In this document: positions 1 to 64,000 of the stretch, piece by piece | How positions within the stretch are numbered: position 1 is the stretch's first letter | Layout of the letters: the number at the start of each line of letters is the position of its first letter | Assembly: GCA_011390165.1 (NCBI GenBank) | Contig: JAABSV010000004.1 | Coordinates: forward strand, 62,001-126,000 | Direction of reading: 5' to 3' | DNA length: 64,000 nucleotides | Source of the DNA: Desulfobulbaceae bacterium | GTDB taxonomy: Bacteria; Desulfobacterota; Desulfobulbia; Desulfobulbales; Desulfocapsaceae | Position numbers and translations under genes: made by a program | Notes under the pieces: generated by a model | What the model saw: only the letters and a program-made list of their open reading frames with translations | What the model was told of the DNA's origin: nothing | Database searches by the model: none

Positions 1-1
1 A

Positions 2-691
2 CCGGCCGGGCCGGGCGAACCGCTGCCGGTGGCCGCCCACGCCACCCCCTGCCGAATCGGCGTGGCCCGGGACAAGGCCTTCTGTTTCTACTACCAGGAC
101 AATTTCGATCTCCTCGAGGCGGCCGGCGCAGAGTTGGTCTTCTTCAGCCCGCTCAGTGACCAGGAGTTGCCCGAGGGCATCTCCGGCCTCTACCTGGGCG
201 GCGGCTACCCGGAACTCCATGCCCGCCAGTTGAGCGCCAACGAGCCGATGCGCCAGGCCATCCACCGCTGGATTGAGGCCGACCGGCCGCTCTACGCCGA
301 ATGTGGCGGCTTCATGTACCTCTGCCGGGGCATCGAGGTGGAGGGGAACACCTACCCGATGGTCGGGGTCTTCCCGACCAGCGCCAGGATGGCCGGGCGG
401 CGGGCGGCGCTTGGCTACCGGGCGGTGACCACCCGCAGCACCAGCTGCTTCGGCCCGCCTGGGACCGAGTTGCGCGGCCACGAGTTCCACTACTCGACCA
501 TTGCCGAGATGCCGGCATCCATTGAACGCCTCTTCGCCCTTGCCGACGGCCGGCTGGAGGGGTACCGTTATCGACAGGCCCTGGGCGGCTACCTCCATCT
601 CCATTTCGGCTTCAGCCCGGACGTGGCAGGGGCCTTCATCGGCGCCTGTCGAGCCTCTGCCCCGACAGCGATGCCTGCCGACGGCAGCTGA
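2..691 (+). CDS. cbiA: Cobyrinate a,c-diamide synthase, C-terminal part (partial at window edge)
   Basis: This is the C-terminal glutamine amidotransferase half of CbiA/CobB, which amidates the a and c carboxylates of cobyrinate using glutamine and ATP in the cytoplasm. The reading frame is open to the left edge, so the N-terminal ATP-binding half lies outside the window. Visible landmarks are the glycine loop LYLGGGYPELH, the nucleophile motif YAECGGFMYL with its cysteine, GHEFHYS, and the terminal GYLHLHFG motif with the catalytic histidine. The internal GTG at 29 is only an apparent start; the frame continues upstream of it. An 85-nt gap separates it from cbiC on the same strand. The family assignment is firm. 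The choice between CbiA and hydrogenobyrinate-type CobB follows from the anaerobic-type neighbours. Confidence 0.93.
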   Translation, partial: PAGPGEPLPVAAHATPCRIGVARDKAFCFYYQDNFDLLEAAGAELVFFSPLSDQELPEGISGLYLGGGYPELHARQLSANEPMRQAIHRWIEADRPLYAECGGFMYLCRGIEVEGNTYPMVGVFPTSARMAGRRAALGYRAVTTRSTSCFGPPGTELRGHEFHYSTIAEMPASIERLFALADGRLEGYRYRQALGGYLHLHFGFSPDVAGAFIGACRASAPTAMPADGS

Positions 692-776
692 TTTCGCGCC
701 AATCAAGGCAAACGAAGTTCGAACCGCAGCCACCACGGTGGCCATAAAAGATACCGAAAACTTTCAGGGAACAGCG

Positions 777-1424
777 ATGGACAACATGGAGCAGGTACAA
801 CTGCGGGAGATTGCCCCCGCCGACATCGAAGCGGCGAGCTTTACAATAATCGCTGACGAACTTGGCCCCTGCCAGCTTCCCCCGGCCGGCTTTGCCGTGC
901 TGCAACGGGTGATCCATGCCACCGGCGACTTCTCCTTTGCCGACACCATCCGCTTCTCCCCCGGGGCGATCGACGCTGCCTTGGCGGCGATCCGGGACGG
1001 CCGGGACATCCTCACCGATGTCACCATGGTCGCCGCCGGAATCAACAAGAGCCTGCTTGCCGGCTGGGGGGGAAGCGTCCATTGCCGGCTTGGCGATCCA
1101 GCGGTGGCCGAACTGGCCCGCAGCACCGGCCGCACCCGCAGCGAGGTGGCCATCGAAGAGGGGCTGGCGGCCGGCGGGGTGGGGATTCTTGCCATCGGCA
1201 ACGCCCCCACCGCCCTTGTCCGTGCCATCCGCCTGCTGGCCGCAAGTGACCCGGCCAACGCGCCTGTGGTGATCGGCGTACCGGTGGGTTTTGTCAATGC
1301 CGCCGAATCAAAGATGCTGCTCCACCACTCCCCCCTGCAACACATCACCAGCCTCGGCCGCAAGGGCGGCAGCCCGGTGGCGGCGGCAATGGTGAACGCC
1401 CTGCTCCGGCTGGCGGCAGCCTGA
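777..1424 (+). CDS. cbiC: Cobalt-precorrin-8 methylmutase (CbiC)
   Basis: CbiC moves the methyl group from C11 to C12 of cobalt-precorrin-8 to give cobyrinate. The 215-residue product matches the usual family length. The conserved RVIHATGD motif near residue 43 carries the family histidine, and the glycine-rich GVPVGFVNAAESK stretch is typical. I chose the ATG at 777 because AGGGA lies at 766-770 with a 6-nt spacer and the protein then starts as the family does. The frame is open further upstream to about 501, but that part overlaps cbiA and has no family similarity. The stop codon is two bases before the cbiD start. Confidence 0.95.
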   Translation: MDNMEQVQLREIAPADIEAASFTIIADELGPCQLPPAGFAVLQRVIHATGDFSFADTIRFSPGAIDAALAAIRDGRDILTDVTMVAAGINKSLLAGWGGSVHCRLGDPAVAELARSTGRTRSEVAIEEGLAAGGVGILAIGNAPTALVRAIRLLAASDPANAPVVIGVPVGFVNAAESKMLLHHSPLQHITSLGRKGGSPVAAAMVNALLRLAAA

Positions 1425-1426
1425 GC

Positions 1427-2500
1427 ATGGCCAGGCGACTGCGCAGCGGTTACACCACCGGCGCCTGTGCCGCCGCGGCGGCCAAGGCGGCGGCAATGGC
1501 CCTCGTTGACCAGGCCTGTCCGAGCGAGGTGGACATCCCCTTTCCGGACGGCCGCCGGGCCAATTTTGCCGTCTGCCGCTGTACCCTGGCGACAGCTCAG
1601 GCCACTGCCGGTATCATCAAGGATGCCGGCGACGACCCCGATGTCACCAACGGCGCCGAAATTGTCGCCACCGTCCATTTTGGCCACCACGGTGAGCCTG
1701 GCGGCATCTTTATCGGCAATATCAGGCTCTGCCGCGGCCCCGGGGTGGGCATGGTGAGCAAACCGGGGTTGGCCGTCCCGGTGGGGGAGGCGGCAATCAA
1801 CCCGGTACCGCGCCAGATGATTGCCGCCGCTGTCGCGGAAGCGGTCGGCGACCAGCCCCTTACCGTGGTGGTTTCGATCCCCGCCGGCGAAGAGCTGGCC
1901 CGGCGGACCCTCAACCACCGCCTCGGCATCCTTGGTGGCCTTTCGGTGCTCGGCACCACCGGCATCGTCAAGCCGGTCTCCGCCGATGCCTGGACCGCCA
2001 CCATCCGGGCCTGTCTCGATGTCGCCCGGGAGGCGGGGCTGAGCGAAGTGGTGCTGTCCACCGGCCGCACCTCGGAACGGGGGGCGCAACGGCTGCTCAA
2101 CCTGCCCGAGGAGGCCTATGTGATGATGGGCGACCATCTCCACTACTCGCTCAGCGAGGCGGCAGCACGGGGCTTTCAGACCATCCACCTGGCCGCGATG
2201 TGGGCAAAGCTGATCAAGGCGGCCCTGGCCATCCCGCACACCCACGTCCGCCACGGCGCCCTGGAGACCGGGGACGCCCTCGGTCTTCTGGCCGAACTGG
2301 GTGCCAGCCCGCCCCTCCTCGCCACCCTCGCGGGTGCCAACACCGCCCGGGAGATCTACTTCCGTCTGCTGGCCGCCGGCGAGGAGACGTTGGTCAGGGC
2401 GGTCTGTCGACGGGCCGGTGACTACGCCCGATCGGTGACCGGCACAGCGGTCAGAGTCTATCTGGTCGACCACCGCGGCGAGGTTCTCCATGCTCTCTGA
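1427..2500 (+). CDS. cbiD: Cobalt-precorrin-5B C1-methyltransferase (CbiD)
   Basis: CbiD methylates C1 of the corrin ring precursor with SAM. It is a marker of the anaerobic (early cobalt insertion) pathway. The 357-residue protein opens with the characteristic RSGYTTGACAAAAAKAA segment and contains the family motifs GDEDPDVTNGAEIVATV-like (here GDDPDVTNGAEIVATV, around residue 67) and LSTGRTSERGAQ. It begins 2 nt after cbiC and its last 11 nt overlap the cbiET start, which indicates translational coupling in one operon. Confidence 0.96.
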   Translation: MARRLRSGYTTGACAAAAAKAAAMALVDQACPSEVDIPFPDGRRANFAVCRCTLATAQATAGIIKDAGDDPDVTNGAEIVATVHFGHHGEPGGIFIGNIRLCRGPGVGMVSKPGLAVPVGEAAINPVPRQMIAAAVAEAVGDQPLTVVVSIPAGEELARRTLNHRLGILGGLSVLGTTGIVKPVSADAWTATIRACLDVAREAGLSEVVLSTGRTSERGAQRLLNLPEEAYVMMGDHLHYSLSEAAARGFQTIHLAAMWAKLIKAALAIPHTHVRHGALETGDALGLLAELGASPPLLATLAGANTAREIYFRLLAAGEETLVRAVCRRAGDYARSVTGTAVRVYLVDHRGEVLHAL

Positions 2501-3707
2501 GCTGCATGTCATCGGCCTTGCCGCCCCGGAATTCAACCCGGAACAGGAAGGTATCCTTTGCCGCTGCCACCTGCTTGTCGGCCCGGAAAGGCTCCGACCG
2601 CTGCTGGCCGGGGTCGCCACTGCCCCCATCATTTCCATCACCCCACTGACAACTGCCATCAAGGCCATAGCCACCGCCCTGCACAGTGGACCGGTGGCGG
2701 TGCTGGCCAGCGGCGACCCCCTCTTTTACGGCATCGGCCGTCGCCTGCTGGCCGAATTCCCCCCGGCGATCATCACCATCCACCCGGCCCTCTCCGCCCT
2801 GCAACGGGCCTGCGCCCGCTTCAAGCTCCCCTGGGACGACGCTGCCGTGGTCAGCCTGCACGGCCGGCCTCCCCAGCATCTGCCCGGCCTCCTCCTTGCC
2901 GCCGAAAAAACCCTGGTCTTCACCGACCAGCACCACCGCCCGGAGATTATCGCTCGGAACCTGCTTGACTACCTCACCTCGGTGGGCGGCGAGGACCTGC
3001 TGGCCGGCTGCCGGCTGTCGGTTGCCGAGGAGCTTGGCCTTGCCGGTGAGCAGATCTCCCACGGCAGCCTGGCCGAGATTGCCGGCCGCCGTTTTGCCGA
3101 CCTCAACATCCTCGCCATCCAGCGCCCCCCTCTTCCCACCCTGCCCCCCTTTGCCTTCGGCCTTGTCGAGGGGGAACTGCACCACAGCCGCGGCCTGATC
3201 ACCAAAAACGCGGTGCGGGCCGCCAGCCTGCACCAGCTCCGCCTCCCCCGAGAGGGGGTGTTCTGGGATATCGGCGCCGGCAGCGGCTCGCTGTCGGTGG
3301 AGGCGGCGCGGATAGCCCCCCGGTTGCTGGTCTATGCCATTGAGCAGTCCCCGGAAGAGATCGACAACATCAAGAAAAATATTGTCAAATTCGCCACCTT
3401 CAATATAGTGGCACTCCCCGGCCGTGCTCCCGAATGTCTGGCTGGCCTGCCGGCCCCGGACCGGGTCTTTGTCGGCGGCAGCGGCGGCAGTCTGGCCGAA
3501 ATCATCAGTGCCGCCGCCGGCCGACTGGCACCCACTGGTCGACTGGTGGTGAACGCGGTGCTGGCCGCCACCGCCACGGCGGCACCAGAGCTCATGCGCC
3601 GGGAGGGGCTGACGGTTACCCACAGCACCATCCGGGTCAACCACACCGACGAGGGCGGCAGCAGCCGTGACCTGAATCCGATCACCATCACCTGCGGAAG
3701 ACGATGA
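2490..3707 (+). CDS. cbiET: Fused cobalt-precorrin-7 C5-methyltransferase / cobalt-precorrin-6B C15-methyltransferase-decarboxylase (CbiE-CbiT)
   Basis: This 405-residue protein joins two activities that are separate in many anaerobes. Residues 1 to about 200 are CbiE-like (tetrapyrrole methylase fold, with GPVAVLASGDPLFYGIG). Residues about 215 to 405 are CbiT-like, a class I SAM methyltransferase with the binding motif FWDIGAGSGSLS near residue 260. The fusion order is the same as in CobL of the aerobic pathway, but the surrounding cbiD and cbiG place it in the anaerobic route. It overlaps cbiD by 11 nt and cbiF by 4 nt (ATGA). Confidence 0.95.
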   Translation: MLSELHVIGLAAPEFNPEQEGILCRCHLLVGPERLRPLLAGVATAPIISITPLTTAIKAIATALHSGPVAVLASGDPLFYGIGRRLLAEFPPAIITIHPALSALQRACARFKLPWDDAAVVSLHGRPPQHLPGLLLAAEKTLVFTDQHHRPEIIARNLLDYLTSVGGEDLLAGCRLSVAEELGLAGEQISHGSLAEIAGRRFADLNILAIQRPPLPTLPPFAFGLVEGELHHSRGLITKNAVRAASLHQLRLPREGVFWDIGAGSGSLSVEAARIAPRLLVYAIEQSPEEIDNIKKNIVKFATFNIVALPGRAPECLAGLPAPDRVFVGGSGGSLAEIISAAAGRLAPTGRLVVNAVLAATATAAPELMRREGLTVTHSTIRVNHTDEGGSSRDLNPITITCGRR

Positions 3708-4486
3708 ACCATTCTTCTGGCCGGCATCCGGTCCACTTTGTCGGCGCCGGCCCCGGCGACCCGGAACTGATTACCGTCAAGGGGCAGCGGCTCCTTAGCC
3801 AGGCGGAACTGGTGGTCTACACCGGCAGTCTGGTGCCAAAAGCGCTCCTTGCCGGCCTCACCGCGACCTTGCACGACTCTGCCGGCCTCACCCTGGAACA
3901 GGTCTTTGCCCTGCTTGATAAGGGCTGGCGACAGGGTCAGCGGGTCGTCCGTCTGCACACCGGTGACCCGGCCATTTACGGAGCGATCAACGAACAGATG
4001 GCGCTCCTCCGCAACGCCGGCATCCCCTTTGTGATCGTCCCCGGGGTGAGTTCCGCCCTTGCCGCCGCCGCTGCCCTGAAGACCGAACTGACCCTGCCGG
4101 AAGTGGCCCAGACGGTGATTTTCACCCGCCGCGGCGGCCGCACCCCGGTCCCGCCGCTGGAGAATCTGGTTTCTCTAGCCGGCCATCAGGCGACCATGCT
4201 GATCTTTCTCAGTGTCGGGATGATCGGGGAGGTGGTGGCCGAACTGCGCGCCGGCGGCTATCCGGCTGACACCCCGGTGGCGGTGGTGGAAAAGGTGAGC
4301 TGGCCGGAGGAGCGCCTCCTGCGCGGCAGCCTCGACACCATTGCCGGCCAGGTGCAGGCGGCTGGGATCACCAAAACCGCCCTTATCGCGGTGGGCCGGG
4401 TACTGTGTGAAGCCGACCCGCCTGCCCTCTCCCGCCTCTATGCCGCCGGGTTCAGCCACGGCTGCCGGCAGGGGGAAGAGGAGTGA
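3704..4486 (+). CDS. cbiF: Cobalt-precorrin-4 C11-methyltransferase (CbiF)
   Basis: CbiF transfers a methyl group from SAM to C11 of cobalt-precorrin-4. The 260-residue product begins with the tetrapyrrole methylase motif HFVGAGPGDPELITVKG and contains VVRLHTGDPAIYGA and the PGVSSALAAAAAL loop, all typical of this family. Its start overlaps the cbiET stop as ATGA. Its stop overlaps the cbiG start as GTGA. Confidence 0.95.
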   Translation: MNHSSGRHPVHFVGAGPGDPELITVKGQRLLSQAELVVYTGSLVPKALLAGLTATLHDSAGLTLEQVFALLDKGWRQGQRVVRLHTGDPAIYGAINEQMALLRNAGIPFVIVPGVSSALAAAAALKTELTLPEVAQTVIFTRRGGRTPVPPLENLVSLAGHQATMLIFLSVGMIGEVVAELRAGGYPADTPVAVVEKVSWPEERLLRGSLDTIAGQVQAAGITKTALIAVGRVLCEADPPALSRLYAAGFSHGCRQGEEE

Positions 4487-5490
4487 GAATTGCCCTGCTC
4501 GCCTGCAGCGACCCCGGCCGCCGGCTCCTCGCCGGCCTGTCGACCGGGCTGGCCGGATCGACGGTGCTGGCTGATGCCGATCGCCGCGGCGTGGCCTCAC
4601 TCTTTGCCGCCAACTGGTCCGGTTACGATGCCTTCATCTGTGTCATGGCCAGCGGCATCGTGGTCCGGGCGATCGCCCCCCTTTTGGGCGACAAATACCA
4701 TGACCCCTGCGTCCTCGTCCTCGACCCGCTCGGCCGCCACGTGATCAGCCTGCTCTCCGGCCATCTCGGCGGCGGCAACGCCCTGGCCTGCCGGGTTGCC
4801 GGGCTCACCGGCGGCAAGGCCGTGCTCACCACCGCCTCCGACAGCCTCGACCTGGTTGCCCTCGATCTCTGGGCCAGAGGGCAGGGCTTGGTGGTGGAAC
4901 GGGCGGCCCTGACCACCGCCTCCGCCCGGCTGGTTGATCGGGGCGAACTTTCCCTGTGGACCGACCTGACCGTCCAGTCCCTGCCCGCCGGCCTGCACCG
5001 GGTGGCCCAGCCCGAACAGGCGGAACTGCTTATCACCCCCCGCCTCTTCACCGGTGACAGGCGACCGATCTTCCGGCCCCGCAACCTGGTGGTCGGGGTG
5101 GGCTGCAACCGTAACACCCCCTTTGCCGAGTTCTCCGAGGCCCTGGAAGAGCTGCTTGCCGAAAATGGTCTCTGCCGGGCCAGTATCCGCAACCTCGCCT
5201 CCATCGACAAGAAGATCGACGAACCCGGCCTCCTCCGCCTTGCCAGGAGCAACGGCTGGTGGCTTGACTTTTTCTCGGCCGAGAGGCTGAACACGGTCGA
5301 CAACCTTGACATCTCCCCGGCCGCTCTGGCGGCGGTGGGGGCCATCGGCGTTGCCGAACCGGCCGCCCTGCTCAGTGCCGGCAGCGATCTCCTTCTCTTT
5401 GGGAAACGAAAATGGAAAAATCTCACCATGGCCATCGCCCAGGCACCCTGTACGTTGTCGGCACAGGGCCCGGTGCCGCCAGCCAGTTGA
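4483..5490 (+). CDS. cbiG: Cobalt-precorrin-5A hydrolase (CbiG)
   Basis: CbiG opens the delta-lactone of cobalt-precorrin-5A and releases the C20 fragment as acetaldehyde. The 335-residue protein shows the N-terminal domain (VMASGIVVRAIAPLLGDK and the LLSGHLGGGNALA motif near residue 90) and the C-terminal domain (LVVGVGCNRNTP near residue 204). The start is GTG at 4483, inside the cbiF stop. The 3' end overlaps the first 79 nt of cbiH, an unusually long overlap for this operon. The last 25 or so residues, encoded in the overlap, look non-conserved. Confidence 0.93.
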   Translation: MRIALLACSDPGRRLLAGLSTGLAGSTVLADADRRGVASLFAANWSGYDAFICVMASGIVVRAIAPLLGDKYHDPCVLVLDPLGRHVISLLSGHLGGGNALACRVAGLTGGKAVLTTASDSLDLVALDLWARGQGLVVERAALTTASARLVDRGELSLWTDLTVQSLPAGLHRVAQPEQAELLITPRLFTGDRRPIFRPRNLVVGVGCNRNTPFAEFSEALEELLAENGLCRASIRNLASIDKKIDEPGLLRLARSNGWWLDFFSAERLNTVDNLDISPAALAAVGAIGVAEPAALLSAGSDLLLFGKRKWKNLTMAIAQAPCTLSAQGPVPPAS

Positions 5491-6182
5491 CCTTTGCCGC
5501 CGATGCGGCGCTGCGCCGGGCCGAGGTTCTGGTCGGCTATGGCCCCTATCTCGAGCTGATCCCCGACTACCTCGATGGCCGCGAGGTGGTCCGCTCGGAG
5601 ATGATGAAGGAGGTGGAGCGCTGCCGGCTGGCCCTGGCCATGGCCGCCGATGGCCGCACCGTCGCCCTGGTCTCCGGCGGCGACCCGGGTATCTACGCCA
5701 TGGCCGGGCTGGTCCTGGAAATGGCCCGGGAGGGCAACCACCCCGGGCCCATCGAAATCGTCCCCGGCCTTGCCGCCCTGAACAGCTGTGCCGCCCGCCT
5801 CGGCGCACCACTCATGCACGATTTTGCCGCCATCAGCCTCTCCGACCTGCTCACCCCCTGGGAGGTGATCGAACGGCGTCTGCAGGCGGCGGCGATGGCC
5901 GATTTCGTCACCGTCATCTACAACCCGAAATCAAAACGGCGCAGTGAGCATATCGTCCGGGCCCGTGATATCTTCCTTGCCGCCCGGGCCCCGGAAACCC
6001 CGGTGGGGATCGTCACCGCCGCCACCCGGGCCGAGGAGACCATCGTCGTCACCGATCTGCACCGACTGCTCGACCACCCCATCACCATGCAGTCGACAGT
6101 GCTGATCGGCAACAGCCAGACCTTCAGCTGGAACGAACTGATGATCACTCCCCGTGGCTATCAGCGGAAATACCGGTTATAG
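5412..6182 (+). CDS. cbiH: Cobalt-factor III / precorrin-3B C17-methyltransferase (CbiH)
   Basis: CbiH methylates C17 and drives ring contraction of cobalt-factor III. The 256-residue protein starts with GTLYVVGTGPGAASQLTF and contains ALVSGGDPGIYAMAG and FVTVIYNPKSKRR, all diagnostic of the CbiH/CobJ group. The ATG at 5412 lies inside cbiG. A start a few codons later would shorten the overlap, but no better in-frame start codon is evident. It is the last cobalamin gene here, and the biosynthetic-cluster genes follow on the same strand after 44 nt. Confidence 0.94.
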   Translation: MEKSHHGHRPGTLYVVGTGPGAASQLTFAADAALRRAEVLVGYGPYLELIPDYLDGREVVRSEMMKEVERCRLALAMAADGRTVALVSGGDPGIYAMAGLVLEMAREGNHPGPIEIVPGLAALNSCAARLGAPLMHDFAAISLSDLLTPWEVIERRLQAAAMADFVTVIYNPKSKRRSEHIVRARDIFLAARAPETPVGIVTAATRAEETIVVTDLHRLLDHPITMQSTVLIGNSQTFSWNELMITPRGYQRKYRL

Positions 6183-6226
6183 TGACCGGCAACCACACCC
6201 CATCGCCGGAGAACACAGGTATCGCC

Positions 6227-7882
6227 ATGCGTTTTGAGATCCTCACCTTTCTCAGCAGAGAGACGGAAAACAACGGAGTACGAATCGCCCTTGCCGCCTT
6301 TCTCTCCGGGGTCGCCAATGCCCTGACCATCGTCATCGTCACCACCGCGGCGCAGGATTACAGTCAGATGAATTTCCGCTACCTGCTCCTCTTCCTCCTC
6401 GCTGTACTCCTCTATACGGTGACCTTCCGCTACTCCCTCTCGGCGGCCACCACCGAGGTCCAGGGGATCATCAGCCGGACCCAGCTGCGGATCGCCGGCA
6501 AGATCAAAAACGCCGGTCTCCGCCCCTTTGAACGGATCGGCAACAGCACCGTCCACACCACCCTCGCCGAGAACAGCGAAATCATCTTCGAGGCCACCCG
6601 GTTGCTGGTCAACTGCACCTCCGCAGCCCTGATGCTGCTGGTCGCCGCCCTCTACCTGGCGGTCATCTCCACCACTGCCTTCTGGATCGCCACCGCACTC
6701 ATCCTCTGCTCGGCCCTCGGCTTCCTCTACAACCAGAAAAGAATAGACCAGGACCTGGCGGCGGCGGCAGCCAAAGAGAGCGACTACTACGCCACCCTGG
6801 ACCATATTCTCGACGGTTTCATGGAGGTGAAGATGAATCGGGCGCGGGGCAGGGATATCCTCGACAACCATCTGCACCCGCTGGCCCAGGGGTTGAAAGA
6901 GATCAGGATCGCCACCGAGGCGAAATTTCTCGACAACCAGATGTACGCCCAGTCGTTCTGGTTTCTGCTCATCGCCTCCATCGTCTTCATGCTGCCGCAG
7001 ATCAGCTCCACCCCCAACAACACGGTGATGAGCATCACCATGGTGGTCCTCTTCAGCCTTGGCTCGGTGGCCACCATCGTTGCCTCGGTGCCGATCATCG
7101 TCAAGGCCAATTTTGCCGTCAAGCGGCTGCGGGAACTGGAGGAACGGCTCGATGCGGCAGCCGATCTCCCACAGAGAAAAGCGGCCCGGCAACTGGCCCC
7201 GGAGAAACCGTTTAGCTCCCTGGAACTGCGCGACCTCCACTTCCTCTACGACGAACCGAAAGGCCACAACGGTTTCTCCATCGGCCCGATCGATCTCACC
7301 ATCACGGCCGGGGAGATCACCTTTCTGGTCGGCGGCAACGGCTCGGGCAAGACCACCCTGCTGAAGAATATCGCCGGCCTCTACTACCCCGACCGTGGAC
7401 AGATTCTCTTCAACGGCATGGTACTGAGCAAAAACGACTACGAAGAGTACCGCAACCGGATCTCCATCGTCTTTACCGACTTCCACCTCTTCGACCGGCT
7501 GTACGGCATCACCCATGTCGACGAGGAGCGCCTCAATCGACTGCTCACCACCATGCGGCTGGCCGACAAGACCGAGTACAGTGACGGCCTGTTCAGCACC
7601 ACCAGCCTCTCCACCGGCCAGCGAAAACGGTTGGCAGTGATCACCGCCCTCATGGAGGAACGGGAGATCATGATCTTTGACGAACTGGCCGCCGATCAGG
7701 ACCCGGAGTTCCGCACCTATTTTTACGAGCAGTTCCTGCCCGGACTGAAGGCCGACGGCAAGACCATCCTCTGCACCAGCCATGACGACCGCTACTTCCA
7801 TCTTGCCGATCAGGTGGTCAGGATGGAGTACGGCAGGATTCTCCCGACCGTCCAGCGGCCAGCGGAGCAAGGCCGGCAATGA
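6227..7882 (+). CDS. Cyclic-peptide/siderophore-type ABC exporter, fused permease-ATPase
   Basis: A 551-residue half-transporter resembling the SyrD/PvdE family, which moves non-ribosomal peptides across the inner membrane. The N-terminal part (about residues 10-300) has hydrophobic segments such as YLLLFLLAVLLYTVTF, LMLLVAALYLAVI and FWFLLIASIVFML. The ATPase part has Walker A GGNGSGKTT, signature LSTGQRKR and Walker B IMIFDELAADQDP, where DELAADQDP in place of DEPTSALD is typical of this family. I prefer the ATG at 6227; a GTG at 6182 would add 15 residues but abuts the cbiH stop. The last 4 nt overlap the dehydrogenase gene (ATGA). It is the best candidate to export the product of the megasynthases. 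Confidence 0.88.
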   Translation: MRFEILTFLSRETENNGVRIALAAFLSGVANALTIVIVTTAAQDYSQMNFRYLLLFLLAVLLYTVTFRYSLSAATTEVQGIISRTQLRIAGKIKNAGLRPFERIGNSTVHTTLAENSEIIFEATRLLVNCTSAALMLLVAALYLAVISTTAFWIATALILCSALGFLYNQKRIDQDLAAAAAKESDYYATLDHILDGFMEVKMNRARGRDILDNHLHPLAQGLKEIRIATEAKFLDNQMYAQSFWFLLIASIVFMLPQISSTPNNTVMSITMVVLFSLGSVATIVASVPIIVKANFAVKRLRELEERLDAAADLPQRKAARQLAPEKPFSSLELRDLHFLYDEPKGHNGFSIGPIDLTITAGEITFLVGGNGSGKTTLLKNIAGLYYPDRGQILFNGMVLSKNDYEEYRNRISIVFTDFHLFDRLYGITHVDEERLNRLLTTMRLADKTEYSDGLFSTTSLSTGQRKRLAVITALMEEREIMIFDELAADQDPEFRTYFYEQFLPGLKADGKTILCTSHDDRYFHLADQVVRMEYGRILPTVQRPAEQGRQ

Positions 7883-9099
7883 ACCTCATCGCCACCCCCA
7901 AACCGCCCGGCGAACATGTACCGACAGCGGTGGAAAACCCCCGACAAGGCGCGGCAACCACCCTGGCCGGCATTACCGGCATGGCCGCCAAAGTGGTGGT
8001 GGTCCGGGCGGAAACCGCCCCCATGGCCGGCGTGGCCACCCCCGGCCCGCACCAGACGTACCGCCACCCCCGCCTGTCGGTGGAAGAGCGGCCACTGGGG
8101 CCTCTGGCCAGCGGCCAGATTCGGGTGGAGATGCTCTTCGCCGGCATCTGCGGTACCGATGTCCACCTCATCACCCCTCAGCCGGGGAGCGGCTATGTCT
8201 CCTCGTCGGCCCCCTGTACCATCCCCGCCGAGGGGCGGATCATCGGCCATGAGGGGGTTGGCCGGGTTCTGGCCACCGGTGACGGCGTCCACCATGTCCG
8301 CCCCGGCAACATTGTCACCATGGAGTCGATCATGGTCTGCCAGACCTGCGGGCCATGCAAACGGGGCAAATTCAACCAGTGCCTGCAGGCAAAGCTGATC
8401 GGCCTGGAGCGGGACGGGGTGTTCGGTTCGGTGGTCGATCTGCCGGCCATGATTGCCCACGATATCTCGGCGCTGATCCAGGACGAGGAAGATCTCCACG
8501 CCCTGGCCTGCATCGAACCGGCCAGTGTCGCCTTCGTTGCCTGCCAAAACGCCCGCATGCTCCCCGGCGGGGTGGTGGCGATATTCGGAGCCGGGCCCAT
8601 CGGCGCCCTGGTGGCCATGCTCTGCCGGCAGCTCTTTGGCGCCGCTGCCGTCCATATTGTCGAACCGGTGGCCTTCCGGCGCAACCTGGCCCGACGCTGG
8701 GCCGACCAGGTCTATGCCGACCATCTGGAACTGCTGGCGAGCGGGGAACGGTTTGATACCCTTTTTGAGGCATCCGGTGACCTGAACAACGTCAATCAGC
8801 TCTTCCGCCGGATGGCGGCGAACAGCAGTGTGGTGCTCCTCGCCCGCTCCGGCAAGCCCTTCCACCTGGCCCACGTCGACCACATGATCACCAACGAGAT
8901 CTCCCTGGTCGGCAGCCGCGGCCACCTCGCCGGGGCCTTCAGCAGCATCCTCAATCTCTACGCCCGCGGCAAGATCCGCCCCGGCGCCGTAGTCACCCGG
9001 ATACTCTCCGGCCAGGAACAGCTCGCTGCAATCTTCCGGCAGAAAGAGACCATCCTCCACGACAACTGCAAGGTGCTGGTCCAATTGAACCCCTTTTAA
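7879..9099 (+). CDS. Zinc-dependent medium-chain alcohol dehydrogenase
   Basis: A 406-residue MDR-superfamily oxidoreductase (threonine/sorbitol dehydrogenase-like), expected to interconvert an alcohol and a ketone with NAD(P). Cys91 in GICGTD and His124-Glu125 in GHEGVG are the catalytic-zinc ligands. Four cysteines in the CQTCGPCKRGKFNQC stretch form the structural-zinc lobe. GAGPIGALVAML is the dinucleotide-binding loop. The first 45 or so residues precede the usual family start and look unstructured, so the internal ATG at 7981 is an alternative. It overlaps the exporter by 4 nt, and its place between cluster genes suggests a tailoring or precursor-supply role. The substrate cannot be read from the sequence. 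Confidence 0.85.
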   Translation: MNLIATPKPPGEHVPTAVENPRQGAATTLAGITGMAAKVVVVRAETAPMAGVATPGPHQTYRHPRLSVEERPLGPLASGQIRVEMLFAGICGTDVHLITPQPGSGYVSSSAPCTIPAEGRIIGHEGVGRVLATGDGVHHVRPGNIVTMESIMVCQTCGPCKRGKFNQCLQAKLIGLERDGVFGSVVDLPAMIAHDISALIQDEEDLHALACIEPASVAFVACQNARMLPGGVVAIFGAGPIGALVAMLCRQLFGAAAVHIVEPVAFRRNLARRWADQVYADHLELLASGERFDTLFEASGDLNNVNQLFRRMAANSSVVLLARSGKPFHLAHVDHMITNEISLVGSRGHLAGAFSSILNLYARGKIRPGAVVTRILSGQEQLAAIFRQKETILHDNCKVLVQLNPF

Positions 9100-9129
9100 C
9101 GGCTGAACAACGCCTTTTCCCCCCATGCC

Positions 9130-9813
9130 ATGTCGACAAACAATCGGATAGTATCCGCCGAGCTCTCCGCCTATCTGGAGGTGCTCTCGAGAGAGGAAAC
9201 CACCCTGCTCCGGCAACTGCGCGCTGAGACGGCCCTGCTGCCCAACGCGGTCTACCAGATCAACCCGCTGCAGGGAGAGCTGATCCGCCTGCTCCTCCAC
9301 TTGATCCGGGCTGAGAAAGCACTGGAGATTGGCGTCTATACCGGCTACAGCAGCCTTTGTATCGCCCTTGCCCTGCCAGCCCAGGGCCGGCTAATAGCCT
9401 GTGACATCAATGCCGAGTGGACCGCCCGGGCCAGCCACTACTGGCAGGCCGCCGGGGTGGCCGACAAGGTCGAGCTGCGCCTCGCCCCGGCCCTCCAGAC
9501 CCTGACCGCCCTCCTCGATAACGGCGAGGCGGAGAGCTTCGACTTTATCTTCATCGATGCCGACAAGGAGTCCTATGCCGCCTACTATGAGCTGTCGCTG
9601 CAGTTGCTCCGCCCCGGTGGCCTGCTCATGGTGGACAACGTCCTCTGGAAGGGCTACGTCTTCGACCCGACCAACAACGACCCGACCACCCTGGCCATCC
9701 GCGCCTTCAACCGGCAACTGCAGGCGGACCGGCGCATCGAGTTCAGCATGCTGCCCATCGCCGACGGGGTGACCCTGGCGCGGAAGCTGTCGGCGGCAGA
9801 GATGGCCGATTAA
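9130..9813 (+). CDS. SAM-dependent O-methyltransferase, caffeoyl-CoA OMT-like
   Basis: A 227-residue class I methyltransferase of the O-methyltransferase family 3 (CCoAOMT-like), whose members methylate hydroxyls using SAM and a divalent metal. Motif I is ALEIGVYTGYSS near residue 64, followed by LIACDIN, and the metal/acidic motif FIFIDADKESY is near residue 140. Members occur as tailoring enzymes in polyketide clusters, sometimes acting on carrier-bound chains. Its location directly upstream of the trans-AT gene (11-nt gap) supports a cluster role. A weak or absent ribosome-binding site precedes the ATG. The target hydroxyl is unknown. Confidence 0.85.
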   Translation: MSTNNRIVSAELSAYLEVLSREETTLLRQLRAETALLPNAVYQINPLQGELIRLLLHLIRAEKALEIGVYTGYSSLCIALALPAQGRLIACDINAEWTARASHYWQAAGVADKVELRLAPALQTLTALLDNGEAESFDFIFIDADKESYAAYYELSLQLLRPGGLLMVDNVLWKGYVFDPTNNDPTTLAIRAFNRQLQADRRIEFSMLPIADGVTLARKLSAAEMAD

Positions 9814-9824
9814 GAGAGGGGGCC

Positions 9825-12800
9825 ATGACAACGCTCTTTCTCTTTTCCGGCCAGGGTTCCCAGTATTACCAGATGGGGCTGGCCCTCTACCGTGACGAAC
9901 CGCTCTTCCGGCACTGGCTGGAGCGGCTCGACCTGGTGGCAGAGGAACTCCTCGGCGAGTCGATCATCACCCTCCTCTACCAGGAGGACAGGGGTATTGC
10001 CGACCCCTTCATCCGCACCCGGTACAGCCATCCCGCCCTGTTCATGGTCCAGTACGCCCTGGCCCGGACGGTACTCGACAAAGGTGTGGAACCCGACCTG
10101 CTGCTCGGCACCAGCCTTGGTGAATATGTGGCCCTGGCGGTTGCCGGCATGGTTGACCCGGAGGAGTTTCTCGCCCTGCTCATCAACCAGGCAGAGCAGC
10201 TTGAGCAACGCTGCCGGCCCGGGGCGATGCTGGCCGTTCTTGACGATCCGGCCCTGTACCAGGAAAACCGGCTTCTCCGTGAAAAGAGTACCCTGGTGGG
10301 GAGCAGCTGCGACAACCATTTCGTCCTGAGCGGCGAGCGCCAATCCCTCACGGAGATTGCCGCCTGGCTGACTGAGCGGGAAACGCTGCACCTCCAGTTG
10401 CCGGTGGAGTTCGGCTTCCACTCGGCCAACATCGATCCAGTGGCCGATCTTTTCCGTGCCGCCTCGTTTGTCCCCCGGCCGGCCACCTACCCGATCCTCT
10501 CCACCCTCAGCGGCCGGCATCTCACCGCGCCGGCCGTGGAGGGAGAGTATCTCTGGGCCATAGCCCGCCAGCCGATCCGCTTTCGCGAGGCCCTGGACAG
10601 GCTGGCTGAGACCACCAATGACCGATTGACCCTGATCGACTTCGGCCCAGGCGGAAGCAGCGCCGCCTTCGCCGCCCGGCACCAGGCCTTTACAGGGCGG
10701 ACCAGACAGACCAGGCGGACAGAGCTCTACCGGCTGATCACCCCCTTTGCCGGCGCCTCGCCGGATTTTCCCCGGCTGTTCAGCGAGCACGCCGGCCAGA
10801 GCAGGAGAAGACCGACAATGCGTGCTACTCTTTTCCCCGGTCAGGGGTCCCAGTACCAGGGGATGGGCGACGGCCTTTTCGACCGCTATCCCGAGCACTG
10901 CCGGGAGGCCGACAGTATCCTCGGCTACTCCATCGCCCGTCTCTGCCTGGAGAATCCGGACAACCGCCTCTCTCAGACCCGGTACACCCAGCCGGCACTC
11001 TTTGTGGTCAACGCCCTCAGCTGGCTCGACCGCCAGGCGACCGGCTCGCCGCCACCGGCCTATGTCGCCGGCCACAGCCTCGGCGAATACAACGCCCTCT
11101 TTGCCGCCGGAGTGGTCGACTTCGCCACCGGTCTGCGCCTCGTCCAGCGCCGCGGTGAGCTGATGGCTGCCGCCGCCGATGGCGGCATGGCAGCGGTCAT
11201 CGGCATGGCTGAGGAAGAAATTGCCGACCTCCTTGCCGCCAGCCAGTTTCAACGAATCTCCATCGCCAACAGCAACTCGCCGGTTCAGGTGGTGCTCTCC
11301 GGTGACCGGCAGGAGATCGCCGATGCCGAGGCCCTCTTTACCCGAGAGAACTGCCGCTATATCATCCTGAACGTCAGCGGTGCCTTCCACTCCCCCTTCA
11401 TGGCAGCGGCCGCCGACTCCTTCCGGCAGTTCCTGGCCGGTTGCACCTTTTCCCCGGCCCGGCTGCCGGTGATCGCCAACTGCACCGCCCGCCCCTACCT
11501 CCCCGGTGAGGAACGGCAGCTGCTCGCCCGGCAGATGGTCGAGCCGGTCCGCTGGCTGGAGTCGATCCGCTACCTTTGGGGCCAGGGGGTGGACCAGTTC
11601 GAGGAGGTCGGCCCGGGGCAGGTGCTCACCGGCCTGGTGGCAGCGATCAAGGCCGGCGCCACCCCCTTGACTCTCTCCGGACCAACCGAAAGGAGCGGCT
11701 CGGCGCCAACCTCCCCTCCGCCCCCCACCGCCATGGCGACCCAGACGACAGGCAAGCCCTTGACCGCGCAGAGCCTTGGTTGCCAGCGGTTCAAAAGGCT
11801 CTTCGGCCTCGACTATGCCTACCTGGCCGGCGGCATGGGTTGGGGGATTTCCTCGGCCGATCTGGTCTGCCAACTCGGCCGGGCCGGGATGCTCGGATTT
11901 TTCGGCTGCGCCGGCCTCACACCCGTCGAGGTGGAGCGGGCCATCGACACCATCCAGGCCGGCCTCTCCCCTGGCCAGCCCTACGGGATGAACCTCCTCG
12001 CCGGCACTGACGAAGCCGGGCTGGTGGAGCTTTTTCTCCGCCGGGGAGTGACCTCCATAGAAGCGGCAGGCTATGTGCAGATTTCCGCAGCTCTGGTCAA
12101 ATTCAAGCTCTGCGGCCTCAGCCGGCAGGAAGATGGCAGCCCATTGCGCCGCCACCGCCTGCTCGCCAAGCTCTCCCGACCGGAGGTGGCCGAGGCCTTC
12201 CTCGCCCCGGCACCGGCGGCGATGGTTGCCGCCTTACTGGCCGCCGGCGAGGTGAGCGCCGAACAGGCGGAACTGGCCGCCCGGCTCCCCATGGCCGACG
12301 CCATCTGCGTGGTCGCTGACTCGGCCGGGCTCACCGACCGGGGGAGCCTTCCCGCCCTGCTGCCGGCAATCACCACCCTGCGGGACCGACTACGCCAAAA
12401 ATACGGCTACCACGACAGGATCGCCATCGGCGCCGCCGGCGGCATCGGCACCCCGGCGGCAGCGGCGGCGGCCTTTGTCCTCGGTGCCGACTTCATCCTC
12501 ACCGGCTCGATCAACCAATGTACCGTCGAGGCGGGGACCAGTACCCTGGTGAAAGAGATGCTGCAGGGGATGAACGTCCAGGACACCGGCTATGCCCCGG
12601 CCGGCGGCCGCTTTGACTTCGGCTCGAAAGTACAGGTGTTGAAGAAGGGGCTCTTTTTCCCAGCCCGGGCAAACAAGCTCTACGAGTTGTACCGCTTCTA
12701 CCCATCGCTTGCCGACATCGACGAAAAAAACCGACAGGAACTGGAGAAACGCTACTTCCTCCGCCCCCTTGACGAGATTGCCGCCGAGGTGAGGGGCGCT

Positions 12801-13100
12801 CTCAGCCCGGCCGAACGGGCGGCACTCAGCCCTCGTCAGGAGATGGCGGCGGTTTTTCAGTGGTATTTTGACCACAGCTGGCAACTGGCCCTGGCCGGCG
12901 ACGAGACGGAACGGGTCAACTTCCAGATCTCCTGTGGTCCCGCCCTGGGGGCCTTCAACCAGTGGGTCAGGGGGACGGCGGCCGAGTCCTGGCAAAACCG
13001 GCCGGTGGCGGCCATCGGCCGGCACTTGCTCACCGCCACCGCCGAGTTGCTCAACAGACGATTTTCCGAAATGTACCAGCCACCCCCGGCCATGCCGTGA
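9825..13100 (+). CDS. Trans-acting tandem acyltransferase fused to PfaD-type enoyl reductase (AT-AT-ER)
   Basis: A 1091-residue protein with three domains. AT1 (about 1-315) has GTSLGEY (Ser97) instead of GHSxG, and its Arg position reads INQAEQLEQ, so the Arg that binds malonyl carboxylate is missing. AT2 (about 332-620) has GHSLGEY (Ser418), RRGELM with the Arg, and GAFHSPFM, as in malonyl-CoA transferases. The third domain (about 650-1091) is a PfaD-type FMN enoyl reductase, with AYLAGGMGWGIS and IGAAGGIGTPAAAAAA. This architecture is a hallmark of trans-AT polyketide systems: AT2 would malonylate all acyl carrier proteins of the AT-less megasynthases, and AT1 may be an acyl hydrolase that clears stalled chains. 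A purine-rich GAGAGGGGG ribosome-binding site precedes the ATG. The stop overlaps the next gene as GTGA. Confidence 0.95.
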   Translation: MTTLFLFSGQGSQYYQMGLALYRDEPLFRHWLERLDLVAEELLGESIITLLYQEDRGIADPFIRTRYSHPALFMVQYALARTVLDKGVEPDLLLGTSLGEYVALAVAGMVDPEEFLALLINQAEQLEQRCRPGAMLAVLDDPALYQENRLLREKSTLVGSSCDNHFVLSGERQSLTEIAAWLTERETLHLQLPVEFGFHSANIDPVADLFRAASFVPRPATYPILSTLSGRHLTAPAVEGEYLWAIARQPIRFREALDRLAETTNDRLTLIDFGPGGSSAAFAARHQAFTGRTRQTRRTELYRLITPFAGASPDFPRLFSEHAGQSRRRPTMRATLFPGQGSQYQGMGDGLFDRYPEHCREADSILGYSIARLCLENPDNRLSQTRYTQPALFVVNALSWLDRQATGSPPPAYVAGHSLGEYNALFAAGVVDFATGLRLVQRRGELMAAAADGGMAAVIGMAEEEIADLLAASQFQRISIANSNSPVQVVLSGDRQEIADAEALFTRENCRYIILNVSGAFHSPFMAAAADSFRQFLAGCTFSPARLPVIANCTARPYLPGEERQLLARQMVEPVRWLESIRYLWGQGVDQFEEVGPGQVLTGLVAAIKAGATPLTLSGPTERSGSAPTSPPPPTAMATQTTGKPLTAQSLGCQRFKRLFGLDYAYLAGGMGWGISSADLVCQLGRAGMLGFFGCAGLTPVEVERAIDTIQAGLSPGQPYGMNLLAGTDEAGLVELFLRRGVTSIEAAGYVQISAALVKFKLCGLSRQEDGSPLRRHRLLAKLSRPEVAEAFLAPAPAAMVAALLAAGEVSAEQAELAARLPMADAICVVADSAGLTDRGSLPALLPAITTLRDRLRQKYGYHDRIAIGAAGGIGTPAAAAAAFVLGADFILTGSINQCTVEAGTSTLVKEMLQGMNVQDTGYAPAGGRFDFGSKVQVLKKGLFFPARANKLYELYRFYPSLADIDEKNRQELEKRYFLRPLDEIAAEVRGALSPAERAALSPRQEMAAVFQWYFDHSWQLALAGDETERVNFQISCGPALGAFNQWVRGTAAESWQNRPVAAIGRHLLTATAELLNRRFSEMYQPPPAMP

Positions 13101-13906
13101 TCAGCCTCAGCGCCGACACCATATCCTTCTTCTTCTCCCTTACCGGGGAGGTGTCCGACCCGGAGCTGATCGACGCCTGCCGCCGACTGCTCAGCGACGA
13201 AGAGTTGGCTCGGGTGGCCCGTTTTCTCTTCCCCAAAGACCAGCACAACTGCCTGGTCACCCGTGCCCTGCTCCGCGACCTGCTTGCCCGCGCCACCCCG
13301 CTTGCCCCCACCGCCTGCCGATTCGTCACCAACCGCTATGGCAAACCAGCCCTGGCCGAGGGCCTGCTGCCGGCCCCGCCCCACTTCAACCTCTCCCATT
13401 GTCTGGGAATGACCGCCTGCGCCCTCCACCCCACCCTCCCCCTCGGTATCGACATCGAAAGCCGGGAAAGACCGGTCGATCTTGCCCTTGCCGACCGCTA
13501 CTTCTCCACCGCCGAAGCGGCCTTTATCCACCAGCAGGCAGCTGCGCAGCAACAGGCGGCCTTCTTCCAGATCTGGACCCTGAAAGAGGCCTACATCAAG
13601 GCACGCGGCCTCGGTCTCTCCCTCCCCCTCAACTCCTTCACCCTTCTCCCCGGCCGTCAGGGGATCGACTTTATCCCCGATGCCGGGCAGCGGGCCGACG
13701 CCTGGCACTTCTTCTCCTTTCTCCTCGCCGGCCATTACCAGGCGGCGGTAGCCGTGCCGGCCCGACGACTGCAGCTCCGCCTCTTCCACACCATCCCCCT
13801 GGGCCTGATCAGAGAGGTGGACGCCACGGAAGCCACCGGTCAGCCACCGAGCCACGGCGAGCCACGGGTCGGGAGCCACGGGTCGGACCGAATTAACCAT
13901 CTGTAA
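13097..13906 (+). CDS. Sfp-type 4'-phosphopantetheinyl transferase
   Basis: Activates carrier proteins by attaching the phosphopantetheine arm from CoA to their serine. The 269-residue protein contains FNLSHCLGM, GIDIESRER (the Mg-binding Asp and Glu) and WTLKEAYIKARGLGLSL (catalytic Glu and Lys), as in Sfp/EntD-type enzymes. I chose the GTG at 13097 because it overlaps the upstream stop as GTGA and gives a family-like N terminus; the frame stays open further upstream inside the AT gene. The last 25 or so residues are low-complexity, encoded by three GAGCCACGG repeats, and are probably not functional. It would modify the many ACP and PCP domains of the two megasynthases. Confidence 0.92.
   Translation: MISLSADTISFFFSLTGEVSDPELIDACRRLLSDEELARVARFLFPKDQHNCLVTRALLRDLLARATPLAPTACRFVTNRYGKPALAEGLLPAPPHFNLSHCLGMTACALHPTLPLGIDIESRERPVDLALADRYFSTAEAAFIHQQAAAQQQAAFFQIWTLKEAYIKARGLGLSLPLNSFTLLPGRQGIDFIPDAGQRADAWHFFSFLLAGHYQAAVAVPARRLQLRLFHTIPLGLIREVDATEATGQPPSHGEPRVGSHGSDRINHL
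13849..13881 (+). repeat. Short repeat GAGCCACGG, three copies
   Basis: Copies begin at 13849, 13859 and 13873. They lie in the last codons of the phosphopantetheinyl transferase gene and give it a low-complexity tail. Confidence 0.8.
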
Positions 13907-13919
13907 CAAAAGGATTAAT

Positions 13920-13972
13920 GGTAAAAATTCGGCTTGATTTTGATCGTAAACAGTCATTTTTACCGGTAAAAA
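13920..13972. promoter_or_regulatory. Candidate operator: palindrome plus an extra half-site
   Basis: TTTTTACCGGTAAAAA at 13957-13972 is a perfect 16-bp palindrome. A third copy of the half-site, GGTAAAAAT, sits at 13920-13928, so the outer copy and ATTTTTACC (13956-13964) also form a perfect 9-bp inverted repeat with a 27-nt loop. This looks like a repressor or activator binding array, or an attenuator. No regulator gene is in the window, so the bound protein is unknown. Confidence 0.4.
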
Positions 13973-13980
13973 ACGCCCTC

Positions 13981-14007
13981 TACGCACCCTACGCACCCTA
14001 CGCCCCC
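13981..14007. repeat. 9-nt tandem repeat TACGCACCC, three copies
   Basis: Two exact copies and one variant (TACGCCCCC) in tandem just behind the palindrome array. The period matches several repeats inside the megasynthase linkers. Confidence 0.75.
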
Positions 14008-14294
14008 CCGGACTAACTCAGGTAAACGTAGCATACAGGGCCGTCTCGGACAGTTCAGGCTATGCACTTCTGGTAGACCTGCAGAGGTGCTCACCCGGCC
14101 ATCTCCCGGATTTCCTTGCCACCGCCAGTAGTTGGCCCTTTTACCAGCGAGAGTAGCCGCTTCCCTCCGCGGAGGTACTGTGGTCGGCAAGTGATGGAGA
14201 AGGCACCGGCCATGGCGGAGGGTATCTTCGCTTATGGTGCCATTTCCAGTTGAGAGTGGTAATCAAAGCTGGAAAATCCAGGCAACGAGAGATA

Positions 14295-14309
14295 TACTGT
14301 GTCACAGTA
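14295..14309. promoter_or_regulatory. Palindrome TACTGTGTCACAGTA
   Basis: Two perfect 7-nt arms flank a single central base. The size and symmetry suit a dimeric transcription factor. It lies about 450 nt upstream of the alcohol dehydrogenase gene, so its target is unclear. Confidence 0.3.
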
Positions 14310-14538
14310 GCCAGGATTATGGTCGGCATCTGCGCCAAACGTTACGCCCAGCTGAGAGCAAGCCAGCCAACTGCCGACGAATCAGCAAACTGCCGGCAAC
14401 TGAGCCAGGCTATCCCCGACCAGCCCCGGCTATTTTTGTGGCTGCTGTTGCCGGTGGTGATGAATCGGCATTTTTTTTGGAAAGAGAGTGGGGGTGGAAT
14501 CGTATCGCGGAAGAGATCTTTGCCTGCTTTGAGCGCCA

Positions 14539-14558
14539 GGCTTTTAGAAGCCCTTTTT
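14539..14558 (+). terminator. Possible rho-independent terminator
   Basis: GGCTT and AAGCC form a 5-bp stem around a 4-nt loop, followed by CTTTTT. The stem is short, so the call is weak. The position, between the cluster accessory operon and the redox genes, would fit. Confidence 0.35.
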
Positions 14559-14760
14559 CCAGGCGTAAAATGGCCGTTTAAGCAAAAAAACGCTGCTCGT
14601 GAGCGAAAATTACTTTTTTACTCCAGATAGTTAACTCGGTCCGACCCGAGCTCGCCCGAGCTCGCTGAGTTCGAACCCGAACTGTCAATTTTATTCGAGC
14701 CGAACTTACCGAATTAGCCGACCAAAGCACTTCGAACTTCCAACTTCCAGGGAGAGAATC

Positions 14761-15942
14761 ATGAAATTTGCATTTTACAACCCAACGCGACTTCTTTTCG
14801 GGGCCGGAACAGTGGCCAGGCTTGGCGAGGAGGTGCGCAAACATGGCAGAAAGGCCCTGATAGTCAGCGGTGGCGGCAGCGTCAAAGGCAATGGTACCTT
14901 GGCCCGGGCAGTTACCAGTTTGCAGGCGGCGGGCGTCGAGGTGGCGGAGTGTGCCGGTATCGAGCCCAATCCCCGCATCACTTCCGTGGCCCGTGGTGCC
15001 GAGATTGCCCGTCGGGAGGGCTGCGAGGTGGTGGTCGCCCTGGGCGGCGGCAGTACCATGGATGCGGCCAAGGTGATCGCGGCGGCAACGCTCTACGACG
15101 GCGACCCCTGGGACATGATCGCCCACGGGCAGGAGAACTGGGTGGCGCCGACCCGCGCCCTGCCCATCGTCACCGTGCCGACTCTGGCCGCCACCGGTTC
15201 GGAGATGAACAATGGCGCGGTGATCAGCAATGACGACAGTAAAGTGAAATCCTTTGTGCTGGCTGACTGCCTCTTCCCAAAGATCGCCATCGTCGATCCC
15301 GAACTTACCCTGACCGTGCCGACAGAGCAGACCGCCTTCGGTGTCTGCGACCTCATTACCCACGTAACAGAGGGTTATTTCAACGGTATTGACGGCACCC
15401 CCATCCAGGACCGTTTCGCCGAGGGGGTGATCGCCACCGCCATGGAGTGGGGGCCGAAGGCGGTGGCCAACGGCAGCGATCTCGAAGCCCGCACACAGAT
15501 CCAATGGGCATCGGTGGTCGCCCTGAACGGTTGGGTCCAGGCCGGTACTGATTTCAGCTTCCCGGTCCATATGATCGAACACGCCCTCTCCGCCCACCAC
15601 GACATCACCCATGGTGCCGGATTGGCGGTGCTCAACCCGGCCTGGATGCGCTTTGCCGCCAAAGCCCGTCCCGAACGCTTTGCCCAGTTCGCCGAGCGTC
15701 TCTTTGCCCTGTCGGCACCGGATAGGGAGAGCCTGGCCATGGCCGGTATCGACAAATTTGCAGAATTTCTCCGCTCCATCGGCTGCCCTACCCGCCTGAC
15801 GGAACTGGGCCTCGGCGAGGAGTTGTTTGCCCGCTATGCCGAGGATGCCGTGCTGGTCGTCGGCGACGCCGCCGGCAACCTCCCGGGGCGGCCACCGATG
15901 AGCAAGGCTGACATCGTCGCGATGCTCCGGACGGCGCGGTAA
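14761..15942 (+). CDS. Iron-type (group III) NAD(P)-dependent alcohol dehydrogenase, YqhD/BdhA-like
   Basis: A 393-residue cytoplasmic enzyme that reduces aldehydes or oxidises primary alcohols. It starts with FAFYNPTRLLFG, typical of the butanol dehydrogenase/YqhD branch, and has the nucleotide-binding loop VVALGGGSTMDAAK. The metal ligands Asp197, His201, His270 and His284 are all present and have exactly the spacing of E. coli YqhD (194, 198, 267, 281). AGGGAGAG at 14749-14756 precedes the ATG. It lies between the two arms of the polyketide cluster, but nothing in it points to the cluster; aldehyde detoxification or fermentation are as likely. Confidence 0.92.
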   Translation: MKFAFYNPTRLLFGAGTVARLGEEVRKHGRKALIVSGGGSVKGNGTLARAVTSLQAAGVEVAECAGIEPNPRITSVARGAEIARREGCEVVVALGGGSTMDAAKVIAAATLYDGDPWDMIAHGQENWVAPTRALPIVTVPTLAATGSEMNNGAVISNDDSKVKSFVLADCLFPKIAIVDPELTLTVPTEQTAFGVCDLITHVTEGYFNGIDGTPIQDRFAEGVIATAMEWGPKAVANGSDLEARTQIQWASVVALNGWVQAGTDFSFPVHMIEHALSAHHDITHGAGLAVLNPAWMRFAAKARPERFAQFAERLFALSAPDRESLAMAGIDKFAEFLRSIGCPTRLTELGLGEELFARYAEDAVLVVGDAAGNLPGRPPMSKADIVAMLRTAR

Positions 15943-16041
15943 TATCCTCGGCCCGGAAAAGACCACCGCCACAAAGACCACCACCACACATGCTCGGAAA
16001 ATGGCCGGATAATGGCCGGAAAACCACTATGGGAGAATTGC

Positions 16042-16962
16042 ATGGATCGTCGTGACTTTCTCAAAAATGTCCTGGGAACCGGACTGGCTGTCGGTTCGAC
16101 AGTGGCCCTTGGCGACTACGGCAGGCTCTTTGCCGCAGCGGCGCCTACGTCTCCCCTGTACGATCTTGTCGCCGTCAAAGGGGGCGAACCCGAGGTGATG
16201 TTCGATCGGGCCATCGCCTCACTCGGCGGCATGCAGGCCTTTGTCGCCAAGGGGAGCAAGGTCCTGGTCAAGCCGAACATCGGCTGGGACGCCCCCCCCG
16301 AACGCGCCGCCAACACCCACCCCAAACTGGTGGGGCGGATCGTCGAGCACTGCCTGAGCGCCGGTGCAAGGGAAGTCTTCGTCTTCGACCACACCTGTGA
16401 GCACTGGGGGCAATGCTACCGGAACAGCGGCATTGAAAGGGCGGTCAAGGATGCCGGGGGGCGGATTGTCTCCGCCGACAGTGAAGGCTATTACCAGAAG
16501 GTTACCGTGGCAGATGGCAGGCGGCTCACCGAGACCAAGGTGCATGAGCTCTTTCTGAGCACCGATCTGTTGATCAACGTTCCGGTTTTGAAGCACCACG
16601 CCTCTTCACAGGTAACCATCGGCATGAAAAACCTCATGGGGGTGGTTTGGGATCGCTGGTACTGGCACCGCAACGATCTGCACCAGTGCATTGCCGATTT
16701 CGCCTCCTACGCCAGGCCGGCACTCACCGTGGTCGATGCCTACAACGTGATGATGCAGAACGGCCCGCGCGGCGTCTCTGCCGACGACGTCGTAGCGATG
16801 AAGGCCCTCATCGTCTCCGCCGACTTCGTCGCCGCCGATGCCGCGGCAACCAAGCTCTTTGGTCTCGAACCGCCGGATATTCGCCATATCAAGCTTGCCG
16901 CCGAGATGCAGCTCGGCCAGATCGACCTGAGCGCCCTGTCGATCAACCGCATCAAGCTGTAA
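16042..16962 (+). CDS. Tat-exported DUF362 protein
   Basis: A 306-residue protein with a twin-arginine signal at its start (MDRRDFLKNVLGTGLAVGS, then a hydrophobic stretch ending around AAA), so it is exported folded, probably carrying a cofactor. The mature part is DUF362, with KVLVKPNIGWDAPPERAANT, VFVFDHTCEHWGQCYRNSG and a block around VPVLKHHASSQVTIGMKN. DUF362 proteins are often linked to iron-sulfur proteins, but their reaction is not established. The ATG at 16042 has GGGAG at 16031-16035; the in-frame start at 16012 would place extra residues before the Tat motif. The polyferredoxin gene begins 4 nt downstream, so the two are very likely partners. Confidence 0.88.
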   Translation: MDRRDFLKNVLGTGLAVGSTVALGDYGRLFAAAAPTSPLYDLVAVKGGEPEVMFDRAIASLGGMQAFVAKGSKVLVKPNIGWDAPPERAANTHPKLVGRIVEHCLSAGAREVFVFDHTCEHWGQCYRNSGIERAVKDAGGRIVSADSEGYYQKVTVADGRRLTETKVHELFLSTDLLINVPVLKHHASSQVTIGMKNLMGVVWDRWYWHRNDLHQCIADFASYARPALTVVDAYNVMMQNGPRGVSADDVVAMKALIVSADFVAADAAATKLFGLEPPDIRHIKLAAEMQLGQIDLSALSINRIKL

Positions 16963-16966
16963 CTCC

Positions 16967-18532
16967 ATGTGGTTCCGCCAGCTCAAATGGTTACGGGTGG
17001 GCTTTTCGCTTTTTTACGGAACGCTGATCGCCCTCCTCTTTCTCGATTTCCACAACCTCTTTCCGCCGTCCCTGACGGCACTGCTGCTCTCCCCGCAGTT
17101 CGTCCCCGCCCTGCTCCAGTCCCTCCAGACAGCGGCCTTTGGCGCCGCCGGCTCCATTGTCATCCTCACTCTCCTCTTCGGGCGCCTCTACTGTTCGAGC
17201 CTTTGCCCCATGGGCACTGTTCAGGACGTGGTCGGTTTCCTGGCCCGGCAAAAGAGCAAAGGCCACGCCTTCACCTACTCGAGGCCGCATGATCTGCTGC
17301 GCTATACCATCCTTGCCCTGACGATTCTTCTTCTCTTGGCCGGCAGTGGTTTGCTGGTCAATCTCCTCGACCCGTTCAGCAATTTTGGCCGCATCTTCAC
17401 CAATCTCTTCCGGCCGCTGGCCCTTCTCCTCAGCAATGGAACCGCCCTGCTGCTTGAGCAGTTCGGGGTCTACGCCCTCCCCCGGGTGCGCTGGCCGGTG
17501 TTCGTCTGGGCATCGGCCGCCTTTTCCCTGGCGACACTGCTGCTCGTCGTCTGGCTTGCGGCCAGCCGCGGCCGTCTCTACTGCAACAGCATCTGTCCGG
17601 TGGGGGCGCTGCTCGGCCTGCTGGCCAAGATATCGCTGTTGGGAATCGGCATCAACCGGCAGAACTGCACCACCTGCCGGGCCTGTGAAAAGGTGTGCAA
17701 GGCCGGCTGCATCGACGCCGGGAACAAAAGGGTGGATACCAGCCGCTGCGTCGGCTGCGGCAATTGCCTGGTGGTGTGCCCGGGAGAGAGCGTCCGCCTG
17801 GAGAACCGTTGGCGTCAAGCGCGCCTCAGCCGGCCGGAGCAGGGGCGGCGGGAGTATCTCCTGAACGGGGGTGGATTGCTGGTAGGTGTGTCCGGGCTCT
17901 CCGTGGTGAGCGAACCGACCGGAAGGCCCATACAGAGCAGGCCGACGACGATTCCGGAACAGCTGACCTCGCCGCTGTCACCGCCCGGCTCGGTGAGCAT
18001 CGCCCAGTTTACCGCCACCTGCACCGCCTGCCATCTCTGCGTGAGCCACTGCCCGACGCGGGTCCTCGTGCCCTCTCTCTTCGAGTTTGGTCTCCAGGGG
18101 ATACTGCAGCCGCGGATGTACTTTGGCGCCGGCCACTGCAACTATGATTGTACTCTCTGTATGCGGATCTGCCCCAGCGGCGCCATCAAACCGCTGGCGG
18201 AGAAGAAGCTCACCCAGATCGGCATTGCCAAATTTATCAAAGAGAACTGCGTGGTCCATACCGACAACAACGCCTGCGGTGCCTGTGCCGAACATTGCCC
18301 AACCAGGGCGGTGGAGATGGTGGACTACCCCAACCTGCTCAATAAAAAACTGAAAATCCCGGAAATGCGGCCAGAGTACTGCATCGGCTGCGGTGGCTGC
18401 GAATATGCCTGCCCGACCAGGCCATACAAGGCGATCTACGTTGATGGTAACCCGGTGCACAAGCTGGCCAAACCACCGGTGGTCGTGAAGGTGGAGGCCA
18501 AACTCGACAACAACGACGATTTTCCCTTCTGA
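16967..18532 (+). CDS. Membrane polyferredoxin, NapH-like part fused to a Tat-type NapG-like ferredoxin part
   Basis: A 521-residue electron-transfer protein. The N-terminal half has about four to five membrane segments and the two NapH-type motifs GRLYCSSLCP and GRLYCNSICP, followed by two 4Fe-4S clusters (CTTCRACEKVCKAGC and CVGCGNCLVVCPG). At residues 294-314 an internal twin-arginine segment, RREYLLNGGGLLVGVSG, precedes a second ferredoxin region with four more cysteine clusters (CTACHLCVSHCPT, CTLCMRICPSG, CGACAEHCPT and CIGCGGCEYACPT). In nitrate-reductase loci NapH and the Tat-exported NapG are separate proteins; here they look fused. It probably passes quinol electrons to a periplasmic partner, perhaps the DUF362 protein 4 nt upstream. 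Confidence 0.88.
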   Translation: MWFRQLKWLRVGFSLFYGTLIALLFLDFHNLFPPSLTALLLSPQFVPALLQSLQTAAFGAAGSIVILTLLFGRLYCSSLCPMGTVQDVVGFLARQKSKGHAFTYSRPHDLLRYTILALTILLLLAGSGLLVNLLDPFSNFGRIFTNLFRPLALLLSNGTALLLEQFGVYALPRVRWPVFVWASAAFSLATLLLVVWLAASRGRLYCNSICPVGALLGLLAKISLLGIGINRQNCTTCRACEKVCKAGCIDAGNKRVDTSRCVGCGNCLVVCPGESVRLENRWRQARLSRPEQGRREYLLNGGGLLVGVSGLSVVSEPTGRPIQSRPTTIPEQLTSPLSPPGSVSIAQFTATCTACHLCVSHCPTRVLVPSLFEFGLQGILQPRMYFGAGHCNYDCTLCMRICPSGAIKPLAEKKLTQIGIAKFIKENCVVHTDNNACGACAEHCPTRAVEMVDYPNLLNKKLKIPEMRPEYCIGCGGCEYACPTRPYKAIYVDGNPVHKLAKPPVVVKVEAKLDNNDDFPF

Positions 18533-18585
18533 GAGTGGTCAAGCGCTACGGCCGGAATTCTCGAACCCTCACACCCGCAAGCTCT

Positions 18586-18630
18586 GAATCCTTTGAATCC
18601 TTTGAATCCTTTGAATCCTTTGAATCCCTC
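18586..18630. repeat. 9-nt tandem repeat GAATCCTTT, five copies
   Basis: GAATCC recurs at 18586, 18595, 18604, 18613 and 18622. It lies in the 248-nt gap between two convergent operons. I see no gene or clear terminator in this gap. Confidence 0.9.
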
Positions 18631-18780
18631 AAGTCCTCAAAGGCGGTACAGCGCCCTGACTCTGCCGGAAGGGACAAGAGAAGGCGGCCAGGGACGCCGA
18701 CGGGGGGAGCGGCAGCCGTGGCAAACCGCTGATAAGCCACCCTGCCGACAAGCAGAACCATCCCCCTCACAGCACCATCT

Positions 18781-19686
18781 TCAGGCCGGGACCCGGCAGG
18801 CTACCAGCAGATAGCCGATGTTGGCAAACTTCTCCCCGACTGCGGCAAAGCGGGCCAGCCGTTCCTCGTCGTCGCTGAAGATGGCGAGGATTTCCGCCCG
18901 GCGGTCAGCGACGGCCGCGGCGAACCTGGTGGCAAAGGGGAGGGCCACCCTCTCGGTGAGGTCGACCAGTTCCAGTAGTTCGAAGCCGGTGTCGGCCAAG
19001 AGCGCCGGATACTGGTCGATGGTCAGATAGTCGACGTTGCACAGTTCCCGGGCGGTTTGCTTCTCCTCCTCGCTCAGCCGGCCACAGTCGATCACATCGG
19101 TGAGCAGCAACACGGCCCCCGGCTGGAGGACTCGCCGGGCCTCGACCAGGGCCGGCCGATGCCCCATATGGAAGATCGACTCGAAGAACCAGCCACCGGC
19201 AAAACTGGCCGCGGCAAAGGGGAGGGCCAGGGCGTCGGCCAGATAAAATCGGGCCTGTTCGGCCAGGCCGGCCCGGGTGGCCCGGGCCACCGCCTGCTCC
19301 TGCTGAAACGGGCTGATGGTCACCCCGTCGACCAGGCAGCGCCGCTCCCGAACCAGGGCAAGGGCCGGCCCCCCCACCCCGCAGCCGATGTCGATGAACC
19401 GTTCCCCGGCCGCCACCCTGCTCTTTGCCACCAGCAGGCGGGTCAGGCGGCTGGCAGCCTCGGCCAGATCGGCGGCCGGCGACGCCGGCCCCTCCTCCTG
19501 CCGCCAGTCCTTCGGCCAGTAGCCGAGATGGATCTGGCCACCGGTAAGCAGGTCGAGGGCCCGATGCTCGGCCGTTTCATAGTAATCAACCACCCTGTTG
19601 GTGGCGATCTCCGGCTGCCCTCTCTGCTCTACCCCTGCCACTTGCTCTACCCCTGCCACCTGCCCTACCGGTTCTGCTTGCCCCAT
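18781..19686 (-). CDS. SAM-dependent methyltransferase, small-molecule type
   Basis: A 301-residue class I methyltransferase, similar in layout to the UbiE/RebM/gamma-tocopherol methyltransferase group. Motif I is FIDIGCGVGGPALAL near residue 97, followed by VDGVTISPFQQEQA and FFESIFHMGHRPALVEARRVLQPG. It lies last in the leftward operon, 31 nt after the carboxypeptidase gene, and probably O- or N-methylates the polyketide/peptide product. GGAG (complement of 19694-19697) stands 7 nt before the ATG. The first 20 residues are built from an 18-nt DNA repeat (VAGVEQ twice) and look dispensable; conserved sequence begins near NRVVDYYE. Confidence 0.85.
   Translation of the reverse strand: MGQAEPVGQVAGVEQVAGVEQRGQPEIATNRVVDYYETAEHRALDLLTGGQIHLGYWPKDWRQEEGPASPAADLAEAASRLTRLLVAKSRVAAGERFIDIGCGVGGPALALVRERRCLVDGVTISPFQQEQAVARATRAGLAEQARFYLADALALPFAAASFAGGWFFESIFHMGHRPALVEARRVLQPGAVLLLTDVIDCGRLSEEEKQTARELCNVDYLTIDQYPALLADTGFELLELVDLTERVALPFATRFAAAVADRRAEILAIFSDDEERLARFAAVGEKFANIGYLLVACRVPA
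19625..19669. repeat. 18-nt tandem repeat in the methyltransferase 5' end
   Basis: Two near-identical copies (19625-19642 and 19643-19660) plus a partial third. In frame they encode VAGVEQ VAGVEQ near the N terminus. Confidence 0.85.
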
Positions 19687-19717
19687 AGCCCCACTCCGCA
19701 GAGAAGAAATGCCCCCC

Positions 19718-21541
19718 TCAAGGGGTATCCACCACCACCTTGCCGTGGTGGATGAAGTTGTTCAGCAGAGTTTGCGCCGCCTCCGGCTTGGAGAGTGGCA
19801 CCATATGGCTGGCGTCGAGAACGTTGAGAAAGTGGAGGTTGCCGGCCTGTTTCGAGTAACCGTAGCGCTTCTCCCGCATTCTGGTCACCCCGTCGTAGCC
19901 GGTCACCTCTTCCGGGACCACCCAGGCCTGGTAGGGGGCCTGCCGGTAGGCCTCCTTGCCGGGAAAGTAGGGAACAAGCCGGTCGTCGACCATTTCGAGA
20001 AGAAATTCGGCGGTGGCCACGGCGCTGCAGATCAGGTCGTTGTGGCCGTTGTAGAAGAGCACCGGCACCGAGCGCAGGACCTCGGGGTAGAGAAAGAGAA
20101 AGGACTTCTGAAAGTCACTGTTCATATAGTTGAAGACATAGGAGACCATCGGATTGCAGGCGGCGGTGCGGGGATACGGATAGCTCTCGGCGTTGAGCGC
20201 CTGCCGCACATCCTGACGGTTCATATACTCGGTAAAGATGGCGTCCCCCTCCGGCCACTCGGTGGGCAGGCCGACGAAGATGGTTGGGCCGTAGTTGAGC
20301 ACATCCATCAGATTGACGTAGTTGCCGTTGTGTTCGGTGTAGGAGATCAGCCGTTCGAGAAAGAACTGGAAGACCAGATGGTGGTAGCTGTGGTCGAGGA
20401 AGACCACCGCCAGTTCCATGGGCAGCAGCTGCCGCAGGGCCGCCGGCCCCTCACCGATGCAGTCGATAACGGTGATGAAGTCCTTCAGGCTGAGGACTGC
20501 ATTAAGGTACTTGCCGGTATAGGGATTGAGGGTGGCGGCCAGTCGCATCGCCTGCGGGTCGCTGGCCAGCGCCGCCGGCAGCACCAGTCCCGGGTAGGGC
20601 TGCTGGGGGGGGATTTCCGGGAAGGTATAGCCCTCGATCTTGGCCGGATAGAAATCGGCCACCGGCGGCACACCGCCCCCGGCCACCGCCGCCTCGAAGA
20701 TCCGTTTCGCCTCGTCACGCCGGCTTGCCTCGATCAATCCGGCGGCATAGAAGATGTCGGGCAGGGCCCGCCGCTGCCCCTCCGGATCGATCCAGCCGTT
20801 GCCGATGGCCAGCCCCTGCAGATTGATCGGAACTGCCCCCGCCTTACCGTTCTGTTCAAGGATGTATTGGGCAAAACCGGGGATCATATGGCCGGCATAG
20901 CTCTCACCGGTGATGTAGAGCGGCGAGTTGGCGTACTCTGGAAAGACCTTGTAGAACTGCCGGAGAAACTCGTAGAAGTGTCGGTTCAACTCGTACTGAT
21001 TTTTGGCGAAGGTGTTGCTCGCCGAGTAGGAGAGCCCGGTCCCCACCGGTTGGTCGAGATAGATGATATTGGCCCTGGCATTCCAGCTGAAGGGATTGCC
21101 CTGCAGGCGGATATCTCCCCCTTCGCCACGCAGCTGGAAGGGGCCGTTCTCGTCGAACATGGCGGAGATGCTGGAGCAGCCGGGGCCGCCGGAGAGCCAG
21201 ACCACCAGTGGGTCGCTGGCCGGACTCTGCTGGGATTCAAAAAACCAGAAAAAAAGCTGGTCACCGAACTGCTCATTCACCGGCAGATGACCGGCATACT
21301 GGGCAAAGGCCGGTTCTGCTGCCAGACCGGGCAAATTGTTGACCCGGAACTCCTCCTGCCCCTGGCCCTGAGCCGTACCGCTGGCCAGGCTGAACAGGAG
21401 CAGCGCAAGAGCAAGAAATGGGGCCACCATGGCCCGGGTGGTGCAGTGGCCCTCCAACCGGAGTGCTCTTTTTGCCATAAGATGGCGGGACGGCTGTTGC
21501 TGCCCGGGTTGCCACCCGGGATGTCGCTCGTTTCGGGGCAT
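19718..21541 (-). CDS. Secreted serine carboxypeptidase, peptidase family S10
   Basis: A 607-residue alpha/beta-hydrolase peptidase that removes single residues from peptide C termini. The family landmarks are DPLVVWLSGGPGCSS (oxyanion region), GESYAGHMIP (catalytic Ser), FYNGHNDLIC (catalytic Asp) and LDASHMVPLSKP (catalytic His); all three triad residues are present. An N-terminal basic stretch followed by MVAPFLALALLLFSLASGT and AQG indicates a Sec signal peptide, so it acts outside the cytoplasm. The start is fixed by a strong AAGGAG site 7 nt upstream. It lies 46 nt behind the giant synthase in the same operon, which suggests product trimming, prodrug activation or self-protection. S10 enzymes are common in eukaryotes and less so in bacteria. 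Confidence 0.92.
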   Translation of the reverse strand: MPRNERHPGWQPGQQQPSRHLMAKRALRLEGHCTTRAMVAPFLALALLLFSLASGTAQGQGQEEFRVNNLPGLAAEPAFAQYAGHLPVNEQFGDQLFFWFFESQQSPASDPLVVWLSGGPGCSSISAMFDENGPFQLRGEGGDIRLQGNPFSWNARANIIYLDQPVGTGLSYSASNTFAKNQYELNRHFYEFLRQFYKVFPEYANSPLYITGESYAGHMIPGFAQYILEQNGKAGAVPINLQGLAIGNGWIDPEGQRRALPDIFYAAGLIEASRRDEAKRIFEAAVAGGGVPPVADFYPAKIEGYTFPEIPPQQPYPGLVLPAALASDPQAMRLAATLNPYTGKYLNAVLSLKDFITVIDCIGEGPAALRQLLPMELAVVFLDHSYHHLVFQFFLERLISYTEHNGNYVNLMDVLNYGPTIFVGLPTEWPEGDAIFTEYMNRQDVRQALNAESYPYPRTAACNPMVSYVFNYMNSDFQKSFLFLYPEVLRSVPVLFYNGHNDLICSAVATAEFLLEMVDDRLVPYFPGKEAYRQAPYQAWVVPEEVTGYDGVTRMREKRYGYSKQAGNLHFLNVLDASHMVPLSKPEAAQTLLNNFIHHGKVVVDTP

Positions 21542-21548
21542 GCTGGTT

Positions 21549-21554
21549 CTCCTT
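21549..21554 (-). promoter_or_regulatory. Ribosome-binding site AAGGAG of the carboxypeptidase
   Basis: The complement reads AAGGAG with a 7-nt spacer to the ATG at 21541. It decides the start in favour of the long signal region over the internal methionines 22 and 38. Confidence 0.8.
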
Positions 21555-21587
21555 ACCGGTGATTGCGGCCGTTTGTGCTGAAAAGAT

Positions 21588-24500
21588 TCAAGGCCCGAGA
21601 AATTCGGAAAGTCTCTTTGCTATCTCGATTACGTGGGGCCTGTCCATGATGGTCGCGTGGCTGGCTGTGAGGGCCACTGTGGTCAACTCGCCGCGCACCA
21701 GTTGCCGCCAGCCCCGGTCCGGGTCGATCTCCTTCGACCCGACACCGGCGGTACACAGCAGTACCGGGCAGTCGAGTTCGGCGGGCCGATAGGCCTCTAG
21801 GGCGGCGCTGTTCTGCCTGAAGAGATGGAAGCGGCGAACCAGGTCGTCCAGAGGCAGCCCCGGCGGCAGCAACCGTTGGTCGGTGGCCAGACGAAGAATA
21901 CGGGCCAGCACGGCCCTGCTGGAGAGCCCTTTGCCAACCAATTTTCGCCAGCCCCGGCCGGCCGACAGCTGTCGCCCGACCCCAAGGTCGGTGGCAAAGT
22001 CGAGAAGGGCGGCTAGTTCCGGGTTTCCTCCGGCGCCACCGGTTCGGGCCAAATGAAGCGATTGTACCATATCGGCCAGTATCCCGGGAGAGTAACTGTC
22101 AAAGAGGGCCAGGAAAGTAACCTCCCTGCCCCGTGCCGCCAACTGTCTCGCCATCTCCCAGGCGACCACCCCGCCCAGGGACCAGCCCCCCAACTGTACC
22201 GGCCCGGTCGGCTGCACCCCTTCCAGCGCCTGGAGGTAGAGGGAGGCCAGCCCCTCAACGGTGCCGGGGTGTTCTCTTTCACTGCCAGGTTCGATCCCCG
22301 GCGACTGCAGGGCGTAGAAGGGGTGGCCGGCGGGAAAGACCCCGGCCAGCTGCTGATAGACCTGCACCGAGCCCCCCACTGGGTGGACGCAGAAAAATGG
22401 TCTCATCCCCCCTTCCGGGCGGAGGGGTACCAGTGGCGACCAGCTGCCGGCCGGCACCTCTGCCCCGGACGAGGCGAGCAGGGCGGCCTGGGCGGCAACG
22501 GTGGGTGCCTGGTAGAGCTGGGCCAGGGTAAGCCGGCGGGCAAATCTTTTTTCCATCGCCGCCAGCAATCGCACCGCCAGCAGAGAGTGGCCGCCGCAGT
22601 CGAAGAAACTCTCCCCGACACCCGGTTGCCGACCCGGCAGGAGCTGCCGCCAGAGGGCCAGCAGCTCCTCTTCCAGTTGGTTGCCCGGCTCCTGGCGGTG
22701 GAGATCGGTCTCGCCGACAACCGCCATCTTCTGCAGGGCCTGCCGGTCCACCTTGCCCCCTGCCGCCACCGGCAGTCGGGGGAGAAAGACAAAGGCGGCT
22801 GGCACCATATGTTCCGGCAACTGCCGGCGCAGGGACTGTCGCAGGCTGCCACTGGCCACCCTCTGCCCCCCCGGTTCGGCAACCAGATAGGCGATGAGAC
22901 TGTCGACCGGGCGGGCCCCTTGGCCGCCCGCTCCCCTTTCTCCATCCCCCTCCGCCACCGCCACCACCGCCGCCTGGGCAACCCCTGCAAGGGCGGTGAG
23001 CAGCGCCTCGATTTCGCCGCACTCCACCCGATACCCCCGCACCTTCACCTGCTGGTCGAGCCGGCCGAGAAACTCCAGGTTGCCATCGGCCAGCCAGCGG
23101 CCGCGATCACCGCTGCGGTAGAGCCGTTCGCCGACGGCAAAGGGGTCGGGGAGAAATTTTTCGGCAGTCAGTGCCGGCTGGTGGAGGTAGCCAATGGCCA
23201 GACCGGCGCCGCCGAGATAGAGTTCCCCCGCCACCCCGATCGGGCAGAGCTGGCCAGAGCTATCAAGAATGGTGACCGTGGCGTGGGGCAACGGCCGGCC
23301 GATGGGCACCGGCGGCGGCGTGGCCGGCACCACCTCACCATCCTTGCGGGCCCCCGCCGGCACCGGGTAGAGGGTGGTGGTGATGGTCGCCTCGGTGGGG
23401 CCGTAGGCGTTGTACAGATCGGCCCCGCTGAGGGAGCTTTGCCGCCAGCGACCGACCGTCGTGGCGGGAAGCGGCTCGCCACCGCTGATGAGCAGACGAA
23501 GAGCAGGAAGGGCACTGCCGGCGGCCTCGCCCTCCCCTTGCAGCAGTTCGTCGAGATAGGCCGGTGGCAGGTCGACAATGGTGACCGCCTGCCGGCGAAG
23601 CAGTTGACGAAAGCGCGGCACCGGCTGCAACCGCTCTTTTGGGATGACCACTGTCGCCCCGGAGAGAAGGGCGGGGAAGATCTGTTCCAGGGCGGTATCG
23701 ACCCCCGGTGGGGCGAACTGGCAGATACGGTCAGCGGCGGTGAGGGCAAAGGCCCGGGCGATGGTCTGGCAGTGGCAGGCGAAGGCGGCATGGGAGACCA
23801 GGACCCCTTTTGCGGTGCCGGTACTTCCCGAGGTATGGATACAATAGGCCGGGTCGTCGCCGATAGGAGATGGCCCCTCCCGGTCCCTTCCCAGCTCCCC
23901 CTCCCCGTCCCCCTCAGCCGCTGGCTCTACCTTGCACTCTTCGACAGCCAGCAACCGACAGCTGCTGCCCGCCGCACACCCGGCCACTCTTTGGTAATGG
24001 GGGCGGTCGGTGAGCAGGAGCGTGCTGCCGCTGTCGGCGACAATCCGGCCGATGCGGGCGATGGGTGTCTCCGGGTCGATGGGGAGCAGCACCCCGCCGG
24101 CAGTGAAAATGGCCAGCATCGCCGCCACCATCGCCGGGCAGGCTGGCAGGCAGAGGGCGACCGGCTGCCCGGCGGCCATCCCCTCATTGTGCAGGAAGGC
24201 GGCCAATTGCCGGGCGTGGTCGGCCAGTTGCCGGTAGGTCACCGCTTCCGCTCCGTACAGCAGGGCCGTGGCGGTCGGCCTGGCGGCCGCCTGCCGGGCA
24301 AAAAGCTCGGAGACCACCCTCTTGTCGGCGGCAGCCACCCTCCCCCGGTTGCCGAAGGCGTACAGGCGCTCAATCTCCTGCCGCCCCAGGGGACTGAAGG
24401 CGGCAATGGGCCGACCGGGTTCTGCCACCACCGCCGCTGCCAGCCGTTGGAAGTGGTCGAGGTAGCGGGCAATGGTCTCCTCGGCAAAGAGCTCAGGACG

Positions 24501-27210
24501 GTAGGAGAGGTGCAGGCGGATCTCGTCGCCACCCACCACCACCTCCAGGGCAAGGTCGCAATCCCCCTCCTGGTGCAGAGCAAACTCGGCTGAACAGTCG
24601 CTGACCAGAAGGGTGTGGTCTTCACTGACCGCCCCCCCCTTTTTCGTCGAACTCTGTGCCTCCCCGTTAACCGTAAACGGCGGCCGATCGAGCTGGTGGA
24701 GGACAAAGATGGCCGGCAAGGCCGTCGTCTGGTCACGACCGGCAAAAAGAGCAAGATCGCTGACCAGGCGACGAAAGGGGTAGGCGGCATGGTCCAGGGC
24801 GGCGGCCACCAGCAGTGCCAGCTGACGAAGATAAGCGGGTAGAGGCAGACTCCGGTCGATGGTGGTGCGAATGGGCAGGGTGTTGACGAAATAGCCGATG
24901 GCGGTGGCGAAACGGTGATCCCACCGCCCCTGGCTGGGAAGGCCGACGACCATCTCCTCCTGGCCGCTGTAGCGGTGGAGAAGGATGGTGTAAAGGGCCA
25001 GGAGCAGCACCGTCAGACTCACCCCCTGCGCCGCCGCCAGCCGGTGCAGGCCGGCACTGAGGGCCGGCGGCAGGCTGAGCACCCGGGTCGCCCCCCCTGA
25101 CTGAGGCGGCAGGGTCCCGGGGCGGTCGTAGGGAAGGGCGAGGGAGGGCAGCTCCCCGGCCAGTTGCCGCTGCCAGTAGGCAAGCATTTCCTGACCGCGC
25201 TGGCCGGCCAGCAGACGCTCTTCGGCTGCGATAAACTGGTGGTAGAGTGGCGGGGCCGCCGCCGCTGGCTCCGGCAGCTGTGCACCCCGAGCCAGGGCGG
25301 TACAGGCGCTTATGAGCTGGCTGACGAAGATCTGCAGGGAGGTGCCGTCGAAGATGATGTGGTGGGCGACAATCAGCAGCAGATCTTCCTGGGCAGAGAT
25401 GAGATGGAGGCGGACGAGGGGCTCCTCCTCCAGGGAGAAGGGCTCTTTGGCCAGGGCGAGGAGCCGGCGCCGCACTCCTTCCCCGTTCAGCCCGGCAAGG
25501 CTGTGCTGGCGGATGGTGAGGGGGCGGTCAGGACGAAGTTGCTGAAACGGCTCCCCGGCCGGCTGGCTCGCCTCGACGGCGAAGGCGGTCTGCAGGATCG
25601 GTTCGCTGCGCAGGAGGTACTCTCCCGCCGCCCGCAGGGTCTCCAAGGCCAGGGGCCGATGCAGACGGAGGAGGAGGGGGATGTTGTAGGCAGTGGTCTC
25701 CGGGGCCAGCCGCTGCAGGACCCAAAGTCCCTTCTGCCCCTCGGAGAGGGGAATGCCGGCGTCGGTTCTGCTCTTTTTGGCGATGGCAACCGGACGGACC
25801 AGGCCGCGCAGCCGCTCTATCTGCCGGTGGTGCCGGGCAAGCAGAGCGGCAAGGGTTTTCTTTGGATGCTCGACCATCGCCGCCACCAGGTCGAGGACCA
25901 GGGTGGAGAGGAAATCGATCTCGCTGGCGGCAAAGAGGTGGCGGCGGTACGAGGTGACCAGGTGGAGGCGGCCTTGACCGGCAATGGCCTGAAACCAGAG
26001 GGTGGCCGGCGCCGGCCCTGCATCTCCTCCGGACATCTCTTCAGCCAGCTCCTCGGCGGCAAGCAGCCGATCGGCGCCGGCCGCGCCGTCAAGAGCGGTG
26101 CAGTTGACCACCACATCGATTAGCCGCCGGGAATACTCCTGGTAGCTGCCCAGTTCGGCCAGGTTGAGAAGTTCGGCGAAATCGACCCGGGCATGTTCCA
26201 GGCAGGCCAGCATCTTCCCCCTCACCTTCGCCAGCAGTCCGGCCACAGGCAGGCCGGGATCGAGTTCCCCGACGGTAAAGGGAAGGAGAAGAATATTGGT
26301 GAACTCCCCCAGGGTCCTCTGCAGCCCGCTCCGCAGGCGCTGGTTGTTGACCAGCTGCACCATCGCCTGACTGTTGTCCATGCCGTGGACGAGCAGGATG
26401 GCGATGGCGGTGGTAAAGAGCTGGGCGGGAGTGCTGCCGGTGTCACGGCAGAAGGCCGCCATCGCCCGATACCCATCATCGGGCATGGCGTGGAGGGCGC
26501 CACCGGCGGCGCCCAGCTGCTCCGGGGAGAGAGTGGCGGGGTCGCTCTTCCAGGGCAGACGCATGGCCTGGTCGAGGCCGGTGGCCCCCTTTAGCCCCTT
26601 CTCCGCCGGCGCCAGCATTGTCTGCCAAAACTGTCGACTGGCCGCCTGCCGCCCCTCGTCGGCAAACTGACTGAGGGCGTACTGCCAATACTGTTCGCCG
26701 ACCACCGGCGGCGAGGGCTCTTCGCCCTGCTGCAGGCTGCGGGCTGCGGCGAGCAACTGGTCGAGGAGCAGACCGGGGGTGTAGGCATCGGCAATGCTGT
26801 GGTGGGCCACCAGGGCCAGATAGCCATGCTCCTCTTCGCGCCAGCACCACAGCCTGAGAAGGGGGGCCTCGGTCAGGGTAAACTGCCGCCGCCGCTCGCC
26901 GGCAAGAAAACGCGGAGCCCCCTCCAGGTCGGGCAGAGCAAGGGGATGCACCGGCACCGCCACCGCCGGCAGGACCAGCTGAGCCCATCCGCCATCGAGG
27001 GGCTGATAACAGGTGCGGAGGATATCCTGGCTGCTCGCCACCACCGCCATGGCCCTCTGCAGAAGGGTTGGTTCGGCCAGTTCACTGGGCAGAGTGAAAA
27101 TATGGAGGATATTCCAGGCGCTCCCCTCTTCGCCCGCCGGCAGGGCGAGAAGCCGCCGCTGCTCGCGGGAAAGTGGTGCGAGGAGCGGACCAGGGATCTG
27201 CCGGCCGGCC
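21588..27210 (-). other. PKS-B module 8: C-C-A-PCP-TE
   Basis: Two condensation domains are adjacent: the first with HHSIADA near residue 9375 (Gly of the motif changed to Ala), the second with the canonical HHIIFDG near 9856. The adenylation domain (about 10,140-10,720; IHTSGSTGTAKG) gives specificity residues D-T-E-D-I-G-A-I-T-K by eye; two acidic pocket residues suggest a basic side chain. The PCP serine is near 10,781 in CGGHSLLAV. The terminal thioesterase has GGWSLGG (Ser near 10,916), Asp in LFDSY and the His in TASHATIMD, and ends the protein. Confidence 0.88.
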
Positions 27211-30200
27211 TGGAATGGCCGGGTCGGATCGGGGCCGGGCCCCCGGCCGGCGGCGGGGAGAGCGTCCAATCGGCCGCCGGCCGCCACTGCCGAAAGAGCG
27301 CCCGGCTCCGCTGCACGTGCCTGCACCAGCGCTGCCAGGCGGGCGATACTGTTGTCGCCGACCAGATCGACCAGCTGGATGGTCAGATTATAGCGCTCGT
27401 TGACCGCAGCGAGCAGACGCATGCTCATCAGCGAGTCGAGGCCAAGGGCACTGAAACTGCTCTCCGGATCGAGTTCTTCCCGCCGGTGGCCGGTGATGGC
27501 GCTGACAGTTTCGCCAAGAAAGGCGGCAACGGCGGCGGCAACGGAATCGAAACCGGTATCAGAACCAGGATCGGAACCGGTATCGGAACCAGGATCGGAA
27601 CCGGCATCGGAACCAGGATCGGAGCCGGCATCGGAACCAGGATCGGAACCGGCATCGGAACCGGCATCGGAACGTGTGCCGGTACCTGCATCGGAAAGTG
27701 TTTTGGAACTGGTGTCGGAACGGCTATCGGCCGGCTCAGCCACCGACGACTCGAGAGTCCCGGCCATGGGCGGCAGTGCACACGGCCGCCGGGCAAAGGG
27801 GTAACCCGGCAGCTCGAGGGGAAGGGCTCTGTCGGCCGGGAGATTCGGGGTAATGTTTTCGCCATAACGGTAAGCTGCCGCCAGGGCGTGGAGCCCCTCT
27901 GCCTCGCCACCCCCTGCCGAGGCTTTCGGGTCTACCGGCCAAGAATCGGGTGCGCCGGGCAAAGGCCCCTCGACAGCCAACAGGGCGGCCAAACGGTCGA
28001 TCAGCTCATCGCGACTGGCCACCACCAGGGCGCAACGGTGGGGAAAGTGGTCCCGACGGTGAAGGAGGTTGGCGGCGAGGCGCTCAAGATCGAACGCATC
28101 CCGTTCCGAACGGGCCTCCTGCCCCGCCACCAAATCCCCTTCCAGACTCCCTTCCAGACTCCCTTCCGGACTCCCTTCCGGACTCCCTTCCGGACTCCCT
28201 TCCGAATACCCTTCCAGATACCTTTTCAGCTCGAGGAGCCGCCGGCGCAGGGCCTCCTCACTCTTCGCCGAGAGGGCAATCAGCACCGCCGGCGAGGGTG
28301 GTGCTCCCGGCCGCCGGCCACACTTCGGGGGGGGAGAGGCGAGAACCAGGTGTACATTGATGCCGGTGGTCGAGGTGGAGCTGACCGTGGCCCGCCGTAT
28401 CCCCCGCTCCCCTTCGCCCTCAACGGCCGGCCAGGGGATATTCTCACGATTGACGAAAAATGGGCTGTCGGCCAGCTCCATTGCCGGGTTGGCCTCGACC
28501 AAATGGGGGGTCACCGGGATGGTCCGATGGCGCAGGGCGAGGAGCACTTTCAGAAGATGGCCCATCCCGGAGGCGGCGAAGGCGTGGCCGATGTTGTTTT
28601 CGACACTACCGAGGAGACAGAAGCGCCGCCGCCCGGTGTAACCCCGGAAGGCCCTGGTCAGGGCCTGAACCTCCATCAGATCGCCGAGGGGGGTACCACC
28701 GGCACTGGCCTCCACCAGGCCGATATTGGCCGGGTCGATGCCATGCCGGGCATAGACCGCCCTGTAGAGCCGCTCCTGCGCTTTGACACTGGGGGCCGCC
28801 ATACCGTTGGTCCGGCCATTGTGGCTGCTGCCCCACCCCTCGATCACCGCATCGATCCGGTCACCGTCGGCAACCGCCTGCGCCAGCGGCTTCAGCACCA
28901 CCACCGCCACAACCTCCCCCGGCAACATCCCCCGGGCTCCGACATCGAGGGCGCCGCGGTGTTCCCGGCCGCCATACTCCGGACAGAAGAGCCCGGCCTG
29001 GCCGCCGGCCAGAAGCAGATTGGCGGTGGAGTAGACCATCACCCCGCCGGCCAGGGCCGCCTCGCAGTTGCCGAGAAGAAGCTGGTCACAGGCCTGGGCC
29101 ACCGCCAGGAGGGCCGAGGCGCAGCCAGCATCCACCGTCTGGCAGGGGCCGGTCAGGTTGAGGCTGAAGGAGACCCGGCCGGGAATGCCGGAACCGGTGA
29201 CGTGTGGGGAGACGCCAGTCACCTCCCGCAACCGCAGGCCATGGTCACCCCCCCCGCCACAGAAGACGCCCCAAGGGCGACCGGTGAGGCTTTCCGGGCC
29301 GATACCGGCATTTTCCAGGGCGTGCCAGGCCTCCTGGAGAAAGAGGCGTTCGGCCGGGTCGAGAAGTGCCGCTTCAACCGGCGAGATGTGAAAGAAGAGC
29401 GGATCAAAGAGGTCGATCCCCTGCAGAAAACCGCCGTGGCGAAGGGTCAGGGCCTGTCCGGCCGCCGTTTTCCCCAGCGGCGCGGCCAGCTCCCAGCCGC
29501 GGTCCACCGGCAAGGGGGTGAAGGCGGCCTGTCCGCTCAGAAGAAGCTGCCAGAAACCGGCAAGGTCGGTCGCGCCCGGGAAGCGGCCGGCAGCCCCGAT
29601 GATGGCGATTTTGCCGGCATACGATGATGCGAGGGGCGATGCCGGCGTGGATGCGGGGCCATCGCCCCCCTTGCCGGTGGCCCGGCTCGACTCGGACGGG
29701 CTTAGGGTCCGCAGGATCAGCCGACAGAGTTCCTCCTGCGCCTCCCGGCCATGGAGAAGATCAAAGTGGTTGTTGCCCGCCACCGGTACGGTTTGCAGCT
29801 GCGGCAAAAGCCGGTGCCAGCCGGCAAAAAAGGGTGCCAGCCCCCCCCGTTCCCTCTGCACCCTCTCCAGATAGGCCGGGGTGAAGGCGGCCTCGGCAGT
29901 GGCGCTGGCGCTCTCACTGCGGAGGAGGAAGGCGGCCAGTTCCGGCTGGGGGAGGGAGACGGCCCGATAGCGGCGCAGGGCGGCGAGGTTGGCGAGATGG
30001 ACCCTGGCCATCGACTCCAGCCGCTCAAGAAGGATTCTCTTCTCCTGGCCGACGCCACGTCCGGCGATCAACTCCACCAGACGGGCGGAGATGGCCGAGG
30101 CCGGTGCCTGCTGCCAGGGGGTGTCGAGATCGGCGAGCTCATCGGCGGTGAGCACCAACTCTTTCCAAACGACCCTGCCCTCCTCCTTCAGCCGGCGAAA

Positions 30201-33200
30201 CCGGGGGTCGAGGTGGAGCAGGGTGATCAGCAGAAAATTGGCGTTGATCAGCCAGTTCTCCCCTGCATCAATCCGCCACAGCCGACCATCCTCGGACGAT
30301 TCGATAAGGGGGGCCTCAATCAGGAAAAGCCCCTGCATCGCCATCCCCCGGAGCTGCAGCTGCCGGGCGGTCTCGTAGGCCAGAGTCCCTCCCAGGGAGG
30401 AGCCGAGCAGCCCGCAAGGCCCTTCCGGGCGCACGGCGGCGATGATCTCGGCATAGTGGGAGGCCATCGCCGGCAGAGAGCTGAGCGGGGTGGAAGGCTG
30501 CCGGCTGAGAAAGCCCCGGGCACGGATGCCAAGCAGCCGGAAACGCTCCCCGGCCGCCTCGGCAAGGGGGTTGTAAAGACCGACATCACCGGACATCGGG
30601 TGGAAACAAAAGAGCAGCGGCCCCTCCCCGGCCACCTGCAGGGGAATCAGCTCCGGATAGTACCGGCCGAGGCGGCCGAGGCGCTGGCGCAGGCCATCTC
30701 GTCCCTCAGTTGCCCTCTCTGCAGCTGTACCCGCCAAATCCAACCGAGGCTTATCGGACCGAAGCTGATCGGACAGAGGCTGATCGGACCAGGGCGACGC
30801 AGGCTGCGGCGGCAAGGCTGCCGGTGCCGCCAAACGAACCGGCAGCACATGGAGACCCTCGTTGCTCTGTTGGAGATGGTCGGCCAGCTCAGCGATGGAG
30901 GGGTAGTCGAAGACCAGGGTCTCACGCAGGGGACGGCCCAGCTCCGCCGACAACCGGCCGATAAAGCGGACCACATGGAGCGAATCAAGGCCCAGCTCGA
31001 GAAAGGTGGCCGATTCGTCCACTTCGTCTTCTTCGGCAATACAGAGAATCTCCCGCACCTGTTTGACCAGCAGAGGGCGGAGGACACCCTCCTCGCCGCC
31101 TCCCAAACCATCGTCCGGCCGGCCGGGATACCGACGCGGTTCGGCCCGCTCCTGCCGCCCTTCGACACAGAGGTCCGACTGGTCTGATTGCTCTGATTGC
31201 TCTGATTGCACTGATTGCTCTGATTGGTGAGATTGCTCTGGTTGCTCTGACGGCTCTGCTCCGCCCCGGCCCGGCCCCTCACCATACCAGAAGTGGCGGC
31301 GGGCGAAGGGGTAGGTGGGCAGCGGGCAGCGCGGCGGCGGCTGGGGGTAGAGGTCCTGCCAGGCAATGGCATTGACGCCCTGCAGCCAGCACCGGGCCAG
31401 GCTCTCCAGGTCGGCGGTGGCCACCGCCTTGCCGATCGGCGTACCCACCCCTCCGGACACTTCGCCCTGCCCCTGCTGCCGGCGCCCCTGGATATCACGG
31501 CTGTCACTGCTCCACACTGCCGCCACCGCCCGCCGCTCAAGCCAGGCTTGCAGTGAGGCCACCAGCTGCTGCCGGTTACCGGCTACTATCGCCAGCCGAT
31601 GGCGCATCGCCTCTCTCCCCACCTGCAGGGTATAGGCCAGGGAGGCCAGCGAGGGAAGAGGCTCTTCGCCTGCCTCCAGAAAGGCGAGAAGGTTGCCGGC
31701 AGCCTGGCGGAGCTGCCCGCCGGTGCGGGCCGAGAGGAGAATCAGCACCTCAGCCTCGGCGGCTTTCTGGAATGGTGTCGGTCTTGCCTCCGGGCGATAT
31801 TCGGCCACCACCATTGCCGCGGCGGAGCCGCCCGCCCCCACCGAGTTGATCAGGACATTGCGACCTGCGCCACCCCTCCCCGGCTCCGGCCATGGCTCCA
31901 CCTGGCAGACCAGGCGCAGCCGGCCGGTCGCCTCGCGCAGGGCCGGGACCAGCCGTTCCGGGCGGACCAGGGTCGGCGCCAGGGTACGGTGCTGCAGTTG
32001 CCAGAGAACCTTGCTCAGCTGGGCCATCCCCGCCGTTGCCTCGAGGTGGCCGATATTCGCCTTCACCGTGCCGAGGGGGATGGGATTGGGGGCACCCGTC
32101 TCGGCCTGGAAGAGTTGCTGCAGGGCCGCCAGTTCCACCGCATCACCCATTGCCGAACCGTTGGCCGCCGCCTCGATGTAGTCCACCTCCGCCGGGGCGA
32201 TGGCAGCCCGCTGCAGCACGGTGCGGAGCAGCTCCCGCTGCTGTCCGACGTCGGGGGCGGTGTAGCTCAGGCCCCTGCCGCCGTGGCTGATCGCCGTCGC
32301 CCGGATTACCCCCCTGATCTGGTCGCCGTCCGCCTCCGCCGCGGCAAGGGGCTTGAGGAGAATAGCCCCGACCCCCTCGCCGGGGAGGAAACCTCGACCG
32401 CTCTCGGCAAAGCAGTGGCATTCGCCCTCATCGCTGACCATCCCGGCCAGCGAGAGGTCGATGAAGGTACGGGGGTGGAGGTAGAGGTTGGCCGACCCGA
32501 CGATGGCCAGACGGCACTCGCCGCGGTGGATGTGGGCACAGGCCTCATGGATGGCGGTGAGTGCCGAAGAGCACATGGTGTCGATGGCCAGGCTTGGACC
32601 GGTCAGGTTGAGCTGGAAGGAGACCCGGTTGGCCATACTGCTGAACGAGGTCGAGGGGAGCCTGGCCCTGGCCGGCTCGCCATCGAGGCGGCTGTGCAGA
32701 ACAAAACCGGTCTTGGTTACGCCGATAAAGACCCCCACCGAGCGGTTATAGCGCTCGGCCAGAGTCGACGGCGCATAGCCGCCATCCTCCATCGCCTGCC
32801 AACAAGTGGTAAGCAGCAATCGTTCCTGGGGGTCGATATGGAGAGCGTCCACCGGGGAGATAGTAAAGAAGAGCGGATCAAACTCGGCGAAGCCATCGAG
32901 AAAGCCACCATGCTTGCAGGCACTGAGCAGGCGGCGGCCGGCCTCCTCCCGCCCCTGATGGTAAAAACCGGCCAGGGGCCACCGTTGCGGAGGAATCTCG
33001 GTAATGGTGCAGCGGCCGGCGAGCAGGTTCCGCCAGTAGGCCGGCAGGTCAGGGGCGCCGGGGTAGCGGCCGGCGATGCCGATGATGGCGATGGGTTCAA
33101 ATCGGGCCTCGCCCGGGACCAGCTGGCCGGCTCGGCCCGGGGTCAGCGGACGTTCTTGCGCCGGACGCCCACTTTCCTCACCCGCCACCACCCCGCCGGG

Positions 33201-36200
33201 AAAAGTCCAGGCCTCACAGGCGGGGCGATGGTGGGCGAGGAAATAGTCGGCCAATTCGGCCAGGGTCCGGTACTGGTAGAAGAGGGTTTTCGGAATCTCT
33301 TGGAAAACAACGGCGAGCTGCCGGTTCAGGCCGTTGACGGTGATCGAGTCGATCCCGTAGCTCTCCAGGGGCTCGTCGGCGCCGATCATCGCCGGCGAGA
33401 GTTTGATGCCTTCGCCGATCAGCCCGGCCAGGCGGCGGCGGAAGGCAGGGCGCAGCGTCTCCTCCTCGACGCCGAGGACGGCCACAGGCCGGCCGGCCTC
33501 GCCATTCGACCAGGCGGCCCGCAACCGCTGCGGATCGCCGGCCAGAACCATAACCTGCGGATATGGCCCGGCCAGCCCCCGGGCCAGGGCCGCCAGGCCG
33601 GCGCTGGTTGACAGAGGCGCCACCCCGTGGCTCTCGGCAAGCTCGTTCTGGCGGGCGGGGTCGAGCCGCATCCCCCCCTCCCGCCAGTAGGGCCAGTTGA
33701 GGGAAAGGGTCCGGCCCCGGGCCAGACCCCGGTCGACCAGCTGCTGACGATGGGCGGCATAGCTGTCCAGAAAGGCGTTGGCGCAGTTGTAATCGCCCTG
33801 CCCGGGGTTGCCGGAAATCGCCGACAGCGAGGAGAAGAGGACGAAGAAGTCGAGGGGTAGTCGGCTGCTGGCCCGATCGAGGTTGACCACGCCGGCCACC
33901 TTCGGGGCAAGGACCCTCCGGAACTCTTCCTCGCTCTTGCGGAGCAGATAGTTGTCGGCAACCACCCCGGCGGCGTGGATAATGCCGTGCAGGCTGCCAC
34001 AATCGGCCTCAATCCGTGCAAACAATGCCTGCACCGCCGCCCATTCGCCGATATCCGCCTGGTGCACGACCACCCTCGCCCCAAGGGCAGCCAGTTCCTG
34101 CAGCCAGGCCGGCTGGCCCATCTCGTCGGCAGCAGCCAAAGGGGAACGGCCGACAAGGACCAGGGTAGGCCCCTCCACCTGGCGGGCAATGGCCCGGGCG
34201 ACAAGCCGTCCGAGGCCACCGGTGCCACCGCTCAGCAGGTAGACACCACCCGGACGGAGGGGAAGCTGTGGCGGTGCTTTTTCCTGCTGTTCGCCAGTGA
34301 TTTCCCGCCAGGCAAGGATCTGCCGCCTTCCCTGCCGGTAGCGGGCCTGGCCATCCTCCGGGTGGCGGCTGTTCTCCGCCACCCGCCGCAGCAGTTGCAG
34401 CAGCCCGGCCCTGTCGCCTGGGGCCGGCAGGACGAGGAGTTGGGTGGCGAGCGCCGGGTTTTCTCGAGGGACGGTGCGCAACAGACCGGCGAGGCCGGAC
34501 AGCGTGGAGAAAAGCAGCCCCTGATTCTCTTCGGCCCCCTGACCCGTCTCCCCCGGCTCGACAACCACTACCTGGAGGAGCCGGCGGGCAGCCGGTGGGC
34601 CGGCCAGAATCTCTTTCAGCCGGTGGAAAAGCTGGCAGGCGATATCGGTAAAGTACTCGTCGGCATGCACCGCCCCGCTCTCCAGTTGCCCACAGACCAC
34701 CCCCGGCAGAAGATCCGCCGCCGCCGCGGCCAGTTCCCCCTCCTGCCAGACGGGCCCGCTGCTAGCCGACATCCCGGCCGGGGGCTGGACCCAGAAGAGC
34801 CAGTGGCCGGCAAAGGCAACGGCCGTGCCGGAACCGTCACCCGGCTCCCCGGCCGGCTGTTCCTGCCAGACCGGCCGGCCGATGAGCGGCAGAGAGGCAG
34901 CCGCCGTCTCGCCTGATTGGGTCGCTGCCATAGCGGTATGGGGCGCCGGCGGCATGGGGGGTACCGCCGGCCCGGCCAGCAGGGTCGGCTCGGCCCAGTA
35001 GCGCTCCCGGGCAAAGGGGTAACCGGGAAGATGGAGCCGCTTGGGTGGCCTGGCAGCGTGCAGCCGCTCCCAGGCAACCGGCACGCCCCTGACCCAGCCT
35101 GCGGCAATCCGCTCATACCTGCCACCGGCCAGCCAGTGGTCGAGCAGCACCTTCGCCTCTTCGCTCCACTCACCCTCCCCAGCCCCGTGTACCTCACCCT
35201 GCCAGTACCCCTCACCGGCCTTCTCTCCGGCAAAAAAACGCGCCATGGCGGAAAGTAGGGCATCGTGCTGGTCGGCCAGGAACACCACCCGCGCCGCCAT
35301 CGGCTGACGGCCGCTTTGCAGGGTCCAGGCCAGATCGGCCAGGGCAATGCTTTGCCCGGATTCGTTGGCCAGCCTCAAAAAGCCGCTGAGCCTGTTGACC
35401 GATTCCCGCAGACGGGCCTCGTTCTTTGCCGAAATCGGTATCAGTTGCGGCAACTCCCCGCCCGCTGGCGATAAGGCATCTGCCGCCGGTGGCCGATAGT
35501 CTTCCACCACGAGATGGACGTTGGTGCCACTGTGGCCAAACGAGCTCAACGCCGCCAGCAGCGGCGCTCGCTCGGCCGAGGGCCAGGCAACCAGTTCCCG
35601 GTTTATCGTAAAGGGGGAATCGGACCAGGCGATGGCCGGATGGCCTTGACGAAAACCAGGCAGACCGGGAATCTGCCGGTGCTGCATGGCAAGGAGGATC
35701 TTGATCAGACCGATCACCCCGGCAGCGGCGGCGGTGTGGCCGATGTTCGCCTTGGCCGTACCCAGAGTACAATACTGTTTGCGCTCGGTGAACTGTCGGA
35801 AGGCCCGCTGCGCGGCGTTGATCTCCACCGGGTCGCCCAGTTGGGTGGCGGTGCCGTGCGCCTCGAAATAGCTGATCGCCGCCGGGTTGACGGCGAACCG
35901 ACGGTAGACCCTGACCAGAAGCTCCTCCTGAGCGGTGCCGCTGGGGGCGGTTATGCCATTGCTGGCCCCGTCCTGGTTCTGCCCGGAGGCCCGGATCACC
36001 CCGTAAATCGGGTCACCGTCGGCAATGGCCGCAGACAGACGCTTGAGGACCACCACCCCGACCCCCTCGGCCATGAGGGTGCCGTCGGCAGCGGCGTCAA
36101 AGGGGGTGCAGCGGCCAGTGGGCGAGAGCATGCCGATGCCGGCCAGCCCCTGCAGCATCGGCTGGCTAAGGCAGGCAAAAACCCCACCGGCCAGGGCAAG

Positions 36201-39200
36201 CTCCGACTCCCTCTGGCGGAGACTGGTGCAGGCCAGATGGATGGCCACCGCCGAGGAGGAGCAGCCGGTGTTCACCACCACCGCCTCCCCCTTGAGGTTG
36301 AGGAAGTAGGCGAGCCGTGCGGCAATCAGGGCATCGGAGGCACCGGTAAAGGAGTCGTGGGCGTAGCCGCTGGGTTCGGCACCGATGTAGATGCTGACCA
36401 GGTTGTTGGCCAGGCTCTTTGGATTGATCCCGGCATCTTCCAGGGCCTTCCACCCTTCCTGAAGGATCAGCCGCTGGTGGGGGTTCATCGCCTCCGCCTC
36501 TTTTGGCGATATGTGGAAGAAGAGCGGGTCGAAACAGGCCCGCTCCTCGAGCACTCCTCCCCGGCTGCAAGGATCGGCTACCCTCATTTCCGGTCGTAGG
36601 GGGTCGCGCAGGTACTCTGGCGGCAATGGGCCGATACCCTCCCGGCCGTCGCGGAGATTGGCCCAGAAGGCATGGATATCGGTGGCGCCGGGAAACTGGC
36701 CGGCCATGCCGATCACGGCAATACCCTCAATTGCCTCGATTGCCTCAATTGCCTCAATTGCCTCGGTTGAGGCCCTGCCAGTGGTCGGAGTGGTCGAGGA
36801 GTCCGGGGAGGCCGGGAAGGCCAGGGACGATTCTCCCGGCCGAGCGGCAAAGGCCGCAGCGTCGGCTGCCGGAGACATCGGCAGGTGGCGGGCAGGTTCC
36901 CCCTCACCCCGGCCGCCGGGCGAGGGCGGCGGGCCGAGGGTCAGCAGATAGCCGGCAAGGCTCTGTACGGTCGAGTATTCGAAGAGAATGGCGGTACTGA
37001 GAGTGAGCCCCAGGTGGCGATTGAGCCGGTCGACAAAGGCCACCCCGAGAATCGAATCGAGACCGTAGTCGGCAAAGGGAATTTCCGGGTCGAGCCGGTC
37101 GATATCGGTCTCCAGGGCCTCGGCCAGGCTGGCAAGGAGGATGGCGGTGAGGCGCCGCCCGGAGGATGCCTCCGCCACCGCCGGGGCAGGGGAAGAGCTG
37201 GAGGAAGAGGAGGCCGGTAGGCTGGTCGTGAGTTTGGCCGGGTTGGTTGCGGGCTTGGTGGCAAGGTTGGTGGCTGCCGGCCTGTCGGCTGCCGAAGCCG
37301 GCGCCGGCGCCGGGAAAGGCGAGCGGGTGGCGAGCAGGCCGTCACTGACGGCAACAATCAGGCTCTGTCCCAGCCCGACCATCTCCTCGGCGGGAAAGAG
37401 GAGGGGGGCAAAGCCCTCCTCCAGCAGCAACCGCTGCCAGGTGGTCGGAGCAAGTAGCGGGGTGCCGGCAATGCGCAGCTCCGGGTCCCGGTATCGCCAC
37501 CAGCCGTCGAGCAAACCGAAGGTGAGGGTGCTGAACAGGCTTCGGGCACTGGCCTCGGTGATGAGCAGCAGCCCGTTGCCACGGAGCACCGCCTTGATAT
37601 GGCGCAGGCTATCCCGGATGCTGGCGGTGGCGTGGAGGACGTTGGTGGCGATGGCCAGATCAAAGCCCTCACCCACCGCAGCGAGCGGATCGGGGTCCTC
37701 GATATCCCAGTGGCGGCAGGTGAGGAAGGGGAAACGGCCGGCAAACTGCCTCGCGCCGTGCCGCAGGAAGGCAGCGGAGATATCGGTGTAGCAGTACTCG
37801 GCCGGCTGTGGCTGCATGGCGGCGAGCCGCGGCAGAAGCACGGCGGTGGTGGCACCGGTTCCGGCACCGATCTCGACGACCCTGATCCTCGTCGACGGCT
37901 CCACGGCCTGCCGGGCGCCAACGGCCGCTGCCGCCACCCTGGCCACCAGTTCCGGGAAGAGGTTGGCCCCGCCCTGCTCCTCGTCATCACCGCCGGCGGC
38001 GCCATGACCGTAAAGAGGGGCGACCTGCTCCAGGGAGGCCCGGGGGAAGAGGACCGAGGTGGCGGCAACGGGCCCCTTGAGAATCTCCGGTAGCTGGTGC
38101 AGGCAGCTCTCGGCCAGGGCCAGGGCAGCCGAGACCTCGCCACTGGGCAGAGAGGCCTGCCGGCGGGCCTGCAGCTCCCCGGCCAGGGCCTCTTCCGCCG
38201 GCAGCCAGCTGTCACCATCCGGGGAAGCCGCCGGCATGCCCTCTTCAACGCCCAGCTCGAGACCGGCCGGGCTCCGGCGCAGATAGCCATGCGCCACCAA
38301 CACCCGGCAGCACTCGTGCCACCAGCGCCGATAGCTGTCCAGCACCCCGACCCGCTGCCGCAGCTCCTCCTCGGCACCGAGTGCCGGCGAACCCGGCTCT
38401 GGGTCGATTCCCGCCTCGTGGAGCAGCCGACGCCATTGTCGGTAGAGCCCCCGGGCCAGCCACCCGTCAAAGGCGGTCGACCAGCGGGCGGCGGCCTCTA
38501 GAAGCGGCTGGCTGGCGCGCAGCCGCCCCTCTTCTTCGCCAAGGAGGCGACGGAGTTCCGGCCACAGGAAGGGGAGTGGCGGCGCGGTCGGGGCCAGACG
38601 GAAACGGTTGTCGCCGTCGGTGGGCACCATGGCCGCCACCGGACCACTTAACTGCATACAGAGGAGCTGCTCCAGCCGCTCGGCGCGCAGGGCGGCGGTA
38701 AACCGCTCGAAACAGGCAAAGCCCTGCCGGTCTTCCAGCCAGCTGATATTCGGGTTGGGCACCCCAGCGGAGAAGGAGGCCCGCCAGAAGCCCCAGTTGA
38801 TGCTACCGAGAGGAGTTGTCGTGTGGGGGGCTGGGGGGGTGGTTAAGGGGATGGCTGAATGGGTAGCTGATGGGGTGACTGAGGGGGGAATCGCAACCAG
38901 GGCGGCCACCAGGGTGTCGGCGGCGGTGATGGCGCTGGCGTAGGCCGGCATCCGGGCGGCGCCGGAGAAGGAGAAGGCCTGAGCGGAGGAGAAATAGCAG
39001 ATGAAGTCAAGCCGCTGAGTGGCCAGGGCGGCGGCGAAATTGCCGCTGCCCTGGCTCTTGACGGCGAGAATGCGGCTGAACTCTTCCTCGTCGATGGCCT
39101 CCCCCGGCTCGGTAAGGGCAAAGTGCAGGCCGGCGAAGATCGCCCCGTGGATTTCCGAAAAGCGGCCGACGATGGCCGCCACCGCCGCACCGATGGCGGC

Positions 39201-42200
39201 CGGCGAGGTGACATCGGCCTGATAGTAGACCGGCATCAACTCCTCGGGGTAGGCGGCCAGTTTTGCCTGCAGGGCTGGCTCATCGGCGGCGGTGCGGCCG
39301 ATCCAGACCACCCTGGCCCGGTAAGTGTCGATCAGGCCGCGGGTCACCACCTGACCGACAACGCCACTGCCGCCGAGAATGAGATAGGTCCCCCCCTGCC
39401 GCAGGCCGGAGGCGGGCAATTCGGCCAGCGGCAGAGGGGTGAAGCACCGCCGGTAGCGACGGCCGAAACGTAATTTGACCACCTCGCCCCGGGGGGCTGC
39501 CGGCTCGGTAGCGATCATTGCCGCCAGTTCCGGCAGCCCCCCGGGGTCGCCGAGTTCACTGCCGCACAGGTCAATGTTGCGGATCCGAAATCGGTGATCA
39601 CCCTGGGCAAGGGCGCAGGCCAGGCCGGTCAGACCACCACCGTGGGGCTCGACGGTATCGACGCTGCTGCCGGCAACGCCGGCCACCGTACCCAGCCGGT
39701 AGTTGTCGCGGCTGAGCACAAAGCAGTCGATGGCCTCCTGCCGGCCAGCGCGGCGCAGGGCGTTGTAGAGGCGGAGCAGAAGGAGTTCGTTCCGCTCGGC
39801 ATAGTGGCGCAGCCCGGCCACTGCCGCCCACCCCTTCTGGCGGCTTTCCGCCCCCTGGCCGTCAGCCAGGAAGAAGAGGCGCTGCGGGAAGGTCATTGTC
39901 TGCAGGAGGGCGTCCACCCCCTGCCGGTCGGCCGGCCAGATGGTGCTCGCCTCGTCCAGGCACAGGGCCAGGCCGGTCGTCAACTCCGTCACCAGGCGGA
40001 GCCGTCGGACGGCCAGGCCTTTCCTGCGGTGCCAGCTTGCCAGCTCTTCGGCAAGCTGACCGGCCGAGGGCGGATAGACCAGCAAGACGCTGCCGGCGGC
40101 CGGATCTCCCCCGGCCAACGGCGACAGGGGCTCTTCCCGCCAGCGGGCAATGGCGGTGAACGGCAGCTCCCCTCTCTCATCGCCCGCCATCGCCTCCTGT
40201 CGCTGGCCGCAAGCCTCAATGCCCCCGGCCCCGGCCGCCCCGCCGATACTGGTAATAGCCTCGCCAGCCAAGCCGGAATCGCGCCCCTTCTCCCTGTCGA
40301 GAACCGGCGGCCAGAACTGTTCCCTGGCGAAGGGATAGGTGGGCAGGCTGATCCGCCGGGGCTCCTGCCGGCGTGGCAGGTCGGCCCAGGGGATATCCCC
40401 CCCCTTCACCCACAGTTCGAGAATGGCGCCACAGTTGCCCTCCCGCAACCAGTGACGGCAGCGTTCAGCGAGGTCGCTGCCGAGCAACTCGATGAGGGCG
40501 GCCGCCTCCCGGCTGCGCCGCCCCCGGTAGAGGTCCACCCCATCCCCCTTGCCGGCCAGGAACTGTTTGAGGGCGGCAATGGTTGCCACCAGTGTCGAGG
40601 CGACAAAGGCAAGCCGTTCCTCCAGCGCTTCCCGACCGGTCTGCAGGGTCCAGGCAATGTCGGCCAGACGGAGGCCCTCTTCTTTCGCCCCATGTTTCTC
40701 CTCCAGCCAGGCGAGCAGGCGGCCGGCAACGGCCCGCAGCCGCTCCGGATCGCCGGCCGAGAGAAGGAAAAATTCCGGGTCGCTCCGCTCTTCTTGCCGG
40801 CCGGCCGCCGGCTGACCGGCCCCCGGCCCTTCTCCCTCAGCGGGTGGCGAGTACTCCTCAACGAGCAGATGGGCATTGGCCCCGCCGGCCCCGAAGGAGG
40901 AGATTCCGGCCCGCCGCGGGTAGCGGCGCCACCCCCCTTCCTCCTCCACCTCCGCTCCGGGCCAGGGGGCCAGCTCCTGCTGGAGGACGAAGGGGCTGCC
41001 GGCGAAGTCGATGTGCGGATTGGGCTCAGTGGCGTGGAGGGTCGGCACCAGCTGACGATGTTGCAGCTGGAGGATGATCTTGGTCAAGCCGGCGATACCG
41101 GCGGCGGCCTCGAGATGGCCGAGGTTGGACTTGATCGAACCGATAGCGCAAAAGCCGTTTGCGGTGGTGTCGGCCCGGAAGGCCTGGTTGAGGCCGGCAA
41201 TCTCGATGGGATCACCCAACTCGGTGCCGGTGCCGTGTGCCTCGATATAACTGACCGTGCGGGCATCCACTCCCGCCCGCTCCAGGGTCCGGCGGACCAG
41301 GGCCGCCTGGGCCGCCGGGTTGGGAACGGTGTAGCCGTTGGTTCTGCCGCCGTGGTTTATCGCCGAGGAGCGGATGAGGGCGTAGATATGGTCGCGGTCG
41401 CGAAGGGCCAAGGAGAGCGGTTTGAGCAGCACCGCCCCCACCCCCTCGCCGGGGACAAAGCCGTCGGCACCCTTGCCGAAGCTTCGGCACTGCCCTCCCC
41501 TGGCCAGCATCTTCATGGCAGAGAGGAGGATATAGCTGGACGGGTGGAGATAGAGGTTCACCCCGCCGGCCAGGGCAAGTTCGCACTCCTGCCGGAGCAG
41601 GTGCTGGCAGGCCTCGTGGATGGCGGTAAGAGAGGAGGAGCACATGGTGTCGATGGGCATACTCGGCCCCTGCAACCCCATGACGTAGGAGATCCGGTTG
41701 GCCAGTGAGGCAAACGAGGTGTGGGGAAAGATCGTCTCCCCCCGCCGCCACAATTCTGGGCCGTAGAGGTTGTAGCCGGTTTTGGTGATGCCGACAAAGA
41801 CCCCCACCTGGCTGTTGTGGCGCCCGGCCAGCAGCTCCCGGGTATAGCCGGCGTCTTCGAAGGCCTCCCAGGCGCACTCGAGCATCACCCGCTCCTGCGG
41901 ATCGATATTGATCGCCTCCTTGGGGGAAATATGGAAGAAGAAGGGGTCAAAAGCGGCAAAATCATCGAGAAAGCTCCCCCACTTGCTGTAGCTCTTCCCC
42001 TGGCGGAGAGCACTCTCCATCTCCGCCTCGTAGAAGCCGGCCAGGGGCCAGCGGCTGGGGGGGATCTCGGAGATAGAGTCCCGGCCCGCCGCCAACTGCC
42101 GCCACAGGGCCGCCGGATTGTCGGCACCGGCGTAGCGGCCACTGAGGCCGATGATGGCAATCGCTTCCGGGCCACCGTCACTGGGGGACGGCGAGGGACG

Positions 42201-45200
42201 GCAGGGCTGGGGGGACTGATCAGGTTGAGCGGGCTGAGCCGTTTGAATAGGCTGGAGGGGACGGATGGAGGGGACGGCAGTGCCGACCAAGTTCTCCCTG
42301 TCGGCACCCTCTTCCCCGGCAGCAAGCCATAGCCGAACCTCCTCGGGGTAGGCGAGAAGCAGCCGGGCGGCCAGGCTGGTGATGTTCGGGTACTCGAAAA
42401 AGAGGGTCTTCGGCAGGGTGGCGAAGTGCGCCGAGAGCCTCTGGTTGAGCCGGGTGATCATGATCGAATCGATCCCATACCTCTCCAGTGGCGCCCTGGG
42501 ATCGATCCGATCCGGCTCAATATGAATGGTCTCGGCGAGCAGGGCGCGCAGCCGTCGAACAAGCCGCCTCTCCAGCCCCGCCGCCACCGGCCCCGACCGG
42601 TCCGGTGAGAGCAGCTGGCGGACCCTTTCCGGATCCCCGGCGAGAACCAGCACCTGCCCTATCCGGCCGGCCTGGGCAAGGGCGAAGGCCTGACCCAGGG
42701 CCCGGAACCCGGCGCTGCTGCTCAGCGGCAGGAGCCCGTGCGCCGCCATGTCGGCCACCGTCGCCGCCTCCGGCCGCATCCCCCCCTCCTGCCAGAGTGG
42801 CCAGTTGATCGACAGGGTGTGACCGGTGCGCTCTCCCATCGCCTGCAGCCGGTTGCGCCGCCGGGCGAAGTGGTCGAGAAAGGCGTTGGCGGCGGCGTAG
42901 TCGGCCTGGCCGATGCTGCCGAAGACGGCGGCGGTGGAGGAGAAAAGGAGGAAAAAATCGAGCGCAAGACCCCGGCTGGCCAGATCGAGGTTCACCGCCC
43001 CCCGCACCTTTGGGGCGAAGACCTGCACCAGCTGCTTCTCAGTCTTTTTCAGGATGAAGCTGTCGGCCAGCACCCCGGCGGCATGGACGATGCCGTTAAG
43101 AGGGCCATGGCAGCGGCCGATATCGGCAAGCAGAGCCTCCACCTCGGCCAGATTGGCGACATCCGCCTGCCGGTACTCCAGCCGCACCCCGGAACCCTCG
43201 GCAACGGGCAGCACCACCGCTTCGCCCCGCTGCGGCCCGCCCAGCCGATTCAGCCGGCCGAAATCAGGCAACTGCGGTGCCGGCGAGCGGCCGGCCAGCA
43301 CCACCACCCCACTGCCGAGCCGGCCGGCAATCTCCCTGGCCAGAAGCATCCCCAGGCCACCGGCGCCGCCGGTGAGCAGATAGACCCCACCCTGCCGCCA
43401 GGGGATATCTGCTGCCACCGGTGGTTGCAGCTCCTGCCAGCCGGCCAGCAGACGTTTGCCCTCCTTGTAACGGATCTCCAGCTCACCCGGGTGGTGGCTG
43501 TTTTCGGCCAGCAGTGCCGAGAGAACACTACTCTCCCCTTCGGTGCTGTTCTCCCTTTTGTGGCTGTTCTCCTTTTTGTCGCTGTTCTCCCTTCTGTCGC
43601 TGTTCTCCCTTCTGGCGCTACTCGCCCCTTTCCCGCCAACATCAATAATCTGGCCGAAAAGATCGGGGTGTTCCAACCGGGCCGTTTTCAACAGGGCCGC
43701 CAGGGCGGCATAGCCACCGGCGGGGTGGTCCCCCCGCCAGAGAATCTGTACCAGCAGGCGTCCAACCAGACGCTCGGCCAGCAACCGTTGGAGCAGTTGC
43801 AGGGCCCGGTTGACAAGCCGGGTAAAGGGGGGGGGCGGGTCCGTCTCGCCGTTCCCCTCTCCACCAGACAGGACCTGGCAGTCAACGACGGCTGAGCCGG
43901 CGGTCTCGGCGTTGCCGCCGGAAAGCGCCAGGGCGATCTGCACGGCCAGTTGTTCCCCTTCAGGGCCGAAACCGGCCAACAGGACCAGCCGACGGGCAAA
44001 ACCTCCAGCGGTAGCGACGGGAGGGGCGGTAGCGGCCAAGGCTGCCGCAGCCGGTACTGCCGCCGGTGACTCGTACCAGTGGCGGCCGCAGAGTATAACA
44101 GAGGCGGGAGCGCTGCTCACCCCGGCCAGCACCGTCCCAGTCGCCTCGGTCGCTGCAATCTCCCCGATCGCCCCGGTCCCCTCAGTCGCTGCAATGGCCC
44201 CAAAAAGTGGCCCGGCCGGCCCCACCCTCCGCCCTTGCCCCCGGTACCGCTCTCTGGCGAAGGGGTAGGCCGGCAGACTGAGTCGTCGCGGTCTGCCGGT
44301 CGGATAGCCCTGCAGCCAGTCGATCACCCCACCGCCGACCCAGTAGGCAGCCAGCTCTGCCAGACCGATATCGTCACCCCGGGCCCAGAGGGCGAGCATT
44401 TCCTTCTGCTCGGCACCGGGCTCCCCATGCTCCCCGTCACCATCCTCCGAGACCTCGCCGTACCAGGCATAGGCCGGCAATTCCCGGCCGGCGGCAAAGG
44501 CCCGCAGGGCGGCAACCACCTGAGCCAATTCGCTGACCACGAGGAGCAGTCGGGCAGCCATCGCCTGCCGCCCCACCTGCAGGGTGTAGGCCAGATCGGC
44601 GAGGCCAAAGGCTGGCCCACTCTCTGCCGGCAGCGGGGCGGCAACTGCACCATCCGTCTCAGCAGCAGCAGCTGGGGCGGTGAAAAAGTCGGCAAGGTCG
44701 GCGGCCAGCTGCTGCAGCCGCGCCCGGTTCATCGCCGAAAGCGGCAGGAGCTGGGGTCTGCTCGACAAGGCCGCTTTGCTGGCGGCCCATTCCTGCCGGT
44801 GCTGGTAACTGCGCAGCACCAGGTGAACATTGGTGCCGCTGTGGCCGAAGGAGTTGAGCGCCGCCACCAGCGGCCCCCGCCCCGCGCCGCTCCACTCCTG
44901 CTCCTGGCGGGGCAGGAAGAAGGGGGAGCTGTCGAACTCGATCAGCGGATTGCGCCGGCGCAACCGGGGCAGGCCGGGGAGCCGGCGATGTTCCATGGCG
45001 AGGAGGAGAACGATCAGCCCGACCACCGCCGCGGCGGCGCCGGTGTGGCCGAGATGGGCCTTGGAACTCCCCACGGCGCAGAAGTTCTGCCGCTCGGTAA
45101 AGCGGCGGAAGGCCCGCACCAGGGCATTGCCCTCCACCGGGTCACCGAGGACCGTACCGGTGCCATGGGCCTCAAGGTAGCTGATCGTTTGCGGGTCAAC

Positions 45201-48200
45201 GGCAAAACGGCGGTACACCTCGACGATCAGGTCTTCCTGGGCCAGACCGCTGGGGGCGGTGATACCGTTGCTCGCCCCGTCCTGATTCATCCCCGAGCCC
45301 TGAATCACCCCGAGGATCCGGTCACCGTCCGCCTCCGCCTCGGCCAGCCGTTTCAGGACAACGACCCCCACCCCCTCCGAGAGGACCGTCCCATCAGCGT
45401 CGGCAGCGAAGCTGTTGCACCGACCAGTGGGGGAGAGCATGCCGATCTCCGCCAGCGCCGCCAGGCCGAGGTGGTCCATGACCGCGAAGACCCCGCCGGC
45501 CAGGGCCAGATCGGTTTCGCCGCTGCGCAGACTCTCGCAGGCAAGGTGGATGGCCACCCCGGAGGAGGAGCAGCCGGTGTTGACCACCAGCGCCGGTCCT
45601 TTCAGATCGAGGAAATAGGAGAGCCGCGAGGCGACGAGCGCCTCGGAGGCGCCGGTGAAGGTCTCGTGACTGGAGCCGCAGGGCTCGGCGCCGATGGTTA
45701 TCCCGGTGCGGCTACCGGCCAGTGATTTCGGGTCGTAGCCGGCATCCTCGAGAGCACGCCACCCCTCCTGCAGCACCAGCCGCTGATGGCGGTTCATCGA
45801 CTCCGCCTCGCGGGGGGAAATGTGGAAAAAGAGGGGGTCAAAGCAGTCCCGATCGGCAAGAATTCCCCCCCAGCGATAGCTCTTCTCGCCAGGCGGGCCG
45901 AGATACTCGGGGGGCAGCGGCCCCACCCCGTTGCGGCCGGCGAGCAGGTTACGCCACAATTCCCGGACATTGGCCGCCCCGGGAAATTGACCGGACATGC
46001 CGATCACGGCGATCTCCGCTGGCCGGGCGGCCGCCTGACCTTGGGGCTGCCGCGCCCCGCCCGGGGCGCCGGTTGCGAGGGTTAGCGGCTGAGGTTTACC
46101 GGTGGCAGGCCTAACCTGCTGCGCAACATCTATCTCCGGCCGGTTTACGACCATCTCCGGCCCTCTTCCGGCTTGCCTGGCACTGCTCGGCGGCGTGGCA
46201 AAGCGGGCTTGCAAGAGCTGGCGATGGCCGGCCAGAAGGTGGGCGGTCAACCGCTGGATGGTGCTGTGGTCAAAGAGGGTGGCGGTGTTCAGCTTGACCC
46301 CCAGTTCGCTGTTCAGGCGGTTGACCAGATTGATACTGAGGATCGAGTCGATGCCGTAGTCGGCAAAGGGGAGATCGGTGGCCAGGGTGGCCGGGGCCAC
46401 CCGCAGCAGTTCAGCAAGCGTGCGGCGCAGCCATCCCGCCACTGCCGCAGTCAGGCCATCGGCCTTGGCGGCTGTCCCGTCCACAGCCGGCGGGGTAGCA
46501 AGCTGTTCCGGCTGCAGCACGGGCTGATCCTGCTGCGGCGCTCTCTCCCCACCCCTCTTCTGGCCATCCAAACTATGCAGGCCATGCAGACCATGCTGGC
46601 TATGGAGGCCATGGAGGCCATCATCGCCGGGCCTCGCCCGGCCAGCGGCCGGTCGCCCAGCCTCCTGACGCACCAGCCCGTCACTCTGGCCGACGACCAG
46701 CTGCAGGCCGGCATGGTGGTCGGCCACCGCCGGAAAGAGCACCGGCGCAAAACCCTCCTGGGCCAACACCCGCCGCCAGGCGGCCGGGGTGAGGGCCGGA
46801 GAGCCGGGAAGGCGCAGAGGACGGTCCACCGCCGACCACCAGCCGTCAAGCAGACCGAAGGTGAGATGGCTGAGCAGCGAGACGGTGCTCATTTCGTTGA
46901 GAAAGAGGAGCCCCCCCGGGCGGAGAAGGGCCTTGAGGTTACGCAGACTCCGGCGGATATCGGCGGTGGCATGGAGGACGTTGGCGGCCACGGCGATATC
47001 GTAGTGGCCCATCTCCCGACCACTGCTCTGCTGTTCGCCAACCGGTCTCTCAAGATCAAAGAGACGGGCGCAATGCCAGGGGAAGTCCCGGCCATGGCGC
47101 TCGGCGGCGGCCTGGACGAAGGCCGGGGAGATATCCGAGGAGCAGTAGACGGCGATATTGGCAGCGTAGGGCAAAAGCCGCGGCAGGAGGGCGGCAGTGG
47201 TCGCGCCGGTGCCGGCGCCGACCTCGATGATCCGGATTGCCGCCCGGGGCTGGCGCTGACACCATTGGGCAACCGCCCGCGCCACCAGTTCGGCGAGCAA
47301 GGTGTTGAAATAGTCGGCAATGGGAGTATGCCGGTACATCCCGGCCACCAGTTCTGCCGAACCACCGGGAAAGAGCACCTCGGTGGCGGCAACCTCGCCA
47401 CGCAGAACTGCCGGCAGGGCACGCAGGCACCGCTCCAGCAGGGTGAGGGCGGCCCGGCCTCCGGCGGCCGCCGCCGGCAGGGCGGCAACCGCTGTCCGCC
47501 ACTGTCGCCACAGCTCTTCGCCTTCGACAACCGGCTCTTGATGGCGGCCAGTGGTGGCAAGATCTGCTGCCGCAGGGAGGCCAGCGCCGGAATCGTCCTC
47601 CTCCTGAAGCCGTCGTTCGCTCTCCTGCCACCACAACCGGTAGCCCTCGGCCACCGACTCCACGGTGAGGCCGGCCATCGCCGAGGCCAGCAGCTGCCGG
47701 CTCAGCCGCTCCACTTCCCGGCCTAGGGCCAGCAGTTTTTCGCCATCGTGGCCCTCTTCAGCCGTCTGGTAGCGGCTGCTGACGGCAAAGAGACCCCCCT
47801 CGTCAGCACGCGCCGTGTCGGCCGGGGAGAGGGCCAACAAGGGTGGCAGGGGTGGCTCTGCGGCCGGGGCGAGGCTGAGCCACTCAGTCGGTTCGGCTTT
47901 GCTCTCCCCGGCCTGTAGAGGATCCACTGGCGGAGATATTGGCGAGACTGTTGGCGGGACTGCTGATGGATCGATTGCCGTGGTGAGCGGCTGGGCCATC
48001 CCAATGTCGCCGCTCGCATCCCAACCCGGCGAACCCGCAGATTTCAGCAGGGCCAACTGGGAGAGGGGCAGGGCCAGCAGGCTCTCCAAAGCCGCCATCC
48101 CCTCCCCCTCCTCGATGGGGCGGATACCACTCAGCTGCAGTCGCCGCTTCATGGTCTCAGCGACCCGGGCGCCGCTGCCGACCCGCCAGTAGCCCCAGTT

Positions 48201-51200
48201 GATCACCTTGGCCGGCAGCCGCCGGCTGGTCGCCAGCTGGCGGGCATAGAGGTCGGCAAAGCTGCAACCGGCAGCGTAGCCGCTCAATCCGGCCGCCTCG
48301 CCGAAGGCACTGAGGGAAGAGAAAAAGAGGATGAAGTCAAGCTCTTCGCCGGCAAAGGCATTGACCACCCGGACACTCGCCTCGATTTTCACCGAGAGGA
48401 TGGCGCGAAAACGCTCCTCGTCCATCAACTGCAGGCTCTGGTCGTAGAGGTCGACTGCCGCCAGGATGAGCCCATGAATCTGCCCGCCGCTGCCACGAGT
48501 TCGCCGCTCTCCCCCCTCACCAGCCCCTCCGTCAGCCCCTTCGTCAGTATTCATGGTGACAGATTCGCAGCGCTCCCGTACTGTCGCCACCGCCCTGGCC
48601 AGCTCCGCCGGCCGGCGGCCGTCGGCCTGAAGGTACTCCGGAGCCGGCGCCCCCGATGCCACCGCCAGTTCGGCCAACTGCCGAAGCCTGGCCCGGAGTT
48701 CTTCATTCATCTCCCGACGACCAAGCCAGAAGACCCGGGCCTGGAAGCGGGTCAGCATATACCTGGTCCACACCTCTCCCAAGCCTCCGGCACCACCAAC
48801 CACCACATAGACCCCATGCCGGCGATACCCTCCAGTCGCCGGGGAGAAGTCACGGCAGGGAATGAGGGCCTGGCGGAACCACTCCCCACCCCGGCAGACC
48901 AGCGGGCTGCCGTCGGCCGCCGGCGGGATGGCCAACAGGTCAGCCAGGGGCCACTCCTCGTCCGCCGCCAGGTCGAGGCAGCGGATTGACCATGTCGGGG
49001 CGGTGAATTCGCCGGCCATGGCCCGGGCGAACCCGTGGACGGCGGCATGGGCCGGCCGCACCGCCTCGTCGGCGGCAATGGCCTGGACACCTCGGGTGAT
49101 GATCGTCCAGCCCAGCGGCTTCTCGCCCCAGCCGGCGGCAAGGAGGGCCTTGACCAGGCGGAAGAGGGCGATCACTCCCCCCTCCTGGGCGAGGAGCAGC
49201 TCCTCATCGGCGGTGGAGACGGACCCCCCTGCCTCACCGGCGGCGGGCGGGTCGGGCGGGGCGAGAAAAACGAGGTGGTCAAGGGTGTCGACCCGGGCAA
49301 CCGCGGCCTGGAAACTGGCCAAAGAGGCATCATGGGGGAGACCGAGGCTTGTTGCCTGCGGGTAGAGGGCGGTCAACGCCGACAACTGCCGGTCATCGCC
49401 ACCGACGACCAGCACCGCCGCCGTTTTTTTCGGCCAGCTCGCCGCAGTCGGGCCGGCCGGAACGGCCAGCCGCTTCCAGACCGGGGCAAGCAGGCTGGCG
49501 TTGCTCTCCTCCCCCCGGCCCTTCGCCAGACCTTCCGGCGGGGTCTCTGGGGCGACAGCCCTGTCACCACCACTATTGCCGCAACTATTGCCGCAACTAT
49601 CGCCACCACTTTCACCGCCACTTTCACCGCCACAACCGCCGCCAATACCGCCGCCAGGGGAATCCAGCCGGTACTCCTCCTCGGCAAAGGGATAGGTGGG
49701 AAGGCTGAGTCGCCGCGGCCGGCCGGCCGGATAGAGTGGTGACCAGTCGATATCCACCCCCTTCACCCACAGTTCCAGCAGTTTTTCCAGCCTCCTATTC
49801 CGCAGCCAGCGGCCAATCACCTCCTGCAGGGCGTCATCGGCAAAGAGGCTGGAGAGCTCCCGGCCGGCCGGACCGGGGCCGCTCATCACCCCGTCGTTCC
49901 TCACCACGCTCGGCAGGGGGCGGCCGGGGGAAGCGGCGGCCAGAAAGGCACGCAGCCGCTCGGCGGCCTCGGAGATGGTGCCGGCAAGGAGCCCCAGCCT
50001 GGCCGCCATCGCCTTGCGTCCCAACTGCAGGGTGGCGGCCATCGCCACCAGATCACCCTCAGCCACCGCCCCCTCGTCGAGGTAGGCCAAAAGCTTGCCG
50101 GCGTACTGCCGCAGCCGCTGTTCATCTCTGGCCGAGAGGAGGAGAAGTACCGGCCGACGGTCGGACTCCGCGTCGGGCGCTGCCAGCGGAGCGACATACT
50201 CCTCGAGGATGGCGTGGGCGTTGGTGCCGCCCAGGCCGAAGGCGCTCAGTCCGGCCCGCCGCGGCGCCATGCCGGACGGCCAGGGGCGAAGCTGGTCGAC
50301 AGGATAGAAGGGGCTGTCGGCAAAGTCGATGGCCGGATTGGGGTGGTGGCAGTACAGCGAGGGGGGGATCTGCCCCTGCTGCAGGCAGAGAGCCACCTTG
50401 ATACAACCGGCCAGGCCGGCGGCAGTGTCGAGGTGGCCGATATTGCTTTTCACCGAACCCAAGGCGCAGAACTGGGTTTTGCTGGTGAAAGGGCGCCAGG
50501 CCTCGCTGAGGGCGCGCACCTCCACCGGATCGCCCAGGGCGGTGGCGGTGCCGTGCGCCTCGACGTAGCCGATGGATTGCGGATCGACCCCGGTACGGCG
50601 GAGGAGCCCGCCGATCACCCCGGCCTGGCCGTTGACCCCGGGGGCATAGTAGCCCATCTTGTCGGCACCGTCGTTGTTCACCCCGACCCCCCGGATCAGG
50701 GCGTAGATATGGTCACCGTCGGCGATGGCATCCAGGGCCCGTTTCAGCACCACCACCGCCACCCCCTCACCGCCGACCATGCCGTCGGCCTCGGCGGCAA
50801 AGGGGCGGCAACGGCCGTCGCTGGAGAAGTTCATCCCCGGCTGGTACAGGTAACCGGCGGCCGCCGTCGGGAAGAGCGAAGCCGCCCCGACCAGGGCACA
50901 GCGCACCTCACCCAGACGGAGATGCTGGCCGGCGGCGTGGAGTCCGATCAGGGAGGAGGAGCAGTTGGCATGGACGGCATAGCTGGGTCCGGTCAATCCG
51001 AGATGGTAGGAGATCTGGGTGGCGAGAGACCCCTCCTGGGCCAGCACCCAGCCGACATAGTGGTCGGTACCCGCCGCAGTCCCGCTATTCTGCAGGGGGG
51101 CATGGTAGAAATTGTTGCCGGCGGAGACGAAGACGCCGGTATCGGCGATATCTCCCGGTCGGTACCCGGCATCCTCCAGAGCGGTCCAGGCATGCTGGAG

Positions 51201-54200
51201 GAGTTGACGTCCCTGCGGGTCCATCAGTCGGGCGTTCGCCGCCGAAATGTTGAAAAAACCGGCGTCGAAGAGGTACTTGCTCTCCCCCAGCGTACACTGC
51301 CTGGCTACATAGGCGGGGTTCAGGCAGAGTTCGGCCGGCACCCCGGCCCGGCGCAGCTCTTCCGGGGTGAACTCGGTGGCACAATCCCTTCCTGCACAGA
51401 GGTTGCGCCAGAACTGCCGATAATCTTTTGATTCGGGGAAATGGCAGGAGATACCGATGATTGCCAGGCTCTCCCGATAATAGTCCGGCCAGTCGCTGGC
51501 GCCGTCATGAGCGGCCGCGGCAAGACCGGGGCGGTTTCGGGGAGGACCCTCCTCGCCTGCCGGCAGGACGGGGGCGACCGGCAGTCGTTCGCCCAGATGG
51601 GCGCTGAGCGCCCGGACCGTCGGATACTTGAACAGGGTAGTGACCGGCAGGGGACGGCCGAGGAGGGCACTGAGCCGGTCAGCCAGCAGCACCGCCAGCA
51701 GGGAATTGCCACCCGCCTCCCAGAAGCCCTGATCCAGGGCGATCTCGTTTTGCTCGAGCACCTCCCGCCACCCGGCCAATACCGTCTGCACCATCTTGCT
51801 GTCGGGCGCAGGCAGGCCGGCCGGCAGCCGTTCCGCCGCCACCGGCACGGCCTCACCCTCCTCTTTCGGGGTGGCCACCCCCGCCTGCGGGCCGACCAGG
51901 GTGAGTTCCTGAGCCGCCAGGGCCCGTCGGTCCATTTTGCCGTTGGCGGTCAGCGGCAGCCGGTCGAGGAGGGAGAACTGGCCGGGAACCATGAAGTCCG
52001 GCAGCTGCCGGCGAAGAGTACGGCTGAGGGCCGTCAGATCGATACCGTCGCCGGAGTCGGCCGGCACCAGACAGGCCACCAGACGGCCGCCTCCCCCCTC
52101 CCCCTTCACCACCACCACCGCCTGGCGCACCCCTGAAAAGGCCTGCAGGGCCGCCTCGATCTCGGCCAGTTCGATACGCATCCCGCGCAGTTTGATCTGC
52201 TCGTCGACCCGCCCCAGGTACTCGATGCTGCCGTCCTCCCGCCATCTGGCCAGGTCTCCGGTACGGTACAACCGTTCCCCGTCAGCACGGCCCAGATCCT
52301 CGGCCCGCTGCAGGTGGACAAACTTCTCCGCGGTCAGCTCAGGCTGGTGCAGGTACCCTTCGGCCAGGCAACAGCCGGCCAGACAGATCTCCCCCACCAC
52401 CCCCACCGGGACCGGCCGAAGGTGGCGGTTGAGCAGATAGAGCCGGCTGTTGGCGATGGGGCGGCCGACGCTGATCAGCCCATCCCGGTCGAGGCGCTGC
52501 AACGACACCCAGATGGTCGCTTCGGTGGGGCCGTAGAGGTTCCAGGCCCGACTGCCGCTGGCCCGGAAGGCCTGCAACAGGCTCGGCGGCAGGGGTTCAC
52601 CGCCACAGAGGAGCCGCACCCCCTGGCGGTTGCGCCAACCGGTATGGAAGAGCATCGTCCAGGTAGTCGGTGTGGCCTGCAGCAGTTCCGGCCGCAAGCG
52701 CTCAATCTCTTGCTGCAGTTCAACCGGGTTGCCGGCCAGGCCAGCCGGGGCGATATGGCACTCTCCCCCCACCACGAGAGGGAGAAAAAGCTCCAGGGCG
52801 GCGATATCAAAAGAGCAGGTGGTCAGGGCGAGCAGCTTCTCGCCGGCCTGCATACCGGGTTCCCGGGCCATGGCGAGAAGGAAATTGGTCAGAGCCCGAT
52901 GCGCCACCATCACCCCCTTGGGGCGGCCGGTGCTGCCGGAGGTGAAGATGACATAGGCGAGATGGCCGTTACCGGCCACCGGCCGCAGTTCTCCCTGCCG
53001 GGCGGCCTCTTCGGCCAACAGCGGCCAGTCCCGGTCGAGGGCGACCAGCAGCAGCTCGCCGGCGGTGCTCTCTGCCCCTTGCAGAGCACGTACAGTCAGC
53101 TCGGCCCGGTGAGCCACCGCCGCCACCTTTTCGACCACCCCGCCGCTGCTGAGAAGCAACCGGGCTCCACTTTCCTTAAGCATCCCGGCCAGCCGGTCGA
53201 CCGGGTAGCCGGGGTCGAGGGGGACATAGGCCGCACCGGATTTGAGAATAGCCAGCAGCCCCACCAGCATCGCCGGAGAGCGCTCGGCGCAGACCGCCAC
53301 CAGAGCCCCCGGCCCCACCCCTTTGCCCTGCAGGGCGCGAGCGAGCAGGGTGCTTTGTTGGTCCAGTTCTCCATAGCTGAGGCTGACCCCGCCTCCGACT
53401 GCCGCCACTGCCGTCGGTTGCCGTCGCGCCTGGCGGCCAAAAAGGGTGTGGAGACAGTCATCGGAAAGAGGGGTATCGCCGCCATGACCGGCCTGCAGCA
53501 GCTGTTCCCGTTCGGCCGGCACGAGGGGGCATATTTCCGCGAAGGTCATGGCGGGATTGGCCAGTACCTGCGCAAGCAGCGAGAGGATGTGGCCAAGGAA
53601 GCGGTCGATGGCGGCCTGATCGAGGAGTTCAGGGAGATACTTGACCTTCAGCTGAAAACTGTCCTGGCGCTCCTGCACCTCCAGAACCAGTTCGTACTCC
53701 CCCTCCTGGCCGATTTCATCGATCAGTTCCAGGGGGAGTTGCCCGGCGGAGGTCGGGGCCGGGGAGAAATTCTGGTAGGCAAAGGCGGCCTGAAAGAGGG
53801 GGCGGTCGACTCGCCCCGGCAGAGCCAGCTGACGCAGCAGGGCCGGCAGCGGGTAGCTGTGGGCGACGGCATCAAGCATCGTTGCCTGGAGTCTGGCCAG
53901 GAAGCCGGCAAAGCTCTCCTCCGGGCGGATACGGCTGCGCACCGCCACCATGTTGAGGCAGAAGCCGACCACCTCGGCAAGGCCGGCGGCACTCCGTTCA
54001 TTGACCGGCATGCCGACCACAATATCGCTGACGGAACAGCTGTACGAGAGCACCCCCTTGAACAGGGCGAGAAAGAGGGTGGAGGGAAAAAGATTGTGCT
54101 GGCGGCAGAAGGCCCGCAACCGGCAGCTTAACGCCGTTGGCAGGAGAAGGCGGCGGGAGGCCCCGACCGGCGCGGACAGGTCGGCTGATCGGCTTCTCCC

Positions 54201-54926
54201 CCCGGGCAGTTCCAGCTGCGGCAGTTCCCCGGCCAGTTCCCGGCGCCAGAAGGCGAGCCGCCTCTCTCCCTCCCGGCCGGCCAGCAGACGTCTCTCGTAG
54301 TCGACAAAGTCGCGGAAACGGCCGACGGGCGGAGGGGGGGGCGGGGGTGGTACCGCCTCCCCCCTTTCCCTCTGCCGGCGTAACATGGTGTAGGCGGAGG
54401 ACAGGGAGGCGAGCAGAAGCGGCAGGGAGGCACCGTCAAAGAGCAGATGGTGGATGGTGAAGAGGAAGAGAGGCCGCCCCCCGTCTATCTGGAAGATCTC
54501 CGCCCGCAACAGTGGCCCCCCGGCGGCAAAGGGGCGCCTGGCCCGTTGGCGGACCAGGTCGAACAGCTCCTCCTCCCCTTTGCGGGCAAGGCGCACCTCG
54601 GTACAGTCCAGTTCCGCCTCCGGGTGCAGCGTCCGCCAGGGGCCGCGCTGGTCACTGTCGATCCGCGAGGTGAGGAGAGGGTAGGTGCGCAGCAGCATCC
54701 CGGCCGCCTCACGAAGCAGCCCGGGCTCGATCTCTTCCGGCAGGCGGAAGCAGATGGGCAGGTTGTAGATGCTGCTGGCCGGGAAGGTTTTCTGCAGGGC
54801 CCACAGCCCCTTCTGCCCTTCGGAGAGCGGCAGCCGGGCCGCCGGTTGACGCAACTCGATCAGGCCTGCCTTGAGTTGGGCCAGGGAGATATCCCCGGAC
54901 TTGTACCGGCGAAAGAGCTTATCCAT
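21588..54926 (-). CDS. Giant trans-AT PKS/NRPS hybrid synthase (11,112 residues, PKS-B)
   Basis: A single uninterrupted frame of 33.3 kb encoding a protein of roughly 1.2 MDa. Domain order: C-A-PCP / KS-KR-cMT-ACP / KS-KR-ACP / KS-KR'-cMT-ACP / KS-KR-ACP / KS0-ACP-TE / KS0-ACP / C-C-A-PCP-TE. No acyltransferase domain occurs anywhere, and post-KS linkers of the LPxYPFARE type follow the ketosynthases, as expected for a trans-AT enzyme. The start is the ATG at 54926 (MDKLFRRYKSG), with GGGGA 6 nt upstream and an 8-nt overlap with the stop of PKS-A; an upstream in-frame start at 54968 would add 14 residues inside PKS-A. It takes a polyketide chain from PKS-A, adds glycine, extends by four ketide units, passes two non-elongating stations and one more amino acid, and releases the product. 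Module entries follow. Confidence 0.95.
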   Translation of the reverse strand: MDKLFRRYKSGDISLAQLKAGLIELRQPAARLPLSEGQKGLWALQKTFPASSIYNLPICFRLPEEIEPGLLREAAGMLLRTYPLLTSRIDSDQRGPWRTLHPEAELDCTEVRLARKGEEELFDLVRQRARRPFAAGGPLLRAEIFQIDGGRPLFLFTIHHLLFDGASLPLLLASLSSAYTMLRRQRERGEAVPPPPPPPPVGRFRDFVDYERRLLAGREGERRLAFWRRELAGELPQLELPGGRSRSADLSAPVGASRRLLLPTALSCRLRAFCRQHNLFPSTLFLALFKGVLSYSCSVSDIVVGMPVNERSAAGLAEVVGFCLNMVAVRSRIRPEESFAGFLARLQATMLDAVAHSYPLPALLRQLALPGRVDRPLFQAAFAYQNFSPAPTSAGQLPLELIDEIGQEGEYELVLEVQERQDSFQLKVKYLPELLDQAAIDRFLGHILSLLAQVLANPAMTFAEICPLVPAEREQLLQAGHGGDTPLSDDCLHTLFGRQARRQPTAVAAVGGGVSLSYGELDQQSTLLARALQGKGVGPGALVAVCAERSPAMLVGLLAILKSGAAYVPLDPGYPVDRLAGMLKESGARLLLSSGGVVEKVAAVAHRAELTVRALQGAESTAGELLLVALDRDWPLLAEEAARQGELRPVAGNGHLAYVIFTSGSTGRPKGVMVAHRALTNFLLAMAREPGMQAGEKLLALTTCSFDIAALELFLPLVVGGECHIAPAGLAGNPVELQQEIERLRPELLQATPTTWTMLFHTGWRNRQGVRLLCGGEPLPPSLLQAFRASGSRAWNLYGPTEATIWVSLQRLDRDGLISVGRPIANSRLYLLNRHLRPVPVGVVGEICLAGCCLAEGYLHQPELTAEKFVHLQRAEDLGRADGERLYRTGDLARWREDGSIEYLGRVDEQIKLRGMRIELAEIEAALQAFSGVRQAVVVVKGEGGGGRLVACLVPADSGDGIDLTALSRTLRRQLPDFMVPGQFSLLDRLPLTANGKMDRRALAAQELTLVGPQAGVATPKEEGEAVPVAAERLPAGLPAPDSKMVQTVLAGWREVLEQNEIALDQGFWEAGGNSLLAVLLADRLSALLGRPLPVTTLFKYPTVRALSAHLGERLPVAPVLPAGEEGPPRNRPGLAAAAHDGASDWPDYYRESLAIIGISCHFPESKDYRQFWRNLCAGRDCATEFTPEELRRAGVPAELCLNPAYVARQCTLGESKYLFDAGFFNISAANARLMDPQGRQLLQHAWTALEDAGYRPGDIADTGVFVSAGNNFYHAPLQNSGTAAGTDHYVGWVLAQEGSLATQISYHLGLTGPSYAVHANCSSSLIGLHAAGQHLRLGEVRCALVGAASLFPTAAAGYLYQPGMNFSSDGRCRPFAAEADGMVGGEGVAVVVLKRALDAIADGDHIYALIRGVGVNNDGADKMGYYAPGVNGQAGVIGGLLRRTGVDPQSIGYVEAHGTATALGDPVEVRALSEAWRPFTSKTQFCALGSVKSNIGHLDTAAGLAGCIKVALCLQQGQIPPSLYCHHPNPAIDFADSPFYPVDQLRPWPSGMAPRRAGLSAFGLGGTNAHAILEEYVAPLAAPDAESDRRPVLLLLSARDEQRLRQYAGKLLAYLDEGAVAEGDLVAMAATLQLGRKAMAARLGLLAGTISEAAERLRAFLAAASPGRPLPSVVRNDGVMSGPGPAGRELSSLFADDALQEVIGRWLRNRRLEKLLELWVKGVDIDWSPLYPAGRPRRLSLPTYPFAEEEYRLDSPGGGIGGGCGGESGGESGGDSCGNSCGNSGGDRAVAPETPPEGLAKGRGEESNASLLAPVWKRLAVPAGPTAASWPKKTAAVLVVGGDDRQLSALTALYPQATSLGLPHDASLASFQAAVARVDTLDHLVFLAPPDPPAAGEAGGSVSTADEELLLAQEGGVIALFRLVKALLAAGWGEKPLGWTIITRGVQAIAADEAVRPAHAAVHGFARAMAGEFTAPTWSIRCLDLAADEEWPLADLLAIPPAADGSPLVCRGGEWFRQALIPCRDFSPATGGYRRHGVYVVVGGAGGLGEVWTRYMLTRFQARVFWLGRREMNEELRARLRQLAELAVASGAPAPEYLQADGRRPAELARAVATVRERCESVTMNTDEGADGGAGEGGERRTRGSGGQIHGLILAAVDLYDQSLQLMDEERFRAILSVKIEASVRVVNAFAGEELDFILFFSSLSAFGEAAGLSGYAAGCSFADLYARQLATSRRLPAKVINWGYWRVGSGARVAETMKRRLQLSGIRPIEEGEGMAALESLLALPLSQLALLKSAGSPGWDASGDIGMAQPLTTAIDPSAVPPTVSPISPPVDPLQAGESKAEPTEWLSLAPAAEPPLPPLLALSPADTARADEGGLFAVSSRYQTAEEGHDGEKLLALGREVERLSRQLLASAMAGLTVESVAEGYRLWWQESERRLQEEDDSGAGLPAAADLATTGRHQEPVVEGEELWRQWRTAVAALPAAAAGGRAALTLLERCLRALPAVLRGEVAATEVLFPGGSAELVAGMYRHTPIADYFNTLLAELVARAVAQWCQRQPRAAIRIIEVGAGTGATTAALLPRLLPYAANIAVYCSSDISPAFVQAAAERHGRDFPWHCARLFDLERPVGEQQSSGREMGHYDIAVAANVLHATADIRRSLRNLKALLRPGGLLFLNEMSTVSLLSHLTFGLLDGWWSAVDRPLRLPGSPALTPAAWRRVLAQEGFAPVLFPAVADHHAGLQLVVGQSDGLVRQEAGRPAAGRARPGDDGLHGLHSQHGLHGLHSLDGQKRGGERAPQQDQPVLQPEQLATPPAVDGTAAKADGLTAAVAGWLRRTLAELLRVAPATLATDLPFADYGIDSILSINLVNRLNSELGVKLNTATLFDHSTIQRLTAHLLAGHRQLLQARFATPPSSARQAGRGPEMVVNRPEIDVAQQVRPATGKPQPLTLATGAPGGARQPQGQAAARPAEIAVIGMSGQFPGAANVRELWRNLLAGRNGVGPLPPEYLGPPGEKSYRWGGILADRDCFDPLFFHISPREAESMNRHQRLVLQEGWRALEDAGYDPKSLAGSRTGITIGAEPCGSSHETFTGASEALVASRLSYFLDLKGPALVVNTGCSSSGVAIHLACESLRSGETDLALAGGVFAVMDHLGLAALAEIGMLSPTGRCNSFAADADGTVLSEGVGVVVLKRLAEAEADGDRILGVIQGSGMNQDGASNGITAPSGLAQEDLIVEVYRRFAVDPQTISYLEAHGTGTVLGDPVEGNALVRAFRRFTERQNFCAVGSSKAHLGHTGAAAAVVGLIVLLLAMEHRRLPGLPRLRRRNPLIEFDSSPFFLPRQEQEWSGAGRGPLVAALNSFGHSGTNVHLVLRSYQHRQEWAASKAALSSRPQLLPLSAMNRARLQQLAADLADFFTAPAAAAETDGAVAAPLPAESGPAFGLADLAYTLQVGRQAMAARLLLVVSELAQVVAALRAFAAGRELPAYAWYGEVSEDGDGEHGEPGAEQKEMLALWARGDDIGLAELAAYWVGGGVIDWLQGYPTGRPRRLSLPAYPFARERYRGQGRRVGPAGPLFGAIAATEGTGAIGEIAATEATGTVLAGVSSAPASVILCGRHWYESPAAVPAAAALAATAPPVATAGGFARRLVLLAGFGPEGEQLAVQIALALSGGNAETAGSAVVDCQVLSGGEGNGETDPPPPFTRLVNRALQLLQRLLAERLVGRLLVQILWRGDHPAGGYAALAALLKTARLEHPDLFGQIIDVGGKGASSARRENSDRRENSDKKENSHKRENSTEGESSVLSALLAENSHHPGELEIRYKEGKRLLAGWQELQPPVAADIPWRQGGVYLLTGGAGGLGMLLAREIAGRLGSGVVVLAGRSPAPQLPDFGRLNRLGGPQRGEAVVLPVAEGSGVRLEYRQADVANLAEVEALLADIGRCHGPLNGIVHAAGVLADSFILKKTEKQLVQVFAPKVRGAVNLDLASRGLALDFFLLFSSTAAVFGSIGQADYAAANAFLDHFARRRNRLQAMGERTGHTLSINWPLWQEGGMRPEAATVADMAAHGLLPLSSSAGFRALGQAFALAQAGRIGQVLVLAGDPERVRQLLSPDRSGPVAAGLERRLVRRLRALLAETIHIEPDRIDPRAPLERYGIDSIMITRLNQRLSAHFATLPKTLFFEYPNITSLAARLLLAYPEEVRLWLAAGEEGADRENLVGTAVPSIRPLQPIQTAQPAQPDQSPQPCRPSPSPSDGGPEAIAIIGLSGRYAGADNPAALWRQLAAGRDSISEIPPSRWPLAGFYEAEMESALRQGKSYSKWGSFLDDFAAFDPFFFHISPKEAINIDPQERVMLECAWEAFEDAGYTRELLAGRHNSQVGVFVGITKTGYNLYGPELWRRGETIFPHTSFASLANRISYVMGLQGPSMPIDTMCSSSLTAIHEACQHLLRQECELALAGGVNLYLHPSSYILLSAMKMLARGGQCRSFGKGADGFVPGEGVGAVLLKPLSLALRDRDHIYALIRSSAINHGGRTNGYTVPNPAAQAALVRRTLERAGVDARTVSYIEAHGTGTELGDPIEIAGLNQAFRADTTANGFCAIGSIKSNLGHLEAAAGIAGLTKIILQLQHRQLVPTLHATEPNPHIDFAGSPFVLQQELAPWPGAEVEEEGGWRRYPRRAGISSFGAGGANAHLLVEEYSPPAEGEGPGAGQPAAGRQEERSDPEFFLLSAGDPERLRAVAGRLLAWLEEKHGAKEEGLRLADIAWTLQTGREALEERLAFVASTLVATIAALKQFLAGKGDGVDLYRGRRSREAAALIELLGSDLAERCRHWLREGNCGAILELWVKGGDIPWADLPRRQEPRRISLPTYPFAREQFWPPVLDREKGRDSGLAGEAITSIGGAAGAGGIEACGQRQEAMAGDERGELPFTAIARWREEPLSPLAGGDPAAGSVLLVYPPSAGQLAEELASWHRRKGLAVRRLRLVTELTTGLALCLDEASTIWPADRQGVDALLQTMTFPQRLFFLADGQGAESRQKGWAAVAGLRHYAERNELLLLRLYNALRRAGRQEAIDCFVLSRDNYRLGTVAGVAGSSVDTVEPHGGGLTGLACALAQGDHRFRIRNIDLCGSELGDPGGLPELAAMIATEPAAPRGEVVKLRFGRRYRRCFTPLPLAELPASGLRQGGTYLILGGSGVVGQVVTRGLIDTYRARVVWIGRTAADEPALQAKLAAYPEELMPVYYQADVTSPAAIGAAVAAIVGRFSEIHGAIFAGLHFALTEPGEAIDEEEFSRILAVKSQGSGNFAAALATQRLDFICYFSSAQAFSFSGAARMPAYASAITAADTLVAALVAIPPSVTPSATHSAIPLTTPPAPHTTTPLGSINWGFWRASFSAGVPNPNISWLEDRQGFACFERFTAALRAERLEQLLCMQLSGPVAAMVPTDGDNRFRLAPTAPPLPFLWPELRRLLGEEEGRLRASQPLLEAAARWSTAFDGWLARGLYRQWRRLLHEAGIDPEPGSPALGAEEELRQRVGVLDSYRRWWHECCRVLVAHGYLRRSPAGLELGVEEGMPAASPDGDSWLPAEEALAGELQARRQASLPSGEVSAALALAESCLHQLPEILKGPVAATSVLFPRASLEQVAPLYGHGAAGGDDEEQGGANLFPELVARVAAAAVGARQAVEPSTRIRVVEIGAGTGATTAVLLPRLAAMQPQPAEYCYTDISAAFLRHGARQFAGRFPFLTCRHWDIEDPDPLAAVGEGFDLAIATNVLHATASIRDSLRHIKAVLRGNGLLLITEASARSLFSTLTFGLLDGWWRYRDPELRIAGTPLLAPTTWQRLLLEEGFAPLLFPAEEMVGLGQSLIVAVSDGLLATRSPFPAPAPASAADRPAATNLATKPATNPAKLTTSLPASSSSSSSPAPAVAEASSGRRLTAILLASLAEALETDIDRLDPEIPFADYGLDSILGVAFVDRLNRHLGLTLSTAILFEYSTVQSLAGYLLTLGPPPSPGGRGEGEPARHLPMSPAADAAAFAARPGESSLAFPASPDSSTTPTTGRASTEAIEAIEAIEAIEGIAVIGMAGQFPGATDIHAFWANLRDGREGIGPLPPEYLRDPLRPEMRVADPCSRGGVLEERACFDPLFFHISPKEAEAMNPHQRLILQEGWKALEDAGINPKSLANNLVSIYIGAEPSGYAHDSFTGASDALIAARLAYFLNLKGEAVVVNTGCSSSAVAIHLACTSLRQRESELALAGGVFACLSQPMLQGLAGIGMLSPTGRCTPFDAAADGTLMAEGVGVVVLKRLSAAIADGDPIYGVIRASGQNQDGASNGITAPSGTAQEELLVRVYRRFAVNPAAISYFEAHGTATQLGDPVEINAAQRAFRQFTERKQYCTLGTAKANIGHTAAAAGVIGLIKILLAMQHRQIPGLPGFRQGHPAIAWSDSPFTINRELVAWPSAERAPLLAALSSFGHSGTNVHLVVEDYRPPAADALSPAGGELPQLIPISAKNEARLRESVNRLSGFLRLANESGQSIALADLAWTLQSGRQPMAARVVFLADQHDALLSAMARFFAGEKAGEGYWQGEVHGAGEGEWSEEAKVLLDHWLAGGRYERIAAGWVRGVPVAWERLHAARPPKRLHLPGYPFARERYWAEPTLLAGPAVPPMPPAPHTAMAATQSGETAAASLPLIGRPVWQEQPAGEPGDGSGTAVAFAGHWLFWVQPPAGMSASSGPVWQEGELAAAAADLLPGVVCGQLESGAVHADEYFTDIACQLFHRLKEILAGPPAARRLLQVVVVEPGETGQGAEENQGLLFSTLSGLAGLLRTVPRENPALATQLLVLPAPGDRAGLLQLLRRVAENSRHPEDGQARYRQGRRQILAWREITGEQQEKAPPQLPLRPGGVYLLSGGTGGLGRLVARAIARQVEGPTLVLVGRSPLAAADEMGQPAWLQELAALGARVVVHQADIGEWAAVQALFARIEADCGSLHGIIHAAGVVADNYLLRKSEEEFRRVLAPKVAGVVNLDRASSRLPLDFFVLFSSLSAISGNPGQGDYNCANAFLDSYAAHRQQLVDRGLARGRTLSLNWPYWREGGMRLDPARQNELAESHGVAPLSTSAGLAALARGLAGPYPQVMVLAGDPQRLRAAWSNGEAGRPVAVLGVEEETLRPAFRRRLAGLIGEGIKLSPAMIGADEPLESYGIDSITVNGLNRQLAVVFQEIPKTLFYQYRTLAELADYFLAHHRPACEAWTFPGGVVAGEESGRPAQERPLTPGRAGQLVPGEARFEPIAIIGIAGRYPGAPDLPAYWRNLLAGRCTITEIPPQRWPLAGFYHQGREEAGRRLLSACKHGGFLDGFAEFDPLFFTISPVDALHIDPQERLLLTTCWQAMEDGGYAPSTLAERYNRSVGVFIGVTKTGFVLHSRLDGEPARARLPSTSFSSMANRVSFQLNLTGPSLAIDTMCSSALTAIHEACAHIHRGECRLAIVGSANLYLHPRTFIDLSLAGMVSDEGECHCFAESGRGFLPGEGVGAILLKPLAAAEADGDQIRGVIRATAISHGGRGLSYTAPDVGQQRELLRTVLQRAAIAPAEVDYIEAAANGSAMGDAVELAALQQLFQAETGAPNPIPLGTVKANIGHLEATAGMAQLSKVLWQLQHRTLAPTLVRPERLVPALREATGRLRLVCQVEPWPEPGRGGAGRNVLINSVGAGGSAAAMVVAEYRPEARPTPFQKAAEAEVLILLSARTGGQLRQAAGNLLAFLEAGEEPLPSLASLAYTLQVGREAMRHRLAIVAGNRQQLVASLQAWLERRAVAAVWSSDSRDIQGRRQQGQGEVSGGVGTPIGKAVATADLESLARCWLQGVNAIAWQDLYPQPPPRCPLPTYPFARRHFWYGEGPGRGGAEPSEQPEQSHQSEQSVQSEQSEQSDQSDLCVEGRQERAEPRRYPGRPDDGLGGGEEGVLRPLLVKQVREILCIAEEDEVDESATFLELGLDSLHVVRFIGRLSAELGRPLRETLVFDYPSIAELADHLQQSNEGLHVLPVRLAAPAALPPQPASPWSDQPLSDQLRSDKPRLDLAGTAAERATEGRDGLRQRLGRLGRYYPELIPLQVAGEGPLLFCFHPMSGDVGLYNPLAEAAGERFRLLGIRARGFLSRQPSTPLSSLPAMASHYAEIIAAVRPEGPCGLLGSSLGGTLAYETARQLQLRGMAMQGLFLIEAPLIESSEDGRLWRIDAGENWLINANFLLITLLHLDPRFRRLKEEGRVVWKELVLTADELADLDTPWQQAPASAISARLVELIAGRGVGQEKRILLERLESMARVHLANLAALRRYRAVSLPQPELAAFLLRSESASATAEAAFTPAYLERVQRERGGLAPFFAGWHRLLPQLQTVPVAGNNHFDLLHGREAQEELCRLILRTLSPSESSRATGKGGDGPASTPASPLASSYAGKIAIIGAAGRFPGATDLAGFWQLLLSGQAAFTPLPVDRGWELAAPLGKTAAGQALTLRHGGFLQGIDLFDPLFFHISPVEAALLDPAERLFLQEAWHALENAGIGPESLTGRPWGVFCGGGGDHGLRLREVTGVSPHVTGSGIPGRVSFSLNLTGPCQTVDAGCASALLAVAQACDQLLLGNCEAALAGGVMVYSTANLLLAGGQAGLFCPEYGGREHRGALDVGARGMLPGEVVAVVVLKPLAQAVADGDRIDAVIEGWGSSHNGRTNGMAAPSVKAQERLYRAVYARHGIDPANIGLVEASAGGTPLGDLMEVQALTRAFRGYTGRRRFCLLGSVENNIGHAFAASGMGHLLKVLLALRHRTIPVTPHLVEANPAMELADSPFFVNRENIPWPAVEGEGERGIRRATVSSTSTTGINVHLVLASPPPKCGRRPGAPPSPAVLIALSAKSEEALRRRLLELKRYLEGYSEGSPEGSPEGSPEGSLEGSLEGDLVAGQEARSERDAFDLERLAANLLHRRDHFPHRCALVVASRDELIDRLAALLAVEGPLPGAPDSWPVDPKASAGGGEAEGLHALAAAYRYGENITPNLPADRALPLELPGYPFARRPCALPPMAGTLESSVAEPADSRSDTSSKTLSDAGTGTRSDAGSDAGSDPGSDAGSDPGSDAGSDPGSDTGSDPGSDTGFDSVAAAVAAFLGETVSAITGHRREELDPESSFSALGLDSLMSMRLLAAVNERYNLTIQLVDLVGDNSIARLAALVQARAAEPGALSAVAAGGRLDALPAAGRGPGPDPTRPFQAGRQIPGPLLAPLSREQRRLLALPAGEEGSAWNILHIFTLPSELAEPTLLQRAMAVVASSQDILRTCYQPLDGGWAQLVLPAVAVPVHPLALPDLEGAPRFLAGERRRQFTLTEAPLLRLWCWREEEHGYLALVAHHSIADAYTPGLLLDQLLAAARSLQQGEEPSPPVVGEQYWQYALSQFADEGRQAASRQFWQTMLAPAEKGLKGATGLDQAMRLPWKSDPATLSPEQLGAAGGALHAMPDDGYRAMAAFCRDTGSTPAQLFTTAIAILLVHGMDNSQAMVQLVNNQRLRSGLQRTLGEFTNILLLPFTVGELDPGLPVAGLLAKVRGKMLACLEHARVDFAELLNLAELGSYQEYSRRLIDVVVNCTALDGAAGADRLLAAEELAEEMSGGDAGPAPATLWFQAIAGQGRLHLVTSYRRHLFAASEIDFLSTLVLDLVAAMVEHPKKTLAALLARHHRQIERLRGLVRPVAIAKKSRTDAGIPLSEGQKGLWVLQRLAPETTAYNIPLLLRLHRPLALETLRAAGEYLLRSEPILQTAFAVEASQPAGEPFQQLRPDRPLTIRQHSLAGLNGEGVRRRLLALAKEPFSLEEEPLVRLHLISAQEDLLLIVAHHIIFDGTSLQIFVSQLISACTALARGAQLPEPAAAAPPLYHQFIAAEERLLAGQRGQEMLAYWQRQLAGELPSLALPYDRPGTLPPQSGGATRVLSLPPALSAGLHRLAAAQGVSLTVLLLALYTILLHRYSGQEEMVVGLPSQGRWDHRFATAIGYFVNTLPIRTTIDRSLPLPAYLRQLALLVAAALDHAAYPFRRLVSDLALFAGRDQTTALPAIFVLHQLDRPPFTVNGEAQSSTKKGGAVSEDHTLLVSDCSAEFALHQEGDCDLALEVVVGGDEIRLHLSYRPELFAEETIARYLDHFQRLAAAVVAEPGRPIAAFSPLGRQEIERLYAFGNRGRVAAADKRVVSELFARQAAARPTATALLYGAEAVTYRQLADHARQLAAFLHNEGMAAGQPVALCLPACPAMVAAMLAIFTAGGVLLPIDPETPIARIGRIVADSGSTLLLTDRPHYQRVAGCAAGSSCRLLAVEECKVEPAAEGDGEGELGRDREGPSPIGDDPAYCIHTSGSTGTAKGVLVSHAAFACHCQTIARAFALTAADRICQFAPPGVDTALEQIFPALLSGATVVIPKERLQPVPRFRQLLRRQAVTIVDLPPAYLDELLQGEGEAAGSALPALRLLISGGEPLPATTVGRWRQSSLSGADLYNAYGPTEATITTTLYPVPAGARKDGEVVPATPPPVPIGRPLPHATVTILDSSGQLCPIGVAGELYLGGAGLAIGYLHQPALTAEKFLPDPFAVGERLYRSGDRGRWLADGNLEFLGRLDQQVKVRGYRVECGEIEALLTALAGVAQAAVVAVAEGDGERGAGGQGARPVDSLIAYLVAEPGGQRVASGSLRQSLRRQLPEHMVPAAFVFLPRLPVAAGGKVDRQALQKMAVVGETDLHRQEPGNQLEEELLALWRQLLPGRQPGVGESFFDCGGHSLLAVRLLAAMEKRFARRLTLAQLYQAPTVAAQAALLASSGAEVPAGSWSPLVPLRPEGGMRPFFCVHPVGGSVQVYQQLAGVFPAGHPFYALQSPGIEPGSEREHPGTVEGLASLYLQALEGVQPTGPVQLGGWSLGGVVAWEMARQLAARGREVTFLALFDSYSPGILADMVQSLHLARTGGAGGNPELAALLDFATDLGVGRQLSAGRGWRKLVGKGLSSRAVLARILRLATDQRLLPPGLPLDDLVRRFHLFRQNSAALEAYRPAELDCPVLLCTAGVGSKEIDPDRGWRQLVRGELTTVALTASHATIMDRPHVIEIAKRLSEFLGP
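27550..27680 (-). repeat. 12-nt tandem repeat in linker before ACP of module 7
   Basis: About ten copies of a unit close to ATCGGAACCAGG on the plus strand. In frame it encodes a SDAG/SDPG/SDTG run, an acidic flexible linker. Confidence 0.9.
28133..28216 (-). repeat. 12-nt tandem repeat in post-KS linker of module 7
   Basis: Six to seven copies of a unit close to GACTCCCTTCCG. In frame it encodes EGSP/EGSL repeats. Confidence 0.9.
29690..33095 (-). other. PKS-B module 6: KS0-ACP-TE (internal thioesterase)
   Basis: The KS (from about 7279) keeps the Cys (DTMCSSAL near 7452) and the last His (ANIGHLEATAG), but HGTGT reads AANGSA, so the first catalytic His is lost and chain extension is not expected. 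The ACP serine is near 7982 in LGLDSLH. An alpha/beta-hydrolase thioesterase follows, with GSSLGG (Ser near 8177) and the His in NNHFDLLHG near 8387; the position of the catalytic Asp holds Glu. About 2,700 residues of synthase still follow. Confidence 0.88.
31180..31257 (-). repeat. 9-nt tandem repeat in linker before ACP of module 6
   Basis: About eight copies of a unit close to TCTGATTGC. In frame it encodes EQS/DQS repeats. Confidence 0.9.
33230..36730 (-). other. PKS-B module 5: KS-KR-ACP
   Basis: The KS (from about 6068) has NTGCSSSA with Cys near 6223, EAHGTAT and ANIGHTAAAAG. The KR (GGTGGLG near 6895; DYNCANAF; Asp in HAAGVVAD) looks active and B type. The ACP serine is near 7194 in SYGIDS. 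It closely resembles module 3. Confidence 0.88.
36726..36770 (-). repeat. 9-nt tandem repeat directly before KS of module 5
   Basis: Five copies of CTCAATTGC (one with a G). In frame it encodes EAIEAIEAIEAIEG immediately before the KS start IAVIGMAG. Confidence 0.92.
36950..42170 (-). other. PKS-B module 4: KS-KR'-cMT-ACP with atypical KR
   Basis: The KS (from about 4256) has DTMCSSSL with Cys near 4429, EAHGTGT and SNLGHLEAAAG. The KR near 5180 has GGSGVVG in place of GGAGGLG, lacks the stereo-diagnostic Asp (IFAGLHFAL) and has YASAITA where the other active KRs have YAAANAF or YAAG. A proline/threonine-rich insertion sits in its C-terminal part. The cMT has IGAGTGATTA near 5683. The ACP serine is near 5958 in DYGLDS. 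Reduction in this module is doubtful. Confidence 0.85.
42350..46020 (-). other. PKS-B module 3: KS-KR-ACP
   Basis: The KS (from about 2970) has NTGCSSSG with Cys near 3118, EAHGTGT and AHLGHTGAAA. The KR (GGAGGLG near 3848; Tyr and Asn in DYAAANAF; diagnostic Asp in HAAGVLAD) looks active and of the B type. The ACP serine is near 4154 in RYGIDS. Expected product: beta-hydroxy unit. Confidence 0.88.
43546..43617 (-). repeat. 18-nt tandem repeat in the KR region of module 3
   Basis: Four copies of a unit close to CTGTTCTCCCTTCTGTCG. In frame it encodes RRENSD/KKENSH repeats, a charged insertion in the KR structural subdomain. Confidence 0.92.
46573..46617 (-). repeat. 9-nt tandem repeat between cMT and ACP of module 2
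   Basis: Five copies of a unit close to CCATGCAGG. In frame it encodes HGL/HSL-type repeats. Confidence 0.88.
49571..49654 (-). repeat. 12-nt tandem repeat in post-KS linker of module 2
   Basis: Seven copies of a unit close to AACTATTGCCGC. In frame it encodes a Gly/Ser/Cys/Asn-rich run (GGES, GGDS, CGNS). Confidence 0.9.
51590..54880 (-). other. PKS-B module 1: C-A(Gly)-PCP
   Basis: The condensation domain (about residues 20-450) has the intact motif HHLLFDG near residue 159. The adenylation domain (about 487-1008) has YVIFTSGSTGRPKG. Aligning it by eye to GrsA gives the specificity residues D-I-L-Q-L-G-L-I-W-K, the established glycine code. The PCP serine is near residue 1075 in GGNSLLAV. 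This module should join the polyketide from PKS-A to glycine by an amide bond. Confidence 0.9.
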
Positions 54927-57900
54927 GGTAGATCCCCGCCGCGACAAAGGTTGCCACATCCTTCTCATCCACTACCCCGGCTTCAAGGAGGCCGGCCAAC
55001 TCGGCGGCGCTGAGCAGGCTTGTCGGGCCGCCATCGGCTGTACTTCCACCAGCTTTGCCGCCAATGACCGTGCCTTCATCGGCTATGCCGCCAATGACCG
55101 TGCCACCATCGGCTGCGGCATAAGGGATGGGCCTGTTGCTGCCAGCACTGTCGACACCCGGCTCCCGGTCCTCCCCCCCGAGTGGGGAAGCAGCGGCTGC
55201 CTCCCCGCCCGAAGCGAAGGGTGGGAGAGTCTCCGGCGAGCTGTCGGCCAGGTGGGCGGCCAGTTCGTCGATGGTCGGATAATGGAAGGGAAGGGTCGGC
55301 GACAGCTCCTTGCCCAAGATCTCTTCCAGGGAACGGACAAGCTGGACCAGGGCCATGGAGGTGAGGCCGAGGGCAAGAAAGCCACATTCCGGGTCCAACT
55401 CGGCAGCCGGCCGACCGAGAAGGGGGGCGAGCGCCTCCTGCAGCCAGCACCGCCATCTCTCGAGCCGCTCACCCCTCTCGCCCTGGCTACCATCCTCCAG
55501 CAGCTCATTCCTTCCGCTCGAGGCACCATCCTCCGGCCGTTCCTTCTCCCCGCCCAGGGCAACATCCTCCAACCAGAGACGTTCCCTGACAAAGGGGTAG
55601 GTGGGGGCACTGATCCGGTGGGGCTGCCTCTCGCCGTACAGCTGCGCCCAGTCAACCTTCTCCCCCCGCACCCAGGATCGGGCCAGCCGCCGGAGCTGCT
55701 CGCCGCCGTCGCCGACAAGCTCCGAGGGAGGACCGCCGGAACCGGCGGCTGCCGCCGCCCTGTGCACACCGACCCGGCCCCGCCAGCAACTCCCCGGCGG
55801 CAGTTCGGCGTCGTCCAGAAAGGCGGTCAGCAGTTCCGTCAGTTCGCCAAGGGATGCAACCAGCAGGCCCAGCCGTTCGGCCATGGCCTGGCGACCGGTC
55901 TGCAGGGTCCAGGCCAGATCGTCCAGGGGTGTTTCCGGGTTTTTGCCAACAAAGGCCAGCAGCCGCCGGGCCGCGGCACGGAGGACGTCGCCGCTCCTGG
56001 CTGAGAGGGGGATCAGCACCGGCCCCGAAGGCGGCACCAACCGGACTGACGGCGCCGGGGCCTCCTCGATGAGGAGATGGGCGTTGGCGCCGCCAGCCCC
56101 GAAGGCAGAGAGGGCAGCCAGACGCGGGAAGAGCCTCTTTTTGCCTGCCACCAGCAGCTCCGGTTCCTTCCAGGGGGCGAGATGGGGCTGGAGGAAAAAG
56201 GGGGTGTCGGCAAGGTTCATGGCCGGGTTCACCTGATCGGCATAGAGGGCGGGGGCCAGCTGTCGGTGGCGCAACTGGAGGATGATCCTGGTCAGACCGG
56301 CCATGCCGCCGGCCGCCTCCAGATGGCCGAAGTTGGCCTTCACCGAGGCGAGCGGGCACCAGCCGGTGGCTGGACCCTCCTCCTGAAAACTCTCAAAGGC
56401 CTGCCTGAGGGCGGTGATCTCGATCAGATCACCCAGTTCGGTGGCGGTGCCGTGCGCTTCGACAAAGCTGATCTGCCGCGGACTAACCCCGGATCGGAGC
56501 AGAGTTGTGCGGATCAGCTCCTGCTGGGCCTGCGGGTTTGGCGCGGTGTAGCCGCTGCCCATGCCACCGTGGTTCACCTGGCTGCCGCGGATCACCGCAT
56601 GGATATGGTCCCGATCGCGCAGCGCCGCGGCGAGGGGCTTGAGGAGGACCACCCCGACCCCCTCGCCGGGGACAAAGCCGCTCGCCCCTTTGGCAAAACT
56701 GCGGCACTGGTCGCCACTGGCAAGCAGTTTCTGGGCCGCCAGGGCCAGATAGGTGGCCGGGTGGAGGTAGAGGTTGACGCCACCGGCGATGGCCAGGGCA
56801 CAGTTGCCCTGGCGCAGCTGTTCACCGGCCAGGTGGATGGCGGTGAGGGCGGAAGAGCACATGGTGTCCACCGGCATGCTTGGCCCGGCAAGGTCGAGGA
56901 AATAGGATACCCGATTGGCCACCGAAGCAAAGGAGGTGTGGGGAAGGAGCACCGGCCGGGCAGATGACCCGGCCTGGTGGAGGGCAAAACCGGTCTTGGT
57001 GATGCCGGCAAAGACACCGACCTGCCGGTGGTACACCTCCTGCAGGCTCTGCCGGGTATAGCCGGCATCCTCAACCGCCTCCCAGGCGCACTGGAGAAAG
57101 AGCCGCTCCTGGGGGTCCATGGCCCGCGCCTGTTCCCGGGAGATATGGAAAAAATCGGCGTCAAACTCGGCAAATTCAGCCAGGAAGCCCCCCCACTTGC
57201 TCGGGCTCCTCCCCAGAGCGGCGGCGGTCTCCGCATCCGGGTGGAAGAAATTCTCGAGGGGCCAGCGCTCCGGGGGGATCTCTCCGATCACACTCTCACC
57301 GCGGCTGACAATCTGCCAGAACCGGTCGAGATCAGCGGCCTGCGGATACCGGCCACTGAGGCCGATAATGGCAAGAGGTTGCTGCAGCTGCCCTCCCTCC
57401 TCCGACTCCCCATCGCCAGGGCGAACCCTCACCGGTCGTCGTGGCGCAGCTGTCGCTCCTTTTGCCGGCGCCGCAACCGGTACCGCTACCGCAGCCGCTA
57501 CCGCAACCGCTGTCGCACCCCCAGCCACCGCTCCTGCCGTCGCTGGCTCGGCGACTCTTCCGCCGGCTGCAAGCCAATCGACACAGGCCGGGCCATGGCT
57601 GGCAAGAAGTTGTCGCCCCAGAGCACGCAGGCTCTGGTGCTGGTAAAAGATGGTCTTCTCCACCGGCCCGAGGGCCTTTGCCAATTCCTCCCGCAACTGG
57701 GCGAAGATGATCGAATCGATCCCATAACCGGCCAGGGGCTCGTCCACGTCGATCCGTTCCGCCGCCAGACCGATGGTTTGGCCGACCAGTTGCTGCAGGC
57801 GGCAGAGGATGGCGGTGAACAGCTCCTCTTCGGCTACACCCGGTTGGCGCGAAATGTCCGCCGACGCAGGCTCAACTCGGTTGCCGCCAGGGGCATGCTG

Positions 57901-60900
57901 GCTGGCGGGGGGTTGGGCAGCCGCCGGGACCTCACCCTGCCAATCGGCCAGCCAGTGGCGCAGGCGGGGGCCTTCGCCGAAGAGGAGAAGCAGCCGACTC
58001 ACCCCTTCCTCCCTGGCCAGCGCCAGGGCCGGGGCGAAGGCGTTCAGACCGTCGCCTGCGGTCATGGCAACCATCCCGGTGACCAGGTGCAGCCGCTCGG
58101 CAGTGGCGGCATCGATCCCCATTCCCACCTCCCAGAGGGGCCAGTTGATCGACAGGGTCTGCCCCCGCCGCCTCCCTTCGGCGACCAGCCGGTTCCGGTA
58201 GCCGGCGTAACCGTCCAGAAAGCCATTGGCGGCGGCGTAGTCAGCCTGACCGGGGTTGCCGAAGATGGCGGCGGTGGAGGAGAAAAAGACCATAAAGTCA
58301 AGATCAATCGCCTGGCTGGCCAGATCGAGGTGGACCGTGCCGTCCACCTTCGGGGCCAGCACCTCCTGGAACTCCTGACCGCTCTTTCGCCGGCAGAGGC
58401 TGTCCCGGTTCAGTCCGGCGGCATGGAGAATGCCGTGCAGGGCACCGAACCTGGCGATAATCGCCTCGATCAGGGCGGTTACCTGCCCGCCGTCGCCCAA
58501 ATCGGCCTGACGGTAGAGGACCAGGCCGGCCGGGCTGGTGGCGGTGGCCTCGGCCTGCAGGTCGAGCAGCAGCGCCCTATCGACCTGATCGGCAGCGGTT
58601 CGTCCAACCAGCACCACCCGAGCCCCCGGTGCCTGGCGGAGGATCTCGCCGACAAAGAGGCGACCAAGGCCGCCCAGGCCACCAGTGAGCAGGTAGACCC
58701 CCCCGGCCCGCCAGGGTGATCCGGCCGACGGCAGCCGGCTGACTTCCCGCCAGAAAAGTCGCTGTCGCCGCCCGGCCCGCCAGCGAACCACCCTGCCCGA
58801 CCCTTGTGAGGTGCTGCAGATGTCAATGAGATCGGGCCCGGTTGCCACCTCGGTCAGTTTTGCCACCACCAGCACCTGGCAGCTCAGTTGCGGATTTTCC
58901 AGTTGGACGGTATGGAGCAACCCGGCAAGGCCCGACAACAGAGAGTACTCCGAGGGGTGGGCCTCTTTGCCCTCCTCCGGGACGAGCAGCTGGACCAGTA
59001 CCGGCCCGGCCGGCGGCTCGGCAAGAAAGGTCCGCAGAGCGGTGAGCAACTGCCAGGCGATATCCCGGTACCGTTCGGCCGGGTCACTGCTCATGGCGAA
59101 CAGGGGGATGGTGCCGGCCGGCGCCGAGGGGGGAAGGGCGCCGACCACGAACAGCAGCCGTCCGGCAAACTCCGCTCCGCCAACCGGACCCGGCGGGGCC
59201 ATCTCCACCTCCCGCCACTCCGGCCGGAGGACAAGGAGCCCCCTTTCCTCTTCCGCCACCGGCATCGGTTCGGACGGGGCCCAGTACCGCTCGCGGGCAA
59301 AGGGATAGCCGGGCAGGCTGATCCTGGCCGGCGGCCGGCCCCGGTAGAACTGTTGCCAGTCGACGTCCTTCCCCCGCACCCAGTCGAGGGCCAGCTGTGC
59401 CAACCCCTCCAGCTCCGGCTCGAGCCCGTCCTGCCCCGCCGGTCCCCCCTTTTTCGGCACCCGACCCCGCCAGCAGTCGGGCGGGTTCTCCCGGCCATCA
59501 ACAAAGGCCTGGAGCCTCGCCAGCAGCTGCTCGATACTGGCAACCAGAAAGACCACCCGCTCGGCCAGAGGCGCCCGTCCGCTTTGCAGGGTGTGGGCAA
59601 CGGCGGCAAGGGTCGGTCGGCCATCACCTTCCCCCTTGTCAAGAGCCGCCCGCAGTCTGGCCGCCTGCTCCCGGAGAGCCTGGTCGTCCCGGGCCGACAA
59701 CGGCACCAGCACCACCCCGGAACTGAGGGTGGGCGGGGGCAGAGGCGAGGATGGCAGATACTCCCGCACCAGCAGATGGAAATTGGTGCCGCTGTGGCCG
59801 AAGGAGTTGAGCGCCGCCATCCGCGGCCGCCCCTCGCTTGGCCAGGGTCGACCGCGGTCGCTGATCACAAAGGGGGTCCCCTCAAAATCTATCAGCCGGT
59901 TGAGCCGCTGAAAGCCGACCAGGCCCGGCAACCAGCCATGCCGCAGGGAGAGCAGGAGCTTGATCAGACCGGTCACCGCCGCATTGGCGCCGGTGTGGCC
60001 GATGGCGGCCTTGGCACTGCCGATGAGGCAGTAGTGCTTCCGATCAGTGAGGGGGCGGAAGGCACGGATCAGGGCGTTCCCCTCCACCGGGTCGCCAAGA
60101 ATGGTGCCCGTACCGTGCGTCTCGATGGTGTCGATCCGGGCCGGATCGACCCGAAAACGGCGGTAGAGCTGGCTGATCAGTTCCTCCTGCGCCGAACCGC
60201 TGGGGGCGGTGATACCGTTGCTCGCCCCATCCTGATTGATGCCGCTGGCATGGATCACCCCATAGATATGGTCACCATCCCGTTCCGCCTCGGCCAGCCG
60301 TTTCAGGACCACCATACTCACCCCCTCGGCCAGCACCATGCCGTCGGCAGCCTCGTCAAAGGGGCGGCAACGGCCAGTGGGCGAAAGCATGCCGGTGGCC
60401 AGCAGCGGGCCAAGAACCTTCGGCCCCATGGCGGCGAAGACGCCGCCGGCCAGGGCCAGATCGGCGGTTCCGGAGAGCAGACTCTCGCAGGCGAGATGGA
60501 GGGCCACCCCGGAGGAGGAGCAGCCGGTGTTGACCACCACCGCCGGCCCCTTGAGGTTGAGAAAATAGGAGAGACGGGAGGCGATAATGGCGTCGGAGGC
60601 GCCGGTAAAGCTGGCGTGGAAATAGCCGGTGGGTTCGGCACCGACGAAGATGGCGGTGGGCGATTCGGCCAGGGCCAGGGGATTGTAGCCGGCGTCCTCA
60701 AGTCCCCGCCACCCCTCCTGCAGAACCAGCCGTTGGTGCGGGGTCATCGACGCCGCCTCCCGTGGGGTAATGTGGAAGAAGAGGGGATCAAAACAGTCTC
60801 GGTCGCCGAGCGTGCCACCCCAATGGTAGTTCTTCGCACCCGGCCGCTGGTCGAGGTAGTGGCCCGGCAAGCGGCCGATGGCACAACGGCCGGAACGGAG

Positions 60901-63900
60901 CATCTCCCAGAAGGCGTGCACATCGGGAGCACCCGGAAACTGCCCGGAGATCCCCACCACCGCGATATCAAGGGGATCTGCATAGGCAGGCCGGCTTACC
61001 CGGCAGGGCTCCGGCATGCACTGCCGGCCCTCCGCCGACGGGGTGACCAACCGGCGCTCCGCAGTACGGTGTTCCTCAGCACGGTGCTCAGTGCGGTGCG
61101 GGCCGGGGGTGGCCTCCTCGGCTGGCGGCCTCTGCACCGCCGCTGCCGGCGGCGGGCGCTGGCCCTCTGCCGGACCGGCAGGCTGGTCGGCAATCCGGCC
61201 GACAGCCCCCCCCTTTCCAACCATCCGTGGGGAGTGGTCACGGTGCAGGTGCCGGGCGAGCCGGGCGACGGTGCTGTGGTCGAAGAGTACGGTGGTCGGC
61301 AGACGCAGGCCAAGGGCATCGTTGACCTGCTGGATGAAGCCGGCACCGAGAATCGAGTCGATCCCGTAGTCGGAAAAGGGGACATTCTCCTCCAGATCGG
61401 CCCGGGGAATCTTCAGCGCCCCGGCAAGACTGTCGAGGAGAATCTCAGCGATTGCCGCCGGCAAAAGGGAGGAATCCTCCCGGCGGTCGACCAGCGGCGC
61501 CGCGCCACCTGCCGCTGCCCTGTCCTCGCTGGTATCCTCGCTGGTGGCCCCGCCAGCATCCGCGCCGGCAAAAGAGGCTGGCAAGCGATGGCGGATCAGG
61601 CCGTCACTGGCCGCCAGAATGATCTGCAGGCCGCGGTGGTGTTCGGCCGCCACCGGGAAAAGAACCGGTGCAAAGCCCTCGGCGACCAGCAACCGCTGCC
61701 AGCTGGCCGGGGCCAGACCGGGACTGCCGGGAAGGCGCAGGGGCTGGTCGCCGGACTGGTTCCAGCCGTCGATCAGCCCGAAGACCATGCTCTCGAAGAG
61801 GGTCTTCCGGCTGATCTCCTGGATCAGCAGGATGCCGTTTCTGGCCAGTACCGCCTTGGCGTTGCGCAGGGTGTTGCGGATATTGGCGGTGGCATGGAGG
61901 ACATTGGTGGCCACCACCAGGTCATAGGCCCCGCAGGCTATTCCCTGGCTGGCCGGTGGCTGCTCGACGTTCCACAACCGGCAACGGAGAAAGGGGTAGT
62001 CGGCGGCAAAGCGGCTTCGGCCATGCTCGAGGAAGGAGGGGGATAGATCGGTATAGCAGTATTCGGCCAGGTGTTGCCGCCAGCTGTTCAGGGCCGGAAG
62101 CAACTGGCTGGTGGTACCGCCGGTGCCGGCACCGATCTCCAGCAGCCGCAGGGAGACCGCAGGGTCGACGGCGAGGCGCTGACGCAGGATGGCGACGGCC
62201 GCCTCGGCCACCACTTGGTTGAAGTAGCCCACCAGGCGGTTGCTGGTGTAGAGGCCCTCCATCTTTTCCACGCTGCCGGCCGGAAAAAGGATGTCGGTCA
62301 CCGGCAGCAGGCCACGGAGAATGGCCGGCAACTGGCGGAAGCAGTCCTCAAGGATCCGTGCCCAATAGTGGAGGTCAGGGTCGGCGAGGGTGGCGGCACG
62401 GCTGTTCTCCCACTCCTGCCACAGTTGTCCCACGCCACTCTCCCCACCCCCGGCCAACACCGGCCGCAGCCCTCCCTGCTCGTCACTGATCAGGCCGGCA
62501 GCCAGGAGATGGGCAAGGCACTCCTGCCACCACCCCTGGTATTTGTCCAGGATCGCCGCCTGCCGGCGCAAACTCTCGGCATCGGCCGGCCGGCGGTCGG
62601 TAAAGAGTCCCATCTCCTGCAGCTGGGCGAAGAGGAAGTTGACCATCCAGCGGTCAAACTGTTCCGGGCCGGCCACCCTGGCCGGCGGCTCCACCGACGG
62701 CCGCCAGTCAGCCAGGGTGGCGGCTACGGCGGGGATGGTCTCCGCCTGCAGCTCCAACCACTCACCAGCGACCAGCCCTTCCGGCGGTCGACTGCTCTTC
62801 AGCAGGGCCAGCTGAGGCAAGGAGTCGACAGGGGCGGCAAGGATCTGCTCCACTGCCGCCATCCCCTCGGCCGGGCTGATGGCCCCCACCCCGCTCTGCT
62901 GCAGACGGTTTTTCATCGCCTGACTGATCCGTTCGCCACCACCGAGCCGCCAGTAACCCCAGTTGATCACCCTGCCGGCCGGCAGGGTGGTGGCAAAGGC
63001 ATCCTGGAAGGCGCAACCGGCGGCATAGCCGCTCATCCCTTCGGCGGTTCCAAAGGCCGCCATGGAGGAAAAAAAGAGCAGGAAATCGAGCCCCTCGCCG
63101 GCAAAGGCGGCGGCCAGATGACGGCTGGCGGCAATCTTCACCGCCAGGATACGGCGAAAATGCGCCTCATCCATCATTTCGAGGCGCTGGTCGTATTCGG
63201 CCACCGCCGAATGGACCACCCCGTGAATTCGGGGAAACTCCTCGGCAATGGCGGCCAGGGCCCGGGCCAGGGAGAGGGGGTCGGTGGCGTCGGCACGGCA
63301 GTAACGGGGGGCCGGGCCGAGTCCGGCAAGACGATCGATATCCGCCTTGATGCTTTCATCCATCTCCCGCCGACCGAACCAGATCAGCCGGGCCTGAAAG
63401 TGCCGCAGGAGGTGTTCGGAGAGGACCACCCCGAGACCGCCGGCTCCGCCAACCAAGAGATAGACACCACCCTGGCGGAAGGGGTTCGCCTGCTGCGCCA
63501 TCGGTGCTCTCGGTATACCGGGCACTGAGGGGACAGAAGGCACAGAAAGGACGCGGGGTTCGCAGGGTTGGCAGGGTTGGCAGGAAATAAGGCGCCTGTG
63601 GAACCACTCCCCTTCCCGGAAGAGCAAGGGCTCGCCCAATGGCCCGGCCGGTATGTCGACCAGTCCGGCCGGTCCGACCAGTCTGTCCAGTCCGTCCAGG
63701 TCGGCAGATCCCGCCACTGGCCATTCTCCCTCCAGATCGACCTGACGCACTCGCCACTGCCGGAACTCCCGGGCCATCGCTCCGGCCAGCGCATGGATGG
63801 CGGCGGCGGCCGGTTCCAGCCAGGGCCCTCTCCTCACCTCTTGCCGGCCGACGCTCCCCCCATGCCTGGTGATTACCGTCCAGTCGAGGGCTCTCTCCCC

Positions 63901-63999
63901 GTAGCCGGCGGCCAGCAGGGCCTTGCCGAGCCGAAACAGCTCGAGCAACCCAGCCGGTTCCCCTCCCCCTGCCCCGGTAGCGGAGGTGGGCGAGGTTTG
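54919..63999 (-). CDS. Trans-AT polyketide synthase, 3' part (PKS-A, partial at right edge)
   Basis: The frame is open to the right edge; about 3,026 residues are visible. Domain order in the visible part: KR-cMT-ACP / KS-KR-ACP / KS-ACP, then a short C-terminal tail ending VATFVAAGIYHG. There is no acyltransferase or dehydratase domain. A TTG at 63948 only looks like a start, as KR-associated sequence continues upstream of it. The stop overlaps the PKS-B start by 8 nt (ATGGATAA), so the two proteins are translationally coupled and act in sequence: the last ACP here hands its chain to the first condensation domain of PKS-B. The C-terminal 100 or so residues contain a 30-nt DNA repeat and may form a docking segment. 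Confidence 0.95.
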   Translation of the reverse strand, partial: QTSPTSATGAGGGEPAGLLELFRLGKALLAAGYGERALDWTVITRHGGSVGRQEVRRGPWLEPAAAAIHALAGAMAREFRQWRVRQVDLEGEWPVAGSADLDGLDRLVGPAGLVDIPAGPLGEPLLFREGEWFHRRLISCQPCQPCEPRVLSVPSVPSVPGIPRAPMAQQANPFRQGGVYLLVGGAGGLGVVLSEHLLRHFQARLIWFGRREMDESIKADIDRLAGLGPAPRYCRADATDPLSLARALAAIAEEFPRIHGVVHSAVAEYDQRLEMMDEAHFRRILAVKIAASRHLAAAFAGEGLDFLLFFSSMAAFGTAEGMSGYAAGCAFQDAFATTLPAGRVINWGYWRLGGGERISQAMKNRLQQSGVGAISPAEGMAAVEQILAAPVDSLPQLALLKSSRPPEGLVAGEWLELQAETIPAVAATLADWRPSVEPPARVAGPEQFDRWMVNFLFAQLQEMGLFTDRRPADAESLRRQAAILDKYQGWWQECLAHLLAAGLISDEQGGLRPVLAGGGESGVGQLWQEWENSRAATLADPDLHYWARILEDCFRQLPAILRGLLPVTDILFPAGSVEKMEGLYTSNRLVGYFNQVVAEAAVAILRQRLAVDPAVSLRLLEIGAGTGGTTSQLLPALNSWRQHLAEYCYTDLSPSFLEHGRSRFAADYPFLRCRLWNVEQPPASQGIACGAYDLVVATNVLHATANIRNTLRNAKAVLARNGILLIQEISRKTLFESMVFGLIDGWNQSGDQPLRLPGSPGLAPASWQRLLVAEGFAPVLFPVAAEHHRGLQIILAASDGLIRHRLPASFAGADAGGATSEDTSEDRAAAGGAAPLVDRREDSSLLPAAIAEILLDSLAGALKIPRADLEENVPFSDYGIDSILGAGFIQQVNDALGLRLPTTVLFDHSTVARLARHLHRDHSPRMVGKGGAVGRIADQPAGPAEGQRPPPAAAVQRPPAEEATPGPHRTEHRAEEHRTAERRLVTPSAEGRQCMPEPCRVSRPAYADPLDIAVVGISGQFPGAPDVHAFWEMLRSGRCAIGRLPGHYLDQRPGAKNYHWGGTLGDRDCFDPLFFHITPREAASMTPHQRLVLQEGWRGLEDAGYNPLALAESPTAIFVGAEPTGYFHASFTGASDAIIASRLSYFLNLKGPAVVVNTGCSSSGVALHLACESLLSGTADLALAGGVFAAMGPKVLGPLLATGMLSPTGRCRPFDEAADGMVLAEGVSMVVLKRLAEAERDGDHIYGVIHASGINQDGASNGITAPSGSAQEELISQLYRRFRVDPARIDTIETHGTGTILGDPVEGNALIRAFRPLTDRKHYCLIGSAKAAIGHTGANAAVTGLIKLLLSLRHGWLPGLVGFQRLNRLIDFEGTPFVISDRGRPWPSEGRPRMAALNSFGHSGTNFHLLVREYLPSSPLPPPTLSSGVVLVPLSARDDQALREQAARLRAALDKGEGDGRPTLAAVAHTLQSGRAPLAERVVFLVASIEQLLARLQAFVDGRENPPDCWRGRVPKKGGPAGQDGLEPELEGLAQLALDWVRGKDVDWQQFYRGRPPARISLPGYPFARERYWAPSEPMPVAEEERGLLVLRPEWREVEMAPPGPVGGAEFAGRLLFVVGALPPSAPAGTIPLFAMSSDPAERYRDIAWQLLTALRTFLAEPPAGPVLVQLLVPEEGKEAHPSEYSLLSGLAGLLHTVQLENPQLSCQVLVVAKLTEVATGPDLIDICSTSQGSGRVVRWRAGRRQRLFWREVSRLPSAGSPWRAGGVYLLTGGLGGLGRLFVGEILRQAPGARVVLVGRTAADQVDRALLLDLQAEATATSPAGLVLYRQADLGDGGQVTALIEAIIARFGALHGILHAAGLNRDSLCRRKSGQEFQEVLAPKVDGTVHLDLASQAIDLDFMVFFSSTAAIFGNPGQADYAAANGFLDGYAGYRNRLVAEGRRRGQTLSINWPLWEVGMGIDAATAERLHLVTGMVAMTAGDGLNAFAPALALAREEGVSRLLLLFGEGPRLRHWLADWQGEVPAAAQPPASQHAPGGNRVEPASADISRQPGVAEEELFTAILCRLQQLVGQTIGLAAERIDVDEPLAGYGIDSIIFAQLREELAKALGPVEKTIFYQHQSLRALGRQLLASHGPACVDWLAAGGRVAEPATAGAVAGGATAVAVAAAVAVPVAAPAKGATAAPRRPVRVRPGDGESEEGGQLQQPLAIIGLSGRYPQAADLDRFWQIVSRGESVIGEIPPERWPLENFFHPDAETAAALGRSPSKWGGFLAEFAEFDADFFHISREQARAMDPQERLFLQCAWEAVEDAGYTRQSLQEVYHRQVGVFAGITKTGFALHQAGSSARPVLLPHTSFASVANRVSYFLDLAGPSMPVDTMCSSALTAIHLAGEQLRQGNCALAIAGGVNLYLHPATYLALAAQKLLASGDQCRSFAKGASGFVPGEGVGVVLLKPLAAALRDRDHIHAVIRGSQVNHGGMGSGYTAPNPQAQQELIRTTLLRSGVSPRQISFVEAHGTATELGDLIEITALRQAFESFQEEGPATGWCPLASVKANFGHLEAAGGMAGLTRIILQLRHRQLAPALYADQVNPAMNLADTPFFLQPHLAPWKEPELLVAGKKRLFPRLAALSAFGAGGANAHLLIEEAPAPSVRLVPPSGPVLIPLSARSGDVLRAAARRLLAFVGKNPETPLDDLAWTLQTGRQAMAERLGLLVASLGELTELLTAFLDDAELPPGSCWRGRVGVHRAAAAAGSGGPPSELVGDGGEQLRRLARSWVRGEKVDWAQLYGERQPHRISAPTYPFVRERLWLEDVALGGEKERPEDGASSGRNELLEDGSQGERGERLERWRCWLQEALAPLLGRPAAELDPECGFLALGLTSMALVQLVRSLEEILGKELSPTLPFHYPTIDELAAHLADSSPETLPPFASGGEAAAASPLGGEDREPGVDSAGSNRPIPYAAADGGTVIGGIADEGTVIGGKAGGSTADGGPTSLLSAAELAGLLEAGVVDEKDVATFVAAGIYHG
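54933..54937 (-). promoter_or_regulatory. Ribosome-binding site of PKS-B inside PKS-A
   Basis: The complement reads GGGGA with a 6-nt spacer to the ATG at 54926. Together with the ATGGATAA overlap it supports coupled translation and the start at MDKLF. Confidence 0.65.
55057..55116 (-). repeat. 30-nt direct repeat in the PKS-A C-terminal tail
   Basis: Two adjacent copies differing at a few positions. In frame they encode GGTVIGG-containing repeats. Confidence 0.85.
57469..57516 (-). repeat. Short tandem repeat between ACP of module b and KS of module c
   Basis: Copies close to TACCGCAACCGC in tandem. In frame they encode an Ala/Val-rich linker. Confidence 0.75.
57600..60980 (-). other. PKS-A module b: KS-KR-ACP
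   Basis: The KS has NTGCSSSG (Cys near 60,522), ETHGTGT near 60,115 and AAIGHTGANA, a complete set. The KR has LLTGGLGGLG near 58,680, DYAAANGF and HAAGLNRD, so it looks active and B type. The ACP has GYGIDSI near 57,714. Confidence 0.88.
61250..63999 (-). other. PKS-A module a (partial): KR-cMT-ACP
   Basis: The KR has VYLLVGGAGGLG near 63,460 and FFSSMAAFGTAEG with SGYAAG. The C-methyltransferase has IGAGTGGTTS near 62,130 and NVLHATANIR. The ACP has DYGIDSILG near 61,356. The matching KS lies beyond the window edge. Confidence 0.88.
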
Positions 64000-64000
64000 T

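Follow-up and report, generated by a model that had tools for sequence, protein, structure and literature searches.

In the trans-AT polyketide synthase (PKS) described here, the first of two adjacent condensation (C) domains, C1, probably forms the end of a conserved non-elongating bimodule, KS0a-ACP-TE_B-KS0b-ACP-C*, which would modify a beta-hydroxyacyl chain before an ordinary C2-A-PCP-TE terminus. C* denotes the noncanonical C domain family to which C1 belongs. From sequence comparison we are fairly sure that this unit exists and that it has a role in O-acylation, while the reaction of C* itself is a more tentative assignment.

The 64-kb window, i.e., the whole stretch of DNA analyzed, is part of contig C42 of a 3.59-Mb assembly with 108 contigs (MAG). 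A minus-strand open reading frame at 21588-54968 encodes an 11,126-amino-acid (aa) PKS-NRPS, the C-terminal end of which had the order KS0-ACP-C1-C2-A-PCP-TE in domain scans (Table 1). The preceding gene of the same PKS line continues past the contig edge. As domain scans detected no AT domain in either PKS protein of the window and a separate AT/enoyl-reductase protein is encoded, the system was assigned to the trans-AT type. The specificity residues of the last A domain suggest a basic amino acid as the predicted substrate. In GrsA numbering, we take this code to stand for Arg, Lys, or Orn.

Table 1. Domains and genes of the window on which the analysis rests (aa, position in the 11,126-aa protein)
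Feature	Position	Strand	Details
AT/enoyl-reductase protein, separate	9825..13100	+	Domain scans; as expected in trans-AT PKS
Terminal thioesterase	21597..22421	-	Domain scans
PCP of terminal NRPS module	22461..22625	-	Domain scan
Last adenylation domain	22776..24305	-	Specificity residues D-T-E-D-I-G-A-I-T
C2, ordinary condensation domain	24399..25736	-	HHIIFDG; aa 9745-10190
C1 (C*), noncanonical condensation domain	25899..27206	-	HHSIADA; aa 9255-9690
ACPb	27309..27521	-	GLDSL; domain scan
KS0b, second non-elongating KS	28386..29615	-	VEASAGGTPLGD; 48.7% identical to Ensifer copy
TE_B, embedded branching-type thioesterase	29739..30641	-	PF00975; GSSLGG ... LIEAP ... NNHFD
ACPa	30861..31073	-	GLDSL; domain scan
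KS0a, non-elongating KS	31896..33101	-	IEAAANGSAMGD; active Cys DTMCSSA
KR of module upstream of cassette	33666..34241	-	Domain scans; module without DH; predicted beta-hydroxyl product
Elongating KS, module directly upstream of cassette	35559..36728	-	aa 6081-6470; HMM scan; EAHGTATQLGD intact

An earlier note on this DNA had described tandem C domains, one with HHSIADA and one with HHIIFDG, with neither an A nor a carrier domain between them, located after a KS0-ACP pair and before the last A domain and without visible epimerase motifs. These observations were borne out. C1 and C2 are separated by a linker of about 55 aa without an A or carrier domain, and both are full-length C domains with Pfam Condensation scores far above chance (132 bits for C1 and 283 bits for C2, compared with 254 bits for the N-terminal C domain of the same protein). 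The domain order confirmed the placement of the pair, and no epimerase domain was found in the C1/C2 region. However, the reading of the two domains as a tandem serving one NRPS module was not supported, as C1 belongs with the upstream KS0-ACP unit and its family stands without a following C, A, or PCP elsewhere in the same genome (see below).

C1 and C2 were only 29% identical and fell into different clades. The C-domain phylogeny that the earlier note had proposed as a check was computed from 45 C domains, comprising three C* and 42 others, with no reference starter C domains in the set. C2 clustered with the N-terminal C domain of the 11,126-aa protein and with other C domains located after PKS modules. 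The three C* formed one clade (support, 100/99), which sat on a long branch and was separate from C2 and the remaining C domains. Because long branches converge at the base of the C* group, the tree was used solely to show that C* is a single group distinct from C2, and not to identify its closest relative.

The cassette was found in three lines, and domain scans recovered the conserved order KS0a-ACP-TE-KS0b-ACP-C* in all of them: the window, a second PKS of the same genome (contig C99), and plasmid pT173a of Ensifer canadensis, in which an additional ACP is present ahead of the TE. The C99 copy of C*, detected by searching the genome with C1, was about 37 to 39% identical to C1, carried HHSLADA, and likewise followed a KS0-ACP. 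It forms the end of a 7,336-aa PKS; the next gene opens with TE-ACP-KS-DH-KR-MT, and domain scans detected no C, A, or PCP downstream of C* as far as the contig end. On pT173a, C* (HHAHADA) ends the PKS protein WP_203528975 and was about 31% identical to C1 (E = 5e-40), far above all remaining plasmid matches. The protein that follows WP_203528975 begins with an ordinary C-A(Thr)-PCP. The C*-then-C arrangement therefore lies within one protein in the window and is divided between two in Ensifer, and its second partner is missing in C99. As the C99 and Ensifer copies end their proteins, in C99 with no NRPS module, the role of the C* family cannot require an adjacent A or PCP. Judged by these domain orders, C1 travels with the unit that precedes it and not with C2. 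The second amide that the earlier note had considered is unlikely, because in C99 the member of the C1 family is followed by neither a second C nor an A or PCP.

A KR-bearing module without a DH directly precedes the cassette in all three lines, and a beta-hydroxyacyl substrate is therefore predicted. Across the lines, C* was the least conserved of the large cassette domains, with 32 to 37% identity compared with 44 to 61% for the KS and TE domains.

Both KS domains of the cassette have the features of non-elongating enzymes. In KS0b of the window, the first catalytic His is replaced (VEASAGGTPLGD compared with VEAHGTGTxLGD), while the active-site Cys is retained (DAGCAS). Likewise, KS0a and KS0b kept the active Cys and had lost the first catalytic His in three of three lines; the motifs at this site were AANGS in KS0a and SAGGT, NATGT, or NASGS in KS0b, and ordinary KS domains in the same proteins showed HGTGT or HGTAT. 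Across the three lines, KS0a and KS0b each formed one clade (support, 0.97 and 1.0, respectively), which argues that the parts of the cassette were inherited as a unit.

The closest PDB match of TE_B from the window in a sequence search was 7r0x, over the full length (residues 4 to 325; E = 3.3e-29), an entry titled "Structure of the branching thioesterase from oocydin biosynthesis." The next PDB chain reached only about 1e-13 over about 110 aa of the common N-terminal part. The Ser in GSSLGG, the Glu in LIEAP, and the His in NNHFD occupy positions that agree in all three lines. The TE that follows C* in C99 also had 7r0x as its top match (E = 1.1e-27). The AlphaFold model of TE_B (pLDDT, 43) is too weak for a reading of the tunnel. 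In C99, a non-elongating KS (EVAANGS) that is the sister of the KS0a clade occurs with a methyltransferase of the O-MT/CMAS type, which is consistent with KS0a as a receiver for O-modification. By homology, the match of both thioesterases to 7r0x and the sister position of the methyltransferase-linked KS point to O-modification as the predicted task of the cassette, with O-acylation as the simplest form.

The sequence of C* itself is unusual. HHxxxD is intact in all three copies, and the Gly that normally follows it is replaced by Ala in each. The earlier note had taken this Gly-to-Ala change as a hint of altered function. Alone it says little, because 10 of the 42 other sampled C domains also lack that Gly; what gives it weight is that it is fixed in C* together with other changes. 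These are Ser to Thr two residues past the Ala (Ser in 40/42 others), Gly to Gln (Gly in 40/42 others), and Arg to Pro in the C5 region (Arg in 37/42 others). The fixed residue losses argue against standard peptide bond formation. In contrast, conserved length and catalytic residues at 32 to 37% identity argue against a decaying remnant, the outcome that the earlier note had named as fatal to its proposal. C* is also not a random remnant, since it recurs threefold as one clade with HHxxxD kept and changes shared.

Compared with the LCL-like class, C* has HHxxxD, lacks the C5 Arg and the near-universal Gly, and has no adjacent loaded PCP module in C99. Assignment as a heterocyclization (Cy) domain was rejected, as HHxxxD is present with no DxxxxD replacement; assignment as an epimerization domain was rejected as well. 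Among solved structures, SgcC5 (4znm) was the second-best C-domain match for C* alone, but by family profile it scored 50 bits compared with 89 bits for Txo1, and AmbE scored 40 bits. The non-HH domain HtmB2-CT was among the nearest solved relatives. The C* model (pLDDT, 61) is too poor for a judgment of the tunnel, and the C-domain fold was recognized through weak matches only.

No further C* was detected in 258 genomes of the order (the source genome and 257 others), in 297 genomes of the phylum, or in 386 cyanobacteria; in these genome searches, ordinary C domains scored at most 130 bits compared with more than 660 bits for C*. Viral contigs gave no C* match, and the plasmid search, through which alone proteobacteria were covered, returned pT173a only. 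A scan of the genome collection with a two-sequence C* alignment (poor peptide patterns) returned solely an ordinary Nostocales NRPS. Matches to KS0b on plasmids of Azospirillum, Streptomyces, Nostoc, Eleftheria, and Methylosinus were ordinary KS domains without the cassette. Sesbanimide was considered as the product of the Ensifer cluster and dropped, its paper having no text on condensation domains.

We propose the following sequence of events. The KR module upstream of the cassette would leave a beta-hydroxyl, and KS0a would move the chain onto ACPa, where TE_B would O-acylate this hydroxyl. KS0b would then hand the branched chain to ACPb, and C* may perform a further acyl transfer with a hydroxyl as the nucleophile (ester formation). 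C2 would make the only amide, to the basic amino acid, before release of the product by the terminal TE. For C*, ester-type acyl transfer is our first choice, although we hold it with some reserve. It is favored because HHxxxD domains of the C fold carry out such transfers in trans-AT systems, as BurF does (PMC12304814), and because an amine acceptor is lacking downstream of C* in C99. Ester formation by C1, which the earlier note had listed among several options, would fit the context beside a branching-type thioesterase.

Some points run against the ester model. With Pro for Arg and Gln for Gly, C* may no longer be active in condensation. If TE_B already O-acylates, a C* that forms esters would not be strictly required. 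Finally, the solved ester-forming domain SgcC5 is not the closest solved relative of C* by profile. A wider formulation, which is conceivable but rather doubtful, is that C* represents a separate condensation-fold class (HHxxxDA, no C5 Arg) occurring only in non-elongating O-acylation bimodules and catalyzing non-peptide chemistry, e.g., eliminating the hydroxyl that has just been acylated or transferring a second O-acyl group.

It is unlikely that C* instead uses its retained His to eliminate the TE_B-acylated beta-hydroxyl, yielding a (Z)-alkene, so that the unit would correspond to the type A dehydrating bimodule without using a DH. In both, KS0 modules come after a KR module, and such a reaction would suit the lack of a DH in the upstream module of all three lines. 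Moreover, a dehydrating C domain has been solved (AmbE-CmodAA), and another is reported for legonindolizidine biosynthesis (PMC8748450). However, C* showed no special grouping with AmbE, and a branching TE normally installs a lasting ester, as far as the titles of the cited oocydin papers indicate. We rate just as low the chance that C* forms no bond and acts as a gate, docking, or dimerization element at the junction of the O-acylation unit with the following module. A structural role would fit the absence of the C5 Arg and the near-universal Gly from all three copies, the low conservation relative to KS and TE, and the relationship to the non-HH HtmB2-CT; it would not fit the retention of HHxxxD in three of three copies despite strong divergence, the full length, or the clade that spans two distant groups.

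Fusion of the ACPb-bound chain by C* with a separately loaded hydroxy acid or polyketide supplied in trans appears less likely again. Precedents are the BurF C domain, which esterifies two chains in a trans-AT line (PMC12304814), and the ACP-C-ACP esterification proposed for pateamine (PMC7157528), and the TE-ACP after C* in C99 could carry the partner. However, neither the window nor Ensifer has a carrier separating C* from C2, and no second starter line was identified. Finally, a true tandem, in which C1 and C2 share the downstream PCP (e.g., for acylating a single diamino acid twice) or C1 is a remnant copy of C2, would suit their direct adjacency in the window and the predicted basic, possibly diamino residue but is highly improbable given the low identity and separate clades of C* and C2, the missing NRPS module after C* in C99, and the C-terminal location of C* in the Ensifer protein.

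Side-by-side C domains are commonly interpreted as two condensations within one module, while here the first appears to be part of a portable PKS unit that contains a branching thioesterase. If O-acylation by the cassette is confirmed, product prediction from such clusters shifts to one amide plus one O-acyl branch, and the cassette could be used for acylating chosen hydroxyls during polyketide assembly. Its presence in a cultured rhizobium offers a testable setting for the function of a noncanonical C domain.

Precedents exist for branching thioesterases, for non-elongating KS modules, and for ester-forming C domains. The combined KS0-ACP-TE_B-KS0-ACP-C cassette was not found described in the literature searched, a scope outside which the biosynthesis papers on oocydin and FR901464/thailanstatin fall. 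Lines of the oocydin or FR901464 type may carry the same unit. Modular and branching acylation in the oocydin system is the subject of two papers (Fraley et al. 2022; Hemmerling et al. 2022) cited in PMC11260071. Compared by the TE alone, the oocydin TE_B (PDB 7R0X) resembles that of the cassette in its location inside a trans-AT PKS, its full-length similarity, and its Ser ... Glu ... His pattern. The BurF C domain of malleicyprol (PMC12304814) is likewise a noncanonical C domain in a trans-AT line with HHxxxDx kept and is ester forming. However, it connects two chains from a position flanked by an ACP and a loaded T domain, whereas C* has no carrier directly after it in the window. Similarly, the terminal C domain of LasO in lasonolide biosynthesis (PMC9600693) closes a trans-AT PKS protein at its C terminus but is proposed for macrocyclizing release, while the lines with C* continue past it. 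The double chain-initiating NRPS of icosalide (PMC8949500) also has an additional C domain, of the starter type, embedded in the assembly line; this domain loads a beta-hydroxy fatty acid within an NRPS, with no KS0/TE_B unit. Finally, type A dehydrating bimodules (hangtaimycin and others; PMC8456789) share with the cassette a KS-KR-ACP module followed by a non-elongating KS0 acting on the beta-hydroxyl, but they employ a DH, in place of which the cassette has TE_B and C*.

No dehydratase domain was detected by domain scans in either PKS protein of the window line (21588-63999, minus strand), which carries many KR and several MT domains. The main PKS protein begins with a C-A-PCP module, the specificity residues of which (DILQLGLIW) are those of the usual glycine code. 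Directly after the PKS gene, on the same strand, lies a serine carboxypeptidase gene. As the last residue of the PKS product is predicted to be basic, this enzyme might trim the product; such trimming has been suspected for the Arg of sesbanimides in other strains.

Features at the two ends of the main PKS gene
Feature	Window coordinates	Strand	Family
C-A-PCP at start of PKS protein	53535-54815 and 51960-53444	-	
Serine carboxypeptidase gene	19718-21541	-	PF00450

Another large trans-AT PKS line (L015, L016 and L004) is encoded on contig C99 of the same genome. It starts with an AMP-ligase and includes a KS0-methyltransferase-ACP module and the cassette, and the next protein begins with TE-ACP. 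In other genomes of the same order, NRPS genes at loci L050 and L053 encode a pair of adjacent C-type domains (HHSISDV, then HHIVLDF); these pairs are unrelated to C*, the noncanonical condensation domain of the cassette.

Ensifer canadensis plasmid pT173a (L026, L037, L038 and L065) carries a trans-AT PKS-NRPS cluster that starts with MaoC-SDR-FkbH. Besides the cassette, this cluster has a module predicted to take Thr, as well as DH pairs, an HMG-CoA synthase set and a P450, with an alpha-ketoacid dehydrogenase gene set adjoining. Its logic is presumably akin to that of FR901464/spliceostatin.

Follow-up and report, generated by a model that had tools for sequence, protein, structure and literature searches.

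The trans-AT PKS genes of this Desulfobulbaceae genome carry many short in-frame tandem repeats, which are probably replication-slippage minisatellites, each born independently in frame and tolerated in disordered tethers. This reading rests on arrays that exceed codon shuffles 15-fold, sit in linkers, keep the reading frame, and have units unrelated to each other. In the mechanism we propose, replication slippage (or an equivalent local tandem duplication) would copy a short local coding stretch. Events out of frame or within folded domains would be lost because they break the enzyme, whereas disordered tethers between domains, and surface loops, would tolerate in-frame events, which could then persist, expand, gain point changes, and decay. 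Slippage is presumably the exact molecular step, and retention of the arrays appears to be near-neutral.

Enzymes and locus

Two of the four trans-AT PKS ORFs in the whole genome (G+C 67%, assembly in 108 contigs) lie in the window, the 64,000-nucleotide stretch of DNA analysed here (Table 1). Pfam matches order ORF D as C-A-ACP, six KS modules, and a C-C-A-ACP-TE end, and no acyltransferase domain was found among its listed Pfam-scanned pieces. ORF C extends past the window, into L027. Together the four ORFs contain 16 KS (one split match counted once). The AT family was absent from 27 Pfam-scanned pieces of these ORFs, and the KS modules lack an in-line AT, as befits trans-AT enzymes. RhiE-like/CurL-like linker families, the KS-AT-type flanking domains, lie behind most KS, and 13 LPxYPF motifs resembling LPTYPF were counted.

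Table 1. Enzymes and repeat arrays, with positions in the window.
Feature	Positions	Strand	Location	Evidence
ORF D, 11126-aa trans-AT PKS-NRPS hybrid	21588..54968	-		ORF list, Pfam
SDAG/SDPG array, 24 nt x5.3, 12-nt base unit	27546..27673	-	LPGYPF-ACP tether	TRF score 207
EGSP/EGSL array, 12 nt x6.6	28137..28215	-	loop within KS flanking (LD) domain	TRF score 123
SDQPL array, 15 nt x3.2	30743..30790	-	ACP-TE linker	TRF score 75
EQS/SEQ array, 9 nt x8.4	31183..31258	-	22 aa past LPTYPF motif	TRF score 103
EAI array, 9 nt x4.4	36725..36764	-	ACP-KS linker	TRF score 73
RRENSD array, 18 nt x4.7	43536..43619	-	structural subdomain loop ahead of KR	TRF score 119
IAATEGTGAIGE/IAATEATG imperfect 12-aa repeat	44136..44195, computed from D residues 3593-3612	-	past LPAYPF	codon-blind repeat search; pLDDT<50
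HGL/HGLHS array, 9 nt inside 27-nt period, degenerate	46562..46622	-	MT-ACP linker	TRF score 73
Weak array, 30 nt x2.5, 73% matches	49009..49083	-	ahead of KR	TRF score 76
GGES/CGNS array, 12 nt x7.2	49570..49656	-	16 aa past LPTYPF motif	TRF score 62
ORF C, trans-AT PKS, 4406 codons, open at contig end	54919..64000	-		ORF list, TRF, Pfam
TVIGGIADEG array, 30 nt x2.1	55052..55114	-	ORF C C-terminal tail past last ACP	TRF score 105
AVAVAAAVAV array, 18 nt x2.2	57471..57511	-	ORF C ACP-KS linker	TRF score 59
CQP array, 9 nt x3.2	63556..63584	-	ORF C linker ahead of KR	TRF score 51
LDGLDRLVGPAGLV array, 18 nt x2.4	63657..63699	-	ORF C, ahead of KR	TRF score 58

The arrays are in frame and concentrated in linkers

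We defined an array as a TRF match scoring at least 50; by this threshold, 14 arrays lie in the two PKS ORFs between positions 27550 and 57516. The repeats named in the original prediction (EAI, EQS, SDPG, EGSP, RRENSD, HGL, and GGES) are all present at the locus. Its statement that the repeats come in multiples of three holds for 12 of the 14, the exceptions being two arrays of 13 and 20 nt with about two copies each. Placement outside catalytic domains, also claimed, applies to 11 of the 12 in-frame arrays in this span and fails for a two-copy match in a KS. One of the 11, EGSP, occupies a KS flanking-domain loop. The units are unrelated, as had been proposed: the mean pairwise match among 13 units is 0.413 versus 0.399 after shuffling, and each locus has its own unit, no more like the others than shuffled ones are. 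What had to be given up is the idea that each linker carries a repeat, since an in-frame array occurs in only 14 of 60 linkers of at least 20 aa when all four ORFs are counted, and in 9 of 34 when the count is limited to the two ORFs of the window.

These repeats are genuine and not a product of chance. Across the four ORFs we counted 24 arrays, whereas 100 codon shuffles gave 1.6 on average and never more than 5; arrays of at least three copies numbered nine, against 0.03. Linkers hold 19 of the 24 where 8.9 would be expected, a count reached in 0 of 5000 permutations, and the period is divisible by three in 21. All 10 arrays of at least 2.5 copies in these ORFs are in frame, compared with 6 of 18 in intergenic DNA.

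Among the arrays modelled, the EGSP, SDPG, and IAATEGTG repeats fall wholly or mostly below pLDDT 50. The SDPG array lies within such a stretch, and EGSP is mostly inside one (476-508) between two LD helices; the solved-structure matches listed for the EGSP model end at residues ~418-480, and the array begins at 470. RRENSD is ambiguous, with pLDDT 55-65 and partial helix in the model, and may be helical rather than disordered.

Array density, linker length, and turnover among orthologues

Comparison of repeat density with the genome background came out in favour of the original prediction: PKS ORFs contain 2.90 arrays per 10 kb and other CDS 0.83 (ratio 3.5, P=2.5e-6; background measured in 1.06 of 3.59 Mb of genome). 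If linkers are weakly constrained, their density should be like that of intergenic DNA and domain density like that of CDS. PKS domains do resemble ordinary CDS (P=0.61), and PKS linkers hold 6.3 arrays per 10 kb versus 4.05 in intergenic DNA (P=0.15). For in-frame arrays only, the counts are 18 in 30 kb of linkers and 8 in 66.6 kb of intergenic DNA, a roughly 5-fold difference (P=7e-5); intergenic arrays number 27 in the density count and 26 in the frame count because the overlap rule differs. This in-frame excess is larger than neutrality combined only with a frame filter would predict, which runs counter to tolerated minisatellites; part of it may come from selection for length or from codon-periodic seeding. 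Among seven relatives of the same order that have KS-bearing stretches, six had no array at all, indicating that lineage matters; this, too, and the possibly helical RRENSD count against the minisatellite reading.

The pattern is not peculiar to the Desulfobulbaceae cluster. In 75 trans-AT loci from named genomes, a set with a small double count because a few of its stretches overlap on the same contig (100% identical segments), at least one array was present in 46 loci, and 153 arrays were found versus 30 expected by codon shuffles. Array density per 1000 aa was 1.93 in ACP-KS linkers, 1.02 after LPTYPF, 0.87 before ACP, and 0.05 in the KS core; the "other linker" class takes in domains without a model, and both its density and its gap rate are lower as a result. 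ACP-KS linkers have a median of 80 aa with an array (n=29) and 56 aa without (n=222), and the former fall to a median of 58 aa once the array is subtracted. Apart from the length that the array contributes, such a linker is ordinary.

No other genome carrying the cluster was found in the genus, in 92 other genomes of the family, or in 256 others of the class, and turnover was therefore measured on orthologues of other clusters. Array length differs in 37 of 62 comparisons, a set in which some arrays are counted repeatedly and doubtful L085_0 comparisons are included. Gap columns occupy 190 of 902 alignment columns in arrays (21%), 699 of 29391 in other linkers (2.4%), and 23 of 26920 in domains (0.1%), based on 19 pairs (the initial 20 minus L085_0/L087_0 and L109_3/L117_1, plus L064_1/L079_1). 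In L085_0/L087_0, part of the upstream translation looks non-coding. In some orthologue pairs, an entire array is present in one member and missing from the other, a difference that in one case amounts to 54 aa. Array lengths differ between orthologues at ~75-92% identity, suggesting that the length constraint is weak. We infer that the particular arrays of this cluster also vary in copy number.

These data bear on a possible but rather unlikely explanation, in which linker length and flexibility are selected, slippage is the supply, and array-bearing tethers improve ACP reach. The added length, the 5-fold density of in-frame arrays in linkers relative to intergenic DNA, and the density peaks at ACP-KS and beside ACP, where reach matters to a mobile carrier, are all consistent with such tuning. 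However, 46 of the 60 linkers of these enzymes lack an array, 222 of 251 ACP-KS linkers are array-free at the 56-aa median, and the weak length constraint suggested by orthologues argues against it. It is improbable that slippage-prone tethers at recurrent slots (ACP-KS, post-LPTYPF, and the flanking-domain loop) are a built-in length mutator that re-tunes carrier-protein reach after module recombination.

The copies were born as DNA duplications

TRF selection favours DNA identity, and the codon test was therefore redone on repeats found blind to codons. The same codon was used at 128 of 165 identical positions versus 67.6 expected from codon usage, an excess indicating that the copies arose by duplication of DNA. 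A few arrays keep amino acids and not codons (identical codons at 3/7 positions in HGL, 6/13 in SGN, and 2/6 in SVP), hinting at amino-acid-level retention or age, a further point against the minisatellite reading. The claim that slippage creates linker length is well supported by near-identical codons, higher-order periods (24 nt built on 12 nt), additive length, and gain and loss among orthologues. Selection of low-complexity linkers for amino-acid composition, with the DNA repeats as a by-product, seems quite improbable: the units, like flexible linkers, have a high content of S, G, E, D, P, and A, and three arrays have mixed codons, but the codon identity in the blind search points the other way.

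Arrays and module recombination

The suggestion that the repeats are sites of module recombination was not sustained when examined with paralogous modules and mosaic ends. From 51 internal HSP ends, we used the 36 without continuing similarity and dropped 15 at which homology continues. An array is found no more than 20 aa away from two of the 36, where random linker positions would give 1.5 (P=0.46), and no more than 40 aa away from four, where they would give 2.1 (P=0.13); for all 51 ends, the 20-aa count is three. A recombination hotspot was rejected, as mosaic breakpoints are not enriched at arrays. Several arrays are located 13–50 aa past the LPTYPF motif, and LPTYPFx5W is a proposed natural trans-AT recombination boundary in the text consulted (PMC11260071). 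Nevertheless, it is very improbable that the arrays permit module exchange, given near-random proximity of the 36 clean ends from 75 loci, the absence of modules recently duplicated within the cluster (long DNA matches between paralogous modules reach at most 74% identity), unrelated units that are unable to pair with each other, and a densest slot, the ACP-KS linker, that is interior to the exchange unit. The arrays show how tethers grow and give no sign of helping in module swapping.

Chance, G+C-rich composition, or an assembly artefact is a negligible explanation despite the high G+C and a fragmented assembly in which copy numbers are possibly collapsed, since codon shuffles, whether in 60-codon or in 20-codon blocks, always fell short of the observed counts and rule out chance and G+C composition, diverged copies remain in frame, and low-G+C loci (0.38-0.41) have the same kind of arrays.

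Relation to known repeats

Borg element aaTRs, as portrayed in the portion of PMC9879509 used here, have units divisible by three, are locus-unique and of local origin, create disordered regions, and evolve fast. The PKS arrays share the three-divisible, locus-unique units, the local origin, the disorder, and probably the fast evolution. In contrast to the Borg repeats, which are described as perfect amino-acid repeats distributed throughout an extrachromosomal genome, often within extracellular or membrane proteins, the PKS arrays occur mainly in the tethers of a single class of enzyme. Most of them are imperfect, and we therefore class them as wider "in-frame coding repeats" and not as Borg-type.

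For prokaryotic low-complexity regions, a slippage-type origin has been proposed and a linker role discussed, as for the PKS arrays; the main text of that report (PMC6821194) has no match for "polyketide" or "nonribosomal", whereas the PKS arrays are placed in named assembly-line slots. The leuA VNTR of Mycobacterium tuberculosis, in the sections of PMC2704214 drawn on here, is likewise an in-frame coding tandem repeat in an enzyme, in frame because of its 57-bp unit length. It is, however, one unit in one gene with known polymorphism, whereas PKS genes each hold many unrelated units. The LPTYPFx5W boundary, just downstream of which several PKS arrays start, is usable for trans-AT PKS engineering; its description (PMC11260071) concerns recombination, and the main text has no match for "repeat" or "linker". 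In the part of the open-licence literature covered, we found no paper describing tandem repeats in the linkers of trans-AT PKSs.

The length and flexibility of linkers are a persistent concern when assembly-line enzymes are engineered. DNA repeats in such genes can render assembled copy numbers unreliable. Our comparisons now document natural, recent, and additive length changes at defined slots, and orthologues with and without a given array offer ready natural experiments on how far tether length matters.

Assembly-line ORFs and their setting

Pfam maps the assembly-line ORFs as C, A, KS, KS flanking (LD), KR, methyltransferase, ACP, and TE domains. None is an acyltransferase, which makes the system in the window a predicted trans-AT PKS-NRPS hybrid. 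The genome is assembled as 3.59 Mb in 108 contigs. Because contigs C42 and C99 both terminate within trans-AT PKS ORFs, with ORF C open at its 5' end (window 64000 and stretch L027) and ORF B open at its 3' end (end of stretch L031), the ORFs of both contigs could belong to a single cluster of 16 or more KS domains and more than 26,000 aa. An end comparison found no exact overlap of C42 and C99. None of 92 other family genomes held a close relative of the cluster (best KS, 39% identity), so within the genomes searched it is apparently limited to this species or strain.

Features of the assembly line and its surroundings
Feature	Position	Strand	Size	Basis
ORF D	21588-54968	minus	11126 aa	ORF list
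ORF C	54919 to contig end, mostly in window	minus	4406 codons counting L027	
ORF A	end of contig C99		7336 codons	
ORF B	end of contig C99		3614 codons, open	
PF00975 TE-family domain	29769-30614 (D residues 8120-8401)			Pfam; ends set by eye
PF00975 TE-family domains, contig C99	A residues 5715-5936; B residues 131-330			Pfam; ends set by eye
KS without motif His	D residues 7292-7668, 8454-8821; A KS at residues 2606, 4911, 6051			
Peptidase_S10 gene; methyltransferase gene	19718-21541; 18781-19686			

Beside the usual C-terminal TE, internal PF00975 thioesterase-family domains lie between ACP and KS, with one more at the start of ORF B. Several KS domains have EAAANGS, EASAGGT, or similar in place of EAHGTGT; since we take loss of the motif His to mark non-elongating KS, those of ORFs D and A look non-elongating. 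In ORF B, the N-terminal half of a KS is broken by about 40 inserted residues rich in Gly and Glu (residues about 737-775, L031), which split its Pfam match. Directly downstream of ORF D are a serine carboxypeptidase gene and a methyltransferase gene. A perfect 9-bp x4.8 repeat, TGAATCCTT, occupies 18585-18627, with a ferredoxin-type gene on one side and a methyltransferase gene on the other. A different, second megasynthase-like ORF with a KS (L133:13020-20000, contig C19) also has three arrays.

Arrays occupy a subset of linkers

All repeats named in the original prediction were recovered by TRF (score of at least 50), which found 14 arrays in ORFs D and C within 27550-57516. The proposal that they are in frame and outside catalytic cores largely held: periods were divisible by three in 12 of 14, and 11 of these 12 lay outside catalytic domains. 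The three exceptions are matches with about two copies. Across the four ORFs there were 24 arrays, whereas codon shuffling gave a mean of 1.6 with blocks of 60 codons and 2.4 with blocks of 20; 19 of the 24 were in linkers (8.9 expected), and all 10 with at least 2.5 copies were in frame, versus 6 of 18 in intergenic DNA. As proposed, the units are unrelated, being no closer to each other than shuffled units. The idea that each linker is built from its own repeat failed, as arrays are present in only 14 of 60 linkers of at least 20 aa, and in 9 of 34 within the window's two ORFs.

Measured on 1.06 Mb of this genome, array density per 10 kb in the four ORFs (2.90) exceeds the coding background (other CDS, 0.83; CDS of 1000-3000 aa, 0.84); intergenic DNA has 4.05. 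PKS domains (1.0) resemble ordinary CDS (P=0.61), and PKS linkers (6.3) resemble intergenic DNA (P=0.15). For in-frame periods alone, linkers hold 18 in 30 kb versus 8 in 66.6 kb of intergenic DNA, an about fivefold excess (P=7e-5): either selection preserves the extra length, or in-frame duplications start from codon periodicity.

A codon-blind search found 14 amino-acid repeats (0.0 expected under local shuffling), with the same codon at 128 of 165 identical residues (67.6 expected), which points to copying at the level of DNA. Some arrays have higher-order periods, SDAG/SDPG being better fitted by 24 nt than by 12 nt, as would be expected from stepwise duplication. With their mixed codons, the HGL, SGN, and SVP arrays look older or amino-acid selected.

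Predicted structure around the arrays

In an AlphaFold2 model starting at D residue 8450 (40 aligned sequences, mean pLDDT 73.8), EGSP (model residues 470-496) falls mostly in a pLDDT<50 segment (476-508) flanked by two confident flanking-domain elements, and SDPG (651-693) falls within another (594-696) ahead of the ACP. The fold matches trans-AT ketosynthases, e.g. bacillaene KS structures; PDB sequence matches cover the KS and end near the EGSP start, at 466-474 for the best matches listed. A second model (mean pLDDT 78.8) places IAATEGTG in a pLDDT<50 tail and RRENSD (pLDDT 55-65) in a loop, helical in part, within the structural subdomain that precedes KR.

Linker slots in other trans-AT loci

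Named genomes spanning many phyla supplied 75 loci with trans-AT-type KS; these contained 153 arrays in 1.24 Mb (30 expected). With our cluster included, 29 of 76 sets have no array; ours ranks 9th or 11th by array excess, and Sorangium (L113), Streptomyces (L087, L088), Anaerocolumna/Clostridium (L105, L109, L117), and Thiomargarita (L122) are strong cases. Across all sets, 139 of 159 linker arrays are in frame. In-frame arrays per 1000 aa number 1.93 in ACP-KS linkers, 1.02 after LPTYPF (the motif following the LD), 0.87 before ACP, 0.42 in other linkers, 0.21 in LD, and 0.05 in KS cores. Locus L095 carries an unrelated SQID x3 array in the same LD loop as EGSP of ORF D. Same-order relatives with KS-bearing stretches number seven, including two congeners and one member of the same family; six have no arrays there, and the exception (G032, G+C 0.74) has five.

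ACP-KS linkers have a median of 80 aa with an array (n=29) versus 56 without (n=222; P=2e-7), and 58 aa once array length is subtracted (P=0.84 versus array-free). After subtraction, no difference was seen for KR-ACP, KS-KR, KS-ACP, and KS-DH (each at least 7 array linkers) or ACP-ACP (n=7); KR-MT linkers, only 3 with arrays, differ (P=0.017). Over 19 orthologous ORF pairs, gap columns make up 190/902 in arrays, 699/29391 in other linkers, and 23/26920 in domains. The clearest case is a 45-nt x3.7 array in L109_1, where the orthologue L105_1 is 54 aa shorter. The single array of L056/L058 (98.9% DNA identity) is unchanged, whereas arrays differ in 37 of 62 orthologue comparisons overall, at lower identity; turnover thus looks slow relative to strain divergence, judged from few close pairs, and unlike phase variation.

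The suggestion that arrays are sites of module exchange was not borne out. Among the loci, 36 mosaic ends were clean; of these, 2 fell no more than 20 aa from an array, with 1.5 expected, and widening the limit to 40 aa gave 4, with 2.1 expected. No recent module copy was found within the cluster, whose longest similar segments are at most 74% identical and mostly end in KS or LD. LPTYPFx5W is an exchange boundary of trans-AT PKSs according to PMC11260071; some arrays truly lie near it, yet the ACP-KS linker is the densest slot.

Discussion

In-frame coding repeats that form disordered segments are a known kind, as described in PMC9879509 and PMC6821194; the cross-phylum slot pattern and the additive lengths are the part for which the literature searched gave no earlier account. 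Overall, we regard the arrays as slippage minisatellites tolerated in disordered tethers, an ordinary mutational mechanism with a general consequence.
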